DNA of 64,000 nt from Planoprotostelium fungivorum. Lineage: Eukaryota; Evosea; Variosea; Cavosteliida; Cavosteliaceae. The DNA is taken from the NCBI GenBank assembly GCA_003024175.1, contig MDYQ01000113.1, forward strand, positions 1-64,000. The letters run 5' to 3'. Positions within the stretch are counted from its first letter, which is position 1, and each line of letters begins with the position of its first letter. This document shows positions 1-64,000 of this stretch, piece by piece. The notes beneath the pieces are model-generated. The model saw only the letters and a program-made list of their open reading frames with translations, was not told the DNA's origin and did no database searches. The translations under genes were made by a program, and so were the position numbers.

Positions 1-894
1 GTGCAAGTGATGTGCAAGTCGAATCAGAATTACGGAAATCAAAATTTACTCATGTCACGACACGAGCAGTTCTTTGGATATCACCACGAGAGATTTCATG
101 CCCTCTTTGGTGTTACACAAGGGACTGCTCTTCTTCTATCCATCATACTGTCAGATGCATGTGACAACCATATTCCAGAGCCCATTCATGTCCTATGGAT
201 GCTCTATTTCTTCAAGGCCTACCCACGCAAGTATGCTGCCTCTGAATTCTGGATGGTAGATCCCAAAACACACCAATTTTGGGTCTGGCGCTGTGTTGCT
301 CTTTTGTATCAGGCACTTGACACAGTGAGAAGTTGATCTTGTTGAAGGTGACAATATCAGATTCGCATGGAGAACCGACTGGTTGGGGGGCTGAACATCC
401 CTAGCCTTGCTGTAGATGGTACAGAGTGTCCTATACGCCGATCACGAGATGCAGATACTCAACGCCTCTTCTACTCTGGCAAGAAGAAGACCCATACCAT
501 TATGTATGAGATTGCTGTGGACGTGTGCACAGGATTCATCCATCATGTCTGGGGAGGGTATCCAGGCAGTGACAATGACCTATCAATGATTTCAGCCAGT
601 GGTTTACTTGAGGAGCTGTTTGAAGGAGAGAAGCTGCTGGGAGACAAGATCTATCGGCATTTGGATCAGATAGTGACACCCACAGCTGGAAAATGGTACA
701 CCCTTAATGCAGCGGAACAAACCTTCAACTCCTATGTCTCTTCTCGACGAGAGATTGTGGAACATGTCTTTGGGAGAATGAAACAATTTCATTGTCTTCA
801 AGAGAAGTGGCGCCACTCATTACCACAGCACCTTGCAGTGTTCACTGTGATTGCAAATATCATCAATGTGGACAAGAAACCCTCTCAACTATAA
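1..894 (+). pseudogene. DDE_Tnp_4 (PIF/Harbinger-like) transposase, broken, left end outside window
   Basis: This is a cut-and-paste transposase of the DDE superfamily 4 (HARBI1/PIF type). Positions 367-894 encode the catalytic core: a first Asp in VDGTECPI, a second in YPGSDNDLSM, and the C-terminal Glu in RREIVEHVFGRMK. Positions 1-333 encode the upstream helical part (the HVLWMLYFFKAYP and FWVWRC segments). The coding frame moves from frame 1 to frame 2 near 331 (reading VDLVEGDNIRFAWR) and back to frame 1 in a run of six Gs near 385-390. At least two indels therefore separate the halves and the copy should be inactive. The reading frame continues past the left edge, so the N-terminus and left terminal repeat are not visible. 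A retroelement abuts its 3' end on the opposite strand. Family assignment rests on the motifs; no terminal repeats were seen. Confidence 0.8.
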
Positions 895-3019
895 AGAATT
901 TCATTGTGTGCTCATTCTCTACAACTCCCCCATCGTTAATGATGGCACTGTTTGGAGTGTGAAGGCGACAAGCCGGTGAGTTGAATGTGAGCTTCTTGGT
1001 TGAGAAGTTGATGGATGGGTTGTGGTGACAGAGCCAATCCATTCCTAAGATGATCTTGAGCGATGGGATGTCAAGTACCAAGAAGGTCCAATACTCTGTG
1101 TGACCGTCAATAGTGAATCCAACGTTACGTGCATATGTATTGGTATGAAGAGAAGTATTCTCATTTGCTAGTTTCACTGTGACGGCAGGGCCTGCTCCCA
1201 TAAGTAATTTCATTGATGTTGCTGTCTGTCTGTCGATGCAACTGCAGGTGGCACGGGTATCTATGGGTGCCGTTGTTGTCTTGATCTCCTTTGTGTTGTT
1301 GATCGTTGCTTTAACTGTGATCAAGTTATTGTGGTGAGAATTGGATGTCAGTGCGTGGATCTTCTCAATGAATTTTGGAGCCACTGTTGGTAGCGGACCG
1401 CATTTTCCTTGATGGGCTGGTTGACCGCAATAGGTGCACAAATTGTTGTCCTTTCTGAATTGTACTATCTCTGGGGCTAGCGATCCGTCCTTGCGTAAGA
1501 CAAGCTTCCCGTTTGGAGTCCCAGCGGGCCTGACCTCTTTCTTATCTTGATTTCCTGAAGAGTCTTTTGAGTAGAAGGGTCGATTGTTATATGGTTTATC
1601 TTTGTTATTTGACGCTGATCTATACTCTTCTTTCTTTCTATGGGTGAATTCACAATTATCTTTCTTATGATGATCGTGATTGATGTGCTTTGATGGAGAG
1701 GAATGATACTCATGCTGATGTCCATTGTTCTTCAACAGTGCTTGTCGCTGCTTCTGAAGACTCTGTTGATTGGCAGCATGTGCTTCCACTCGTTCTGCAG
1801 CTAACCTGAGTTGGTGTAAGCTCTGTGACAAATCATATTCCTTCATCTCTCTAAGGATGTGTCCTTTGATTCCGCGTAGGAAGGTGGTCGTCAGGATGGT
1901 CTCCTCTCTCACTCTTCCTCGTTTGGCTAACGCCAAGATACGGGAGTAGAATGTTCCTACTGACTCGTTCTCATCTTGTATGGCTTGGTTCATCTGAAAG
2001 ATAGCGTTAGCTTGATCATTTGGATCCCTATGTTCAATATAGAACGCAAGAAGGAATTCATCAAAAGATGTGAAACTCAGGATGCGGTTGTGGCGATTGT
2101 GAACAAACACCTGTAATTTGGGTTCAATCCGGTCCAGCACCATTCTTATACGGTGTGGTGTGTTGGTTGTTCTCTTGGGACCTCTGTGTGCGTTGTAATC
2201 ATATAGGTCTGCATCTAACAACCATTTCAGAACGTGTTCTGTTCTCACGTGGTGTGGTTTGAACTCAAACGGTAGAGCTTTGGCGCATTCCTTCAGCTCT
2301 TCCTTTGTCTGTTTACTGTTGTCTGGATATCTCAGACGGGCCTCAGTCAACTCAATGGGAAGTGTGACTTCAACTTCTCCAGTTAACTGTGCAGCTTTAA
2401 TTCGATCTGAGATTAATGATTGTAATCGTGACTCAGACGCTACAGTCTCCTCTTTCTCTTGATAAATACTGTCTGGGACACCCGTTGGTTTGGAGATGGG
2501 TGAGACAGTAGAGAGGTGTAAGGTTGGTTGAGGTCTGGATCCGATTGGAGTGCTGAAATTGATCTTTGACTCTTGAATACTGTTGTGTTGAGCCTTTAAA
2601 TCCGCTATCTCTTGTCTCATGAGGTTCATCATGGCCATGAACTCGTTACGTTCTATTCTTTCTCTCTCTCTCCCTCTTATGATCTCTTCCTGTAATAATT
2701 GAATAGCCACATTTTCGTTTGAAGTCTCATTTCGAATCGATTGTGATAACGATTGAGGTTTTGGTGGTATTGGAGGTTTTCCTCCTGATAATGATGATCG
2801 AGATGATCGCGATGATGAAGGATGTGGAGTAAGATTCAAATTTACTGTATCAGGAGAGACGTGGGTTTGGCTTTCGGCCGCTCTCCGTTGGCCTTCGTTC
2901 ATCTGATCGGGATATGGTGTTGCCGGATGAGATGGCGATCGAAAACGGATATTTGCTGGCGAGAGGTTCTCCGCTGCAATATCTGAGAGGCTGAAGATTG
3001 TTTCGTCCGGATTATTCAT
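863..3019 (-). CDS. Retroelement Gag with zinc knuckle and retropepsin-like region (fossil)
   Basis: A frame of about 718 codons with a disordered Ser/Pro-rich N-terminus, a Gag-type helical domain around residues 240-420 (segments FDEFLLAFYIEHRDP and GTFYSRILALAKRG), a basic His/Lys-rich linker, a CCHC zinc knuckle (CTYCGQPAHQGKC) and a C-terminal retropepsin-like fold including the Ty3/gypsy-type stretch IILGMDWLCHHNPSINF. The last dozen or so residues are read from antisense of the neighbouring transposase and are not part of the family. It is treated as a retroelement remnant, not a host gene. Confidence 0.85.
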   Translation of the reverse strand: MNNPDETIFSLSDIAAENLSPANIRFRSPSHPATPYPDQMNEGQRRAAESQTHVSPDTVNLNLTPHPSSSRSSRSSLSGGKPPIPPKPQSLSQSIRNETSNENVAIQLLQEEIIRGRERERIERNEFMAMMNLMRQEIADLKAQHNSIQESKINFSTPIGSRPQPTLHLSTVSPISKPTGVPDSIYQEKEETVASESRLQSLISDRIKAAQLTGEVEVTLPIELTEARLRYPDNSKQTKEELKECAKALPFEFKPHHVRTEHVLKWLLDADLYDYNAHRGPKRTTNTPHRIRMVLDRIEPKLQVFVHNRHNRILSFTSFDEFLLAFYIEHRDPNDQANAIFQMNQAIQDENESVGTFYSRILALAKRGRVREETILTTTFLRGIKGHILREMKEYDLSQSLHQLRLAAERVEAHAANQQSLQKQRQALLKNNGHQHEYHSSPSKHINHDHHKKDNCEFTHRKKEEYRSASNNKDKPYNNRPFYSKDSSGNQDKKEVRPAGTPNGKLVLRKDGSLAPEIVQFRKDNNLCTYCGQPAHQGKCGPLPTVAPKFIEKIHALTSNSHHNNLITVKATINNTKEIKTTTAPIDTRATCSCIDRQTATSMKLLMGAGPAVTVKLANENTSLHTNTYARNVGFTIDGHTEYWTFLVLDIPSLKIILGMDWLCHHNPSINFSTKKLTFNSPACRLHTPNSAIINDGGVVENEHTMKFFIVERVSCPH

Positions 3020-3044
3020 TCTAAATAATCGCTGGCTTTCAAAA

Positions 3045-3221
3045 TGTTAGGTTACAATGATAATCGATCGGGAGATGACTATGACGATCCTATAGTTTTA
3101 CGATATGATCTAGAGTGATAATAGATAACGAAACAAAAAGGATAAGAAGACTACGGGTTCTTCGTGAGGGTTGAAAGCTTTATTTAGCTATGCGGGATGA
3201 AGTCTACAACGAGCCGTAACA
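3045..3221 (-). repeat. 177-bp LTR with TGTTA...TAACA ends
   Basis: The block begins TGTTAG and ends CGTAACA, giving the TG...CA termini and 5-bp terminal inverted repeat expected of an LTR. It lies directly upstream of the gag start. On the minus strand it holds an AATAAA signal inside GCTAAATAAAGC. I could not identify a convincing tRNA primer-binding site or target-site duplication. The limits are inferred from the terminal palindrome because the second copy is not in the window. Confidence 0.65.
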
Positions 3222-3290
3222 ATGTGTTATGATGTGTTGGTGTACTGAGCTTCACCAAATCTCAACTGCTATGTATCTTTATTCTTCACT

Positions 3291-3680
3291 TCAGCACCCA
3301 GCGAGTTTGTAGTACAAATGGATCACGTCTCCTTCACTTGCGCGGCACTCCTCCATCGTCGCGTCGTCTGATAATAGTCGACCTTTCATCACCACTCGAA
3401 GTGCACTGTTGAAGGTGGGCATTCCAGTCATCCCTCGTATGATCAGCTTGACATGAGCAATATTGTTGGTCGGAGTGACCCAGATGTTGTATCTCTTGCC
3501 CGTCGGCGTTGAGCATTCTAAACGGAAGAGGTCGGCATCTGAGTGGGCTTGGATAGTGGGTGTAGAACTCGTAGCTGGTGAATGATGATCATCCGATCTT
3601 GAAGGTGAACGATGGACGGTGGACGTCCAAGTGGGCGACTCGAGAGCAGCGTCTCCATCTGTGTACTTGCTGACGTCCAT
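3291..3680 (-). CDS. Small protein with C-terminal ubiquitin-like domain
   Basis: A protein of about 129 residues, starting at the ATG of MDVSKYTDG (3680). The frame is open further upstream to 3773, but that part looks like 5' leader. Residues 1-50 are Ser/Thr/His-rich and probably disordered. Residues about 52-129 read as a beta-grasp ubiquitin fold: a first strand in LFRLECSTPTGKRYNIWV, a helix in NNIAHVKLIIRGMTG, the strand ALRVVMKGRLLSDD matching the ubiquitin 'fkgk.L.dd' region, and a final strand GDVIHLYYKL. It ends in LAGC, not a diglycine, so it is more likely a domain-type ubiquitin-like protein than a processed modifier. The C-terminal Cys is not in a CAAX context. No introns are apparent. 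Confidence 0.6.
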   Translation of the reverse strand: MDVSKYTDGDAALESPTWTSTVHRSPSRSDDHHSPATSSTPTIQAHSDADLFRLECSTPTGKRYNIWVTPTNNIAHVKLIIRGMTGMPTFNSALRVVMKGRLLSDDATMEECRASEGDVIHLYYKLAGC

Positions 3681-3773
3681 TCGAAGACGAATATATATTT
3701 TAAAGAAGACGTGAGGTCCTAGTGTGGCTGTTGAAGAGGAAATGGAGGACTCGGTTGGAATCCACTGGCCCAA

Positions 3774-4101
3774 ATTGATTCGTCACCTGAATTTTCCAAT
3801 CTCTCATAGTTCTTCATCTTTCCTGATCGGTTGACCTTCAATGAGGAACGAACCTCTATTCTTCACCAGACATCAGGTGAATATCTCTCTCGTCGCATCA
3901 ACAACCATCCCACATCCAGCTCGCAAGTGTTGTCATCCGCCTACTATTGATTGGTAGCTAGCTTCTTCAAGTGAAAAATGAGACAAGAAACGAATAAAAC
4001 GTGCAATACACGATCACCACATCTTCATCGCACGTGATGTCATCATCACAACAGACCACATCGTGCATCTCTGAATCACATTCATGAAAGTATGAGATCT
4101 A
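3774..4101. other. Intergenic region, no gene seen
   Basis: About 330 bp between two minus-strand genes, likely the 3' end of the BAR-SH3 transcript and the promoter of the ubiquitin-like gene. There are no long ORFs, RNA gene or strong repeat; the sequence is AT-richer than the flanks. Confidence 0.6.
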
Positions 4102-5593
4102 TTAGAGCATCTGAACGTAGTTATAAGGCACGAGTCCCCTGTGGTTTCCGTGCTGAGCCTCCCACCATTCACCCTCCGCCGCGTAGATCTACCCCCCGTC
4201 AGTTTTAAACCCTAAATCCCAATTTCACCTCGATCGATTCTCCCGCCTTCACCGTCAGCTCTGTCTCGTCTTGCCCGGAAAAGTCGTAGAGAACTCGTCC
4301 CGGCTTAGGCCACTCTGCCGAGGCCGGTGCCGAGGGGGCAGCGGCAGCGAACGGTACGACCGGCACGGCCTCGTACGTATCCACGGGGGTATTGTACTCC
4401 GCGGGGGGTACGTACGCAGCCGTGGGAGGGCTGTACGCAGTTGTAGATGCTGGTGTGGGCTGGTAAGTCGAAGCCGAATCGTAAGAGGCAATCGTAGCGG
4501 GCGTGCCGTCTGCGTTGATGGCATAAGCGGCAGACTGTTCTCTAGGTGTGATGATGTGCTTGTAACCGACAGCAGAAGCACGAGGCACGGAGCTTAAGAG
4601 GGCGTTCGTGGCAGAGATGGAAGTGTGTGCGACGTCGTAGAAATCTGCGAAGCCGTGGTTGAACTGGGGGAGTCAGGATGCGAACGGAAATTTCGATACG
4701 AAGTACGGAGATTTCGCGTAGAATTCGCGTGGGACGTACCGTGGAGAAGAGAGGCTCCAAGAAGGCTCCACGGTCCTCGTACAGCTTCGGCATGTCTTGA
4801 AGAAGCTCGTGGTTCAAAATGTCGTAGTTCATTTGTGCCCTGGCAAGCTTGTCCTCCGTGAGAGAAGCTTTGGGGTCTGCCTTCGCTTGTCTCGCCTTCA
4901 GATCGTGCTTGTAACGATCCATGTCCAACTTTCTCGTGCTCCTGATGTCGGTACGTCTCTGATCGAAATTTGAGATTTGAACGTTGGAAATGGCGGGAAA
5001 ATCACCTTGACCTCGTCGAACTGTTGGTTGTATAGGATCATGGGTTCCTGGAATTCGGTGTTCATGATCTGCTCCTGAGATGGACGTCAATGAGTGGATC
5101 GAATCGATGGTGGATGTATGGACATTGGATGATGAGACATGAGCTCACGAATTGAACGCGGGCGACTTCCATAGTGCTGCATGCCTCTCTTCCTCTCTGG
5201 ACGGCGGAAGACACGCCTTCAGAGGGGTAGAGCTGAAGGAATCCCTCGTAGACGGCAGTCTGGGCCTCAGACAGAGCTGATTGAAATGTCAGATGGACCT
5301 CTTCCATTTCGAACGATCGAGTTGAAACAGCGTGTGAGAGAGGAATAGTTTTCACCTTGGAGGGCCTTGACCAGTTTACGGGAATCTTCCTTCAACTTCT
5401 TTAGCTTGGTGTTGTATTCGTTAAACTTGTCTCTCTCGGCATTGAAGGACGTGTCGACTGTTTCTTCTGCGCGGCCGAGCTTGACCATAGCCTGTTTCGA
5501 AATGAGATGCAATCTCTCTGTCGTCGTTCATCATCTCACCTTCTGCTTGGTCTGCTGAGCGGCAGTCTTCGTTTTACTCCAGAGGTTGTTCAT
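4102..5593 (-). CDS. Amphiphysin/Rvs167-like BAR-SH3 protein
   Basis: BAR-SH3 proteins bind and curve membranes during endocytosis and link them to actin and dynamin partners through the SH3 domain. Following splice sites from MNNLWSKTKTAAQQ (5593) gives about 373 residues. The first 225 form a charged helical BAR domain (for example NEYNTKLKKLKEDSRKLVKA and YNQQFDEVK). A Pro/Thr/Tyr/Ala-rich linker follows. An SH3 domain sits at about 315-373: RVLYDFSGQDETELTVKAGE, then EGEWWEAQ, then GLVPYNYVQML, with the ALYDF, WW and PxNY landmarks present. The last intron (4189-4228) is only 40 nt and splits the SH3 domain. The order matches animal amphiphysin/BIN1 and fungal Rvs167. Exon joins were inferred by eye. 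Confidence 0.85.
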
Positions 5594-5653
5594 GTTGATG
5601 GTTGGCGTTGGCTCGAGTGTGTGGCGATTTTTCGGTTAATTCCACCGTCTACA

Positions 5654-8600
5654 ATGCCGATTGCGAATTTTGCAAAAGACATCCGTCACACAGGACATCT
5701 CATCATCACCACCCCGATGTCTCTCAATCCATCGAGTGACTGGATAGAAATCCAGCCTGGATGTTTCTATCAACGTCGGGAGCCTTACAACATGGAATGG
5801 GGTGCGGTCAATCCGTCCAAATTTCGTCTGGTCGCGGCATCTTATGGAGGTCTCTTGGCCTTGACGAGGGAGGACAGGAAGATAGTCAAGGCTTCGGGAG
5901 CTGAGACAGATCTGAGGCCACGTATAGACATTTATACACAGGCAGGCAAGAGGATATCTTACATTGTCGTGAGTGAAGAATCGATTCTCTAGCCGTCTCC
6001 GGCTTTCACTTGGTGATGTTTTCATTCCTGAATTAAGTATTCCTCAGTGGAACAAGACAAAAATTGCTGGGATGGGATGGACTGATGACGAGAAACTCAT
6101 CATCGTCGAAGCGTGAGGAATCATACCTGATATCTTCTGTGACATTCTCATATGACTCTAGAACGGGTACCGTCTACGTCTATTCCCTCCGTGGAAAAGA
6201 AGAATTACAGTTCTCTCTCGGTCAGATGGCAAGAGATAGTGGAGTGATGGAGGCCAAGATCTGGGGAACTGGTCTCGTTGCCATCACCAACAACTACGAC
6301 ATCCTCGTGATCAACTATTTCCAAGTGAATCCCATTACACTTCTTCACCCTTCATCCATCCATCAACCATCATGAAATCTCAACCATCATCTGATCTCAT
6401 CCGATATCTATATTCTTCTCCATCATCTGATCTCTTCCATCATCTGATCTCTTCCATCATCTGATCTCTTCCATCATCCGATCTCATCCATCATCTGATC
6501 TCCGATAGAATCTGACGGTTCAGAACGGAAAGGCACCAGAGCCTCCCAAAGCGAGATTGTATCCCAACCCCTCCCTCGCGGAACCCCCCGTCGCCTGGGC
6601 AGTCATCGACCCTCAGTACACTCAGAGCCTCAACGCTGAAGTCATCATCGCCACTCGCACGACGGTATACACTGTGGATGTCGCTGATGTGCAAGATCAG
6701 GTGATGATGCACGACACGTTCGTGATGATCGTGATGGACATGATGGATGATGGTGACTCAACCTTCACAGATGACCGGTACGTACGGTACGTTTCTCGTC
6801 ATCGTTCCTTCACCGAACGGTAAGTACGTCGCCTGTTTCACAGAGGGAGGCTCACTCATCATCTTCCCCTCCGACTTTTCCAAGAAGAAGACCGAGTTTT
6901 CCACCGAGTACAAGGTGAAATAATTTCACAGAAAAATCTAAGAAAGATTCTCACCTTTTACTACAGATGCCACCAGAACAGATGGCTTGGTGTGGAGGGG
7001 ACTCGATCATTTGCTACTGGGCCAAATTAAAAGCCATTTTAGGTATTTTATTCTCATTCTTCCCCACTGACGTCATCAGTCATTCGCGTCGCTTCGGGAG
7101 ACATCGCCAAGTGAGTTCGAGGTGGCTCGTTGTAGATGCTCACCTCTGCAGGCCTTATGTGTCTCAATACGAGCAGCCCCTCTTCTTATCATCCGAGTGT
7201 GATGGTATAAGAATTATTACCCCGGACCGCTCGGAATTTATTCAGAAAGTCCCCGGTGAGTGGCGGGTTGTAGATGGAGGGGAGGGTAACGAACGACAGA
7301 TTCGAACGAATCTATTTTTAGCATCGGGTCGACTTCACCTCCGGCTATGCTCTACGACGCCTCTTACCTCTTCGAGGTATGACATCTTATTGTATGTCAT
7401 GATATTTACACGTACATCGATTATGATACTGAATCTTCCATTGATATCATCGCCATGACATCTTATCGTTTGTCAACTTTGTACAGAGGAAAAACCCTAA
7501 GGCCGATGAAATGATCCGAAGCATCAGAGACATGGAGTTTGCAGTGGAAGAGTGTCTCAGGGCTGCCGCAAACGAAACATCTCCCTACCTGCAGGAGCCT
7601 CTCCTTACTGTAAGCCATTCATCCTACATCACGACATCACATCACATCACATATCATACATGGATCACACATAGATCACACATCACATCACATATCATAC
7701 ATAGATCACACATCACATCACACATGATTTCATGACATGAGACAGGCCTCTGCATACGGAAAGACATTCTTAGACTCCACATTCGATTCCACGAAATTCA
7801 CAGACATGTGCAAGACCATTCGCATCCTCAACGCCATCAACGACAATTCCGTCGGCATGCCCATCACCTTTGTACAATACGAACAATTGGGACTGGTGAG
7901 GGTCGTCCCAAATCGGACCCATTCTGACCGAGTTCAGCCCAACATCATCAATCGATTGGTGGAGAGGCATCAACACCTCCTCGCCTTGAGAATCTCTCAA
8001 TACGCCGGACTCAAGCAAGAAAAAGTTCTAGTTCACTGGGCCTGTGCCAAGGTGGATGTCACGTGACCGTACGTACGCTACGTATTCACTCTCACAGGTC
8101 GTGGGCAGCACGGCCAGCCCTGACGAAGTCCTTCACAGCATCGTAGACAAACTGAAGAATTCGCCCGGTGTCTCTTACGCCGAAATCGCATCGATCGCTC
8201 ACTTGAATGGTAACACTGATTTAGCTACCAGGGTGAGACACTTCGATTGATTTGATTGATTTGATTTGATTTAACTTAATTTGATTTGATTGATTTGATT
8301 TGACTTGATTTGATTTGATTGATGGATGGTATAGCTGTTGGATTACGAGCCACGTGCGGCAGAACAAGTTCCACTTCTCGTGTCGATGCATCAAGAAGAC
8401 ACCGCGTTGATCAAGGCCATCAATAGTGGAGACACTGATCTCGTCTATTCAGTCGTGTTGAGGTGACATCAATCAACTACATCCATCAACGACATCCATC
8501 AACGACATCCATCAACGACATCCATGATCTCGATGTGATTCAGACAGCCTCGTATTGATCTGTTTTCAGCATCAAGCGAAAGTGTCGTAGCGCGGCAGAA

Positions 8601-9987
8601 TTTCTGCAGTCATTGAAGGCGAAACCGGTGGCCCTGCAGCTGTTGATGTCGTACTGCAAGCAGCAGGGTGACCTGGCTCTATTGAGAGACATTCAGATCG
8701 AATTGAATCGTATACCTGAGGCGGGTAATACGACGTTGATTCAAGCATACAAAGAACCGGTGAGTCTGCATCATCAACATGAACATGATCGCCGTGATGA
8801 TCTCTTTGGTGATCATCTCATCATCCACATGATGATCGTGATGATGATCATGTGATTGATCATCGTGACAGGAGTTGAAGAAGAGAATCGACACCTTGGA
8901 AGAATCATTCGGAATCCTCGCGAGAAACAAAGACACCTTCATGGCCAAGGTGATCACCATCACCCACATCATCACCCCTCATCTCAACACAGGCTGTAGA
9001 AGACCAGATCAAACTCCTCCATCTCCAGAAAGACTTTGAGGTACGACGTCATCTCACATCATCTGACGTCATCTCACATCATCTTACGTCATCTCACATC
9101 ATCTTACGTCATCTCACATCATCTGACGTCATCTGACGTCATCAGGCCACTATCGGGGGAGAATACGTCGACGGCAGCGTCAGTGATACCATCACGAAGC
9201 TTATTCTGGCGGGGCAGAATGCGAAAGCGAGTAAGATGCAGAAGGATTTCAAGGTACCGGATAAGAGGTTCTGGTGGCTGAAGATCAGAGCTCTCGCGGC
9301 TACGTCCGATTGGAATTCTCTCGATAAGTTTTCGAGGGAGAAGAAGCCTCCCATTGGTTATGAACCGTTCGTAGAGGTGAAGGATGATGAGATGAACATG
9401 AGATCATAATAGATAAGATAAAATGATGATATAAGATGATAATAGATAAGGATAAGGTGATAAGAGATGATAATATATAAGATAAGCCGAAAAGAATAAG
9501 CCGAAAAGAATAAGCCGAAGAGAATAAGACGATAAGATAAGATGATATAAGATAAGAGGAATAATGATGATACAGGTATGTTTGGAGTTCAAGAGCAGGG
9601 AAGAAGCAGTTCGATACGTTCCAAAGGTGGCCAGTCCAGCCAAGAGAGCCATGTATTACGCCACCCTCGGGTAAGAATCATAACATCCGTCCATCCTAAT
9701 ATCTATCCTAACATCCATCTATCTTAACATCTATCTTAACATCCATCTTAATATCTATCTTAACATCCATCTTAACATCCATCTTAACATCCATCTTAAC
9801 CTCCATGTCTACCACTTGATATCTCTTGTGGTGTAATTGAATGAGATGCAGTATGTTAGAAGAAGGAGTGGAAGCGGCCAAATTAACGAAAGATCCAAAC
9901 ATCTTCCAACAGATGAAGACACACTTCTCCTCCAACAACCGTGCGAAAGAAGTCCTCGACCAACTCACCGAACAATTCGCCCGATAA
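5654..9987 (+). CDS. vps16: VPS16, core subunit of HOPS/CORVET tethering complexes
   Basis: VPS16 bridges the SNARE-binding VPS33 to the rest of HOPS/CORVET and is needed for fusion at late endosomes and lysosomes. The product starts [14 protein letters not shown] and by my splicing is about 800-850 residues, close to the usual family length. The N-terminal half is a beta-propeller ([20 protein letters not shown], then a [14 protein letters not shown] stretch, then [18 protein letters not shown], a family hallmark). The C-terminal half is alpha-solenoid, ending with [20 protein letters not shown] and [20 protein letters not shown], typical of Vps16_C. There are more than 15 introns, several filled with different low-complexity tandem repeats. 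The gene is divergent from the BAR-SH3 gene (61 bp between start codons) and ends 49 bp from the convergent reductase gene. Confidence 0.93.
6395..6505 (+). repeat. Intronic tandem repeat, TCATCTGATCTCTTCCA-type unit
   Basis: Part of a vps16 intron made of about six imperfect 16-18 nt copies of a CATCATCTGATCTCTTC-like unit. It fills the intron and leaves only short unique ends. Confidence 0.7.
8067..8084 (+). repeat. Intronic CCGTACGTACGCTACGTA palindrome
   Basis: It lies in the short vps16 intron after HWACAK, close to the donor. Confidence 0.65.
8248..8332 (+). repeat. Intronic TTGATTTGAT microsatellite
   Basis: The vps16 intron between DLATR and [11 protein letters not shown] is largely a TGATT/TTGAT repeat of about 80 bp. 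Confidence 0.75.
9047..9145 (+). repeat. Intronic tandem repeat with TGACGTCATC cores
   Basis: A vps16 intron of roughly eight 13-nt units (GTCATCTCACATC/GTCATCTGAC variants). Several contain TGACGTCA, the CRE/ATF consensus, but the periodicity points to repeat expansion rather than regulatory clustering. Confidence 0.7.
9405..9575 (+). repeat. Intronic GATAAGATGATA-type repeat
   Basis: A purine-rich vps16 intron made of GATAAGAT, GATGATA and AATAAGCCGAA units, with the AATAAGCCGAA unit repeated three times near 9490-9525. Confidence 0.65.
9685..9805 (+). repeat. Intronic CATCTTAACATC repeat
   Basis: The last vps16 intron holds about nine copies of a 12-nt CATC(T/C)TAACATC unit. Confidence 0.7.
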
Positions 9988-10035
9988 AGAATAAATCCCA
10001 TCGCTCGGTGTTTTATTCATCGTCTACAACGACGC

Positions 10036-11278
10036 TCACTGCTTGCCGGCGGTCTCCTTCTTCTTCAGGGCCCTGGCACGGATGCTCTTGCCTGTCACAA
10101 CGTGTCAGCGTGGAGCTGCTTCTCCATCATCTCTCACCGGTGCTGAGCAGAGTGGCGGCCAGCCAGTCTTGAGGCACGAGGCGGGCGAGAGAGAGTTGAA
10201 CATCGTGAGACCAGTAAGATAAGACGAGGGGCTCGTAGCCGATCTGCTTGATGAAGGACTTGGCGTAGCTCTCGGGCGAGGCGACGAGAACGGAAGTGCT
10301 GCGGATCTTGCTGAGTTTGGTGGCGACGTAAGCTGGGAGTTGGACTTGGACATGGATGCCTCTCGATTTGTATCTGCATCACCATCGATCAGGATGATGA
10401 TGATGTGATGGGTGGTGGTGGTGATGGATGATGATGGTGTGACGATCATGGAGAAGATGAGAGGTTGCTCACTCGTAGTGGAGGGCAACAGAGTAGTTGT
10501 TGACGAAGGCCTTGGTGGCAGAATAGACAGCGTAGAGAGGCTCGCTGACGAGACTGCTGGCAGAGCTGACGTTAACGATGGCTCCACGATTTCTGCGGAG
10601 GAGGTTAATCTCCACGAGATGGATGTATCTCACCTCTGCAGCATGCCTGGGAGAGTGTATTCAGTCATGGCGATGGTTCCGTCGATGTTAAGACGGATGA
10701 GTTGTTCAGAGGTGCCCGCCTTCAATTGATCAAAGTACTCTGCGTGATCGTAAGACTGTCCAACGTTGTTGACTGTGAAATCGATCAGATGCAAGTTGCA
10801 TTATGATTCCATTGCATACCCAAGAGACCGACGTCGAGATCTTGAATGAGAGAGCGGTAGCCGTCAAACTTGGACCTTCCTTCGGCTCCAAAATCGATGG
10901 CGACGACTGAAGTCTCAACTCCAAACTTCTCCTCTGTAGATGTGATTAGATTCTAGATTCATGGGATGAAATGAACTCACTGAGTTCGGCTGCCTGGGCG
11001 TTGAGTTTGGACAAGGTACGACTGATCAGGACGAGGTTCATTTTCTTCTTCGCCAACTCTTGTGCAACTGCCTTACCGATTCCATCGGTGGATCCAGTTA
11101 CAACTGTAGGCGTCATGTTATGATCTGGATCTCTAATCGAGAACAATCACACACCAGCCCATTTTCCATACTTGAGAAGGTCTTTAGGTTGTCTGAGGAA
11201 GTGTCTGTTGACAAAGAGGAAGATGTGAACGCCTACGAAGAGGAACACAGAGAGAGTAACGAGTAGAGTGAATACCAT
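10036..11278 (-). CDS. Very-long-chain 3-oxoacyl-CoA reductase / HSD17B12-like SDR
   Basis: An ER-membrane short-chain dehydrogenase that reduces 3-ketoacyl-CoA with NADPH in the fatty-acid elongation cycle; animal relatives also act on steroids. From [14 protein letters not shown] (11278) the spliced product is about 330 residues. An N-terminal membrane segment precedes [14 protein letters not shown]. The cofactor motif is [10 protein letters not shown] (TGxxxGxG), followed by [19 protein letters not shown] and the catalytic Ser plus Tyr-x-x-x-Lys in [21 protein letters not shown]. The C-terminus is Lys-rich ([11 protein letters not shown]). About five short introns are present. An in-frame ATG 27 codons upstream (11359) is possible, but the first start places the membrane segment at the very N-terminus, as in the family. 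It is convergent with vps16. Confidence 0.88.
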
Positions 11279-11378
11279 CTTGGACGATCTGATCTCGTGG
11301 AGATAACCGTTTCGTTGTAGATCGAATTTCTCAACTTTCACATTTTTGTAACATATCAAATCGTGAACACATCTCTCG

Positions 11379-12701
11379 TCATTTCTTTAGATAATCTTTC
11401 TTGTAATCAGTCGACCACCACTCATAGACGTTGTCATGATAACCGATGCACTGAACGTTCTCCGGCGCCTGTTGCCACTGTATCGTCTCATTTCCAACCA
11501 CTGTCTTCTGTGGTGCATTGATCTTCCTTCTCCCTTCATACACGTCCTCGTTGTAAGCAACTGCGACGGCGGGAAGCATCTGAATTCTCCCACGGTTAAC
11601 TTTCCAAAAGTCTACTGTCATTAGCGTCGAAGATGATGCAATACGACCACCTTTACAAATTCGACTGGCCTCTGATTCTCTGCACTCCCCGCGAGTCTTG
11701 TTACCATCCCGAAAGATGACGTCATCGATGAACGGCTTTGCATCGAAGATGAGCATTCCGTTCCAGCACGAATACATCTGAATGGGCAGCCTCTGTTCGT
11801 ATCGATCACGCGACGGTGCGTGAAATTGAAATGGTTTGTGATCGTAGCTGTATGCCTTCCACAGCATATTTCCACCTGAATGAGTTCAGACAAGAGAATG
11901 AACGAGGTAACTACCTATGTCTCTCGCTACCCACGTATCGTAAAATTGAGCCGCCGAATGATAGTCCATCGCACATGTGATGTCCGCTCTTTGTTGCACA
12001 TGTTGATGAAGCAGTTCGAGGAGGTCGCTCACACAGAAGTAGACGTCGTTGAAGAAGAGTAAGAGATCGTAATGCACCTCTGCGTTTTTGAGGTGTGAGA
12101 TGACAAGGTTTCTCAGATCGGCCAAGATGGGGACTCTATCGTCTGGTATCTTCTTCCAATCTGGCCCCACAGGATTTGTCGTGACGAAGATCTCAGATGG
12201 ATCCATGCCGATGTGATGGAAGAGAGGTATGAGAACTTGGTTCAAGAGGGTGGCTGTCTTATCGGTCGAGCCAGACTCGTGGATGGAGGCACCGAATTGT
12301 ATGGTCTTACTGTGAAGGAACGTCATGAGCTCTGCGATGGCCCAGAGTTGTGTGGGTAGAAGCGCTTCTGTATTGAATGTGTTTCCTCCCAAGAGGATAT
12401 TGAGGTTCTGTTTTCGGAGATACCCATACTTGTCCTCTAAACGTGCGTTAACCTCGATGCTGTCGCACGACAGACGATGTGGTTCCTTTCCTCCATAAAC
12501 TTGTGATAAAAGCTGGAGAAGCAGGGAGGTGGTATTGGAGCGCGAACGGACATGATCTTCCAGTGGTATGGATGCCAAGTCCCCCAGAGAGAGAGTGATT
12601 TCTCTTGGCTGATACAGATAGAAGAAGAGCGTGAAGCATGTTGCAACGATGATGCTCAGCCAGAATGATTTTCGAGCTCGATGTGCTGATGATAAGGTCA
12701 T
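11379..12701 (-). CDS. CAP59/CMT1-family glycosyltransferase, paralogue 1
   Basis: A type II Golgi-type membrane protein of the cryptococcal mannosyltransferase 1/CAP59 family (PF11735 type), expected to build surface glycans; donor and acceptor are unknown here. It starts MTLSSAHRARKSFWLS, with a transmembrane segment at residues about 14-32. The catalytic region has NILLGGNTFNTEALLPTQ, FGASIHESGSTDKT, EIFVTTNPVGPDWK, LLLFFNDVYFCVSDLLELLH with an acidic FFND centre, and RLPIQMYSCWNGMLIFDAKPF. It ends in a YLKK tail at 11379. One intron interrupts ARDI/GGN and a second follows CRESEASRICK. A close paralogue lies at 19938-21364 on the same strand, with the receptor kinase between them. Confidence 0.88.
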
Positions 12702-13171
12702 AGTCGATGGAGTGGTGAGATTGATGGTGCTTGCCGTTTGATTGCTTCAGAGCGTAACTGCAGGTGTTCACATCGTCGGGGCTCATGTGATGATTCCACA
12801 CATGGCCCGAAGTGATGCCCCCGAAGGTCCGCACATGAACGTCACTGAGCTAGAAGAAGAGCGTCTTTTGATAAGCCCGAAACACAACTGCAAGCCTTCT
12901 TCTCGACGAAAGGTGACTATGGCGTCTACAGAAGATGGAAGGAGGCACTGTCACTTAATCACCAGAGGAGGAGATGGATCGCAACGTGTAGGGTGCCGAC
13001 ATCATGTCTATCGATCGATGATATATGAGGTGCTCATCGCGTTCGCGTCAAGGCGAGAGAATGTTTCATGAAAGACACAGTTCGAATGGTTCTCAAGTGT
13101 CTGACGCTCTCAGTTTATTTCTCCTGACAAAGCCACAACTTCTAAAAAAACAAGTATATGTCCTCTTCATT
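12702..13171. other. Intergenic region, no convincing gene
   Basis: About 470 bp between the start of glycosyltransferase 1 and the stop of the receptor kinase, both minus strand. Short ORFs on both strands lack recognisable motifs. It probably holds the promoter of the glycosyltransferase and the 3' UTR of the kinase. Confidence 0.5.
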
Positions 13172-16100
13172 CTACGAGCTGTGTATGGATTTGACCAGCC
13201 ACGAAGAGATGGAAGAGAAAGTGGGGCGATAGTTGGGATCGTTTTGAAAGACCTCGACTAACGTATGAGATAAAATGGAGTCCATTGTTCTCTCTGGTAT
13301 CTACACAATCGTCACCATCTTCATGAACAGCATCATCATCATCACCTGTTGAATCAACTTGGAATGGATGTTATCCGAGGCAACTTTCACTACAAACTCT
13401 GCCGCCGTCAAATCAGGAAAAGGAGGGTTGCTGTTCAGCATCAGCTCGCGATCATTATGATGACGTCCTCTAAACTTACCCCGTCATCACTTCGATGCAC
13501 AAGACTCCCCAGGCCCACACGTCTGATTTTTCCGAGAATTGTCCCCTCAATGCCTCGGGTGACTGTACAAATCAATTGAAACGAAATTTCATCGACTTAC
13601 CATCCATTTGATGGGCCCGATGTTGGTCTGAAAGAATCAATGAAATTTCGACTCGTAATGACTCACCTTGCTCTGATGAATTTCGGCTTCTGAGGCTAAA
13701 ATACGCGATAATCCGAAATCTGGACGATGATTGAGTCCATCTACAACGATGTAGATACTCACCGCTGACTTTCGGTACGAGATCTTCGCTCAGCTGAAAA
13801 CATTAAAATGAAATAAAATGTATTTCGCCTCACCAATACATTTCTCGCTGCCAAGTCTTTGTGCAATACTCTCTCCGATGCCAAGTGTGCCATACCATCA
13901 GCGACACCTTTCAGTATAGACACTCGACTCTTGTAAGACATAGTAGGGTTCCTGATGACGTAGCTCTCCAAGCTGCCTCCCTCCATGAATTCTATTTATA
14001 GATCAGACCACGAAATTTCATCGAAATTCACCGGTGATGAGCGCGAGCGGTCTGGCTACGAATCCGATGAACGATACCACCTGTCAGTGTCAGATTGACA
14101 TGTCTGACAGTTGCTTACGTTGGGGTGAGGTGACAGCCTCTTCATGAGCTCCACCTCACTCATGAAGCCCTCGATGACTTCCATGTCTGCCGTCTTAATC
14201 TGTTTCACTCGTTCGGGTCAGTATATCGTTCAAATGGGTCACGTCGGGACTCACTGGCTACGAAATTTCCGCGATATCTCGCCTTCCAGACCACACCGTA
14301 CGCACCTGTACGTATGTGAATGGGGTGAAAATGGGAATATGGCGAGTGGCTCACCTTCGCCAACTTTTTGGATGATTTCGGCGGTACCGCTGGACGCTAA
14401 TTCGAGGAGTGAGCCGTTGTGATACACTGAATTATCTCGAATCTGTCGACGGTGAGATTTCTCCGAAGATTCAGGGGGATACCTGGTTTCGATCGATGAC
14501 TTCATAGTGGATGGACATTTCCATCTCGTTGTTGTTTGATGTTTGCTTCCTGCTGGAGTCAGTGCCGTCTCATACACCATCAACATGATCACATGATCGA
14601 ATGATCGATCACATGATCACATGATCGCGATGAGATGATGAGACGATCGTGAATATCACAATGATCACGTGACCATCGAATCGTGCATCACCTCTTATTG
14701 CTCTTCCGTATGACGATGGTAGCGATGACGATCGTAATGATGACGAGGAGTCCAACGGAACCCGCCACGATGGCAATGATGATGCCAGTCGTTAAGAAGG
14801 CAGAGTTATCACTCGGTACGTCTGAGGAGTCCAACAGAGTGATGTTGTAGTCGGAATAAGCTTTCGGACCCACTGTCTTTAGATAATCGACCACGTAAGG
14901 TGATGATCCTGTCGTCACATCAGATGAGTTGGACTCATTGATGGTTGATGTGATGATCGATGTGATGATCGATGGTTGATGTGATGATCGATGTGATGAT
15001 CGATGATCGATGTGATGATCGATGATCGATGTGATGATCGATGATCGATGTGATGATCGTTGAGACGAATCACCTTGATTGATATCTTCTGATGTAGGGG
15101 GTAAGATGTTGAGATCAGTGATGACACTGCCGCTGCTGATCTTCATGAAAGTGACTCGATGGAGACTGATATTTGCGATCTGCGATATGGAAGCCTGGAA
15201 CGTCTGTTGATCGAACGACGCAACGTTTCCCTGCACTCTCAATCTCACTGTCGAATTTCAGTGAATTTTTTCGATCTACAACGATGTAGACGATCGAATA
15301 CCTGACGCAGACGTCTTGTCGTCTCGTGCGCAGGAGACTGAGCACAGATAGTATGCGTCCCAATTGATTGGGCACGTGAAGTTGTTTGATGATAGGTCAC
15401 ACGTGATCAACCCCTTCGTCGATGACACGAAGGTGACGGGCCCTACATAAGTTGAATTTTCACCCGAATCTCTACGAAAAATCTCACCCTGTACGGCATT
15501 GTGGGACAGATTGAGATAGATCAATCTTGTCAAACCGTTCAGCGAATCTGCGATCGATCCCGCGATGCGATTCCCGCTGTGGAAATTTGAGAGAAAATTC
15601 ATTTCCCGCCAAAATTCACCTGACATCGAGTTGAACGAGATTCTTGAGATTTCCCAGGGAAGAGATCTGTCCCACCATCTGATTGTTCCTCATCTTCAGT
15701 ACCTATCCCTGTCAGCCTCCATCAACCCTCCAACGTATATCACCTCTATCGATTGCATGCCAACGGTCGAAACATCGTCCGTCAATCGATTGTCGGATGC
15801 AGATAGAGTCTGCAAGGAAGACAGGCTGTTCAAACGAGCTAGTCCCGTCTGATATTTGTTATTGTCGATGATCAGAGCCTGTCGGGGGGTGTCGGTGAGA
15901 TGTCTCTACGATGACGTCTCACGTTCAGATTGGGGATGTTTGCGTAAGTCGAAAAGTCATCGGAATTCGAGAGTTGATTGCGGGCGAGTTGTAGTGTCTG
16001 GAGGGAAGATAGATTCATTTTGGGTGGTATGGAGAGGCTGTCGAATGAATTGCCAGATAGGCTGGCACTCTTCAACTGTCCCAAAATGAACAGAGACTGA

Positions 16101-19100
16101 AACAGCCATCAGGCTATGAGAAACAATAAAATGAAATAAAAGGTCAGAAATACAATGAGATGAAAAAGTTTTGAAGTGAGGGAGAAAGAGAGAGGGATAC
16201 CTGTGGCACAGAACCCGAGAGAGAACAATCATCGAATGCAACGGTGACGAGTGAAGAGAGTGAAGAGAAGTCCAACGAGTCGTACAAGGTGTTTGAAGAT
16301 AGATCCACCATCAGCAGAGAGGACAGACCTTGTATCGCAACCACCGAGCCACTCATCTGTGATGACGTCATCATGATATCGTGAGACGAAGGTGAGATGT
16401 CACGACGTGTGTCACCTGATTGTGGCTGAGATTTACGTAATTGAGGTTCGTCAGCCGATTCAGCGCATCGAAATTTCCACCGAGAAAATTCGAAGAAATA
16501 TCAATTGACACGAGATTGACAGCTCCGCTGATGTTAGACAGAGTACCAGACAAGTCATTGTTACTAAAAATAGTTTCAAAAGGTGTTGACGTCTGAATGT
16601 ATGAATCACCTCAAATTGACAGATCTAATTTGGGGCAAAGAAGTTGAGAAGCTGGGAGGTATAGTACCGTTGATGAGGTTGTCGGATGCGGACAATACGT
16701 TCAGCTTATTCAGCGACATCAAACCCGTCATACTGCCGTGAAAGCTATTTCCATCGATGTACAGGTTCTATTTTTAGCGTCAGCGTATCGACAGGTTGTA
16801 GATGGCGATCACCTGGAGTGATTTCATCGTCGAAAAGACGTCGAGAGTTCCTGCGAATCGATTGCGAGATACATCTAACGTCTGTATGGTGGAGGGCATG
16901 GACAGAGAGGTGACGTTGACCAGTAGATTATCGCTGAGAATCAAGGTCTGGAGCGTTGTAGACGAAGAGATGCCAGTTTTAGAGATATCAGTCAACTGAT
17001 GCATCGTCAGCCATCATCGATCATGAGACGATCGCGATCGCACATCATCGTGATGTCGACATCACAATGGTGATCATGATCATGATGATGACGAACACGA
17101 GACTCACCAGATTACGACTGACGTCCAGAGTTACAAGATTCAACGGAAGAGAAGACATCGGCAGCACCCTCAGTCCATTGCCCTTCAGAGAAAGAGATCT
17201 AACCGAAGCGACCACTTGGTCCACCAGCGAAGGCGCGATACTTCGCACCATATTGTCGTCTACAACGAGGCTATTTACACCCAAGCGATCGAATGTCACG
17301 GTGTTGGTCAGAATTTTCTGCATCGAATTGCGTACAAAAGTGTAAGTGTTGACTGTGACGGAACCTGATAGGGTGAGACATCGATCACATAAAGATGTTC
17401 TATACCTCCGTGGTAATTGTGCATCTGATGATTGAAGGTGGGTGATAGTGTGTTGTCTGCAAAGTAATACGTCGCGTTGAATTGTGGTTGAGAGGCGATC
17501 ATACCCGGCGATCCCTGTCCATCCATCAATGTCATGATGGTGATGATGTTGGTGATGATGATTTTGATGACATACATCAACTGCGACATAGATGTCATTG
17601 AACTGACAGCCCGATACGTAAACGTAATCGTTGATGTCCGCGATGACAGCCTGGCTGGGTGGATGTCCACTGAAAGAAGAACCTGTCAATTTGTACCGCG
17701 AGTAGGCTGACAGCGTGGCGCCGTACGATGCGGAATTCGATTGAAAATCGCAGCCATCGATGGTAAATACGTACTGTACGTACGGTTACGTACGATATCA
17801 CGTGTGACATCTCACCGTGGAGCTACCCGACCTCTGGTTCTTCAGGTAGAATGCACCCCCTTCACCGTTTGCATTTGTGACCGTATTGAATTCGAATCGA
17901 GAGTTGTAGATGCCCGATTTGGGACCAAAAGAGGTGATGTAGAGAGCTCCGCCGTACATCACAGCCAGATTCGATTGAAAGACGCAATTTGAGACGTTCA
18001 AATTGGGACCGGAAGAGCTAGCGGCCAGGTACATCATACCTGCCCGTCTCAATTCTTGTCGTCATGATATCTCACCTCCCTGCCCGGTACCCTGGTTGTT
18101 GATGGCAGTGACGTTGTACAATTGAATGCTCGCGATGAAGTCCTCTATGTACATACCTCCAATCGGGCCGTTGTTGAAAGATATGTCAGTATCCATGACA
18201 ACGAGGCTGCCCACACTCGACCGAACGATCGTCATGCATCCTGTCCCCGTCACATTTAAATGTGCCATCTACAACTCACCCGCAGACGGCATCGTTGTAG
18301 AATTGGAAGAAATGGCCGAATTAAATTGGAATTTCGATCGCAACACGGTGACGTTACCTGCCGTAGCCGTGTTGATGAACAGCGGCATCAACTGATTTTG
18401 TATGGACGTCACGTTAATTAACGTGAGGCTCTTGGCAGATGCGACACCGTAAGACCTCATGAGAGCGATGAAGGCGGCGTTCTGTCCCATGAGACAATTC
18501 TTCGCGGTGGATTCTGTGATGATGATGGCATCATGCGTTCCGCTGATCAAGATGAGACCTCCATAGATGGGTCTCTCTTGTGGACCGATGCCGATGGGTT
18601 GAGGGAACGTCCTCGCTTGGGTGAAGGTGTTGCGAGAGAGGGTGACCTGGTTGGTGAAGGTGTACCAATCGAAGTAGACTTGAAAGAGGGCGAGATTGGC
18701 AAGGAACAAGTTGTCCGTGATGGATATCTTGTCGTATCGACCCTCTGCTACTTTGATGACGCCGTAGTTGGCTGATGCGTGTGAGGATTGTGAGATGAGA
18801 TCAGATGATTGAGATCGAGATGGTCGAGATGATTAGACGTGATGAGATCAGATCAGATGATTGGCAATCAGGTGATCTCGGATCTGATGTAGATGATTGC
18901 AAATGAGAAGATCTCAGATCTGATGTAGAAGAGGTGATCTTGGAACTCACTCCAAGCGTTAGAGAACGAATTGTAAGAGATGACGAGGTTGATGTTGTTG
19001 ATCATGTGCATGTCGATCTGTCCCTCTAAATGGTCTTGAACGACATCCGTGAAAGTATTATTCAGGATGTAGGCGGTGGGTGTCTGCGCTCCAAGGTGAA

Positions 19101-19766
19101 AGATGGGAGTAGCAGTATTGCAGCTGGAGATGGTGTTGCCTGTGATGGAGATGGTGGGTATGAGCCCCTTCAGATGGACGTTGGCAACTGTCATTATCAG
19201 TAGGTTGTAGGATATAAAATCACACACGTCCAGAACTTATGGTAATCTGCTGGAACGTGCATTGATCGATGGAGACGGAAGCGGCATTATAGATGTAGAG
19301 AGATGAATTGGTGATGGAGGTGAAGACACAGGAGGATACTGTGACAGATCCTGCATCACTCAAACTCAATGCAGGAGATGATATAGAGGATCCGGCGAAT
19401 GAGACAGCTGCATCGAGTGAGTGAACTGTTGATGCCACCTTCTCACCGCTGAATGTCACATTTCCTATGGACTGGAAAGAGAACGAACTGGTGATGAAGT
19501 TGCCGTTTGAGAAAAACACGTTGACTGTCGGTTTAGAGATGATTTGGATGCTGACACTCTGAAAAGTCTGATCTGGATCTAAATTGAAGTATATATCTCC
19601 AGACGTTGTATTTCTGATTGCATCGTTGATCACTTCAACGTATGAGCCCCTTCTAAGAATCGCTATGCGAGAGCATCTCACCCGATTGGATATTCTGTGT
19701 TGTTGATATGTCCACAGTGAGAGAATACACAGATAGAAGGCAACAGAGGAGAACCACTGCTTTCAT
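13172..19766 (-). CDS. Receptor tyrosine-kinase-like protein with beta-helix and leucine-rich-repeat ectodomain
   Basis: A single-pass receptor of roughly 1,700 residues. It starts MKAVVLLCCLLSVYSLTVDI (signal peptide, 19766). The first half is a repetitive Val/Ser/Asn-rich right-handed beta-helix type region (about 19.7-17.1 kb). LRRs follow (about 17.0-15.3 kb; NLVSIDISSNFLGGNFDAL, LIYLNLSHNAV). A TM helix GIIIAIVAGSVGLLVIITIV lies near 14.75 kb. The kinase spans 14.45-13.17 kb: P-loop GEGAYGVV, VAIK lysine, HKDLAARNVL, DFGLSR, PIKWMSPEAL and NYRPTFSSISSWL. All catalytic residues are present, and HxDLAARN with PIKWM are tyrosine-kinase rather than Ser/Thr signatures. At least eight short introns cut the kinase domain. 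The ligand is unknown. Exon joins in the ectodomain are only partly resolved. Confidence 0.82.
13739..13756 (-). repeat. Intronic palindrome ATCTACA-N4-TGTAGAT
   Basis: In the receptor kinase intron just upstream of the DFGLSR exon; on the coding strand it directly follows the donor GTGAGT. Confidence 0.9.
14081..14110 (-). repeat. Intronic inverted repeat CTGTCAG...CTGACAG
   Basis: An almost entirely self-complementary 38-nt kinase-gene intron: GTCAGACATGTCAATCTGAC forms a hairpin whose outer arms are CTGTCAG and CTGACAG. A related palindrome is at 31119-31150. Confidence 0.75.
14938..15062 (-). repeat. Intronic minisatellite GATCGATGTGAT
   Basis: About 125 bp of alternating GATGATCGAT and GTGATGATCGAT units lie in an intron between the LRR and TM exons of the receptor kinase gene. 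The units are self-complementary at ATCGAT and can fold back. The repeat reads through in several frames, giving false His/Asp/Ser-rich ORFs. Confidence 0.75.
15274..15290 (-). repeat. Intronic palindrome TCTACA-N4-TGTAGA
   Basis: A copy in an LRR-region intron of the receptor kinase, 10-11 nt inside the donor GTATTCGATC on the coding strand. Confidence 0.85.
17768..17794 (-). repeat. Intronic TACGTAC palindrome cluster
   Basis: TACGTACTGTACGTACGGTT and a further TACGTACG lie in an intron of the receptor kinase beta-helix region. Confidence 0.7.
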
Positions 19767-19937
19767 CGGATGCACCGGATCTAGATGTGACAGGTCTTTA
19801 TCGAGAGCCCCAGTCTACAAAGGCATCAAACACATTTCAGTACAAAGTGTGACGAACGAATACGAGCTGTTCTAATCCAACTACCTTCATCGTATAGAGG
19901 TAATCAATAACATCATAGAAGATGATGGCCTTCCATG

Positions 19938-21286
19938 TCACTTTTTTAAATGATTCATCTTCATCTCTTTCGACCCGTAGTCGAGCTTAGCATCTTTGTA
20001 TGGGACGCAGTGGACTCCCTTCTTAGGTGCACCTGCCCACTCGATCAACTCCTTGTCCTCCACTTTGACTTCTGGACCGTTGACGGCTTTCGTTTTCAGA
20101 TACACATCCTCTTTATAAGCAACTGCAACTGCTGGCAACATCTGTATCTTGCCTTTTCCGACCATCCAAAAATCTATTGCACCGTCAGATGATGATGACG
20201 TTCATGATCGGATATCGACACACCTTTGCAGATCCGTGTCGATTCAGATTCTCTACATTCTCCCTTTGTGACGTTGGCATCGCGAAAGACGAGGTCGTTG
20301 TCCACAAACGGTATCGCATCAAAGATGAGCATACCATTCCAGCACGAGTACATCTGAATGGGCAGCCTCTGCAGATACCTCTTCTTCGATGGCGCATGAA
20401 GTTCGAAGAAAGAATGAGATCTCCCGATCGTCCATAATGCATTTCCTTCGATGTCCCTCGCCACCCACCAATCGTAAAAGCCCTTGGGTTTGGAGTAATC
20501 CGTAGCACATGTAACGTCTGCCTTCTGATGGAAGTGCTGATGGAGGAGTTCCAGAAGGTCGTCCACGCAGTAATAGACGTCGTTGAAGAAGAAGAGGAGA
20601 TTGAAGCGAGTGGAGGACTTTTTGAGGTGTGAGATGACAAGGTTCCTTAGATCGGCCAAGATGGGGATTCGATCGTCTGGTTTCATCTTCCAATCAGGTC
20701 CCACAGGATTTGTCGTGACGAAGATCTCAGAGTCGTTCACTCCAAGGTGGCGCAGCATGGGAATCAGCGCTTCGTCGAGGATGTTCCTCGTCTGGTCGGT
20801 GGAGCCGGACTCGTGGATAGAAGCACCGAAGGTGATGGTGTCGCTCTTCAGAAACAACATGAGGTCGGTGATGGCTTGCATTTGTGTGGGCAAGATGTGG
20901 TCTGTGTTGAAGGTATTGCCACCCAGCAGGATGTTGAATGTTTTGTTTCTCAGATATCCATATCTTGATTCCAATGAAGGATCACCCAGACGTTGACCGC
21001 ACGGCATCATGTGTGCTTCTGTTCCGTTCAGGGCAGCAGAGAGTAATCGAGCCAGTACATCGTAGGTCTCACTCCTAGAGGGCCACGACGGCCTCTCTTC
21101 GATGATCGGTCCCAATGATGTCTTCTCTCTCGTGATGAGTTCTGTTCGCACCGGTGCATCAACGTGTGGCTGTGGTAATCCCTTTTCATACGTGAACAGA
21201 CTCTCTGGTATGGACACTCGGTTGAATAGAAAGATGCAACCGACCAAGAAGACGAGGGTGTTGAAGCGCAATCGTGGAGCGATCAT
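19938..21286 (-). CDS. CAP59/CMT1-family glycosyltransferase, paralogue 2
   Basis: A second member of the family at 11379-12701, also type II. I chose the start MIAPRLRFNTLVFLVGCIFLF (21286), which puts the membrane anchor at the N-terminus; an in-frame ATG at 21364 would add 26 residues. Conserved blocks are NILLGGNTFNTDHILPTQ, FGASIHESGSTDQT, EIFVTTNPVGPDWKM, LLFFFNDVYYCVDDLLELLH and RLPIQMYSCWNGMLIFDA, ending KMNHLKK. It has one intron, after CRESESTRICK, shared in position with paralogue 1; the other paralogue-1 intron is absent here (ARDIEGNALW is continuous). The two are similar across the whole catalytic domain but differ in the stem region, so they arose by a not very recent local duplication. 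Confidence 0.88.
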
Positions 21287-21364
21287 GATGCCATCGAGTG
21301 AATTTAGAGGTTCTCTCTGAAAGACCCTCTTCGAGGTTGTCGGCAGCCCGAAGTAAAATGACAA

Positions 21365-21735
21365 GCCCGGTCGATTATTGTCGGAGCACTACCATCTATA
21401 TTTCGGGCGATGAAGTTTACTTACTATAACATCCAGCATATGAAAGGTGATATAGTTGGCCAGACAATTAGAGGGTGGTTGCGCAAGGAGCACGTCAGAT
21501 GTGCATTTGGGCTCATAGAAAAGAGTTTCTGGGGGTGTCGTGTTCTCGGTATCGGTTGTATCATTGTGCCAATCGTACGTATAGTTTAGGAGATCTAAAT
21601 ATTCGATGTGTTGATTCCAGCATGATTTATATATAAATCATTCGAATGATGGTTTCTCGTTTGTAGACCAACCATTTGTTTTATTAATTTGAGAACGTCA
21701 GCTGACGACCAGATTATTTCAGATCACATCACGCG
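21365..21735. other. Intergenic, probable bidirectional promoter region
   Basis: About 370 bp between the divergent glycosyltransferase 2 and PNPOx genes. It is AT-rich with no long ORF and no RNA gene that I can support. Confidence 0.55.
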
Positions 21736-23026
21736 ATGATGATGTCCAACTTACTGTCACATTCTTCGAGATGTATTGCACGCCCTAAATTACACTGCAA
21801 CTTCGTTCTTCGAAGATGGAATCATACAAAAGCAAATGACCAGCTCTCTCAACGGGCGAAAACATTGGTTGATTCCAGGAAGATTGGTGTCCTCACTTCA
21901 GGTACAATATAGTCCCATCGATCTGATGAACTCACATTTCCGCAGTTTCCGCCGAAAGAGATAAAGAAGGTGTCTGTCATAGAAAAGAAGCGACGTCTCA
22001 CACGTTAGACAGGCGAAGAATCACCTCTCTTTGGCTCCATGATGCCTTACGTGGTCGATCTGAAGAAGGGGAAGCCTCTCATCGCCCTGCGACCTGAGGA
22101 AACCCATTCGAAACACATCAATGAGACACCTAAAGTGTCTCTGTTGGTACGTCCCAGATCCTCATACCCCATGCATTCTCACCTCGATGAAACAGGTGTA
22201 CCCTTTGACGCCCGTAGACATACCACCCACTTCTGTTCCCGTCCCCAGAATCAATCTCAAATGTTTCGCATCTCCTCTGAAGGTGATTCATTGGTCTAAT
22301 CGATGTCGATGGAACCATGATCAACCGAAAAGTAGGATGAAGAACTCGATCACGCGAAAAACTTGTTCATCGAGAGACATCCAGCAGCCAGACAAATCTT
22401 ACAGAGAGAAAAATTCGATTATTACGAATTAGACCCAATCGAAGTCTTCTTCCTGACGGAGTGAGCACCGTCTACACCGTTGTAGATCGTCATCCTGGCG
22501 CGTTGTAGATCGATCTGACCGAAAAAGGACGGACAAAGGCAAACCAGATTTCATAAAACCTGAAGACTATCTGAGAGCAAAGACTGATCCGCTGACACCC
22601 ATCATGGTGGATCTCATCCAACAGATTAACGACAAATTCTCCGACAGCCTCCACCTCTTCCCCGAAGTGTACGCAGGTACGTACGTACCGTACGCACCGA
22701 GGTAACGGTCGACAGACACGGAGATCAATCCAACCGATCCCACTTTTGTTTATTCGGTGGACACACTTGGGTTCAATCTGCTGGGAAAATCGTTGTCTGA
22801 ATCGAGATGGGTAGATTTTCGACTCCCGTTCCCACAGCCGCTCCACACGAAAGAGGAGATATTGGAGGCATTTGAATCTTCTTCAGAGTATGCTAGAGAT
22901 AAGGTGAGGACATGTGTCACGATGATCACCATCACACGATCGTCATCCATCATGATCACGAACATCATGATGTCTGATGCGTCATAGGTATTTACGGGGG
23001 GAGTTCCAAAGAAGAGAAACGCGTGA
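21736..23026 (+). CDS. PNPOx-like split-barrel protein with C-terminal DUF2470, probably mitochondrial
   Basis: Flavin- or haem-binding split-barrel proteins with DUF2470 include the HugZ-type haem utilisation proteins and the plant glutamyl-tRNA reductase binding protein; the exact role here is unknown. Splicing gives an Arg-rich, acid-poor N-terminus (SSRCIARPKLHCNFVLRRW) like a mitochondrial presequence. The barrel follows: RKIGVLTS, then EESPLFGSMMPYVVDLKKGK, then HINETPKVSLL and PRINLKCFASPLK. Next is a helical stretch DEELDHAKNLFIERHPAARQ. DUF2470 is seen as TPIMVDLIQQINDKF and VDTLGFNLLGKS with VDFRLPFPQPLHTKEEI. It ends PKKRNA. About 340 residues and six or more introns. Its stop lies 30 bp from the convergent stop of the next gene. 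Confidence 0.75.
22470..22487 (+). repeat. Intronic palindrome, TCTACA-N4-TGTAGA type
   Basis: TCTACA CCGT TGTAGA lies 9 nt inside a PNPOx gene intron (donor GTGAGCACC). A half copy, CGTTGTAGAT, follows at 22501-22510 in the same intron. Confidence 0.85.
22676..22695 (+). repeat. Intronic GTACGTACGTACCGTACG palindrome at a 5' splice site
   Basis: The donor of the PNPOx intron after HLFPEVYA is embedded in a self-complementary TACGTAC run. The same sequence type occurs at introns of three other genes in the window. Confidence 0.7.
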
Positions 23027-23055
23027 GGCGAAATCAAATGAAATAAAATCGTATT

Positions 23056-26000
23056 TTATCGTATGGACAAAAGGGGTGTCGTCAGTGTGAAGGACTCCGT
23101 TTCTTCTCGGCTAGTTTTCCGTTGTGTCCTCCACGTTTGGATCTTCTTCCAAACTTTACAACACACGAGGACACCACTGGTAAGGAGGGGAATTAGAATG
23201 AGGATCTGTCGTCAGCACGATCAGCATGTGTGATGATGGCAGATGAAGCACCTCGATGATGATGGACACGTCGAAAAGTTGAGAATTCTGACCGTTCAAT
23301 ATGGTGAGACCACAGAGACAGATGAGACAAGTAGTTTCCAAGGCCTGACCTGCGTACGTAACGAAAGGGGTGAAACGTAGGTGGATGTATAGGGACAATG
23401 TGAGTACGGTACGCATGATGGTGGACAACCTGTCTTCCGGTCAGTGTGTTTATGTCATCATGAAACGATTCACCATGCTTGATCGGTGATAAACACGTAA
23501 GCTACGGTGATGACCAATCTCCTGAACATGAACACGGCCTCCCAATATCTACCCCGGAGTCAATCTACAATCCGCCAAATCGACTCACTTGCAGCCCTCA
23601 CGGTAACAACCGTCGACGACCATCAGTATGTCCCTCCCCATGCGCGATCTCGTCTCTTTTAATTTGTATCTACAACGCGTCAACTCCTCATCTACACCGT
23701 TGTAGATGGATCCCTCACCTCAGCAATACGACGGCCAGAGGTGTCGGCAGGATGACAAAAGAAGACACGATGATGAGACCGTTCCTCCACATTCCATCAC
23801 AAGCCACATCACCAGCGTGGAACATAACCCACCGAGAAGGTGAAATCTTTCACAAAGTCAGAACGACACATACTGACAACGTCAGCACCTGCACACAGAA
23901 GAGAAGAGAGAGACAAGAAGAGAGGACGCCTCCGTAGACGAGGAGGACAGAAGTGATGAGAGCGGTGGTCGTGCGGCTGATGAACGTCCTCTTGTCTTCT
24001 TCTTTCTCCTCTAAGAAGAGAATGCTGCTCACCCTGCGACGTCTCCTCTTGTACTTTTGAACGATGCACAGGGTGAGGTAGCTTAAGGCCAGTAAGAGTA
24101 CCGTTCCCGCCGGAATGTACAGTGACATGAGCTCCCTTTTGATGTAAGCGAGCTCCCCGATGCAGAAACCAAACGAAACTCCGTTTGGTTTCTCCGTAAA
24201 AGTTAAGATCTCGTTCTGCAGTTGTTGATTGACTGTTCAAAGTGAGAAGATAAAGTCGAATTCGCACTCACTTAACAGGGGAGCCGTTTGTATAAAGTAA
24301 GACGTCGATTTCCATATCGAGCCATCACCGATGGGCAGGAAGAGGAGAACGAGAGAGAAGATGAAGGGCAGGAGGGAGAGAAGGATGAGCCAACCGTGAT
24401 GGCACTGTGACACGGGCAGACAAGAAGAAGTGAGAAAACCGAGCGTGTGGTTCTGTCGACAGCTGCCGCACAATATACCATCGCGATTACCAATGCATGA
24501 GTCGTTCCAGGGGTGGTAGCGATGATTGCAGTAACCGTTGGGACAGTTGAAGCATTGTAGAAGTCCTTCGTTGGCGTGACACCAGTAGTCACCGTAACCC
24601 TACGAGAATTTCAATTTCATCGTAGAAGTGAAGACGAATGAAATGGAGACGAATGAAATGGAGACGAATGAAATGGAGACGAATGAAATGAATATGAACG
24701 AAATTGTCACCTGAGGATCGTTTCCATCGATACACTGTGCACCACTCGGACATCTCAGACATTGTGTGCCGTTCATCACCCCAGAAGCCATCACACCGTG
24801 TCCTGCGTCACTCATCAGCAAAGATCAACCATCTCCCCTCACCTATGATGTAGTCTCCATCGTCACAAGGTTTACACATCCACATCAAGTGATTCGAATC
24901 GTTACTGGACCGTAACGAATAACCGTACGGACACGTGAGTGAATTACCGTGCACGTTGATGGCTGGATCACGCGGGTAACCCGCTGAATCCATCGATGGT
25001 ACCTCGGATGAGATAACAGTGACTGAATGATCTGTGACTCGATAGATCGATTGATTGCTCGCGACGTTCACCACGATCCCCTCCATCTGTCGATGATGAG
25101 CACGTCACATCGTCGATGTGACACATCAAATCACGATTCGAATCGTCACTCACCGTAGTCTTGAGAGATTCTGAGACGATTGCAGAACCTCTCGGTGATT
25201 GGTTTGCTATGAAAGTGCAGTCTCTGACGATGGTGTAGTACATCTCTCCCACAAATAATCCGCCTCCCTCTGATGAGTCTTGGTTGTACGATATATCACT
25301 CGATTGGATGTTCAATCTGACGTCGGAGCCACCATAAATGGACACACCCCTTCGCTTGCACCTCGTGACCCTATTTGGGTCATTCTCCATCACATCGTGG
25401 AGAATCTGTCCCACCTGACAGATCTGACGAAGATCTTCGCCGGCCCGTAAGCCCTGATGGTGATGCCACCACGGCTGTAACCGTGAATTTCATTGTCCTC
25501 CAAGTCCAAATAACCTCCATACAGACTGCAATCGAGGGCGGGCTGCTTCACGGTAGCATTGTCCCCCGTCCAAATGTTACCTCTCACGGTGATATTCGTC
25601 TGGGCGTTGATGTTATTGACAGAGTGTATCTCTTGATTGGCCTCGTTCTCGGACGTGCGGACGATGACGTTCGTGAAGGAATTGTGAGTCAGGACGGCGC
25701 ATGAGATCTTAAAGAGGTAGGATAGACTCGTGATGGTGTTGTTGATGATGGAATCGTGATGGAGGCAATTTTTCTTGAATTCGTTTCTTGCTGCTGTAGG
25801 TTGACTCTGTCCATGTGTGAGTCATCATCGGATGATGTGGATTCTTACTTTGGTCAGGAATGCAACTGCGACCGTATTTCTCAGCAGAGACACAGGTATA
25901 GATCCTGCGGTGATGATGGCGTAATGGAAGCGGTTGTCCTCCAAGATGATGACTGAGGAGTCTTCATTGAAAGGCTGACCGGTGACCTCTATAGCGAAAC

Positions 26001-27002
26001 TCTCGATTCGATTTCTCGAGATGGATATGGATCTGGTTTGGTAATCGGATTGGTTGTTGGAACTCAATAGCACGGTGTTCATCGTGAGATGATTGGACGT
26101 GCATCTTACGTGTGTCGGTAGAGGAGTGTCGGTCACGGAGAAATATAGTTCCAAGAGGTTGTTGTTCTCTGCGCTGATGATGAACGGCTGGGTCCAATGT
26201 GCGATGGGTTCGGTGGGTATCCAGTGGAAGATCATGTTTGTATCCGATAGAGGAGCAGTGTTGTTGGTGATGTTCCACGTCTGTTCGAGTCTCGATGTGA
26301 TGCGGAATTCGAGGTTGGACGATATTGGCATGTTGTCGGTCACATGTAGAGATGTGATGGTGTCGTCCGCTGCCATATAGATGTGGGCTTTCAGATGATC
26401 CATGACGTTGCTTCCCATCACAAAAAATTGGTCACGTCCACTAGATATGTTCAAGTTCATGTGGACATCGCGGAAGAAGGTATCCGTGAGGATGCAAGTC
26501 TGTGTATGTTCGGTATGGAGCTGTTGCAAGACATCAGAAACCGATGCAATCGTGAATCCATGCGGTTACCTTCAAACTCGTAGAGATCAATTGAGCTGAA
26601 CGGATTTCGACATTCCTGCATCCTCTTCCCGTGATATTGCATCCGTATATCTCGATGCCACTCCATCTCACATTCGGATTTGAGCATTCGATTTCTACCC
26701 CATCTTCACATGTTAATTTCGGTGGCTGATACTGTGAGTCATTCAGAACCATCCATCTTCTACTCCACCACCCTTCCATCGTGGTCATCTGATTTCCACC
26801 ATCGAATCTGAGAAGGTATGTGTCCTCTCAGAAGATAATCGCCCGAAGACAGACATGCCATTGTATGATTCAAAGGTATCGTTTTGCAGGGTTCTGTGAT
26901 GGTGCCACAATTTGAATCGTCAATCCCAACTCGTTGGTCGATGAACGTCTGACATTCTTCAAAGGTCAACGCCCCGTGAATCAATAGAAGGAGGAGTAGC
27001 AT
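23056..27002 (-). CDS. Secreted-type beta-helix / Cys-rich / multi-pass membrane protein of unknown function
   Basis: I do not recognise a named family. The product, about 1,050 residues, begins MLLLLLLIHGALTFEECQTF, a clear signal peptide (start 27002; an ATG at 27050 would mask it). A long extracellular region of short Asn/Ser/Ile-rich strands (such as ISISRNRIESFAIEV and IQSSDISYNQDSSEGGGLF) fits a right-handed beta-helix of the polymorphic outer-membrane-protein-like type common in protists. A Cys-rich part follows (QCLRCPSGAQCIDG, then CNHRYHPWNDSCIGNRDG and ILCGSCRQNHTLGF), then several hydrophobic segments from about 24.4 kb (WLILLSLLPFIFSLVLLFLP; GTVLLLALSYLTLCIV; ALITSVLLVYGGVLSSCLSL). 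It ends in a short Thr/Lys-rich tail. A membrane receptor or channel-like role is guesswork. Exon joins are incomplete. Confidence 0.65.
23690..23707 (-). repeat. Intronic palindrome ATCTACA-N4-TGTAGAT
   Basis: A perfect 7-bp inverted repeat with a 4-nt centre (CCGT on the plus strand), 11 nt inside a minus-strand intron with donor GTGAGGGATCC. A half copy, ATCTACAACG, lies at 23668-23677. Confidence 0.85.
24608..24708 (-). repeat. Intronic GAAATGGAGACGAAT tandem repeat
   Basis: About four imperfect 15-nt copies lie in an intron of the beta-helix membrane protein gene. Confidence 0.65.
25391..25414 (-). repeat. Shared intron 5'-end motif, copy 1 (GATTCTCCACGATGTG)
   Basis: Read on the minus strand, this intron begins GTGGGACAGATTCTCCACGA followed by TGTG. 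Nearly the same sequence opens introns of the hexosaminidase gene at 31156 and 31569. Confidence 0.75.
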
Positions 27003-27158
27003 GCGATCCTGCGTCTTTTCGTTTTCGTTGTCTCTTTCAAAGCACCCCAAACGTCATACTGCGGGACTGTGATTGGGCAGCTGTTTTCTTCTCTTTTTTA
27101 CCATCAATCACAAGCAGCACACACGACGCACGACACAGAGGTATAGTCAGCAGATGAT

Positions 27159-29548
27159 TTATTTCTTAAGAGGTAGGGTTACGCTGTCCTTCATCTTTCG
27201 GTCGGAGCTGGTGAAGAAACTGTCTCTCAGTCAGCGACATCACAAGATCATCGCATGCATGACACGATTCACCTCCACGTCAGCTGAGACGAATTAGCCT
27301 CTAAGACTCCGTATCCCCACTCGGGTATCTGTACGTCGGCCCAGCTGGGGGACTCCGATTTTGGCGGGAACGCCGTCGTCCCCTCCCTATTTCCTCCCGC
27401 CCCATTCACGATGTAGATAGGAGCGTCTCCCATTCCCTTCACCTTCTCTTGGTACACCGGCTGCGTTCTCTCGTAACCTGACCCCATCATTACTCATACG
27501 TACCGTACGTTACGTACCGTGCTTGTGAGCCTGGATGACCAGATTAACTCGGTAGTTGTAGAACAGGTCCTCCATCAGGTAACGCAGCGTCTCTGCCATC
27601 AATTTGCAGTTTGGATAATCTGTAATGAGATAAGAGATTTTATAATTTTTTTAAAATAAATGAATGTAAGAAAGATCACCATCGTTGCTGCAGTAGAGCG
27701 GACGGTGGAAATAGGCGACAATCCAGGGCTGCTGAGATCGGTTCTGTGATGCCTTCTCTAAGTCAGCCTTGAGCCACTTGAGTTGGTCGCTGTTGGGTCC
27801 ATGAGATGAGGTCCGCGTGATGATGTCACGTGCATGTAGGTGATGATGATGTGCATGTGATGATGATAAGGAGACATCAGATGATGATGATGCACATGAT
27901 GTCGATGATGCAGATGTCTCACGCAGAGATAGCGGCGACGTTGGCCGTCGATTCAGAATTGAGTGCGATAAAGTGTACCGGACCGTAGTTGAAAGAATAG
28001 AACGTGTTCGAGTTCGTTCCACTCTCCTTCCCAGGCATGACGAACCTTTCAGGTTTTCAATCGAACGAAACCTACATGTGATCACCTCTGGTCGTAGCCA
28101 AAAATAGACAAGGCGTTGACGTAGAAAATTTCGTGGTTTCCTGGAAACGATCAGGATGATGTGAGGGATGATGTGAGGGATGATGATGTGAGGGATGAGA
28201 CGTACCCGGACAGACCATGTATGGGATGTTGGCTATGATGCTTTCTACTCTTCTAAAGTATTCGTCCCATCTGTGTTGGTATCCATCTGATCATCGTCAA
28301 CATCATCGTGCCGATCGATGAACACGATCATCATCGGACGTGATCGTCTGATCATCGTGGTGGAGAGGATCGTATAGAATCATACCTGCGTAGGCGATGT
28401 CACCGTTGTGGATGATGAGATCAATCTGTTCCTTCTGAACCAAATCAGAGAGGGCAGCCATGGTGGGTTCTGCCTCAGGATCGACTCCCATGTCCCCAAT
28501 CATAGCTGCACATCGTCAATCACATCGTCGATTGGATGAGTCGACATCGTCGATGTGACTTCATTCTTCCTCACCGAATCTGTACGTGTCCCTCTTCGTG
28601 GCAAAAGTTCTGAAGCTGAAGACCTTCTACCATCAGATGGTTGTGATGACGTGTGATGACGTGTGATGACGTGTGATGACGTGTGATGACGTCACCTGAC
28701 TGTAACCGTACTGAGATCCACCGGCCTGATAGTAATACTTTGTGTCCGATAGTAGATCGTTGAGATACACTTTGTGGATGAAACCAGACCAACCTCCAAA
28801 GGAGTAAGTCTGGGAAAGGTGAGGGAGTGGTACGATGATGACACATTACGTGTTGCGATCCGTTGCTGATGGTGTTGAGAGAGTTCGCATTGGAGCTGTA
28901 TCGGACGATGGATTCGTCTTGGTTGAGTGTGACCCACATGACGACCATGGAGGAGATGGAGTCACCCGCCAATGCAATGTGGACCTGATGTGATTTCATG
29001 ATTCACACATGACTTGTATAGAACGAACCTGCTCGGGGTGGGTCTGGGAGCAACACGGCTCTTGACAATAGCTGAGCATCCTGGGAGTAATATGAGCGAA
29101 GGTGAATCGATTAAAAGTGGCTCACGTGCAGAGAGTGGCTTGGTTGTAATCTTCTCTCTACACATCGATGAGAAGGTGAAACATCACGTATGGTTCTTTG
29201 ACTCACCTTCAAAATGAATGGAAGGATCGCTTCTCCGGTTTGTATCATCTTTGTGGTGAAGTTCCTGCATTTTTCTTGATCTTTGGTCGGGAGGACAGTG
29301 TCACAGATCAGATCGAGCTCTCGAATGATAATGTTCATCGTGGTATTGGCCTCCAAACGTGAGATCAACTCTTTGAATATCACACGACACGTGAGACACT
29401 CTGTAAGAGATCTAACAGGAGCTGGTGTTCTATATGTACACAATCAGAAATGCTCCCATTTTTTCACTCACAGTGCTGCATGAGAAGACAGAGACAAGGA
29501 AGATACGGTGCAGAATAAGAGAACGAGAATGAGAGCCTGTCCTCTCAT
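27159..29548 (-). CDS. Purple acid phosphatase (metallophosphatase), secreted or lysosomal
   Basis: A dinuclear-metal acid phosphatase that hydrolyses phosphomonoesters in the lysosome or outside the cell. It starts MRGQALILVLLFCTVSSLSLS, a signal peptide. An N-terminal fibronectin-like part (HVALAGDSISSMVVMWVTLN) precedes the catalytic domain. Metal ligands appear in order: GDMGVDPEAEPT (GDxG), IHNGDIAYAG (GDxxY), PGNHEIFYVNAL (GNHE, split by an intron), WIVAYFHRPLYCS, and AHKHGYERTQPVY (HxH followed by ER). It ends EWGYGVLEANSSQ and PLKK. All five blocks are present, so it should be active. Roughly 10 introns occur, one with a donor embedded in a TACGTAC palindrome. Neighbouring beta-hexosaminidase and VPS16 fit a lysosomal theme, but this is not an operon. 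Confidence 0.9.
27497..27520 (-). repeat. TACGTACCGTACGTTACGTA palindrome at a phosphatase splice donor
   Basis: The intron separating AHKHG from YERTQP starts inside this self-complementary run (minus-strand donor GTACGTAACGTACGG). Confidence 0.75.
28640..28695 (-). repeat. TGTGATGACG tandem repeat in phosphatase intron
   Basis: Five copies of a 12-nt GTGATGACGTGT-type unit within an intron of the acid phosphatase gene. Confidence 0.65.
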
Positions 29549-29574
29549 CCTATCGGCTGTTGATTGTGTGACCC

Positions 29575-29639
29575 GGAAGAAACATCCGGATATATTCAAC
29601 TTTTTAGAGTTGTGTGAAGTTTATCCGGATGTTTCTTCC
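29575..29639. repeat. Perfect 18-bp inverted repeat upstream of the acid phosphatase
   Basis: The left arm GGAAGAAACATCCGGATA (29575-29592) is exactly complementary to TATCCGGATGTTTCTTCC (29622-29639), with a 29-nt AT-rich spacer. The inner arm edge is 27 nt upstream of the phosphatase ATG at 29548, so it lies in the 5' UTR or core promoter. It could be a cruciform, an RNA hairpin controlling translation, or a small non-autonomous element remnant. Confidence 0.9.
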
Positions 29640-29886
29640 TCTTCCCAATATGTCACTTCCTTCCGCTCCTCCATAACATACCCTCTGCTGTCTTCACAGA
29701 CACACTATATCCATTCAAAGACAACACAGACTCCAAATCGTCCTTCCATCACGCCACACGATCGTGCACACCATCAAAGAACGGATCCAAATGAGATGTT
29801 GAGAAAATGAGATGAAGACAAAAAGAGAAAAGACGAAACGATAAGACAAACGATATCAACTGGAACAAAAGGAGATGATATCATGT

Positions 29887-32812
29887 CTATGTATCGAGGC
29901 ACCCTGAAGGATGGTTGGGACCACCCCAACTGTAATTGGGATCGACGGGGACACCTCTCTCTAAGAGGCGACACCTGAACTGCCTCTGGCGGAACATTGC
30001 CTTCTCGAGAGCAAAGTCACCTCGACCGAGATCATAAGTCCACAACCTCTCGGCCGCTCCGGCAGCCTTTGGCCACATGATTCGGAACAGATTGCTACCT
30101 GATGGACACGTCATCATCCGAAACATCATGATCGTGACCGGGTTGATGTGATGTGGAAGATGATCATGTGTTGATGATGTGATCATGTGATGGTGTGACG
30201 ATGATGACGATGTGATGATGAACGTGATGGATGAAGATCCTCATCATGACGACGACTCACTGTCTATCTTCTCAGACCAAACAGCCACTTCACCACCCAG
30301 AATCTTCGATTTGTACTGCTCTGCCACCTTGTGAAACGGATCGTTCGTATAATACCGATTGAAGTCATTGTGGAGGACACTGTCACGGCCAATAAGACGT
30401 CTCGCGTTCTATATTTAGACTCACTCTAGGTACCACCAATTGGTCGATACGATGACGTCATAACCATCTCTAGCGGCGTCGTTGATCAGATCACCGTTCC
30501 ACCACACTGTCTGAATGAGTCTAATTTTAGGCTACGAGTAGCCTCACCGTGTACGACAGACTTCTTGTCCAACTGCGTTCTAAAATTAGAATAGACTTCC
30601 TCCCAGTGAACTGGAATCTTCCCGGCATCCATCGCAGTTTTCGTCGAGCCCTTGACAAAGTCTAAATAGAGCTGCAGGCTGTCAGCAGCTTCCACGATGT
30701 TCTACCCTTCACATCATTGTGTGTCTTCGAGTGCTTCTGCATGTAGCTACTGATCTTCTGAGAATCACTCCAACACACAGTAGGTACTTCGTCTCCTCCC
30801 AAGTGGCTGCACACGTCAGCGAGAGAATAAAAGGATCGAAAATGATTTTAATCATTTTACGACTCACAAGTATTTGTCTGGAAATAAATCTTCTGCACAC
30901 TCTTTGATGACGGCATCGATGATCTGATTTGGTCATGTCATGTCTCGTTGTAGATGGATCACCTCTCGCGATTTTGGCTCAGTAGGATCCACGGGCACAC
31001 CGCAGTAAATGGACGGACATTGATTCCAGCATTTCGGAATTTTCTGCCAATTTTCCGGTAGAACTTCTGGGTAGGCCACGCCCCACGATGTCGCGTGTCC
31101 CGGGTTGTCTAATTCGACCTGTCACCGACGTGTCAGTCTGACACGTCTCCACGGTGTCGTGGAGAATCTGCCCACCATGACGCGAATTCCGTGAAATTTC
31201 GCAAAGTTTACGACGTATCGGATCTCCTTCTGGGTGTATCTCTCGCTGACGCTCCACGATGCTTCCCACAGTTTCGGATAGCTCTTCACCTCGAACGGAA
31301 AAGACTGAAAAAATCAATTGTAGATCGCCAAAATATCGACTCACGTTACCATCTACAATGTGCCTGAAACGTTTCAGTGTCGGATGATGACGTCATCTCA
31401 CCAGTGGAGGACGTTGAATTTCGCGTAAGACATCGATTCGATGATTCTCTCTAGAGTTTGGACGCTGTGAAAGTGTCTCGACGTGTCAATGAGCACACCT
31501 CTGTGCTTGAAATCCGGCTTGTCCGATATAACCCACGGCGTGTGATCGACTTTATATCTGGTGGATGTCACATCGTGGAGAATCTGTGGGACACTCACTC
31601 TCCGTTCAAATGGTCGAAATAAACCATCTGGGAGAGAGTCTCCAGGGCGTGGAGGGCACCGTAGACGGTGGGTGCTACGATTTTCACCTTGCTCTTCGTC
31701 ACGTTGAGGTGGTATGCCTCGTTGATTCTGTGTGGCGTGTCATCATGGATCATCCATCACCGACACGATGATCGTCATGTCTAAAGAGGATGAGATGAAC
31801 TCACTCGCTGTGGAGTTCTTCGTCGCCTGATTCGATTCGGATGCTTATCTTTGAAATGCTTCCACTCTGAGAGGTCTCGTCCAACGTGTGGATGAATGTC
31901 AGGCGCTTGTACCTGCACGATCATCACGGCTCATGCACCTGTCATCTTCTCACCTCTGGATGGCTCTCTTTAGAATGGGAGACGAAGTAACAACAGAGTC
32001 GAAGAGAGAAGGTGAGACGGTGACAGATCGACCACCGTGGCTGGAGATGGTGAATCGTGTGGATGATTAGAAGATGGATCACGTGAAATCTTTTGGAAGA
32101 GGCCATACGTTGAGTGGAGCTACGGTGAACTTTTGATCTGTAAGATGTGAACATGATGTGACGTGTGGACATGAAATGGAGTTCACCTTTCCTCTTGATG
32201 TACATAGAGGCAGTCCATTGTTTCGTCTCTTGCCAGTTGTCGGTCTTAAGAAGATGTCCCTCCGTGTCAAATGCACGACACTCCTCGATAGAGTCGCACA
32301 ACTTTCTCAAATGATCGTAGCTCGTGTTGGTGGAACGTTGAATGATATCTCCTTTGTTCTGGGTGGTCTGATATAGTCTTCAGAATGATAACTCGACATT
32401 ATCATGCTTAAATCCTGACCTGAAATTGAACAAAAGAGTATGCTGGTTGAACATTAGGAGGTGTTGGTGGTGGTTCTGGACCGAAATCTCTCTCTGGTTC
32501 AGGTTCTTCCTCTTCCTTCGGTGTCTCAGATGGGCTCGTAATCTCGTCCACTTCAAGTTCTTCTTTTCCTGGATGTTCATCATCCAGTGACGGCCTCAAA
32601 TCGATCGGTTTGGGTGCAGTTTCGGCTGGGGATGACTCCCCCTTCGGCTTTGAATCCTCTTTTGGTTTTGGAGGCGTCAACGGTCGAATGAAGTTGTTGA
32701 TCGGCTCTGAGATCGTCTGATTTGGATTCTGTGAATTGGATGCGCTCTGATAGAGCGAAAATAAAATGATGAAGAAGGTCAGGAGAATCAATATGGTCCT
32801 TTTGTTCTCCAT
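29887..32812 (-). CDS. GH20 beta-N-acetylhexosaminidase with long N-terminal extension
   Basis: A lysosomal or secreted enzyme removing terminal beta-linked GlcNAc/GalNAc from glycans. It starts MENKRTILILLTFFIILFSL, a signal peptide or anchor. Residues about 30-130 are Pro/Glu/Lys-rich and disordered. A Cys-containing segment (LRKLCDSIEECRAFDTEG, then MYIKRK) resembles a PAN/apple-like module. The GH20 fold follows: VAPLNVWPLPKDF, HRGVLIDTSRHFHSV, FNVLHW, FHGIRVMVELDNPGHA, the catalytic Asp-Glu pair in KYLHLGGDEVPTVCW, then PVHWEEV, and MWPKAAGAAERLWTYD. The end is SGCLDT. About 700 residues with many short introns; two of these carry the same motif at the donor. The N-terminal extension is longer than in most GH20 enzymes. 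Confidence 0.9.
30946..30957 (-). repeat. Half-copy of the intronic element (CGTTGTAGATGG)
   Basis: Found in a hexosaminidase intron, reading CCATCTACAACG 7 nt inside the donor on the minus strand. Confidence 0.6.
31156..31175 (-). repeat. Shared intron 5'-end motif, copy 2
   Basis: The minus-strand intron between GIRVM and VELDNPGHA begins GTGGGCAGATTCTCCACGAC. It matches the intron at 25391-25414 in another gene except for a one-base gap. Confidence 0.75.
31569..31592 (-). repeat. Shared intron 5'-end motif, copy 3
   Basis: The minus-strand intron just before YKVDHTPWV begins GTGAGTGTCCCACAGATTCT and continues CCACGATGTG. The 17 nt ACAGATTCTCCACGATG are shared with the intron at 25391. 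Confidence 0.75.
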
Positions 32813-32911
32813 GTTGCCTGATCTTCTTGTGTCCCGTCGAAGATGTGCGTGTCAAAAAAATGTTACACACCACCGGGGCGTGGTCCGGATGAGGGGGTAT
32901 ACATGTACGCA

Positions 32912-33055
32912 TGCAGCTTCAGAGTTGGCGGGGGAATTGGGGTTGGGATCGCAGAGGAGAGATTGGATGGAGGTGAGGATGGCTGCAATGTCGTAGATTG
33001 GACTCCACTGCATGGTACGTATATTCCCATTGAGGCTGTATCTCGTATGCGGGTG
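32912..33055 (-). pseudogene. Fragment of a ubiquitin-conjugating enzyme (E2, Rad6-like)
   Basis: A 48-codon stretch reading [12 protein letters not shown], then [20 protein letters not shown] and [13 protein letters not shown], closely matches the Rad6/UBE2A region just after the active site ([16 protein letters not shown] and PNPNSPAN). It is preceded by a good 3' splice site (TTGGACACAG). The segment that should carry the active-site Cys (ICLDIL) is missing: NGNI runs directly to RTMQWSP. No N-terminal E2 exons are visible upstream before the GPATCH4 gene ends, and no C-terminal helix follows. It looks like a dead partial copy between the hexosaminidase and GPATCH4 genes. Confidence 0.65.
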
Positions 33056-33386
33056 CTGTGTCCAATGGTATCATAACGCAAAATTACCATGGATACTCGT
33101 CTTCTTAACACGCTCGTTTCAAAAGGTAAATATATTGCTTCTCCCAAAGTGGGGTGGTATAGAGACATCAGATCGAACAGCGTCGCACGATCTCCGTGCA
33201 GGCGACGCTCATTACAATCCACACATCGAGGCGTGTATCTTGCATTACCTTTTGCATCGAATGAACGAAGAAAGAAACATTGCATGACGTCGTCATCTAT
33301 TTCTGATTTAAAACAAATCCAGTTTACATGGGAAACTCTTTCCATGAGATGTGTGAAGACGTGCGAGAATCAAAGACATTGAACCT

Positions 33387-34320
33387 CTACAGTTTCTTCG
33401 TTGCAAACGCTTGTTCCTGCAGTTCCAGTCGTCTCATCTTACCGCTCTGATTATAACTAGAGCCGATGCAAGTCTGGCGTCGTCCACACTTTTCAAAGAT
33501 GTCCACTTGTTTCTCTTCGCTGTGAAGATTTAGAGTGGGGACGATGAGTGATGTGATTACCTCTCTGAGATGGACTTTTCTGTGTTTGAGATGACAACTT
33601 TCGTTTTCTTTGTCGTCTTTGTTTTGATGATCTTTTTCACCACCTTCTCCTGTGAAATCTCAGCTTCACTTCCTACACGATGATGCGATCCAATCATCCT
33701 TCGATGTCATCACCTCCTCTTCGTCTGAACTGGAATCGGCCTTCTTTTTCTTCTTCTTCTTGTCCTTCTTCTCTTCCTCTTCCTCTGATGATGATGCTTG
33801 ACTCTTTTTCCTCTTCTTTTTTTTCTTCTTCTCTTCCTCTGAAGAGCTCTCGTCTGATGACGCCTCCACCTTCTTCCTCTTCTTCTTGCATTCTTTGCCA
33901 CTCGAATGATCAGACTCATCTTCCGACGATGAAGAATAGCTCGTGTCTTTCTTTCCCTTCTGAAAAGCAGCGTCGGCTCTGAGATCGATTCAGGATGGAT
34001 CCATCGTGTTGACATCAATCATCTCACCCCTTCTCCCACCAGTTCTCCCAAGCAGCAGTGGCGACACCGATCTGTGTGATGTCTTTAGAAACTTGACCTA
34101 CACCATCCGGCATCAAATGATAGACTCACTCCTGCCGTATTCTTCTTCAAATCAATACGAACGAAATCTTTTCTGCCGTTCTCATCTTTACCCAATCCCT
34201 TTCCCCTGAGACATCATCAGCACACGAACCATCGTGAAGACGAATAGGTACTCACTCTGACCAACCACCACACTTTGCCAAGAGAGCGGCACCTTTCGAG
34301 TACCTACGGGAGAGGTCCAT
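33387..34320 (-). CDS. GPATCH4-like nucleolar G-patch protein
   Basis: G-patch proteins activate DEAH helicases; GPATCH4 acts in the nucleolus on rRNA and snRNA modification. Starting MDLSRRYSKGAALLAKCGGW (34320), the split G-patch reads WSEGKGLGKDENGRKDFVRI, then LKKNTAGVGQVSKDITQIG and AAWENWWEKGADAAF, the 'G..WW...F' block typical of GPATCH4. A Ser/Asp/Glu and Lys-rich tract follows (SSSEEEEEKKDKKKKKKKAD). The conserved C-terminal box is FEKCGRRQTCIGS then GKMRRLELQEQAFATKKL, like human 'CEGRTAHKGARHG...KLARLEEQEQAFL'. Five or so short introns, about 230 residues. The first exon is uncertain, since an upstream ATG-GTGAGA could be another exon/donor. Confidence 0.82.
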
Positions 34321-34572
34321 GCTGTTTCTGTTTTCCTTCTTTCCCGTCTCACCATTGTAGAAGTCACGTGATCTGAACAAAAGCACCACTGCTCATGGTT
34401 CATTCAATTCAGAAAGTGAATGAATAAGTTAGAGGAAGAAGGTGGCTCGTTGAATAAGGTATTCAGCCATAAGAATCTTTCGATATTACCACGAGAGAAG
34501 CACCATGTCATCGTGTCACACAGACAAAGAAACGATGAGTCCACAACCCACATTCACACGAAGCCTTCTATG

Positions 34573-35352
34573 TCACGTCTTTACTTCCCCTTCTGATCTC
34601 GCGCCAAAGATGGGAGCCCACATGTACTCCAACACCCTCGAACTCAGCCGATTCTCCGGGAGTGGCGCCGTCTCGTTCTTCAGCCCTCTCAGCCAATCGT
34701 AAATGTCTTGATAGAACTGCCTCGAATTCCTCTGTACGTTCTCTCTCGTGATGATGAACTGGGCGCAGCATGGTGTGCAGATGTTGTATGGATCTCCATA
34801 GCCGTGGGGTTTCATGAAAGCCATCCAGAATTGATAGGTAGCCACCTGGAGCTCCTGACCGGTCGTGATGTTGGGCTGGTGGCAGTACTTGAGCCAGTTG
34901 AGACTGTAGTATTCATCGTGCTTCCAGTTGTCCGCATTGTTCAGAAGATCTTGCATTTGTCCCTGGTGATGGTATGACTTCTTGTGTCCATGCGTGAATG
35001 CCATTCTCGGGGGGAGATGGTCGTAGTTTTCGATGATTACATAGAGGTAGGATGATGCCTCGTATCCTCCATTGGTAGGACAGAAGATAGAATCGAGCTC
35101 CTTCTTCTTCGTAATGATATTGGTGTGTGCCACGACCTCTCTTGTCCAAGACACATCTTCGTCTACCTTGGCAACATATACCTGCCTTTCTTGTAGCCGG
35201 CTTTGTACTGAGGACAGATACAGTATCGCGACCATCAAGATGATGGTGACCCCAGCGCCCACCCTGAACTGTCTTCAATCAGTGTCATATACGATGAATA
35301 TTAGTGTTCTCACGAGCCGAGAACCCAAAAGAGGTGACTGCAGGCGTTGCAT
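34573..35352 (-). CDS. DUF3431-like type II membrane protein
   Basis: From ATG 35352 a short exon (MQRLQSPLLGSRL) joins, across a 44-nt intron, to FRVGAGVTIILMVAILYLSS, giving an N-terminal membrane anchor. The luminal domain includes QVYVAKVDEDVSWTREV, IIENYDHLPPRMAFTHGH, MQDLLNNADNWKHDEYYSLN, and CCAQFIITRENVQRNSRQFY then DWLRGL. This resembles the DUF3431 family, often annotated as glycosyltransferase-like but without assigned chemistry. About 243 residues. Two in-frame Cys near ICTPCCAQF are typical of the family. Start choice depends on the inferred intron. Confidence 0.75.
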
Positions 35353-35493
35353 CTGTCGCTGAAGGATGCGGTTCTAAGAAAAAAAGCCGGCGACCGATTT
35401 TTTGATATAATCAAAAATCACATGTCAATGAAGGTTAGCATGAGAAAACGACTATCTTAAACGATCTTGCGAGCAGACGCCCTCAGAGAATAT

Positions 35494-36811
35494 TTATCTG
35501 ATCATACGGAGCTTATACCTGGCCAAAAAATACAAGATGCCAACCGTGATGCCTTTCACCATCAGAAACTCTCATCTTCTCTTTTCTCACCTCCCAAGTG
35601 TGCCGCGTGTGCCGTGTGAGTGTTCCTTCTATAGAGAGCGGAATATAAATCGTAGCATATGATGAGACCCAAGGCAGCAATGGCAGGAAGAGGAACAAAC
35701 AACAAGATGATCTGAGAGAAAGGAAAGAGACAAGCAAAGAGCGTCGTCACGGCCAAGATAGAGCCTGCAAAGTTTCAGAACATTCATCATGTCAACTCCA
35801 CGTGATGACAATCGATTGTAAATCAAATGTGATTTCTCTCGTTCTTTGTCTCTTCACCTGAAGCACCGAGTGCGGGTGTGTCTCTACGTCTTAGAACACA
35901 CTCGACCAGATGAAATATACTTCCCAAAATTCCACCGGCAAAGTATAGGGCGAGGAATGTCTTCTGACCTAAGAGGAGGGCCATGGGTAGGCCGAAAGCG
36001 TAGAGGCCGTACATGTTCTACGTGGGATCAACATCGATGATTGGTGACAATGTGATGTGATGGCACGATGACGGTGTTGTCTATCGGATGAAAGGTGTTC
36101 GTGTTGATGATGTGAAGAAGATCACCAGTATGAGATGGATGATGTCCAGGTGACTAAAGATGCTGGTGAGGATCGTGTAGGGTCTTCCCTGTACCACGTT
36201 GGCGTAAGAGAGTAAGAAGTTCCTAGCCATAGTTCTCTTATCTTCTCCTTGCCATAGAACCCAGATGACTATCATTCCATCAGTCGCTGCGATTAATATG
36301 ATGGATAATGTCATTCGAGACAGATTCTCATCGACACGATCCGAAGACAGGCTCACCAACATTAGCGGCGATGATGGCGTAGATCATATACTTCGTGCTC
36401 TCTTCTCTGCTCCTACCGCCACCTCCAAACGACCAGCCACCCTGAGTGGGCTCCTCGTCTTCTTTGTATCCGTAACTGCCAGTGTTTCGATTGTATTGGG
36501 GTCGATAATAATGTCTGACAAACATCTGCATCATGCCACCCTTGTTTGTCTCGTCTTTCAATCGAAAGATGGTCGTTGTGTCAACCATTTTGGGTGAGTT
36601 TTGAAGAGGTAAAGTGTTGAATGTCTTTGGCAGATGCGTGTGAAGAGATGCAGAGGCCAGGGGACGAGATGCAGTCCAGATGGAAGCAGAAGGTTGTCTG
36701 ATTGGAAGACACTTGTGAAGTGGCGCCTTCAACTGCTGATCGTGAGGTCGCGTAAGAGAAATCACGTCTCACCTTCAGAGGTGAGAGGCGAGACCAGCAG
36801 TGAAGCATCAT
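35494..36811 (-). CDS. PARL/Pcp1-like rhomboid intramembrane protease
   Basis: A seven-TM serine protease that in mitochondria cleaves inner-membrane substrates such as PINK1/PGAM5 or Mgm1. Starting at ATG 36811, the exon MMLHCWSRLSPLK joins QLKAPLHKCLPIRQPSASIW to give an Arg/Lys/Ser-rich, acid-free presequence. Family landmarks: MIVIWVLWQGED, YTILTSIFSHLDIIHL, NMYGLYAFGLPMALLLGQKT, the nucleophile in ALGASGSILAVTTLF (GxSG, split by an intron), and the catalytic His in THTAHAAHLGG followed by GITVGILYFLARYKLRMIR. Both catalytic residues are present. An upstream ATG at 37045 extends the same exon frame (MKWILNFFLHRED) and would move the start if used. A GTG-initiated frame at 36765 is not needed. 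Confidence 0.85.
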
Positions 36812-37331
36812 GTTCGTGTTGTGTAATGTGAAGCCATATTGCGCACAAATGTCTGCGTTGTAGTCCATCCCCATACACATTCTAAAGCCAAATCGCAGAT
36901 TTTGTAACAAGAGCTTCAGCACTGTTACATCATCTTCATTCCCAGCTCTGTTCACATCGATCGATGTCTGTTGTGTCATTGTCTTAATTGTATGCGACCT
37001 ATAGTTGTCTTCTCTGTGTAGAAAAAAGTTCAAGATCCACTTCATGATGCTGATCCGTTGTGTTGATGGAATTCAAGATGATCTTTATCTCCTCTGAAGC
37101 GTACGTATCAAGTAAGGGTATTGAATATGCGATTCGCATACGTAAGAATTTAACGGACAGAACGCGCATCTTTTAAACATCTTTGGACATTGTTCAACAC
37201 TATGCCATTGAGAGGTAGAAAGGGCAAACGAAAAGCAAAGAACCTCCGACGTCAAGATGTGAATGAAATACTTGATGATTCAACACTGAAATGAAGCCTA
37301 GAACGTCTCAATAGGAGAGGAAGGACGACCT
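36812..37331. other. Divergent intergenic region with small ORFs
   Basis: About 520 bp between the rhomboid and HARE-HTH genes. It holds the open 5' extension of the rhomboid first exon (to 37045) and, on the plus strand, a 30-codon ORF at 37202-37294 (MPLRGRKGKRKAKNLRRQ), very basic. The latter may be an upstream ORF or a first exon joined through a non-consensus donor near 37250 to the frame at 37332. Confidence 0.45.
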
Positions 37332-38755
37332 ATGGTGCGTTCAGAAGAATCCATGGAGAACTACGACCCATACGAAGAGGACGCATCGGCGCCACACGAT
37401 CAATGGACGATCGAAGCTGCATCACAGAGAAACAAGAGAACGAGAGATCCATTAGAAGATGGATTTCGGGATGATTCGACATCGAGACAGGATGACATCG
37501 ATCTCAGCAGACAAGTACAGAATCTCAAGAGAGACTTAGACGACGTGTGGAAACAACTCGTATTAGAGAGATGCAGTCGAAGACATCTGGGTACGATTCT
37601 TCCGGGTCCATTTAGGCTGACCCATCATCACAGAAGCGACGATTCATACCATGTCCAAACGCATCGAACGATTAGAAACGAGAGCGGCCCCACCTGTCGT
37701 GGCCGCAACACAGCCAGTGGTCTTCACTAGATCCGATCAGAATCCACCGAAGAAGAAGCAGAGTACCGGTGAAGACGACTTTGTTTTCATCGAGGACACC
37801 GAAGAGGAAATTGGTAGTCGTCGAAACAAGACCAAGAGAACGAAACGTCCTGTAAGATGATGCCATTGACGTGGCAACCTCTAACGATGTGCAGAAACTC
37901 AGACACACATCATCCGTCGACGAACGATCTCCATCATCACAACCGAAAGCAGATCAACATCCTATCGATTTACCAGGTCAGGGTCAAGCATCGGATGACC
38001 ACACCCTAATTCCTCATCCAAATCGATCGAAACAACACGAGGAGGAAGAGAGGACAGAACAATTTCTCGGTGATCAGCAGATGCATGATGAAACTACATC
38101 ACCTTCACCCAAGGATCATCATCAGATGAAAGATGCGGCGGTACCTTCAGCCGAAAATCCTCATCACACGACAGAAGGAGCTGCATCATCCACACTGCCA
38201 GATCACCATCAGATGATAGAGGCAGACACATCATCTCTCCCGAAAGATCAGATGTCGAGGGATGCAGTTGCACCCTCTTCACCGAAAGATCATCACCATC
38301 CGATGGAAGATGTTGAAACTCCAATCGAAGACAACAGACGAGATCATGCTGCAACATCGCACGAGATGACTCCAAAGAAACCTTCCCGGAGGTCATTCAT
38401 CGTGAGGATTCACACATCGACACGGTTGCTGATCTCTCATGCAGTTGGGATTTAAACTATCTGCTTACTACATGTTAAAGAGAGAAGGAAAAGATCTAAC
38501 CGCCAAGCAGATCGTCACCATGGCCATCGAAGAAGGTGTCTAAAGATCACCCGATGCATGTCTGATGACGTACCCGCAGGCTTCCTCGTATCAACTGGAA
38601 AAACTCCCAGCCACACCTTGGTCTCCGTTTTGTGCACCGAAAACAAGAAGAAAGAGGGTTCACCGTTCTTACTGTTGGGGAACTCAACTTACCGCCTGAA
38701 ACCTGGCGACCATCCAGAGTACGATGAAGCCATCGAAGGTCTCATGCTCGACTAA
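37332..38755 (+). CDS. HARE-HTH domain protein with coiled coil and His/Pro-rich repeats
   Basis: HARE-HTH is a winged-helix DNA-binding module found in HB1, ASXL proteins and the bacterial RNA polymerase delta subunit. From MVRSEESMENYDPYEED the N-terminus is acidic, then a short coiled coil (LSRQVQNLKRDLDDVWKQLV), then a basic NLS-like part (RRNKTKRTKRP). A degenerate repeat of about 20 residues follows, built on S-P-K-D-H-H-Q-M. The C-terminal domain, joined over two introns, reads GFKLSAYYMLKREGKDLTAK, QIVTMAIEEGFLVSTGKTPS, HTLVSVLC and STYRLKPGD, matching HARE-HTH ('L..kgkpLt..eI...a...G.....GKTP..t....L'). About 400 residues. A chromatin or transcription role is inferred from the domain alone. 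Confidence 0.72.
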
Positions 38756-38927
38756 AAAGTTTTCGTTCTCCATTCATTTCTCACTCTCTTCTGTTCGTGT
38801 TATCACTAACAATATGATGAACGACGATTTTTAATTGTTGTACGATATGACACTATCAATTGATTTCAACCGGCTTATCTACACAAACGAAAGAAACCAT
38901 TTCGATGTCTCTTTATCTTTTATACAA

Positions 38928-41900
38928 TCAGCAGCCGTTGCAGCCCACGATTCCCTTCAAGTTCTTCATGACGTTCTCGTGCTTCGCCTTCGTCTCTCCC
39001 AGCGCCTTCTTCGTCGCGTCGTGTTCACCCTTCTCCTTCTCGTGTGCCTTCTTCGTGTCATCGTGCGCCTTCTTCTCTCCTTCTAATTCCTTCTCTGCCT
39101 TCGCCTTCTCTTCTGATCTCGCCTTCTTCTCTCCCTCCAAATCCTTTGACAGTTTCGCGTTGTCGTCTGATCTGGACTTCTTCTCTGCGGCCAGTTGGTC
39201 GGTGATGAGTTTCTTCGTCGCCTCGTGAGCCTTCTTCTCGGCGTCGATGTCTTTGGCGGACTTTTCGTTGTCGGCAGAGTGTGATTTCTTCTCGGTGTCT
39301 AACGATTGTGCTGCCTTGGCGTTGTCGTCGGCGTGTGACTTCTTCTCTGCAGCGAGCTGGGCGGTGAGATCAGCGGCAGACTTCTTCGTTGCGTCGTGTG
39401 CTGTCTTCTCTGCTTGCAGGTCCTTGCTGTTCTTCGCGTTGTCGTCTGCGTGTGCCTTCTTCTCTCCTTCAAGCTCCTTGGCAGCCTTGGCATTGTCGTC
39501 GACGTGTGCCTTCTTCTCAGCGGTAAGCTGAGCGGCAGCCTCGGCGGCTGATTTCTTTGCAGCCTCGTGTGCAGCCTTCTCCTCTCCCAAGCTCTTCTTC
39601 GTGGCATCGTGTGCTGTCTTCTCAGCCTGCAGCTCCTTTCCGTTCTTGTTGTTGTCGTCAGCGTGTGCCTTCTTCTCTCCTTCAAGCTCCTTGGCTGCCT
39701 TGGCATTGTCCTCGGCGTGTGCCTTCTTCTCAGCGGTAAGCTGAATGGCAGCTTCTGCCACGGTCTTTCTGGAAGCTTCGTGTGCAGCCTTCTCCTCTCC
39801 CAAGCTCTTCTTCGTGGCATCGTGTGCTGTCTTCTCAGCCTGCAGCTCCTTTCCGTTCTTGTTGTTGTCGTCAGCGTGTGCCTTCTTCTCAGCCAACAAT
39901 TCGTCTGCAGCTTTTCCCTTCGTCGCGTCGTGACCCTTCTTCTCTGCGGCAAGCTGAGCGGCAGCCTCGGCGGCCGACTTCTTTGCAGCCTCGTGTGCAG
40001 CCTTCTCCTCTCCCAAGCTCTTCTTCGTGACATCGTGTGCTGCCTTCTCAGCCTGCAACTCCTTTCCAGATTGGTCTCGGACATTGTTGACCTCTCTGAA
40101 TAGCTGATCTCTCTCCCTCTCGGCCGCCTCCAGCCTCTGTGTCTTGTCGGCTGATCCAATGGCCAACACGTTGTTCACTACGGCTCTTCCGTTGACCTTC
40201 TCTGAATCATCCGTGGGTGCAGTGAGATCCTCTTTCCACTGCCCGTCGACGTTGTACTTGTACAGATATTTCGTGTTCGGTTTGAGGCCGTCGACGCGGG
40301 CGATCCTCTCGGTGTCTCCCTTCTTCTCTGCGGTCATGGGCTGCACCTTCCAGTCGTTGAATTGACCGCCGACGCCGACTGTCTTTCCCTCGTAAGGCCA
40401 TCGGAATGTGTAGCTGATCTTCTGTGCCTCGTCGGCTGATCTCTGTGCGGCTTCTGTTTGGTTCTTCTTCGTCGAATCGTGGGCGGACTTTTCTGCCGCG
40501 AGGAGCTTCTTTGTCTCGTCGTGGGACTTCTTCTCGGTTTCTAGAGATTGTGCTGCCTTGACGTTGTCGTCGGCGTGTGACTTCTTCTCTGCAGCGAGCT
40601 GGGCGGTGAGATCAGCGGCAGACTTCTTTGTTGCGTCGTGTGCTGTCTTCTCGGCTTGCAGGTCCTTGCTGTTCTTCGCGTTGTCGTCTGCGTGTGCCTT
40701 CTTCTCCGCGGCAAGCTGAGCACCTGATTCACCGGTGGACTTTTTCGTTGCCTCGTGTGCTGCCTTCTCCTCTCCCAAGCTCTTCTTCGTGACATCGTGT
40801 GCTGCCTTCTCAGCCTGCAGCTCCTTTCCGCTTTTGACATTGTCCTCGCCGTGTGCAGTCTTTGCTGTCATCACGTCTTTCAAGGCGTCGTTACGTGTCA
40901 CGTTGTGAGCCTTCTTCTCTGCAGCAAGCTGAGCGGCAGCCTCGGCGGCCGATTTCTTGGTAGCCTCGTGTGCAGCCTTCTCCTCTCCCAAGCTCTTCTT
41001 CATCGCATCGTGTGCTGCCTTCTCGTCTCCGGCAGCCTTCAGACTGGTCTTCTCCATGGCGGTAATTTTAGCCTCAAGCTCCTTGTTCGCCTTGTTGGCG
41101 GCGTCAAGCTGAGCCTGCAGGTCCTTCACAATCTTGTCACCAGAAGCTGCTGCGGCGGATGTCTTTGAAGCAGAGGACTTCAAGCTGTCGTTCTCCTTCT
41201 TCGTGGACTCCAATTGAGCAGCCAAGTCCTTCAGCTTCTTGTCGTTGTCTGACTGCAAGACGGAACACTTGCCATGAGAATCGAGGATTTCTCTCAATTT
41301 GGACTCCAAATCGTTCTTCGTCTTGACGGAGGCGATCTCGTTGTTCTTGACCTGATGGAGGTGTCAGACGTGTGATGGTGGATGAGATGATTACCTGGCG
41401 GAAGAGTTGGTCTCGCTCCTTCTCGGCGGCGACGAGTCGAGCGGCTTTGTCTGAAGATCCGGTGTTGAGCACGTTGTTGATGACGGGTCTCTGATTGACC
41501 CTCTCGGAATCATCGGTGGGTGCAGTGAGATCTTCTTTCCAGACGCCGTCCACGTTGTATTTGTAGAGGTACTTGGTGTTTGGTTTGAGTCCAGAGACGG
41601 TCGCGTTGAAATCATCTCCGCTGCGGGTCATCTTCTGGACCTGATCCGGAGATGTGAGGAGGTGAGAAGAAGGAGAGAAAGGTTTACCTGCCAGTTGTTG
41701 AAGGTTCCACCGATGGCGATGTCCTTTCCTCCGTATGGCCATGTGAATGTGTAATCGATGGCATCATCGGTGGCGGTGCGCTTGGATTCGGCGGCCTTCA
41801 TATACTTCTGAGATGCTTCCAACTGAGTGTTGAGAGCTAAGAGTTGTGATTCGAGATCCTTGACCTTTGCATTGGACTTGGACAGCTCCTCCTTGTCCTT

Positions 41901-42591
41901 GGGGTCGGCGGCGGGAGCGACTGGCTTAGCAGACTTGAGTTTGGCCAGCTCGGCTTCTAAAGAAGAGCTCTTGGCCTGATGTTCCTTTCTGGCTCTCTCT
42001 GACTCCTCGTATTCACGTTGTAACTTCTGAAGACGTGCGGAGGCATCGACGGCTGAGCGATCTCCCGACTTCTGCTCGAATTGTCTGACCTAGTAGATGA
42101 TATCAGATCACGAAAATGAGAGACGAAAGATGAAATTTACCTGACGGAAGAGAGCATCACGCTCCTTCTCTAATTCGGTGATACGCTCTTCTCTGGAAGA
42201 TGAACCTGTGACCAAGATGTTGTTGATGACATTTCTGAAATAGTTGTCAGCTACAGTTTATCAGACGCGACCCACTGTCCATTGACCATCTCTTGGTCGT
42301 CGATGGGGGCAGTCAGATCCTCTTTCCACGTTCCGTCGACGACGTACTTGTATAGATATCTGTTCCTGGGCTTCAGACCTGTATGAATGAGACCGATGAT
42401 CTTTAGACGCTCGACATCTCACCGTCGATCCGAAGGACGAACTCGTTGCCGTCTCTGCTCATGGACTGTTTCTGCCAGTCGGCCCATTGTCCTCCGACGG
42501 CAAGATCATTTCCTCCATACGGCCAGCGGAATGTGTAGCCGACCGTGTCATCCTCGACGGTGGTAATCTTCTCTGTCTTCTTTGAAGTCAT
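38928..42591 (-). CDS. Long coiled-coil protein with three AMPK-beta-type glycogen-binding (CBM48) domains
   Basis: About 1,170 residues from MTSKKTEKITTVEDD (42591; an ATG at 42813 is possible). Three CBM48/AMPK1_CBM domains: near 42.57-42.2 kb (YTFRWPYGGNDLAVGGQWAD), 41.77-41.4 kb (YTFTWPYGGKDIAIGGTFNN) and 40.43-40.15 kb (YTFRWPYEGKTVGVGGQFND). Each continues KPNTKYLYKYNVDG-W-KEDLTAP and ends VNNVL. The Trp of N-D/N-W, the Trp after VDG, the YK lysine and the NN asparagine, which contact glucose chains in AMPK-beta, are present in domains 2 and 3; domain 1 has ADW and DGTW. Each domain is followed by ERERDQLFR then long Ala/Lys/Glu coiled coil with a 14-residue period (AEKKAHADDNAKAA, GEEKAAHEATKKSL). 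It ends VGCNGC. No catalytic domain is seen; a glycogen-tethering scaffold is the simplest inference. Confidence 0.85.
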
Positions 42592-42915
42592 TGTTTCTAC
42601 AGGGGAGGAGAGAGGAGGTGTTGTGGTGTTTGCTGCTGCTGCGGCGATAGAATGATCCGTCCTCTCTGTAGGCTCTTTGGCTGGGTAGATCGCGTGCTTT
42701 CGGTAGATCTTGGGTTTGTTTACGACAAGGCACACAGATCCTCTATGACCTCTTAATGTGCACGCCACTGTGCACCCTGTCCTCTTAATTTTTGACACAA
42801 AGGTGGATGACATCAGTCAAGTGATCAAACTAAACTTTTATTCAGTCACTGTGAATGTCCAGCGTGGGCAACAGATTCAGTGGAGGCGGGACCGTATCCA
42901 GCCAACCGCTGACAC

Positions 42916-44687
42916 CTACTTGACGTCAGACGTGTCCTCTACTATCACGCGAGCACAGATCCACCCACCCTCTAAAGACCTTATGGGATGCTTCTTGTTC
43001 TCTAAGAGGAAGCCCTGTAGGTCTGCCATGCTGACCCTTCTCTCTGGAACCTTCGAAGTGAAGTCCTCGACGGCTTCATCAGATATTTCGGGATAGAAGC
43101 GACGGAAGAGGGAGGCGATCTGATGGCTCGTGGCGAGACCGAAGAAGTAGCGGACGTCGATGCGACCTGATGGGATGAGAAGAGGGAGGAGATGGAAGAC
43201 GTGATGTGGAAGACGATGTGGAGGAGAGGGAGGAGGTGATGTGGAGGTGATGTGGAGGAGATGATGTGAAGGTGATATAGAAGTGATGGGAGAGTGTTAC
43301 CCGGACGAATGAGCGCCGCATCGAGACGGTTGATCTTGTTGGTGGTCATGAAAACAATCTTTCCTTCCTGCGATCCGATACCATCAAGAGCGTTCAAGAG
43401 TCCACTGAAGGTGAGCTACATCATCATCGTCACTCCTCCATCATCATCATGTATCTCACGCGTGATCCATGCTCATCATCGCGGTTGCCCAGGGCAGCGT
43501 CGATGTCTTCGAGTAAGAGGATACTTCTGGGAGGTGCGCTGTTAAGAAGGTCGTTCAACGTGTCGTCCGTCATGTCCTTGTCGTTCAGTGAAACGAGGCA
43601 CAAGCTCATCTTCAGCTCTCCCGCCAAAGCCTTGATGAACGAAGACTGCATTTCATTTCAAAATTCAAATTCTCGTTTTCGGCGGGAACTCACCTTGCCG
43701 GTGCCCGGGTGGCCGTGAAGGAGATAACCCCTGCGAAAAGGTATGCCCATGTCTCTGTACCATGCTCTGGCCGACAGAAACTCTTTCACATCATCCACGA
43801 TGCCTTCTTTCACTTCTTTGTCCAAGATGACCGACTCGAGAGGTCGGACGGGTCTCGGAGGACCGAAGCGGCTGGATCAGTCAGTTGGAGATGTGATTAC
43901 GTGAAGATGATGCATCACCTCCAGCTGCCCGATGAATTGATGTAGATGACGAGCTTGTTCTCGTCGCGTTGAAAGGCGGCGTCCATGGCGTCTGTGATGA
44001 GACCCTGAAGAGGTTTAGAGGTCGAGATGGAATGAGGTGGGGATGTGAGATGAACAGATGTGAGAGAAAGATGGAGGGGTGATGTGATGGATTGCGAACC
44101 TGGATGGCTCTTCGGTTCCTGCCAAAGAGAGTGATGGTGAGATTCTCGTAGAAACCACCACTGGTGAGATCATTAGCGTTGGTGTCTCGGGTGCGAGTGA
44201 TCCAATAGTAGTGACCCTTGTAGCTGAGAAAGTGATTGCCCAGATAAGGTGATATCACCACCTGTTGGTCTGAATAGACGTCGATCAAATGTGATGTTCA
44301 CCTTCGGTCTGATGTTTGGAGTGACACCTGATCCGTTCTCTGAGTCGTATGCGGTGACTGTGTTGATGATCAATCATCCAATTACGTCTCGCAATTCTCA
44401 CTCATTCCAAGGTTTGTAGCGGATAAGGAGTATGGATGCATGGCCAGCCACTCTAACATCCATTGGTAACTCTCGTCTTTGCTATCTACAGCTACAGAGA
44501 TGATGAAGTTGTAACCGATACGGCTGATAAGGGCATTAACTTTTTCCTGAGCCAGTGACCACAAGCTACCAAAGATTCCAATGGCAATGGTAACTTTGAC
44601 GTAGGATGTGATTGCAGTGTTTTGGAACATACTGGTGACCATGTTGGTCACTCCAGTAGTTGCCGTTGAAGCAGCTTCATCCCCCAT
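42916..44687 (-). CDS. BCS1-like mitochondrial AAA ATPase
   Basis: BCS1 translocates the folded Rieske protein across the inner membrane during complex III assembly. From [20 protein letters not shown] a single TM segment ([19 protein letters not shown]) is followed by the BCS1-specific region ([59 protein letters not shown]). The AAA module has Walker [21 protein letters not shown], Walker [14 protein letters not shown], sensor [20 protein letters not shown] and [20 protein letters not shown]. It ends about VEDTSDVK, with about 480 residues and the usual order and length. It is divergent from the pseudouridine synthase gene with only 47 bp between start codons. Confidence 0.92.
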
Positions 44688-44734
44688 TCTTCTCGTGCGA
44701 TGCGATCTGAGGAAATCGGATTGACAAACATTTC

Positions 44735-46342
44735 ATGACATCGAAAGATGAACATCACAAGTCCACACGAGAGAACGAAGAGAATAGCCAACAGAAGAGG
44801 ACTTATAGAGACATCATAACATCGCAGCGGGCGAAAAAATTGGAAAGAAAAGATGAGACGGTGACAGAGGAGGAGCTGGCCGAGACTGATTATTATTTCG
44901 ATGGAGGTGAGTGGATGGCGTGTCTGTCGCTGATGTGATGGAGGATTGCGATGTGTTCGACCGTATTGGTTCAAGTTCTCTACCTTCACCAAACCTCGCT
45001 GGGCAGGGAAGCAACTGATCGACGTGCTAGCAACAGAGTTCATCGATTATCCTTCCGCTTATTATGTGATGCATCACCCTTCTAGATTCATCCTGATGTA
45101 ATACAGGAGGAGAAGATCGACAAGGGACTCGTTTCCATAAATGGATCAGTTGCTACGAAACGACAGATAGTGAAAGATCTCGACTTCATAGAACATCGTT
45201 TTCACAGGTGAAATGATCTGGTTGAGATGCAATATCTCATCTGGTCTTAGACATGAACCTCCTGTTTTACATCGAGACATCAACATCATCCATCAAGACG
45301 ATGATATGATTGTGATCGACAAGCCTCCATCCATGCCAGTCCACAGCTGCGGCCGATACCGACACAACACGATCCTCATGATCATGGCGAACGACTTCGG
45401 TCTGAAGAGTCTCCACTGTACGCGTCATCGTCCATCGTCACATCGTCTCATCTCAAATCAGGTGTCCACCGATTAGATCGTCTGACGTCCGGACTATTGA
45501 TACTCGCAAAGACCAAGGGATCTGCCAACAAATTGGCAAGCCTGATACGTGGTGGACTCGTACAAAAGACGTACGTCGCCCGCGTGGCGGGAAATTTTCC
45601 CGCGTGAGTTCTCTTCTACAAATGAAACGATGTGACACCATCGACAGAGGTAGACAAGACGTCAGCGTGCCCATCTTAACTCAGCCAAGGAGGAAAGGAC
45701 TCAGCGAGACGATCGATATAGAGGATGGAAAAATATCCAGAACCGTGTTTGATGCCATGGGTTACGATGAAGTAACAGATACTAGCTTAGTGTTATGTGT
45801 GTCGACGTTCTTTCGTTCGTCGACTGAAGGAGGAAGGTCGGCCTCGCAGTGGGAGGACGCATCAGATCCGAGCCCACTTGAAGCACATCGGGTTTCCAAT
45901 TGTGAACGATCCGTTGTACCGTGCACAATTGAGGATGTCATCTGAGGTGGGTCATCGTTGCGACATCATCAGCGCTTCGCTGGATCATTCAGCTATTCCA
46001 TCATCTCATCGACTCGTGATCGTTCCATCACTGATTACATTGTGTGATCATGACTGCATCACCACCGTCCCGATCGTCATCATCATCATGATCTTCCATC
46101 AAATCATGAGTACTCAGATAGAACAGAACCCATCCGCTCCTCCTCCCTGCAGTGAGTGTCCCACCTACAATGCAAGAGAGAACGTCGACGACAGTGTCAT
46201 GGAGCTGTGGCTCCATTCTTATTCTTACGAATTACCCTACCTGTCATTCTCTACACCCATACCCTACTGGGCCACCTCAGAGAAATTCGCAGAAATATCG
46301 ACCGCACTACAACTCGCCCGTTCAAAAGATTTATCCGAATAA
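44735..46342 (+). CDS. RluA-family pseudouridine synthase (PUS9/RIB2/RPUSD-like)
   Basis: It isomerises uridine to pseudouridine, probably in tRNA. From MTSKDEHHKSTRENEENSQQ a basic N-terminus leads to YYFDGGLRCVRPYWFKFSTF, TKPRWAGKQLIDVLATEF and an S4-like KGLVSINGSVATKRQIVKD. The catalytic core has PPVLHRDINIIHQDDDMIVI, DKPPSMPVHSCGRYRHNT, the catalytic Asp in VHRLDRLTSGLLIL, and GRTHQIRAHLKHIGFPIVND. The C-terminus PPCSECPTYNARENVDDSVM and ELWLHSYSYE matches the eukaryotic PUS9/RIB2 branch. About 430 residues. No deaminase domain is present, unlike yeast RIB2. Its 3' end overlaps the last 12 bp of the convergent CCDC15-like gene. Confidence 0.9.
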
Positions 46343-47468
46343 ATGGATACCGTACACGGATAATTGTTCGATGAGAATTTTGTTGAAGTAGTGTGGATTG
46401 TTGTAAAACATGCAGTTGGGGGCACAGTAGCTGACGTTGTGGAGGAGGGGGTCGTCGTGACAGCCGCACAGAGGCTCGAGTTGGACGTTGGCCCGCTGCA
46501 ATTTGTCGACCAGTTTCAACCGCATGGCTTCGCAGTATCTGTTCGTGTTTAGAGACGGTCAGGGTGACGAATGAGATGAGAGGTGATTGAGATGATGATG
46601 ACGACGAGAGTGATGATTACCTTTGGACCAAGAGTGCTTTGGTGATCTCAGCTCTCTGAAATCGCTCTGCCTCTCTCCTTCGAATGGCCTCTGTCTGCTC
46701 CCGTATCTCCCAATATTCCAACTCAGCCATATGTCTGCTCTCTTCCTCCGCTCTCTCCACTTGTATCTTTGCCTCCATCATCTGATGATCCCTGAACCGT
46801 CATCAGAAATAGATGATCGCATGGTGCGTCACCTCTTTGGGAGGACGGCGGCATCCCTGTTTCTCTTCTTCGTGGCTGCATCTTCTCGTTCTAAATCCAT
46901 CACGTGTTGTCGATGGACCGACATGAAATGGGCTGCATCTTGTCGCCTTCTTTTTTCTTGGATGTTATTCGAGACGCCAAACGTCTCTGCTTGACTGCGT
47001 TGTTCTAATCTTCGGAGAGCATCTTCTTCTTGTCGCAGTGTTCCTTCTTCCTTTTGAAATAGCCTCGCACGTTTGGTTGCCTGACGTCTTCAGTGGTTGC
47101 ATTGTGTGTTGTCAATCACGTTGAGATGCTCCCTCTCCTCCTCGATCTCCCTCCGCCTCTTCTCTACCACGTGAACTCTCGCTCTTGTGGCTTCTAATTG
47201 CTGGTGGATTCTATCCTCTTTATCCTTCCTCATTTGACTCACCCTGGCGTGCACCGTCTTGGCTAAATCTTCCGCCTAGTACGAATTTAATATTCGACAC
47301 TGAATCCACACCATGTGAACTCACCGACGGCTGTGACTCCTCATCAGGTTCTCTGATGACTTTCAGCCTCGGAGGCGGCGGTGCGTTGTTATCATTCAGG
47401 TAGTAGAGAGGTAGAGGCTTGACTGGAGGCGAGCTGATCTTCCTCTTTTTGCGAACGTTGGATAACAT
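46331..47468 (-). CDS. CCDC15-like coiled-coil protein with Cys-rich C-terminal box
   Basis: Starting MLSNVRKKRKISSPPVKPLP (47468), a Pro-rich N-terminus is followed by long charged coiled coil (KTVHARVSQMRKDKEDRIHQ, ATKRARLFQKEEGTLRQEED, MAELEYWEIREQTEAIRRRE). The C-terminal box reads YCEAMRLKLVDKLQRANVQL, EPLCGCHDDPLLHNVSYCAP, NCMFYNNPHYFNKILIEQL, like the 'LPPLC.CG...W..C.NNC.FYKN...Y' ending of CCDC15-type centriolar proteins. About 330 residues, around six introns. The homology call rests on that C-terminal Cys pattern. Confidence 0.65.
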
Positions 47469-47817
47469 GGTGAAGATGATGGTGGCTGTTTGTGGCACGA
47501 AATTCAAAAAAGGCGCGAAAGTATAAAATACCTAATACTAATATTCGGTATCCATTGCACTGGTAGATCTTTTCTCCTGACGTTTGAACCAAATCAAACC
47601 CCCAGCCTCCCTCTTCTGAAGAATAAGCAACCAAACGTCGGACGAAGGCCAAAAGTTTGCCTTTGTTTCTTTGAAAGACATTGTTTGTGCCTTAGCAATC
47701 CCAGGCCGAAGTGTCACGGAGCAACCTTAAGCGGAGCCAGCCGAAACTGGACGCCTGAACACCCACATAGGGTGACCAACACAATTTATCCCCCTTTCAT
47801 CGACCCAACAGCACATC

Positions 47818-48315
47818 ATGGCAAACTATACCGCCCCATCTGTCGCACCCTCATCACCTCTCAGATCACCTTCACCCCCGAAGAAATTGAAGTTAGTATC
47901 TCCTTCACCCCTGAGAACATCTTTGAGGGCGGCCGATCTCCAAGAGATGATCAAGAGAGAGAAATCGTCCAAGATATCGTCTGCACCCACCTCGCGCTCG
48001 ACGACGCCAACACGAGTCAGAGCGTCCTCTTCTTCACCTTCCATCCACATCCAAGCCCTCAACATCGAGCCGACGAGAACGATACCAACATCGGACCCGA
48101 TCTCCACCCTCCCATCATTTCAATCGATACCGCCACACAAATCGAAGACCGTTCTATCCACATCGTCGAAGCTCCAAAAGACTCTCACAGAGAAAGATGA
48201 CTCCCTCCTTCAGATCCAGAACTACACGGTATCACTTGTCCTCTTCTGCCTTGGATCAGCCATCTTTCTCGCTCTCGCAGAGCTCTTTATCGCATCCAAT
48301 ACCATCTTGAGTTAG
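47818..48315 (+). CDS. Ser/Pro-rich tail-anchored protein, unknown function
   Basis: An intronless 165-residue ORF starting MANYTAPSVAPSSPLRSPSP. Residues 1-130 are Ser/Thr/Pro-rich and probably disordered, with many SP sites. A single hydrophobic helix lies at the C-terminus (YTVSLVLFCLGSAIFLALAE), followed by LFIASNTILS, so it fits a tail-anchored topology. I do not recognise a family. Its coding status is supported by length, composition and the terminal helix, while a longer alternate-frame ORF (47490-48200) lacks such structure. Confidence 0.55.
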   Translation: MANYTAPSVAPSSPLRSPSPPKKLKLVSPSPLRTSLRAADLQEMIKREKSSKISSAPTSRSTTPTRVRASSSSPSIHIQALNIEPTRTIPTSDPISTLPSFQSIPPHKSKTVLSTSSKLQKTLTEKDDSLLQIQNYTVSLVLFCLGSAIFLALAELFIASNTILS

Positions 48316-48461
48316 AAGCAACGACGAACACACCAATACCATGTCCATAGCCAACCACGACGCGAGTTCTGAAGCCGCATGTACAGACTGACCCACTCGC
48401 GGAGCCCTCGCAAGCCAGAGGCAGCAAATAAAAGAATTGGAATCGAAATTGGTTTCTCATT

Positions 48462-50141
48462 TTAATCTCCTTCTCTGTGGCTGACGTCCATCACCAGGGT
48501 GACGATCCCTTTCATCGACATGGCAACCGGAGTACACTCCATGGTCACCATGAACACATCATTCTGAAGAAATCCAGAAGAGGATAGCACATCACGTCAC
48601 AATCATCATGTCCTTGTGGAACACGATCAGATGCTCCGTGATGATCATAGCGGCCGAGTTATCTTGCAGTAACTGGCCCGATCCCATCAACTTGCCCGAC
48701 CTGACGCGGCATCAGTGTACGAATGACCACGCCACCCACCTGAAGAAGATAGGAGCAAAGATGGTGGACAAGTTCTCCACGTTCATTCGATTGTGATCCG
48801 AACACTCTGAAACGTCCCACAGCAGAGACAATATGTACAAGAGCAGGCGAGCGTTGGAGGTCGGCATGTCTTTCACGATGAGGAGACACTTTGCGCGGAT
48901 GTCATCGCTGAACGTGCGATCATACATATCATCTGCATGATGCGTGAGTGGAGAAGACAAAGAGGATGGTGGATGTGATCTTACCTCTCAGGGTGATGAA
49001 TTCCTGAGCGGAAGGGCCGGGAATCACTGGGTCGGGGAGTTCTCTGAGATACTGTGCGACGTCAGTTTGAATTTTGAACCTGCAGATTCCCGCCTTTTTG
49101 AGGACGGCCGCCACGGAGCTGACGTTACCTGTAGGGTAACTGTCTAACGTAGTCCCTTTTAGAAGTCAATCGATGATGATGCAGCCACGATGGTGTTTGT
49201 CGATTCTGATCGAGTTGTGATGATCGATGATGATGATCGATGATGGTGATCTCACCCATGTCGAGCTGTCTCTTGAGCAATTCTAATTCGGATACATCTG
49301 GACTCACTCGAAATAAGCCTTCTTCCTTCAGTCCATATTCTCTCAGCCATTTTCCACACTGCTGAACGACCTGCAACGCAGCGTCACCAGTGCAGACTCG
49401 ACGTCTTTGAATTCTCACGAAAGGGATGTCATCGGGCTGCTTCATTTCCTTCAGCAAAACTTGGTCCAAAGATATCCCAAACTTGCTGCTGTTCACGCTT
49501 CGCTGTCGAAATTGTGAGACGTTTCATTTGTGACGCAGCTCACCTTGCTGAGGGACTTGGACGACGACATGTTGGGTGCCGATGAGGTCATCCTGGGTTT
49601 CCTCAATACTTCGTTTTCGGTCGCTCTCTTTGAGAGTTTAGGTACAAAAGGGCTGCTCATCCGAAGTGCATCTAATTTGGAGGCGAGATCGTCTGATGAC
49701 ATCATCGGTGGGAATCAACGTTGGTGTATCCTCACCCTTCTTCTTCTTTGGTCCCAAGAACCAAAGGATTCTCCTCTTCTCCTTCTCTTTCTCGACGTTT
49801 GGAATATGCACCTGATAGAGACATCATCATCCACGTCCGACGATTTCGGTGGAGATCACCTTCGGTGAAGCTGGAGCAGAAGAGTGTTTCCCATCTATAT
49901 CATCTTCCTCATTTGGACGTCTGCTCTCTCCCAGTAGCTTCGCAAAATTGGTCACTGATGCACTCTTTGATAATCCCTTGATTGACCTGGGAGGAGTGAC
50001 AGTCGTCCCAGATCTCCCTCTCCCTATGTCGGTTGATGATTCTCCCGCAAAGATGACACTGAACGTCTCTACGCCTGTATCAGCGGGGTATTTCGATGTC
50101 GGCGAGGGAGATATAGAGTACGATCGACCTCGACTGAACAT
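48462..50141 (-). CDS. RhoGAP domain protein
   Basis: RhoGAPs speed GTP hydrolysis by Rho/Rac/Cdc42 and control actin. From MFSRGRSYSISPSPTSKYPA (50141) a Ser/Pro-rich regulatory region leads to the RhoGAP domain: SSKFGISLDQVLLKEMKQPD, QQCGKWLREYGLKEEGLFRV (the arginine finger is in EGLFRVS), NVSSVAAVLKKAG, VAQYLRELPDPVIPGPSAQE, NARLLLYILSLLWDVSECSD, NRMNVENLSTIFAPIFFR. Two further short exons end in AMSMKGIVTLVMDVSHREGD. The essential Arg and the YLRELPDP and NRM/NL.FAP signatures are present. About 480 residues; no PH or SH2 domain seen. Confidence 0.88.
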
Positions 50142-50912
50142 GATGCTCCTCTGTCAGCTTTCGGAGCGGTTAGATGAGTTGTAGTGGGAGAATTCATCAG
50201 CGACACGCTATTTTCCGAATACTCGGTCCAGCCCCTCTCCAGTGTGCACGTCTATCCCTGCTTCTTCATCATCCTGATCTCCCTCTACTCTGGTGTCTAC
50301 GTCCTATCTGCTGCTTCCGGGCACGACGAGATCTACATAGTTGTACCATCAAGAATGCTAATCATATAAAACAGTAGCTGCTACAGATTCTTTGCGTAAG
50401 CGACCGTATTCTCTAACAGCTTTGCTTTATGATATATTGTCCCATAATATCTATATGTAACTTTCGATAATGGGGGTGAGTGAAACTGACAACAAAAGCA
50501 TCGCACTGATCAACATACATAACGTACTTTTCTTTCGCCTTTTACTAAAGAAAACCGTGTATATTGATTATCATGTGCCTAGATCAATATTTTTGGCGAT
50601 GTGCAAACATCGATAAGCAAGTAAAAGAACATCACACACTCGCATGACAACACACGAAGCCACAAGCAGCTTGAGTGCACCGCATTGTCCAACTCCTGTT
50701 GGATTGTTTCGGCTGATTTGATTGCAAATAAAGCTTTGCCTCTCCACACCTCTATCACACCATCCATTGCGTGTCTCCTCATGCAACCGACAACACATGA
50801 ACTTTTCTTCTTTTACTGAAACAGAAGATCATCGCGGCAGAGTTGGTCTCCATCGAGTTGAAATCTTACAAGACATGCAGACGATACACATGGGCATACA
50901 CGTGCGATGCTT
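50142..50912. other. Intergenic region of 770 bp without a convincing gene
   Basis: It lies between the start of the RhoGAP gene and the end of SmD1, both on the minus strand. It is AT-rich around 50370-50620. A 60-residue hydrophobic ORF at 50184-50369 has only a GTG start and no homology that I see, and a minus-strand ORF at 50571-50798 is unsupported. Confidence 0.5.
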
Positions 50913-51515
50913 TATCTGGGTCCAGCTCCAGCTCCTCTTCCTCTTCCCCTTCCTCTTCCTCTCAGCGTTCCTCTTCCTCTGCCTCTGGCTGTGGAATCTC
51001 ATCAGCCTTCGTCTTCTACATCCGTAGTGCATGTATGTATGTGAACATGATCTTGTTTCGAAATGGAGGTGGTTGTGATGTGTGATGTATGGAAATGCAA
51101 TGATATGGGTCGTTCAATATGTTGGATAGACCGTCCTCACCTGCATCTCGCTTTGCCTTTGGTCTGGGTGCGTCGTCTACGAGGAGTGTGTCTAAATTGA
51201 GCGTATCGCTGAGAATGAAGTACCGGATGTTGTTTCCACGGATGCTGAGTGTCTCGAGGTTTACGGGATTCTTTCCCTTTACGATCATCTTAACCGTCTT
51301 CAAGTGAGTGTTCATGCTGACATCGACTCCTGATGTGACGTCAGAACATATCCTCACATCTCATTCGGACTCACCTGTGATAGTTCCGTGGACTATCGTT
51401 CCGTTCTTAAGTTCGACCGTAACAGTCTCATTGTTTAATTTCATCAGAAATCTGATCATATGGTCAGATTACATGTGGACATCAGAGTGTTAGGTACGCA
51501 CCGCACGAGCTTCAT
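50913..51515 (-). CDS. SNRPD1: Small nuclear ribonucleoprotein SmD1
   Basis: A core Sm protein of U1, U2, U4 and U5 snRNPs. Four exons: MKLVR, then [20 protein letters not shown] and HGTIT, then [40 protein letters not shown] and [18 protein letters not shown], then an Arg-Gly tail ([19 protein letters not shown]) ending AGAGPR. Sm1 and Sm2 motifs are complete and near-identical to animal SmD1. The RG tail, normally symmetrically dimethylated and bound by SMN, is carried alone by the last exon after a longer intron. About 130 residues. Confidence 0.96.
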
Positions 51516-51803
51516 CGTAGATAATCTATACAGATGTCCTCTTTAAACGTGTCTAGGGCCTCGGATTAAAGTTTAGAGGATGCCTTGTGATCCTGATTTT
51601 TGACGGAAAATGCGTCAACCGATTTTATTCTTTTTTTTCACACGGACCACGAGATTGAACATCATCTCATTTCAAATTGAGATCAAACTGCCCTGTTTGA
51701 AACTTGTCATTGACGTACATATCTCTAGCTATCTCACTTCCAGGTTTCGTGGCTTAACCTTTTCAGAACCCCGTGGATTGTTGAGGAACACCAACAAGAG
51801 ATA

Positions 51804-52222
51804 ATGGATCAACTACAAGGAGAATTCGACGCTCTGAAGGCACAATTCAATGAGCTCATGGCCTTCAACAACACCCTGGAGAGGAGAGTCGAGGAGCTCA
51901 GCACATCCAACAACAGTCTGAATGGACAAGTCGAGGAGCTCATGGCCTCTAATAAGAAGCTCGAATCCTCCAAGAACAATCTCGAGAGAAGAGTCAAGCG
52001 GCTCAACACCTCCAACAACAATCTGAACAGAATAGTCGAGGATCTCAGAACTCGGGCCGAAGGGGTGATAACGATGATCACATTCATTGCCCTCACTCTT
52101 ACCAGATCCACAAAATGACACGAAAGATGATACGTCTCGGATCCACACCGATGACGGATGCATCTCAGACAACGGTGGTGGATGAAGATGAGGACAGAGA
52201 CGATCAGGGACGAAGACCATGA
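51804..52222 (+). CDS. Small coiled-coil protein with internal repeats
   Basis: From MDQLQGEFDALKAQFNELMA the protein is a continuous coiled coil of near-repeats: FNNTLERRVEELSTSNNSLN, GQVEELMASNKKLESSKNNL, ERRVKRLNTSNNNLNRIVED. A 42-nt intron with donor GTGATAACG and acceptor CTTACCAG may join it to a short charged tail (IHKMTRKMIRLGST, ending DDQGRRP at 52222). Without splicing it ends at 52118. Function unknown. The repeat makes an equally long antisense ORF, which I reject. Confidence 0.55.
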
Positions 52223-52741
52223 ATGAGCGAGGATTCTGACTGTCCGTCCATCGTGTAATGAAAGAAGAGAACATATCGTGGAGTTCATCTCGTGTTCATC
52301 GTGACATGTGTGTCGATGTGATGAAGGAACATCAGCATTCAGATCTCAATCAAGACTCTGATTCCGTCTATTCGGATGCTGTGGTATGATGTGCTGTAGA
52401 AACGGCTCAGACATTTCTCAATGCTCGGGCTATGAATCGGCTCTCCCGGTGATGAACCTTCACAATCTTCGCCATCTCATCATCATCGGATCATCAGAAT
52501 CTCACGATTAATCGCATCACCACCACGACGATAGAGAGACAGGCAAGCTACACGAGAGTGGTTGAAATGTGAAATGATGCATCGGACGAGTCCACCTCTT
52601 TATCTTCTCATCAGATGACACACCCTCGTGATCGTCGAAAAATGTCTCTTGTGTACGGCAAATCTCTGTCTTCTCAGCACCTCTTCATGCTTCATCGTGT
52701 ATCGATTCAATGGATGGCGCAGCGATAGGTCATGATTCTCA
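52223..52741. other. Intergenic region, no gene seen
   Basis: About 520 bp between the convergent small coiled-coil and XRN genes. Only short, unsupported ORFs are present. Confidence 0.5.
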
Positions 52742-55700
52742 TCACTTAGACATACAACCTGAGATGATGTCAACACGTGTGGATGTCTCCATGCATCGGC
52801 TCACAGACTCTTTCCGATTCGTAAACAACTTGGCTTTCGGTGGCGTGTGGATGTTTAAGACGTACTCATCTGGGTCCTGTTCGTGTTTAACGTGTAGATC
52901 TTACGGCACCATCATCTCACCGTGCCCCTCTTCTGTCGGAAGAGAAAACTCGGTGAGAAATCACGTGTCTTTTCTGATCCTTTCACTTGGCTTAGATCCA
53001 TCTGGAAAAGTCAATTGACAGATCTACGATGAGATGATGATGACGATGATGAGATGATGATGACGATGATGACGATGATGAGACGATGGATCATCACGTT
53101 TCTCAGCTGCTCGACTGCCTCTGGCATGTGAGGTCTGTGCCATTCCTTCGTGTTTCCGTTCTTGTCTTGAAACAAAGACATCAGAGGTTCCTGGTGGCTC
53201 AACTCTGCCACATCATGATGCAGATAATCGTGGAAACTCTGTCGCGTGTCACTCTCTATGTCCGTGTCGTCTGACGTCACGTTGTGCGGTAGTAAAGCCA
53301 TGGCAAATTGAATGGGCTTCAGTGGAAGATTGTGCTCTGGCTTCGGGATGTAAAACCAATCCTCCGTGATGGTCTTCAGGCAGGAGAAGTTCATCGATTC
53401 GTAGGGGTAGAAGAAGCTGTAGTCTTTACACGTACCCTACGTCGGGTCAACGCGGGTCAACTCGGGGGCTCACCCTGAGATTCTCCATGATCCATCCCAG
53501 GCCGTAGAGATATTTCTCAGCCGCCAGCTTCGAGTTGTATCCTTGTGGCTGTTCATCGTTCATCCAAGTTTTCGATGAATGAGATTTTTTTGATGAATGA
53601 AATGTTTTTGATGAATGAGATATCAATTGAATGATGTTAGTTGTCGATTGGATGATGTCATATATCAGAATGATGTGTTCGGATGATGCGGATGAGAAGA
53701 ATCACGGGTCCATCGTCGATGTCGATGGGATAATCGTCGATGTGATCACATCTGTTACATCGATGATTGCCAATCACCTGAGAATTCCCGCCCGATACGT
53801 GTAGAGCCGCCTCCCTCCTCAACTCATCAGAAACTGGATACGACCTCTGATGGAGCGGCACACTCTGTACGTACTTGTATACCACCTGCTTGACCTAATC
53901 GAGATGTCACATCGACGATAAGATATCACATCAACATCACACCTCACGCCCGACGACAGGATTGGTCACTTTGATAAATTCCTCGATGTAATCCGGCGAA
54001 CACAACATCTGATGTTGTGAGTATGATGTGTCTCTGATGATTCTCCATCATCACATCCATGAGACATCAGATGAAATGTCGATGAGATGTCGATGAAATG
54101 TCGATGGGTAGAAGATAACGATGATGTGCCGCACATTGTGTGATGCCTTCGCTCTGGCTAACGACAGTGTCGCTCCAATTCCCTCCCAAAATTTGTCTCC
54201 GAATTTGATTTCAAACCTCCACACGTTGTCTTCCTGTCGTTTTCGTCACATCGACGATGTCTAGGGTCACATCACCTGAGTACTGATGAAATCCGGGGCG
54301 CTGACTTTTTTTCCAGCTTTCGTGTTCCACTTTACGTGTATGTTGCACAGAATGGCCCAGCCTTTGCTCTCTTGCATGGCCTTCTCGTTCATCTGATGGA
54401 TGTCAGATCGTAAAGTCATCGACGATGTCGTGTTATGGATATCGATGTCATCACGATGACTCACCGATGGTGTTTCTTGCGGCCAGTTCATCTGTTTGAG
54501 TGCCTTCAGATTGATCCGATGTTTTTCCGGATCGTAAAGCCTCTCTTCTCCCTGCCTGATGACGTCAGATGACGTCATCCATCGTCATCACCTCCTTATG
54601 CGGATGTATTCTTGCCACAGCACGGGGAGGGGTGGTGTGAATCTGATTTTCGGCAGATAATCGTTTCCGTGAAGGAGAGACAAGAGGCAGAAGTCAATGG
54701 TAGCTTCGGAGGCGATGTGAGAGGGCATGTCGCGGAAGGGTGATTTGATGTGATCTCTCAGTCGGTTGATGTCGAGTACCACGTTGTGACCCAGATCGCG
54801 GAGTAAGAAGATGTCGGGTGGGTTATTGGCCATCAGACCTACCGATGATGATCAGATGATGAAATGATCAGATGATCAGATGATGAAATGATCAGGTGAT
54901 CAGGTGATCAGATGATGAGAACTCACAGAAGAGAACGAGATCAGAGTCCCTGTCGAGAAATTAGATCAGAAGAGGAGGATCACATTCATCGAGATGATGG
55001 TGAGGTGATGATCATGGTGATCACGAACGAGGGAGAAGATGAGAGAGAATAATAAGGAATGAAAGCCGTGGACTCACCCTCCCAATACTAAGACCCTCTG
55101 GTTATGTGACTCATCTTTACTGCAGATGTCGTTGATATACTTGAATAACTTCACTTCTCCCTCTCCTGGGCTCTCAGACCCAGATACCACGAACGAAGTT
55201 TGTGGCTGATAGAATCAGTCACATCACCGTCCAACGGCGACATCAACATCATGATGATCGTCTTCTCACCCATGATTTGGCTTCCTCTGATGCCCAGTAA
55301 TGCAAGCAATCCGCGATCCAATTCATCGTGTTCGTACCCGGCGTCAAGGCCAGACGTGACAGCCAAACCGATGGTTTAACATCATCCACATCGACACCCC
55401 TTCTGATCTTTTTGTTTCTTTCTGTTGAGATTCCTCTACTGCGTCTCATTCTCTGTTCGGCCATCTTCGCCAGAGGAGCTGTAGAGATTTAGAGAGGGTG
55501 ACACCATGTGATGTCATAATCACCTGGTCCGTCTAAAGCAACGAACATGGACTGAGAGGGTTCGTACTTGTTGACGATCTTGTGAAGGAGAGGAAACAGT
55601 CTCGTCGAAAACTGATGTTGTGGACTCTGTATGGATGGGTGATGCGATGGAAATCATGGTTGACAACTCACCAGCTCGTGGTTTGGAATGGTTCTGAGTA

Positions 55701-55824
55701 TATTATGTAAGATGGGATTCCCATCAACGAGAACGTGATCGACTTTGTGGCTGCCCTTGCCCCATTTGACATTGATGTCAGAATACATCTGAGTGATACC
55801 ATTGAAGAGCTGAGGCAATCCCAT
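52742..55824 (-). CDS. XRN-family 5'-3' exoribonuclease
   Basis: It degrades 5'-monophosphorylated RNA processively. Starting MGLPQLFNGITQMYSDINVK (55824) the XRN_N domain reads VDHVLVDGNPILHNILRTIP, then SMFVALDGPAPLAKMAEQRM with RRSRG, then the acidic catalytic block SESPGEGEVKLFKYINDI and VLGRDSDLVLFCLMANNPPD, then EATIDFCLLSLLHGNDYLPK. Residues corresponding to Mg-binding Asp/Glu (VDGN, LDG, GEGE, DSD, GNDYLP) are present. A C-terminal helical part (ESDTRQSFHDYLHHDVAELS) follows and the last exon ends STRVDIISGCMSK. Around 700 residues by my splicing, shorter than XRN1, closer to a divergent XRN. Many introns carry GATGATCA-type repeats. It is divergent from TELO2, with 93 bp between start codons. 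Confidence 0.82.
54840..54925 (-). repeat. Intronic GATGATCAGATGATGAAAT repeat
   Basis: Low-complexity ATGATCA/GGTGATCA units filling an XRN gene intron; self-complementary at TGATCA. Confidence 0.6.
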
Positions 55825-55917
55825 CTTGATGATGATGGTCCTCTCGCCCTGTGATATGAGATCATGATCATCCCGCTTCCAAAAAAATTCCTATTTACAA
55901 GAACCCAATCTCATGTG

Positions 55918-58900
55918 ATGTCAATCAAGATCACATCAGAAGTCGAGAGAGAGTTATGGAAGACCATAAACGCACAGAAGACGAACATCGATGGTTCCAA
56001 TTCCATATCTGACGTGGTTAGACACCTTCGTCCCATCGCCGTCTTGGTTTCAGATCCATCGTCACCGTTACGACACAATCCATCCAATCTATTGTGTAGC
56101 TGGCAAGAATACATGATGTCCAAAGTGTGGCCAGATTGGGGCTACTGCCTGGATACGACGACGAGGGAGGAGCTGATCGATTCCGTGCTAACCGCTGGTG
56201 GGAGCGGCTGTCTTTTGGAAGCGATAGAGAGGTCACTGTCATCACGAAATGCACGGGAAGATGATGCCAGTGCTGCGGTCTCTCTACCGTTCATTCTAAA
56301 ACAATTAGAGGGGTGAGAGATCGTCGTTGCGACAACGAACGTTCGACATTGATCGATATGCAGTTTCGTAGATGGAGATCGATTCGTAGAACTATTCGAA
56401 GAGTCTGTCAGAGAAGCAGACAGAGAGAAGTGGAAGAAGACAGTCAACACTGTCATCGCCATCCCAAACAAGGTAAGCATCTCTTCCAGTGGTGAAATCC
56501 TCTCGAAATCGAATAAAACCGAATTAAATCCATTTTAAAGATCTCCAACGCGGCCGGAGCAAAGAGAGACACCATCGAAAACTTCTCTGCCCAGAATTTT
56601 CTCGGCTTATTCGTGGAAAAGGTAACGAAAACATCTTCTTACTCACCTGACTCGTGCAGCTGATCGCTTCATCATCACAAACGAAGAGATGGACCGAGGA
56701 GCAGATGTGGATGGCATCCCATTCATTCGAGAGGATCTGTAGACAAGGTCTATCTACAACGATATCTCAAGCTGTCATTCATCTGTGCCACCGTGGAGGT
56801 AAATTTCATCGAAATTTCGATTCGAATGAAGATTTTGACTTGGGATAGAGGTGGAGGTGGAGGTGGCGGCGTCGATCGTGACTGGAATCCGCGATCGCAT
56901 CTGCGTGGAGAAATTGGTGGAGGGGATACTGAGAGGCATTGTAGATCGTTCCGATGGGCCTGATCTAGCCCGCCAACTTTTTGGCAGACACCTCGACGTC
57001 GACAGAGACAACGTTTTCACCCATATTCTGACTTCGAAATTCTTCTTGGTCAAGGTAGGACTTCATCTCTTCCTCACTAAAATTTCACCAGGTTTTCGAC
57101 GAAAATTTCTCGAAATTTCTCGTAGAACTCGTCTTCACGTCACATCAAGCGGGTGGGATGAGAATTCCACGAGATTTCAGGCGCTAACGGTGTACAGGTC
57201 TCAAATTATTGAGACGACTGGTCGGTGTGTGGAGCGATCCCATATTCATCAGACACACCGATTTTCGACAGCAGAAATGTGACGTAGAAGCCGATGAAAT
57301 TTCACTGACATCTACAGACGTCACCGATACCCTGCTGTTCTGTCTACAACGCGTAGACAAGGATGACTTGGAGGCATCGGGTGTAGTTCCCTCTTTCATA
57401 TCGGGCACACACTCCCGCATCGACTCACACTTGAAGCACATCGCCAAATTGGGAACGGTGATTCATCTACATCGTTGTAGATGGACGAGATCTGATGAAC
57501 ATCAGACTGTGGGAGAAGCTTTCTCTGTCGTTTTGAACCCAGAAAATCCATTGAAATTCGATGGATTTCACGAAGAAGAGAAAGAAGAAGAGAAGGAGGA
57601 GAAGGAGAAAGTGGAAGTGAAGGTGGAGGTGGGGCGATTTGAAATTTGAATCGTTTTGTTTGGCGGGAAATGACGACTTTTCAGGAGGTTGAAACGAAGA
57701 AGAAGAAGAAGGAGAAGAAGGAGATCGATCCAGATGCACCCCTCTTTGATGATTCAGACGAAGGTGGGGAGACATTAAATGATTTGATTCTATTTTATTC
57801 TCAATCTATGCAAGTGATGATCAAAAGAATGCAAACTTATGTCGAATTGATTTGTTTTTAATATTTGTACAGAGGAAGAGGAAGAATCAGACGATGACTT
57901 GAAACCTTTTGATTTGGAAGACGATGACTCCGATCTACAATCAGTCAAATCCCCTGTGTAAGAGCGTCCATCACCTTCATGACGTCACCTGATCATCATC
58001 ACTATCTGATCATCACCACCATCTGATCATCATCACATCTGATCATCATCACTATCATCATCTGATCATCATCAGACACATGACCGATTGTCTGAACATG
58101 TTGAGACAATCCATGAACGAGAACACCAACAGCTTCGAGATGATGCAGATCTCGATGAAATCTCTCGCCTCCATCATTCAAACAGCCAGCCAAGAAGAGA
58201 TCGGTGTGTTTCCCGCCATCTTTCAGATTCAAAATTCAAACGATCGCAGACGACACGTGCACGGCGGCGATCCGTCTGTTGTTCATCGTAGAGCAGAATT
58301 TCAACGGTTTCGGTGAAGATAAGGAGGGTTTAGAATTGAAAGAAATCCAGCAGAAAACAATCAAACTTGCCATACTACGATCACCCAAGGTGAGAGGATG
58401 ACTGAAACCTGCGACTCAAAATGACAGATCTGCGCCGATTTTCTATGTCAGCAGTTCTATGACGTAAACCACAATCTACAACAGCGAGCCGAGATGTTGG
58501 TTGCCATGAGCGACGCAGCGCGGGAAATGTCTTCTCATTTGAATGAGACTGAGGGGGGGAGGGGTCCGGTGGATCCCACGAAATTTCTCGGAAAAGTCAA
58601 CATCTGGTCCTCGAGGTTGACCAAACCGGTGAAACCACAGAAGGTGAGAAATCCGAGAGAAATCCATCTACAACGGTGTAGATCTATCGAAATCGATTCA
58701 GAGAGGTAGCCCAACACTTTTTTTATGGCCTGGCCAACCATTTCGACCGCAACAGCAGGTACCCCTCCATCCTTTCCCGGGAATCTGACTCTTTCCAGGG
58801 ATTTCTTCTATCTCCTGGGAAGACAAGATCACATTTTGCTGGACAAGCTGGTCTTCACATTGTCAGTCTTTGTCGAATGTTACGACCATCACGATAGTAC

Positions 58901-59293
58901 GGGGTTGGAAATGTGTCGCTCCCTCATGCAACTCGCGTTGACCATACGACACTCTGATTCTACATCCGTGAGGAGGTGATCACCATCATCACCATCAGCA
59001 CCATCATCACCATCATCACGATGGACGATCGTGATGACAAACGACAGAGCCGTCTTGTATTCATTTCGAGCCGTTTTCCTCGCCTGCCTTCCCGTTCAAA
59101 TCGCACTGGAGACCTTCTCTGAAGAATTAGAGACGTATCGATCGTGGCTGATGGAGGTCGCTGCCTCTGATTCCGATCAGGTGAGGCAACGGCAGAGAGG
59201 TGACAACCAGCGCTGACCTCTCTTCAGGACTGCAGGACGATGTCCAATGTGTTCATAAGACAATTTTCGGAGTCGATGAAAGAGAACGAATAA
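55918..59293 (+). CDS. TELO2: TELO2/Tel2-like protein (TTT complex)
   Basis: TEL2 with TTI1/TTI2 chaperones the folding of PIKK kinases (mTOR, ATM, ATR, SMG1). From MSIKITSEVERELWKTINAQ (an ATG at 55864 would add 18 residues) a helical-repeat protein of about 800 residues is read over many introns. Characteristic blocks: WQEYMMSKVWPDWGYCLDTT; DRDNVFTHILTSKFFLVKV; LRRLVGVWSDPIFIRHTDFR; then DSHLKHIAKLGTVVGEAFSV. A Lys/Asp/Glu-rich acidic linker (KKKKKEKKEIDPDAPLFDDS; EEEESDDDLKPFDLEDDDSD) equivalent to the CK2-phosphorylated segment precedes the Telomere_reg-2 domain, which has LLFIVEQNFNG, LAILRSPK and NLQQRAEMLVAMSDAAREMS. It ends RQFSESMKENE. Confidence 0.85.
57464..57483 (+). repeat. Intronic palindrome ATCTACA-N4-TGTAGAT
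   Basis: CATCTACATCGTTGTAGATG, a perfect 8-bp inverted repeat with a 4-nt centre, 6 nt inside a TELO2 intron (donor GTGATT). Confidence 0.9.
58665..58683 (+). repeat. Intronic palindrome ATCTACA-N4-TGTAGAT
   Basis: ATCTACAACGGTGTAGAT lies 22 nt inside a second TELO2 intron (donor GTGAGAAATCC). Confidence 0.9.
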
Positions 59294-59408
59294 AGAGGAG
59301 ATGATGGATGTGCATGAGACGATCGCGTGTTGTCCATCGTGATGTGCGATGATGATGATGGACGGTGGAGAAGATGAGACGACACGTGTTCGCGTTCTCT
59401 TTCTTTGT

Positions 59409-61477
59409 CAGCATCTCTCTGTGAGAGCTTCTTTTGATTTGTGATAGAACCAGAGGGTGTGGACGATTCCTGCAGTCAAGATGGCCGCGTAAGATATTCC
59501 CAAGACATAGATGTAGGTGGATGGCTCGTTGAACACTGTACCTGCCGCCAGAATGACCGTGAAGGCGAGATTTGTCAGTGAATATTCGACTCCACTGACG
59601 ACACCTGACGATCGTCATCGCCATGATGATCAGATCGTGATGATGAAGATGCACCCACCTATGTTCTCCTTATCGACTCCCTCCTGCATGATCTGAACGT
59701 GACAGATATCAAACGACCACAATCCCAATCGAGATAAAACGATGAACAACTGAACCAGTTTCAATCTCCATCACTCTCTCATCTCACCTGAAACGAGTAG
59801 ATCGTTGCATCCAGGCACACACTCTGCCCTTCTCGACACAAACTCTGAGCCCAGAAAGAGAGAATGGCAATTAAGACGAGGAGATGTTGTAGCCAGATAC
59901 CAGCCAGGGCCGTCTTTGCCAGACCGAATCTTCGTATGGAGCTGTATGACGTCACGATGACGTCACGATTCATCACGATTTATCACCTGGGAGTAGCGAA
60001 GGTAGCCCCGAGGCCGACGACTGCACCGATGCCCTGGAAGATTCCGATAGCCAATACATCCACTCCCTGCAGAGATGAATAAAACGAAATAAAATGAGAT
60101 GAGGGTAAATCATCTCTCACTCGGAATCGAAGGTAACTGTTTGTGAGGGAGCCCGGGGTGGCTCCGTTCATGAAGAGGAGGATGTAACTGATGCTGCTGC
60201 CCAGAACGAGTTGTTTGGAGTAAGTCTTCCAACCTTGGTAGAGAGACACGATGGGGTTCTGTCTCTTCTTCTTTTCGTCTACCTGTCGAGACAACTTTTA
60301 ACTCGGATGATGACAAGAGGCGTTCGCGACCGTGATCCATCCTCATCAGATCGATCAGTGGTGGTGATCGTCAAAGTAGAGAAGTTCGAATAAAATTTCA
60401 CCTGTCGCTCCGCTAATTTCGGCTCTCGATCTACATCTCTCAGTCTCTCATCATTCTTCAATCATCACTCACCGTAGACAATCGATAACAAGAGGTATTC
60501 AGGTATAACAGAGATAGCATTCCATGCAGCTAAGATCAAGACAGTCTGTGATGCACCTACATACTCTAACAACACACTGATACCCTGACTATCATCAACT
60601 CATGAGATGTCGATAGAGACATCTTACCACGGGTGCCGCCACTTTGCTAACCAAGTTGATCCTCTTCATCACCGCGTTGGCGCCTGCGAAATTTCAGTGA
60701 CATTCCATCGAATTTTGCACACTCGTCAGGGTGTTACGGTCTTGAGCGACTACAACGAGCCAATCTCGGCTCACTGCGATGTCTCTAGACATGCTAAAGA
60801 GGGCAGACGTGCAGCCTGCGATCAAGAGTCCAACATAAGTGAGAGAGAAATGCCACTCGTGCCTGTCATCTCTCAGTCGAGCTGATGTGGTGTGAATGAT
60901 ACCAGGGAGGGAAAGTGTCGCGGTATTGGAAGAGGAGATATTGAAAGATGGAAACGGCTACGACTGCACTGTTCTGTCCGATGAGACTCGCTCGAATAAC
61001 TAAAGTGGGTGAGATGGTTGTGATTGGAGATGATTTGTGTGGACCTGATAATCGCGGTGAGCGATCGACCCAAGAGCCTACAGTACTACCGAGGAGAAAA
61101 TTTGTGAGTTGGCCCATCAGAGTGAATAGAACACCTATAATCGAGATGGGACATCAGGTGCGAGGATGTATAATACCTGGCAGCCATGTCTCTGAAAAGA
61201 TGTAGGTGAATGCGAGAGCGGTCGTGTATATGGAACACTGATCCCCCTGCTAGATTCAAAATCTGATCTATACATCCATCACAATCACCCAGGTCGATAG
61301 CAGCTGAGCGAGGTAAAGCGTCCTCAAAGAAACTGTCACATCCTCCGTTTCGACTTCGTCATTCTGTGTCGATGGATCGCCATTATCCACAACCCGAAGA
61401 GCATCGTTCGTCACCAGTGGGATCTCTTCGATCTCGATTGTGTTCTCAGGTGCCTCTTCTTCAACATCGTTGGGCAT
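59409..61477 (-). CDS. Ferroportin-type iron exporter (SLC40A)
   Basis: Ferroportin exports Fe2+ across the plasma or phagosomal membrane by the MFS fold. From MPNDVEEEAPENTIEIEEIP (61477) an acidic cytosolic N-terminus leads to TVSLRTLYLAQLLSTW and about 12 hydrophobic segments spread over many exons: INLVSKVAAPVVV region near 60.66 kb, SYILLFMNGATPGSLTNSYL, GIFQGIGAVVGLGATFATP, GIWLQHLLVLIAILSFWAQS, then LWSFDICHVQIMQEGVDKEN followed by GVVSGVEYSLTNLAFTVILA and ISYAAILTAGIVHTLWF. The 'D...Q.MQEGV..ENIG.V.GV..S' block is the ferroportin signature in the C-lobe. It ends SKEALTERC. About 520 residues. In phagotrophic protists such transporters withdraw iron from phagosomes. Confidence 0.85.
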
Positions 61478-61737
61478 CGTGTGGGTGATGCAAACTCAAA
61501 ATGATCGGTCCGGGTCGGAAATGGTGACCACCGTGACAGCCGAAGCCAACTTCTTTGAAAGCCAGAAAAAGCCGCCAGATCGTGTGGCATGATGAACAAC
61601 GCCACGACATCCTCTATTCCTCTTCTTTGTATGTGCGATCGAGTGTGCTCCATGTCCTTCGAAAGTGAGAAGAGTTTGATACGGTGGATCTACAATACTG
61701 TTTCTGTTGACTTTCGCGCATTCGAGAGATTGAGGAA
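61478..61737. promoter_or_regulatory. Bidirectional intergenic promoter region
   Basis: 260 bp separate the divergent start codons of the ferroportin and methyltransferase genes, so promoters of both must lie here. I see no iron-responsive hairpin (CAGUGN loop) on the ferroportin side. Confidence 0.4.
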
Positions 61738-62965
61738 ATGACAACCGATTATCAGATTGGAAAGAAGACGAATCAAGTTCCAAAGTTTTGGATCGGTGAG
61801 TGATGCTTTGTCTGTCACAGATGCAGAATCGTCCAGTGTGATGATCATGTTCAGACAAATACGAGAAGGAGGCATCGAAGTATTGGGATAAGTTCTATAA
61901 GTCCAACACGACTAATTTCTTCAAAGTGATTGATCCATCTGGGCCGACATCATATTCAGTGTTGATTGACATCACATCAGGACAGACACTGGATATTCAG
62001 ACAGTTTCCCGAGTTATATCCCGCCTTCGATGGATGGAAATTTGCTTCTGTGCGTATTCTCCTCCTCATCTTCGCTCATCATATCACAGGAAGGAGAAGA
62101 GCCAAAGAACTTCGACCTCCCTGAACTACCAGAGTCACCCGTCGTTCGTCTGATGGAGGTCGGATGTGGTGTCGGCAACACCATTTATCCACTGTTAGAA
62201 GGTTGTCCTCATCTCTTCACCTACGCCTTCGATTTTGCACCCACAGCCGTGAAGCTTGTCAAAGTGAACGAGAGAAGTTCGAAGAAGATGAGCTGATTAC
62301 GAAACAGGAGAACATCAACTACAAAGAGGGTAGGTGTAAAGCTTTCGTCTGCGACGTCACATCTGAAGAGGTCGATTTGATCACATCTTCTCTGTTGTTG
62401 ACCCTTTCTACAGATACCTGACATGGTCGAAGATGAATCATTAGACTTCATCACCATGTTCTTCGTTCTATCGGCCATTGCACCTGAGAAGATGGTTGAT
62501 TCTCTCAAGCGATTGAGAAGAGTGAGAAGATGCATCACGATGACACTGATCTTGGTAAAAGACTTTAAAATCCGGTGGAAAGATTTTATTTCGAGATTAC
62601 GCCGTGGGTGACATGGCTCAATTGAGATTCGAGGCTCCCAGGTGAAAGATGAAACCATTTATTCCATTTTATTTTTGATCTACAACGCTCACACCTCGTA
62701 GAAAAGACAAAGAGGCCAACAGATTATCAGAAAACTTTTACGTGAGAAAAGATGGAACGAGAGCTTATTACTTCGAATTAGAGGAGCTACAGAAACTGTT
62801 CAAAGAAGCAGGATATGAGGTGTTGAAGCATGATGAAGAGGGAGAGCTGATGATGAACAGATCGAAGAGAACGTAGTGGTTGAGAGATACGTTGAGAACG
62901 TGAAGGAAGGAAAGAAGATGGATCGACTGTTCATCCAAACGCGAGCGATAAAACGCGAATGTTGA
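61738..62965 (+). CDS. METTL2/6/8-type tRNA N3-methylcytidine methyltransferase
   Basis: It methylates C32 of certain tRNAs using SAM. From MTTDYQIGKKTNQVPKFWI the spliced protein reads KYEKEASKYWDKFYKSNTTN, then FFKDRHWIFRQFPELYPAFD, both hallmarks of this family. The SAM site is RLMEVGCGVGNTIYPLLEGC, then YAFDFAPTAVKLVK, GRCKAFVCDVTSEE and DFITMFFVLSAIAPEKMVDS. RDYAVGDMAQLRFE and NFYVRKDGTRAYYFELEELQ follow, then a final exon IEENVVVERYVENVKEGKKM ending KREC. About 320 residues, standard length, with about seven short introns. Confidence 0.9.
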
Positions 62966-63550
62966 ATCTCATTCTGATGATGACCAATGAAGATGGAGAC
63001 CTCAATGTTCGCCCGCACAACGTTCTCATCTCACATTTACCATTCACCTCGTTCTATACAATTACGGTGTCTGCAAGGACACATCATCGCCGTGTCCAAG
63101 TTTCATCTCGTGAAGCAGAGCGCTCCCAATGGATGACATTCGATTTCATCAGAGATTCCTGCCTCTTTTCATCCAATCTTTCATCTCTCGTGATTGGAAC
63201 TAGACATTTGGGCCGTGGAGATAGATGGTTATGAAAAGCCCGAGATCCAGCGTACGCACAGCAACCTAGATTTCGAATGCGTTTCTGAGACTCTGCTGGA
63301 AGGAAGAAGCGTGAGAGGTGACCGAAGCAACAAAGACGAAATGCTACACACGATCACATTACATCATACGATAGAGAGAGGGGACGATATGAGGGAGAAA
63401 TGTGGGGAGGAGGGAAAGAGGGTAGAGGGAGAGAGAGGAGTCACATCGTGTGGATCATTGATGGAACAACATGAGATTCCAAAGAGTGGAGAGAATGATG
63501 CCATGGATATTATTGTACACACGATGACTGGCTTGTCTGCGATGCGATAA
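62966..63550 (+). CDS. Possible small multi-exon gene, unrecognised
   Basis: Open frames continue after the methyltransferase stop. A 43-codon ATG frame begins MFARTTFSSHIYHSPRSIQL (about 63006), basic and possibly a targeting sequence. A 118-codon frame ending LSAMR at 63550 (start only TTG) reads EIDGYEKPEIQRTHSNLDFE and is hydrophilic. I could not join them into one confident model or match a family. It may equally be methyltransferase 3' UTR plus chance ORFs. Confidence 0.3.
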
Positions 63551-63638
63551 TAAATTGGATGATGGTGGTTGATGATTTCGTGATGTCATTAAGCACTACA
63601 ACCCTGCATTTCTCGTTGAAACGTCGCAAAAAAGCAGC

Positions 63639-64000
63639 ATGAAGGTGGCAGGCAGCATCACCCTCCTCCCCTAACCTCTTTCAGAACCTGCGCCTGCTGA
63701 CAGTGCGCTCTCCCGTTCTGCATCATCAACATCATCGTCTAATCGCTCACAAAAATGCGAACCGCTCTAGTATCCAACCACGAAGACAGTATTCGAACCC
63801 GATAGGTGATTCTAACAGCCCCTTCAGTGGCTCTGTTTGGGTTGCACCGAAACAAAAACCAAAGAAGGTAATCATCATCTCCAGTCACTCGACATGCTCA
63901 CGGGAACAGACGGAGAAAGCAGGAACTGTGACAACTTCCACAAAATCAGTAGAGGATGTAATCCAAAGAACGGTCAACGATCCTAATGTAAACGAATCTG
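63639..64000 (+). CDS. Start of a probable mitochondrial protein, runs off right edge
   Basis: An ATG-AAG exon (63639-63644) is followed by a 41-nt intron (GTGGCAGGC...CTCTTTCAG) and then NLRLLTVRSPVLHHQHHRLI, AHKNANRSSIQPRRQYSNPI, giving an Arg/His/Ser-rich, acid-free N-terminus with an RRQYSNP step typical of mitochondrial presequence cleavage. A second intron (donor GTAATCATC) precedes TEKAGTVTTSTKSVEDVIQR. Family not recognised from the visible part of about 95 residues. The remainder lies outside the window. Confidence 0.55.

Follow-up and report, generated by a model that had tools for sequence, protein, structure and literature searches.

The introns of this genome host a sequence-specific DNA element with the half-site (TCC)ATCTACAACG, and its half-sites are often paired head-to-head around a central CG to give the 18-bp dyad ATCTACAACGTTGTAGAT. 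The first-pass annotation had described a dispersed short motif in the introns of unrelated genes and had proposed a genome-wide search as a check. The search bore the description out, far above chance and more extensively than noted: in the 36.9-Mb genome ATCTACA-N4-TGTAGAT occurs 876 times and its reversed control never, and ATCTACAACG occurs 7,984 times as against 62 for the reversed control. With ~8,000 copies, ~130 times as many as its reversed control, and a concentration in introns, this single 10-mer constitutes an unusually strong genomic signal. We propose tentatively, and with somewhat less than even confidence, that the motif is an intron-hosted, largely strand-independent site for a putative dimeric DNA-binding protein. 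The usual explanations that were tested did not hold up, whether intron copying, an RNA hairpin or pairing with U2, U5 or U6, and the behaviour of the motif appears closer to that of a DNA docking site than to that of a mobile intron or a hairpin in RNA.

Form of the motif

The spacing of the two arms is rigid. When gaps of 0–20 were scanned across the genome, 876 of the 960 arm pairs had a gap of 4. The 16-bp cores are also sharp, with 35 exact cores and 5 carrying one mismatch, and the dyad centre is often NCGN rather than ACGT. A longer lone form, TG[GT]C[TG]CGTTGTAGAT, exists as well. Read as ATCTACAACG[AC]GNCA it is apparently strand-biased in a small sample (13 antisense, 1 sense); however, ten of the 13 antisense copies are acceptors by manual count, so their strand is forced. 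Among the papers listed, no title or abstract described such a motif (bioRxiv preprints lay outside the scope of this search), and none of those listed as containing the motif letters had the 16-bp dyad core.

Copies in the 64-kb window

The window is the whole analysed stretch of 64 kb; the copies in it are collected in Table 1. Exact ATCTACANNNNTGTAGAT sites are present at four positions (13739, 23690, 57465 and 58666), and none was found in 100 shuffles. These are four of the six full copies reported in the first-pass annotation, which placed 13739 and 23690 correctly and the other two one nucleotide too low (57464 and 58665). The remaining two, at 15274 and 22470, differ at one outermost base and retain the 16-bp core TCTACA-N4-TGTAGA. 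Its half copies at 7128, 22501, 23668 and 30946 are exact, as is the one given at 62677, which starts at 62678; that at 16794 has one mismatch. Five palindromes do lie 6–22 nt inside a donor, and the donor of the sixth is uncertain. Nine of the 13 exact half-sites in the window fall in introns of the final gene model, the others being those at 7128, 56752, 58666 and 11313.

Table 1. Palindromes and half-sites in the window (a slash marks the splice junction; strand of introns and genes in brackets).
Feature	Positions	Strand	Setting
Lone half-site (TGGCTCGTTGTAGAT on +)	7128..7137	-	41-nt intron 7111-7151, Vps16 gene (+)
Half-site	11313..11322	-	intergenic per gene model
Palindrome ATCTACAACGATGTAGAT	13739..13756		6 nt inside donor, 43-nt intron 13720-13762 (-), tyrosine-kinase-like gene
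Palindrome ATCTACAACGATGTAGAC, one outer base altered	15274..15291		predicted intron 15231-15306 (-), donor uncertain
Near half-site GGTTGTAGAT, one mismatch to motif	16794..16803	-	
Palindrome GTCTACACCGTTGTAGAT	22470..22487		9 nt inside donor, predicted intron 22461-22527 (+), CREG/DUF2470-like gene
Lone half-site (TGGCGCGTTGTAGAT on +)	22501..22510	-	predicted intron 22461-22527, together with palindrome 22470
Half-site forming predicted acceptor CGTTGTAG/AT	23668..23677	+	intron 23670-23718, gene on -
Palindrome ATCTACACCGTTGTAGAT	23690..23707		11 nt inside donor, predicted intron 23670-23718 (-)
Lone half-site ATCTACAACG	30946..30955	-	7 nt inside donor, intron 30924-30962 (-), beta-hexosaminidase gene
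Half-site in coding sequence (..L-S-T-T-I..)	56752..56761	+	TELO2-like gene; chance-type copy
Palindrome ATCTACATCGTTGTAGAT	57465..57482		7 nt inside donor, intron 57458-57505 (+), TELO2-like gene
Palindrome ATCTACAACGGTGTAGAT	58666..58683		22 nt downstream of GTGAG at 58644 (+); left in an exon by the model, no intron closed
Lone half-site	62678..62687	+	predicted intron 62642-62701 (+), methyltransferase-like gene

Some of these junctions were compared with homologous proteins. The junction at 13739 (VPKVS/DFGLS) agrees with kinases, and that at 30946 (PKSRE/IIDAV) lies in a gap-free alignment to beta-hexosaminidase. The intron at 7128 was missed by the gene model and read by hand, and the exon downstream of it matches Vps16_N. 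In the TELO2-like gene, an ARM-domain match (residues 240–442) spans the junction of the intron with 57465, at codon 417. The settings of 15274, 22470, 23690, 58666 and 62678 are those given by the gene model or the letters alone. According to the gene model, the final two bases of the half-site at 23668 are exonic; the protein of this gene gave no Pfam match.

The gene models were self-trained and built without RNA data. Ultra-short introns of 22–26 nt in the first gene model (e.g. 22 nt at 13740) were rejected, and a minimum intron length of 33 nt, which would hide any real shorter introns, was imposed throughout because the kinase DFG motif shows the intron at 13740 to be 43 nt long.

Restriction to introns and regional pattern

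Spliceosomal introns are very short here, with a mode of ~40 nt. Equal density in exons and intergenic DNA would, according to the first-pass annotation, speak against the family; instead, over 264 kb predicted introns had 1.11 half-sites per kb, about ten times the density of exons (0.11/kb) or intergenic DNA (0.09/kb). The eight intergenic copies (in 90 kb) include six within 300 bp upstream of predicted starts, where the density of 0.164/kb nevertheless amounts to no promoter enrichment when compared with introns. Intron copies number 54, of which 15 are sense and 39 antisense.

The proportion of introns with a half-site varies between chromosomal stretches: 3 of 292 in C1 0–140 kb, 29 of 196 in C1 140–200 kb (26 of 196 in a separate count, with Fisher P 1.7e-8 against 3 of 292) and 7 of 180 in the window. 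Contamination was rejected as the source of the motif-poor stretch, since codon usage is alike (r 0.97), as are the splice signals. A 5'-biased element was likewise rejected, intron rank being flat (6, 10, 12, 11 and 6 by fifths; 45 introns, genes with at least 4). Clustering by gene is not claimed, the P value being 0.64 in the window and 0.057 in the motif-rich stretch.

Biased mutation or repair might place the word in introns, where it would be retained neutrally since introns tolerate it. Introns are indeed the tolerant part of genes, and a density that differs between chromosomal stretches would suit such a process, but intergenic DNA should be equally tolerant and yet carries the word about ten times less densely, and the letters seem too sharp for neutral decay. 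We regard this explanation as highly improbable.

Two slots within the minimal intron

The motif occupies the room that a minimal intron leaves, and it does so in two slots. One lies between donor and branch point; the other stretches from branch point to acceptor, where the half-site itself forms the acceptor (CGTTGTAG/AT), and holds 18 of the 54 intron copies. In the acceptor slot, its own TTGTAG is the 3' splice site and its final two bases are exonic. Introns ending in CGTTGTAG are followed by A in 23 of 23 cases and then by T in 18, whereas the 709 introns lacking the exact 10-mer (which include the other five of these 23) have A as the next base in 242 and T as the second in 292. A branch-type motif is present in 16 of the 23, and in 15 its A lies 10 or 11 nt from the end, the usual place. 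Genome-wide, CTGACTCGTTGTAG occurs 409 times against once in the reversed control and is followed by AT in 227 cases. The peak exactly at the acceptor and the two-base overlap with the exon were absent from the first-pass annotation.

On the donor side, the palindromes had been thought to be placed with respect to the donor. The mean offset of 19 palindromes, 8.1, fits the expectation of 9.4 ± 1.1 obtained by setting 13 nt aside for the branch point and the acceptor (P 0.11); with nothing set aside, the expectation is 14.5 ± 1.7. The palindromes lie close to donors because the free space lies there. Near donors both orientations occur: sense matches number 932 (control, 1) and antisense matches 1,132 (control, 3), and ~341 per orientation would be expected from the frequency of GTGAG.

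Possible reading at the RNA level

The motif might act in the pre-mRNA, recognised by an RNA-binding protein or folded into a hairpin, serving as a donor-side intronic enhancer and as a branch-point/acceptor module (CTGACTCGTTGTAG/AT). The exact coincidence of a third of the intron copies with the acceptor, the branch A at its usual place and the excess of CTGACTCGTTGTAG all suit this possibility, and the longer lone form perhaps has a strand bias. Intron folding is slightly more stable than that of shuffles (mean z -0.31, as against -0.12 for exon segments). However, near donors both orientations are present, the exonic AT is part of the motif, and a 7-bp hairpin should crowd the spliceosome in a 40-nt intron. 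Intronic splicing enhancers, which are strand-specific RNA words, resemble the motif as short recurrent words adjoining donors and acceptors; the present motif differs from them in occurring on both strands and in extending into the exon. Altogether we consider a reading at the RNA level unlikely, though far from negligible.

The hairpin suggested in the first-pass annotation, which would occlude or present the donor, fares poorly. Palindrome placement is that given by free space, and lone half-sites, which are incapable of forming a hairpin, are common (69 of 100 antisense matches listed). Among one-sided arm variants of the genome palindromes, G.U-type changes (246) were not preferred over A.C-type ones (233), so that pairing-preserving changes were not in excess of breaking ones at the outer pair, the outermost and weakest pair being the only one compared. 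Duplex energies of the half-site with U2, U5 and U6 fell short of the best 5% of shuffled 10-mers.

Pairing could also occur between sense and antisense copies, which would loop out exons, or between copies and an abundant small RNA containing the dyad. The dyad is self-complementary and introns hold both orientations, but the multi-copy gene at C1 183757–187098 has five intron copies that are all antisense. An Rfam search of 279 kb at the gathering threshold returned only U5 and two tRNAs, and the dyad is absent from U2, U5 and U6. Pairing of either kind is very unlikely.

A possible introner-like origin

The first-pass annotation had also suggested introner-like elements. In an introner or MITE-derived family, short elements with ATCTACAACG/CGTTGTAGAT terminal inverted repeats (TIRs) would have inserted into genes and become introns, the palindromes being fused ends. 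Such a family would account for both orientations, for one unit common to unrelated genes, for the two bases reaching into the exon and for the regional clustering described above. Introners with TIRs and without target-site duplications (TSDs) are reported in Acanthoeca sp. (PMC9860276), which lends the idea a precedent. The introners of Gozashti et al. 2022 (PMC9860276) and of the Amoebophrya study (PMC7789003) resemble the present case in sequence shared by introns of unrelated genes, inverted-repeat character and many copies; they differ from it in that only 10–18 bp are common here, the introns are otherwise dissimilar and no TSD signal is seen.

The 23 acceptor-type introns share no clear information outside the motif, branch point and splice sites, and their ends gave no excess of target-site duplication matches over random pairings. 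The palindrome introns were compared at their flanks only: those of 35 palindromes contained no convincing direct repeat and no inverted extension, the largest direct-repeat excesses among six lengths being 0.349 vs 0.288 (sd 0.031) at length 5 and 0.296 vs 0.252 (sd 0.024) at length 8. A donor-side copy together with a separate acceptor copy occurs in only 2 of 758 introns, the arms are nearly invariant next to unrelated flanks, and intergenic copies are few. We therefore hold an introner or MITE origin to be quite unlikely. Closely related gene copies that were examined, including those of a gene with 88–95% identical DNA copies, carried no half-site; kinase pairs that do bear half-sites are 33–47% identical, and the four repeat pairs compared for constraint were letter-identical and hence uninformative.

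A putative dimeric DNA-binding site

The reading as a DNA site is supported by the rigid spacing, the occurrence on both strands, the lack of an RNA-pairing bias, the sharp letters, the overlap with exons and a placement explained by space. A fixed-spacing dyad found on either strand is what a dimeric site should look like; enrichment in promoters, a further mark of such sites, is lacking. It is odd for an ordinary transcription factor that intergenic DNA hardly carries the site, and the third of intron copies lying exactly on acceptors hints at a role in splicing. The intron enrichment of non-ACGT palindromes (see below), the NCGN centres, the seemingly strand-biased longer lone form and the slightly stabler intron folding also speak against a DNA site.

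The dyad would be read as double-stranded DNA by a dimeric, ACGT-core-binding (bZIP-like) protein. Introns could serve as its docking slots within gene bodies because they are tolerant DNA inside compact transcribed genes. The bound protein might act during transcription, either by slowing the polymerase and so aiding the splicing of short introns or through a gene-body chromatin mark; this is the least certain step and is modelled on the CTCF 'roadblock'. Intragenic CTCF roadblock sites affect splicing according to the review PMC8373115, and an intragenic DNA-bound factor of that kind, affecting co-transcriptional splicing, would explain both gene-body placement and strand independence, although the sequence is different and the function of the present motif is only inferred. 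If the motif is a DNA-level, intron-hosted site, it would be amenable to study as an example of coupling between DNA binding and splicing, and it would suggest a specific reason for which very short introns might be retained. We know of no CTCF sites that are confined to 40-nt introns or that form acceptors.

More broadly, introns might be the genome's docking slots for a putative family of ACGT-core dimers, with thousands of 40-nt introns bearing dyads or half-sites, some of these being the branch-point/acceptor, and with whole chromosomal stretches using or lacking the system. We consider this wider scheme doubtful; if true, DNA recognition and splice-site identity would share the same letters. 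Built-in controls are available in the introns that bear the motif, in the stretch poor in it and in the division of the sites into lone ones and dyads.

Sister palindromes with an ACGT core

When 8-bp palindromes were grouped by their central four letters, the ACGT-core class was the most intron-enriched (82 in introns vs 24 under a Markov model, a density 5.7-fold over the rest); it includes TGACGTCA, TCACGTGA and CAACGTTG. The first two, which we take to fall under the C-box and the G-box, have an intron bias and regional pattern like those of the present half-site: in C1 140–200 kb, C1 0–140 kb and the window, TGACGTCA was found in 19 of 196, 3 of 292 and 7 of 180 introns, and TCACGTGA in 7 of 196, none of 292 and 1 of 180. 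These sister families may be read by related dimers.

The A-, C-, G- and T-boxes (AACGTT being the T-box) are ACGT-core sites of bZIP-type factors (PMC8309469). They share with the present sites a palindrome about CG, fixed half-site spacing and use of both strands, and three intron-enriched families here have an ACGT core. The sites treated there are promoter elements, whereas ours are intronic, with nearly empty upstream DNA; the centre of the 18-bp dyad is often no more than NCGN, and its binder is putative.

Some non-ACGT palindromes are intron-enriched too (ATCATGAT, 21 vs 8.4 expected; GAAATTTC, 21 vs 3.4). Palindromes of at least 12 occur in 55 of 740 introns compared with 13.3 in shuffles, and once the 48 introns that contain one of four core words are left out they occur in 30 compared with 12.7 (largest shuffle, 21). 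General palindrome richness of introns was therefore rejected as the full explanation: over half of the excess is family-specific, and some of it remains.

Abundance and form of the palindrome

The first-pass annotation listed six copies of an ATCTACA-N4-TGTAGAT palindrome in the window; all six places were confirmed, four of them exact and the other two with one changed outer base. The exact form was absent from 100 shuffles of the window, and the genome-wide excess over chance that this annotation had proposed to check was borne out, with 876 palindromes in the P. fungivorum assembly (36,859,091 bases, 471 contigs) and none for a reversed control. The 10-mer half-site ATCTACAACG occurs 7,984 times, both strands summed (reversed control, 62). 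In the window and a contiguous 200 kb of a second contig, C1, it is the top over-represented 10-mer among words with at least 14 occurrences (62 versus 0.57 expected from trinucleotides). Genome counts may be slightly inflated because some contigs hold letter-identical repeats, perhaps assembly duplicates (see table).

With gaps of 0–20 counted, 876 of 960 arm pairs have a gap of 4 (reversed control for the gap series, 1). Exact copies of the 16-bp core, TCTACA-N4-TGTAGA, number 35 versus 5 with one mismatch, while intronic half-sites comprise 54 exact and 38 one-mismatch copies, 32 of these 38 mismatches falling at positions 1, 8 and 10. Lone antisense half-sites near donors show a left extension, TG[GT]C[TG]: among the 69 lone copies in 100 listed matches of 1,132, T stands at −5 in 37/60, G at −4 in 48/61, C at −2 in 45/68 and T or G at −1 in 67/69.

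Gene models and intronic location

A small gene model was trained on 291 kb (the window, C1 1–200,000 and nine 3-kb loci selected for presence of the palindrome). The final model contains 185 genes and 758 predicted introns, whose length has a median of 43 nt and a mode of 40; GTGAG is the donor and CAG the usual acceptor. Of 709 introns lacking the 10-mer, a branch-type motif was detected in 324, and in 213 of these 324 the A of that motif lies 10–13 nt from the intron end. Junctions of motif introns match conserved proteins, namely citrate synthase, protein kinases, hexosaminidase and Vps16. The predicted citrate synthase of one locus (L007), which includes both palindrome-intron junctions, aligns gap-free to 8qzp over 301 residues; the kinase motifs HRDLKPGN/ILL and LRVK/ISDFG (slash, junction), read by eye, are preserved, and the junction VPKVS/DFG is consistent with conserved kinases.

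By the gene model of the window and C1 1–200,000, introns hold 39 half-sites (1.11/kb), exons 15 (0.108/kb) and intergenic DNA 8 (0.089/kb), six of the eight lying within 300 bp 5' of a predicted start. Some exonic copies look like chance coding words, e.g. ATC TAC AAC. Of 35 exact cores in the 291 kb, 22 are inside model introns; several of the 13 outside look like introns overlooked by the model, so the intron bias may be stronger than counted. Across the full set, 54 half-sites (15 sense, 39 antisense) are spread over 49 of 758 introns, a carriage rate of 6.5% in a sample that includes the nine loci chosen for the palindrome.

Half-sites at acceptors and a possible RNA-level reading

For 18 of the 39 antisense intronic half-sites the intron ends precisely at CGTTGTAG, the following AT being exonic. 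In the 23 introns of the final model ending in CGTTGTAG, exon base 1 is A in 23 and base 2 is T in 18; the corresponding counts are 242/709 and 292/709 in introns lacking an exact copy of the 10-mer, a set that contains 5 of the 23. The whole genome has 409 copies of CTGACTCGTTGTAG (reversed control, 1), 227 of which have AT directly after them. The word therefore extends beyond the splice site. At acceptor copies the left-extension letters are frequently TGAC, i.e. the branch point.

That half-site copies form acceptors could mean that the motif is read in RNA, as could the strand bias that longer lone copies may show (1 sense versus 13 antisense, 10 of the 13 sitting at acceptors by our own count). 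The half-site showed no special complementarity to U5, U6 or U2, and among one-sided variants 3' of GTGA those keeping G.U (246) and those making A.C (233) at the outermost arm pair are about equally frequent, which speaks against the RNA hairpin suggested in the first-pass annotation. We regard reading at the RNA level as unlikely, though a serious alternative.

Its other suggestion, introner-type copying, found no support: the 23 acceptor-type introns lack clear likeness beyond motif and splice signals and show no match of target-site-duplication type. No convincing direct repeat flanks the 35 palindromes over six repeat lengths compared, the largest excesses being 0.349 versus 0.288 ± 0.031 (length 5) and 0.296 versus 0.252 ± 0.024 (length 8). 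Two introns (window 23670; L013 1498) combine a copy on the donor side with a distinct one at the acceptor.

GTGAG is followed by a half-site within 22 nt in 932 sense and 1,132 antisense cases (controls, 1 and 3), with about 341 per orientation expected from GTGAG frequency. Nineteen palindromes do lie near the donor, on average 8.1 nt inside it, but free space predicts 9.4 ± 1.1 (P 0.11) when 13 nt are reserved for branch point and acceptor; uniform placement over the whole intron gives 14.5 ± 1.7.

Related intron palindromes and a candidate DNA site

Classed by their central four letters, 8-bp palindromes with an ACGT core are the most intron-enriched (82 versus 24 under a Markov model, 5.7-fold density), followed by CATG-centred ones (2.95). 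Non-ACGT palindromes are intron-enriched as well in the 291 kb (ATCATGAT, 21 versus 8.4; GAAATTTC, 21 versus 3.4). The second over-represented 10-mer of the window and C1 1–200000, TGACGTCATC (56 versus 1.4 expected), is intronic in 41 of 56 copies, and introns sometimes end in TGACGTCATCAG.

TGACGTCA, TCACGTGA and the half-site share a regional pattern, being present in 3, 0 and 3 of the 292 introns of C1 0–140 kb, 19, 7 and 29 of the 196 of C1 140–200 kb, and 7, 1 and 7 of the window's 180. Carriage of the half-site varies strongly between stretches (3/292, 26/196 and 7/180 introns). Genes and introns of the motif-poor stretch of C1 look ordinary, and this stretch resembles the motif-rich one in its codon usage and its splice signals.

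Fixed spacing, sharp letters, occurrence on both strands, extension into the exon and an outer pair indifferent to RNA pairing fit a double-stranded DNA site recognised by a dimer. A shared region and, if common to all three intron palindromes, a shared ACGT core would fit binding by related dimers; plant bZIP sites are likewise classed by their ACGT core, AACGTT being named T-box, as outlined in PMC8309469. The restriction to introns is what sits oddly with a DNA-site reading. Introns may offer tolerant DNA within compact transcribed genes, which would imply a function in gene bodies, perhaps coupled to co-transcriptional splicing by analogy with the CTCF roadblocks outlined in PMC8373115.

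Features recorded alongside the palindrome
Feature	Location	Remarks
U5 spliceosomal RNA gene	window 50501-50613, + strand	broken dyad ATCTACATAGTTGTACC ~170 bp upstream
Two adjacent U6-like copies	C74:56400-56602 (L036)	starts 103 bp apart; second scores lower, 63 vs 95 bits
DDE transposase-like open frame (DDE_Tnp_4); opposite-strand retroviral-type aspartyl-protease open frame (RVP_2)	window 352-891 and 866-3046	
Related gene pair	window 11379-12836 and 19938-21286	proteins 60% identical; predicted introns 4 and 1; CAP59_mtransfer match in second gene
811-residue repetitive open frame	window 38931-41363	repeats such as EEKAAHEATKKS; AMPK glycogen-binding domain
Letter-identical inverted repeats	L038/L039, L040/L041, L042/L043, L044/L045	between or within contigs C5/C120, C65, C108
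Stretch nearly without the three intron palindromes	C1 1-140000, adjoining rich 140000-200000 (L016-L035)	half-site contrast between the two stretches, P 1.7e-8
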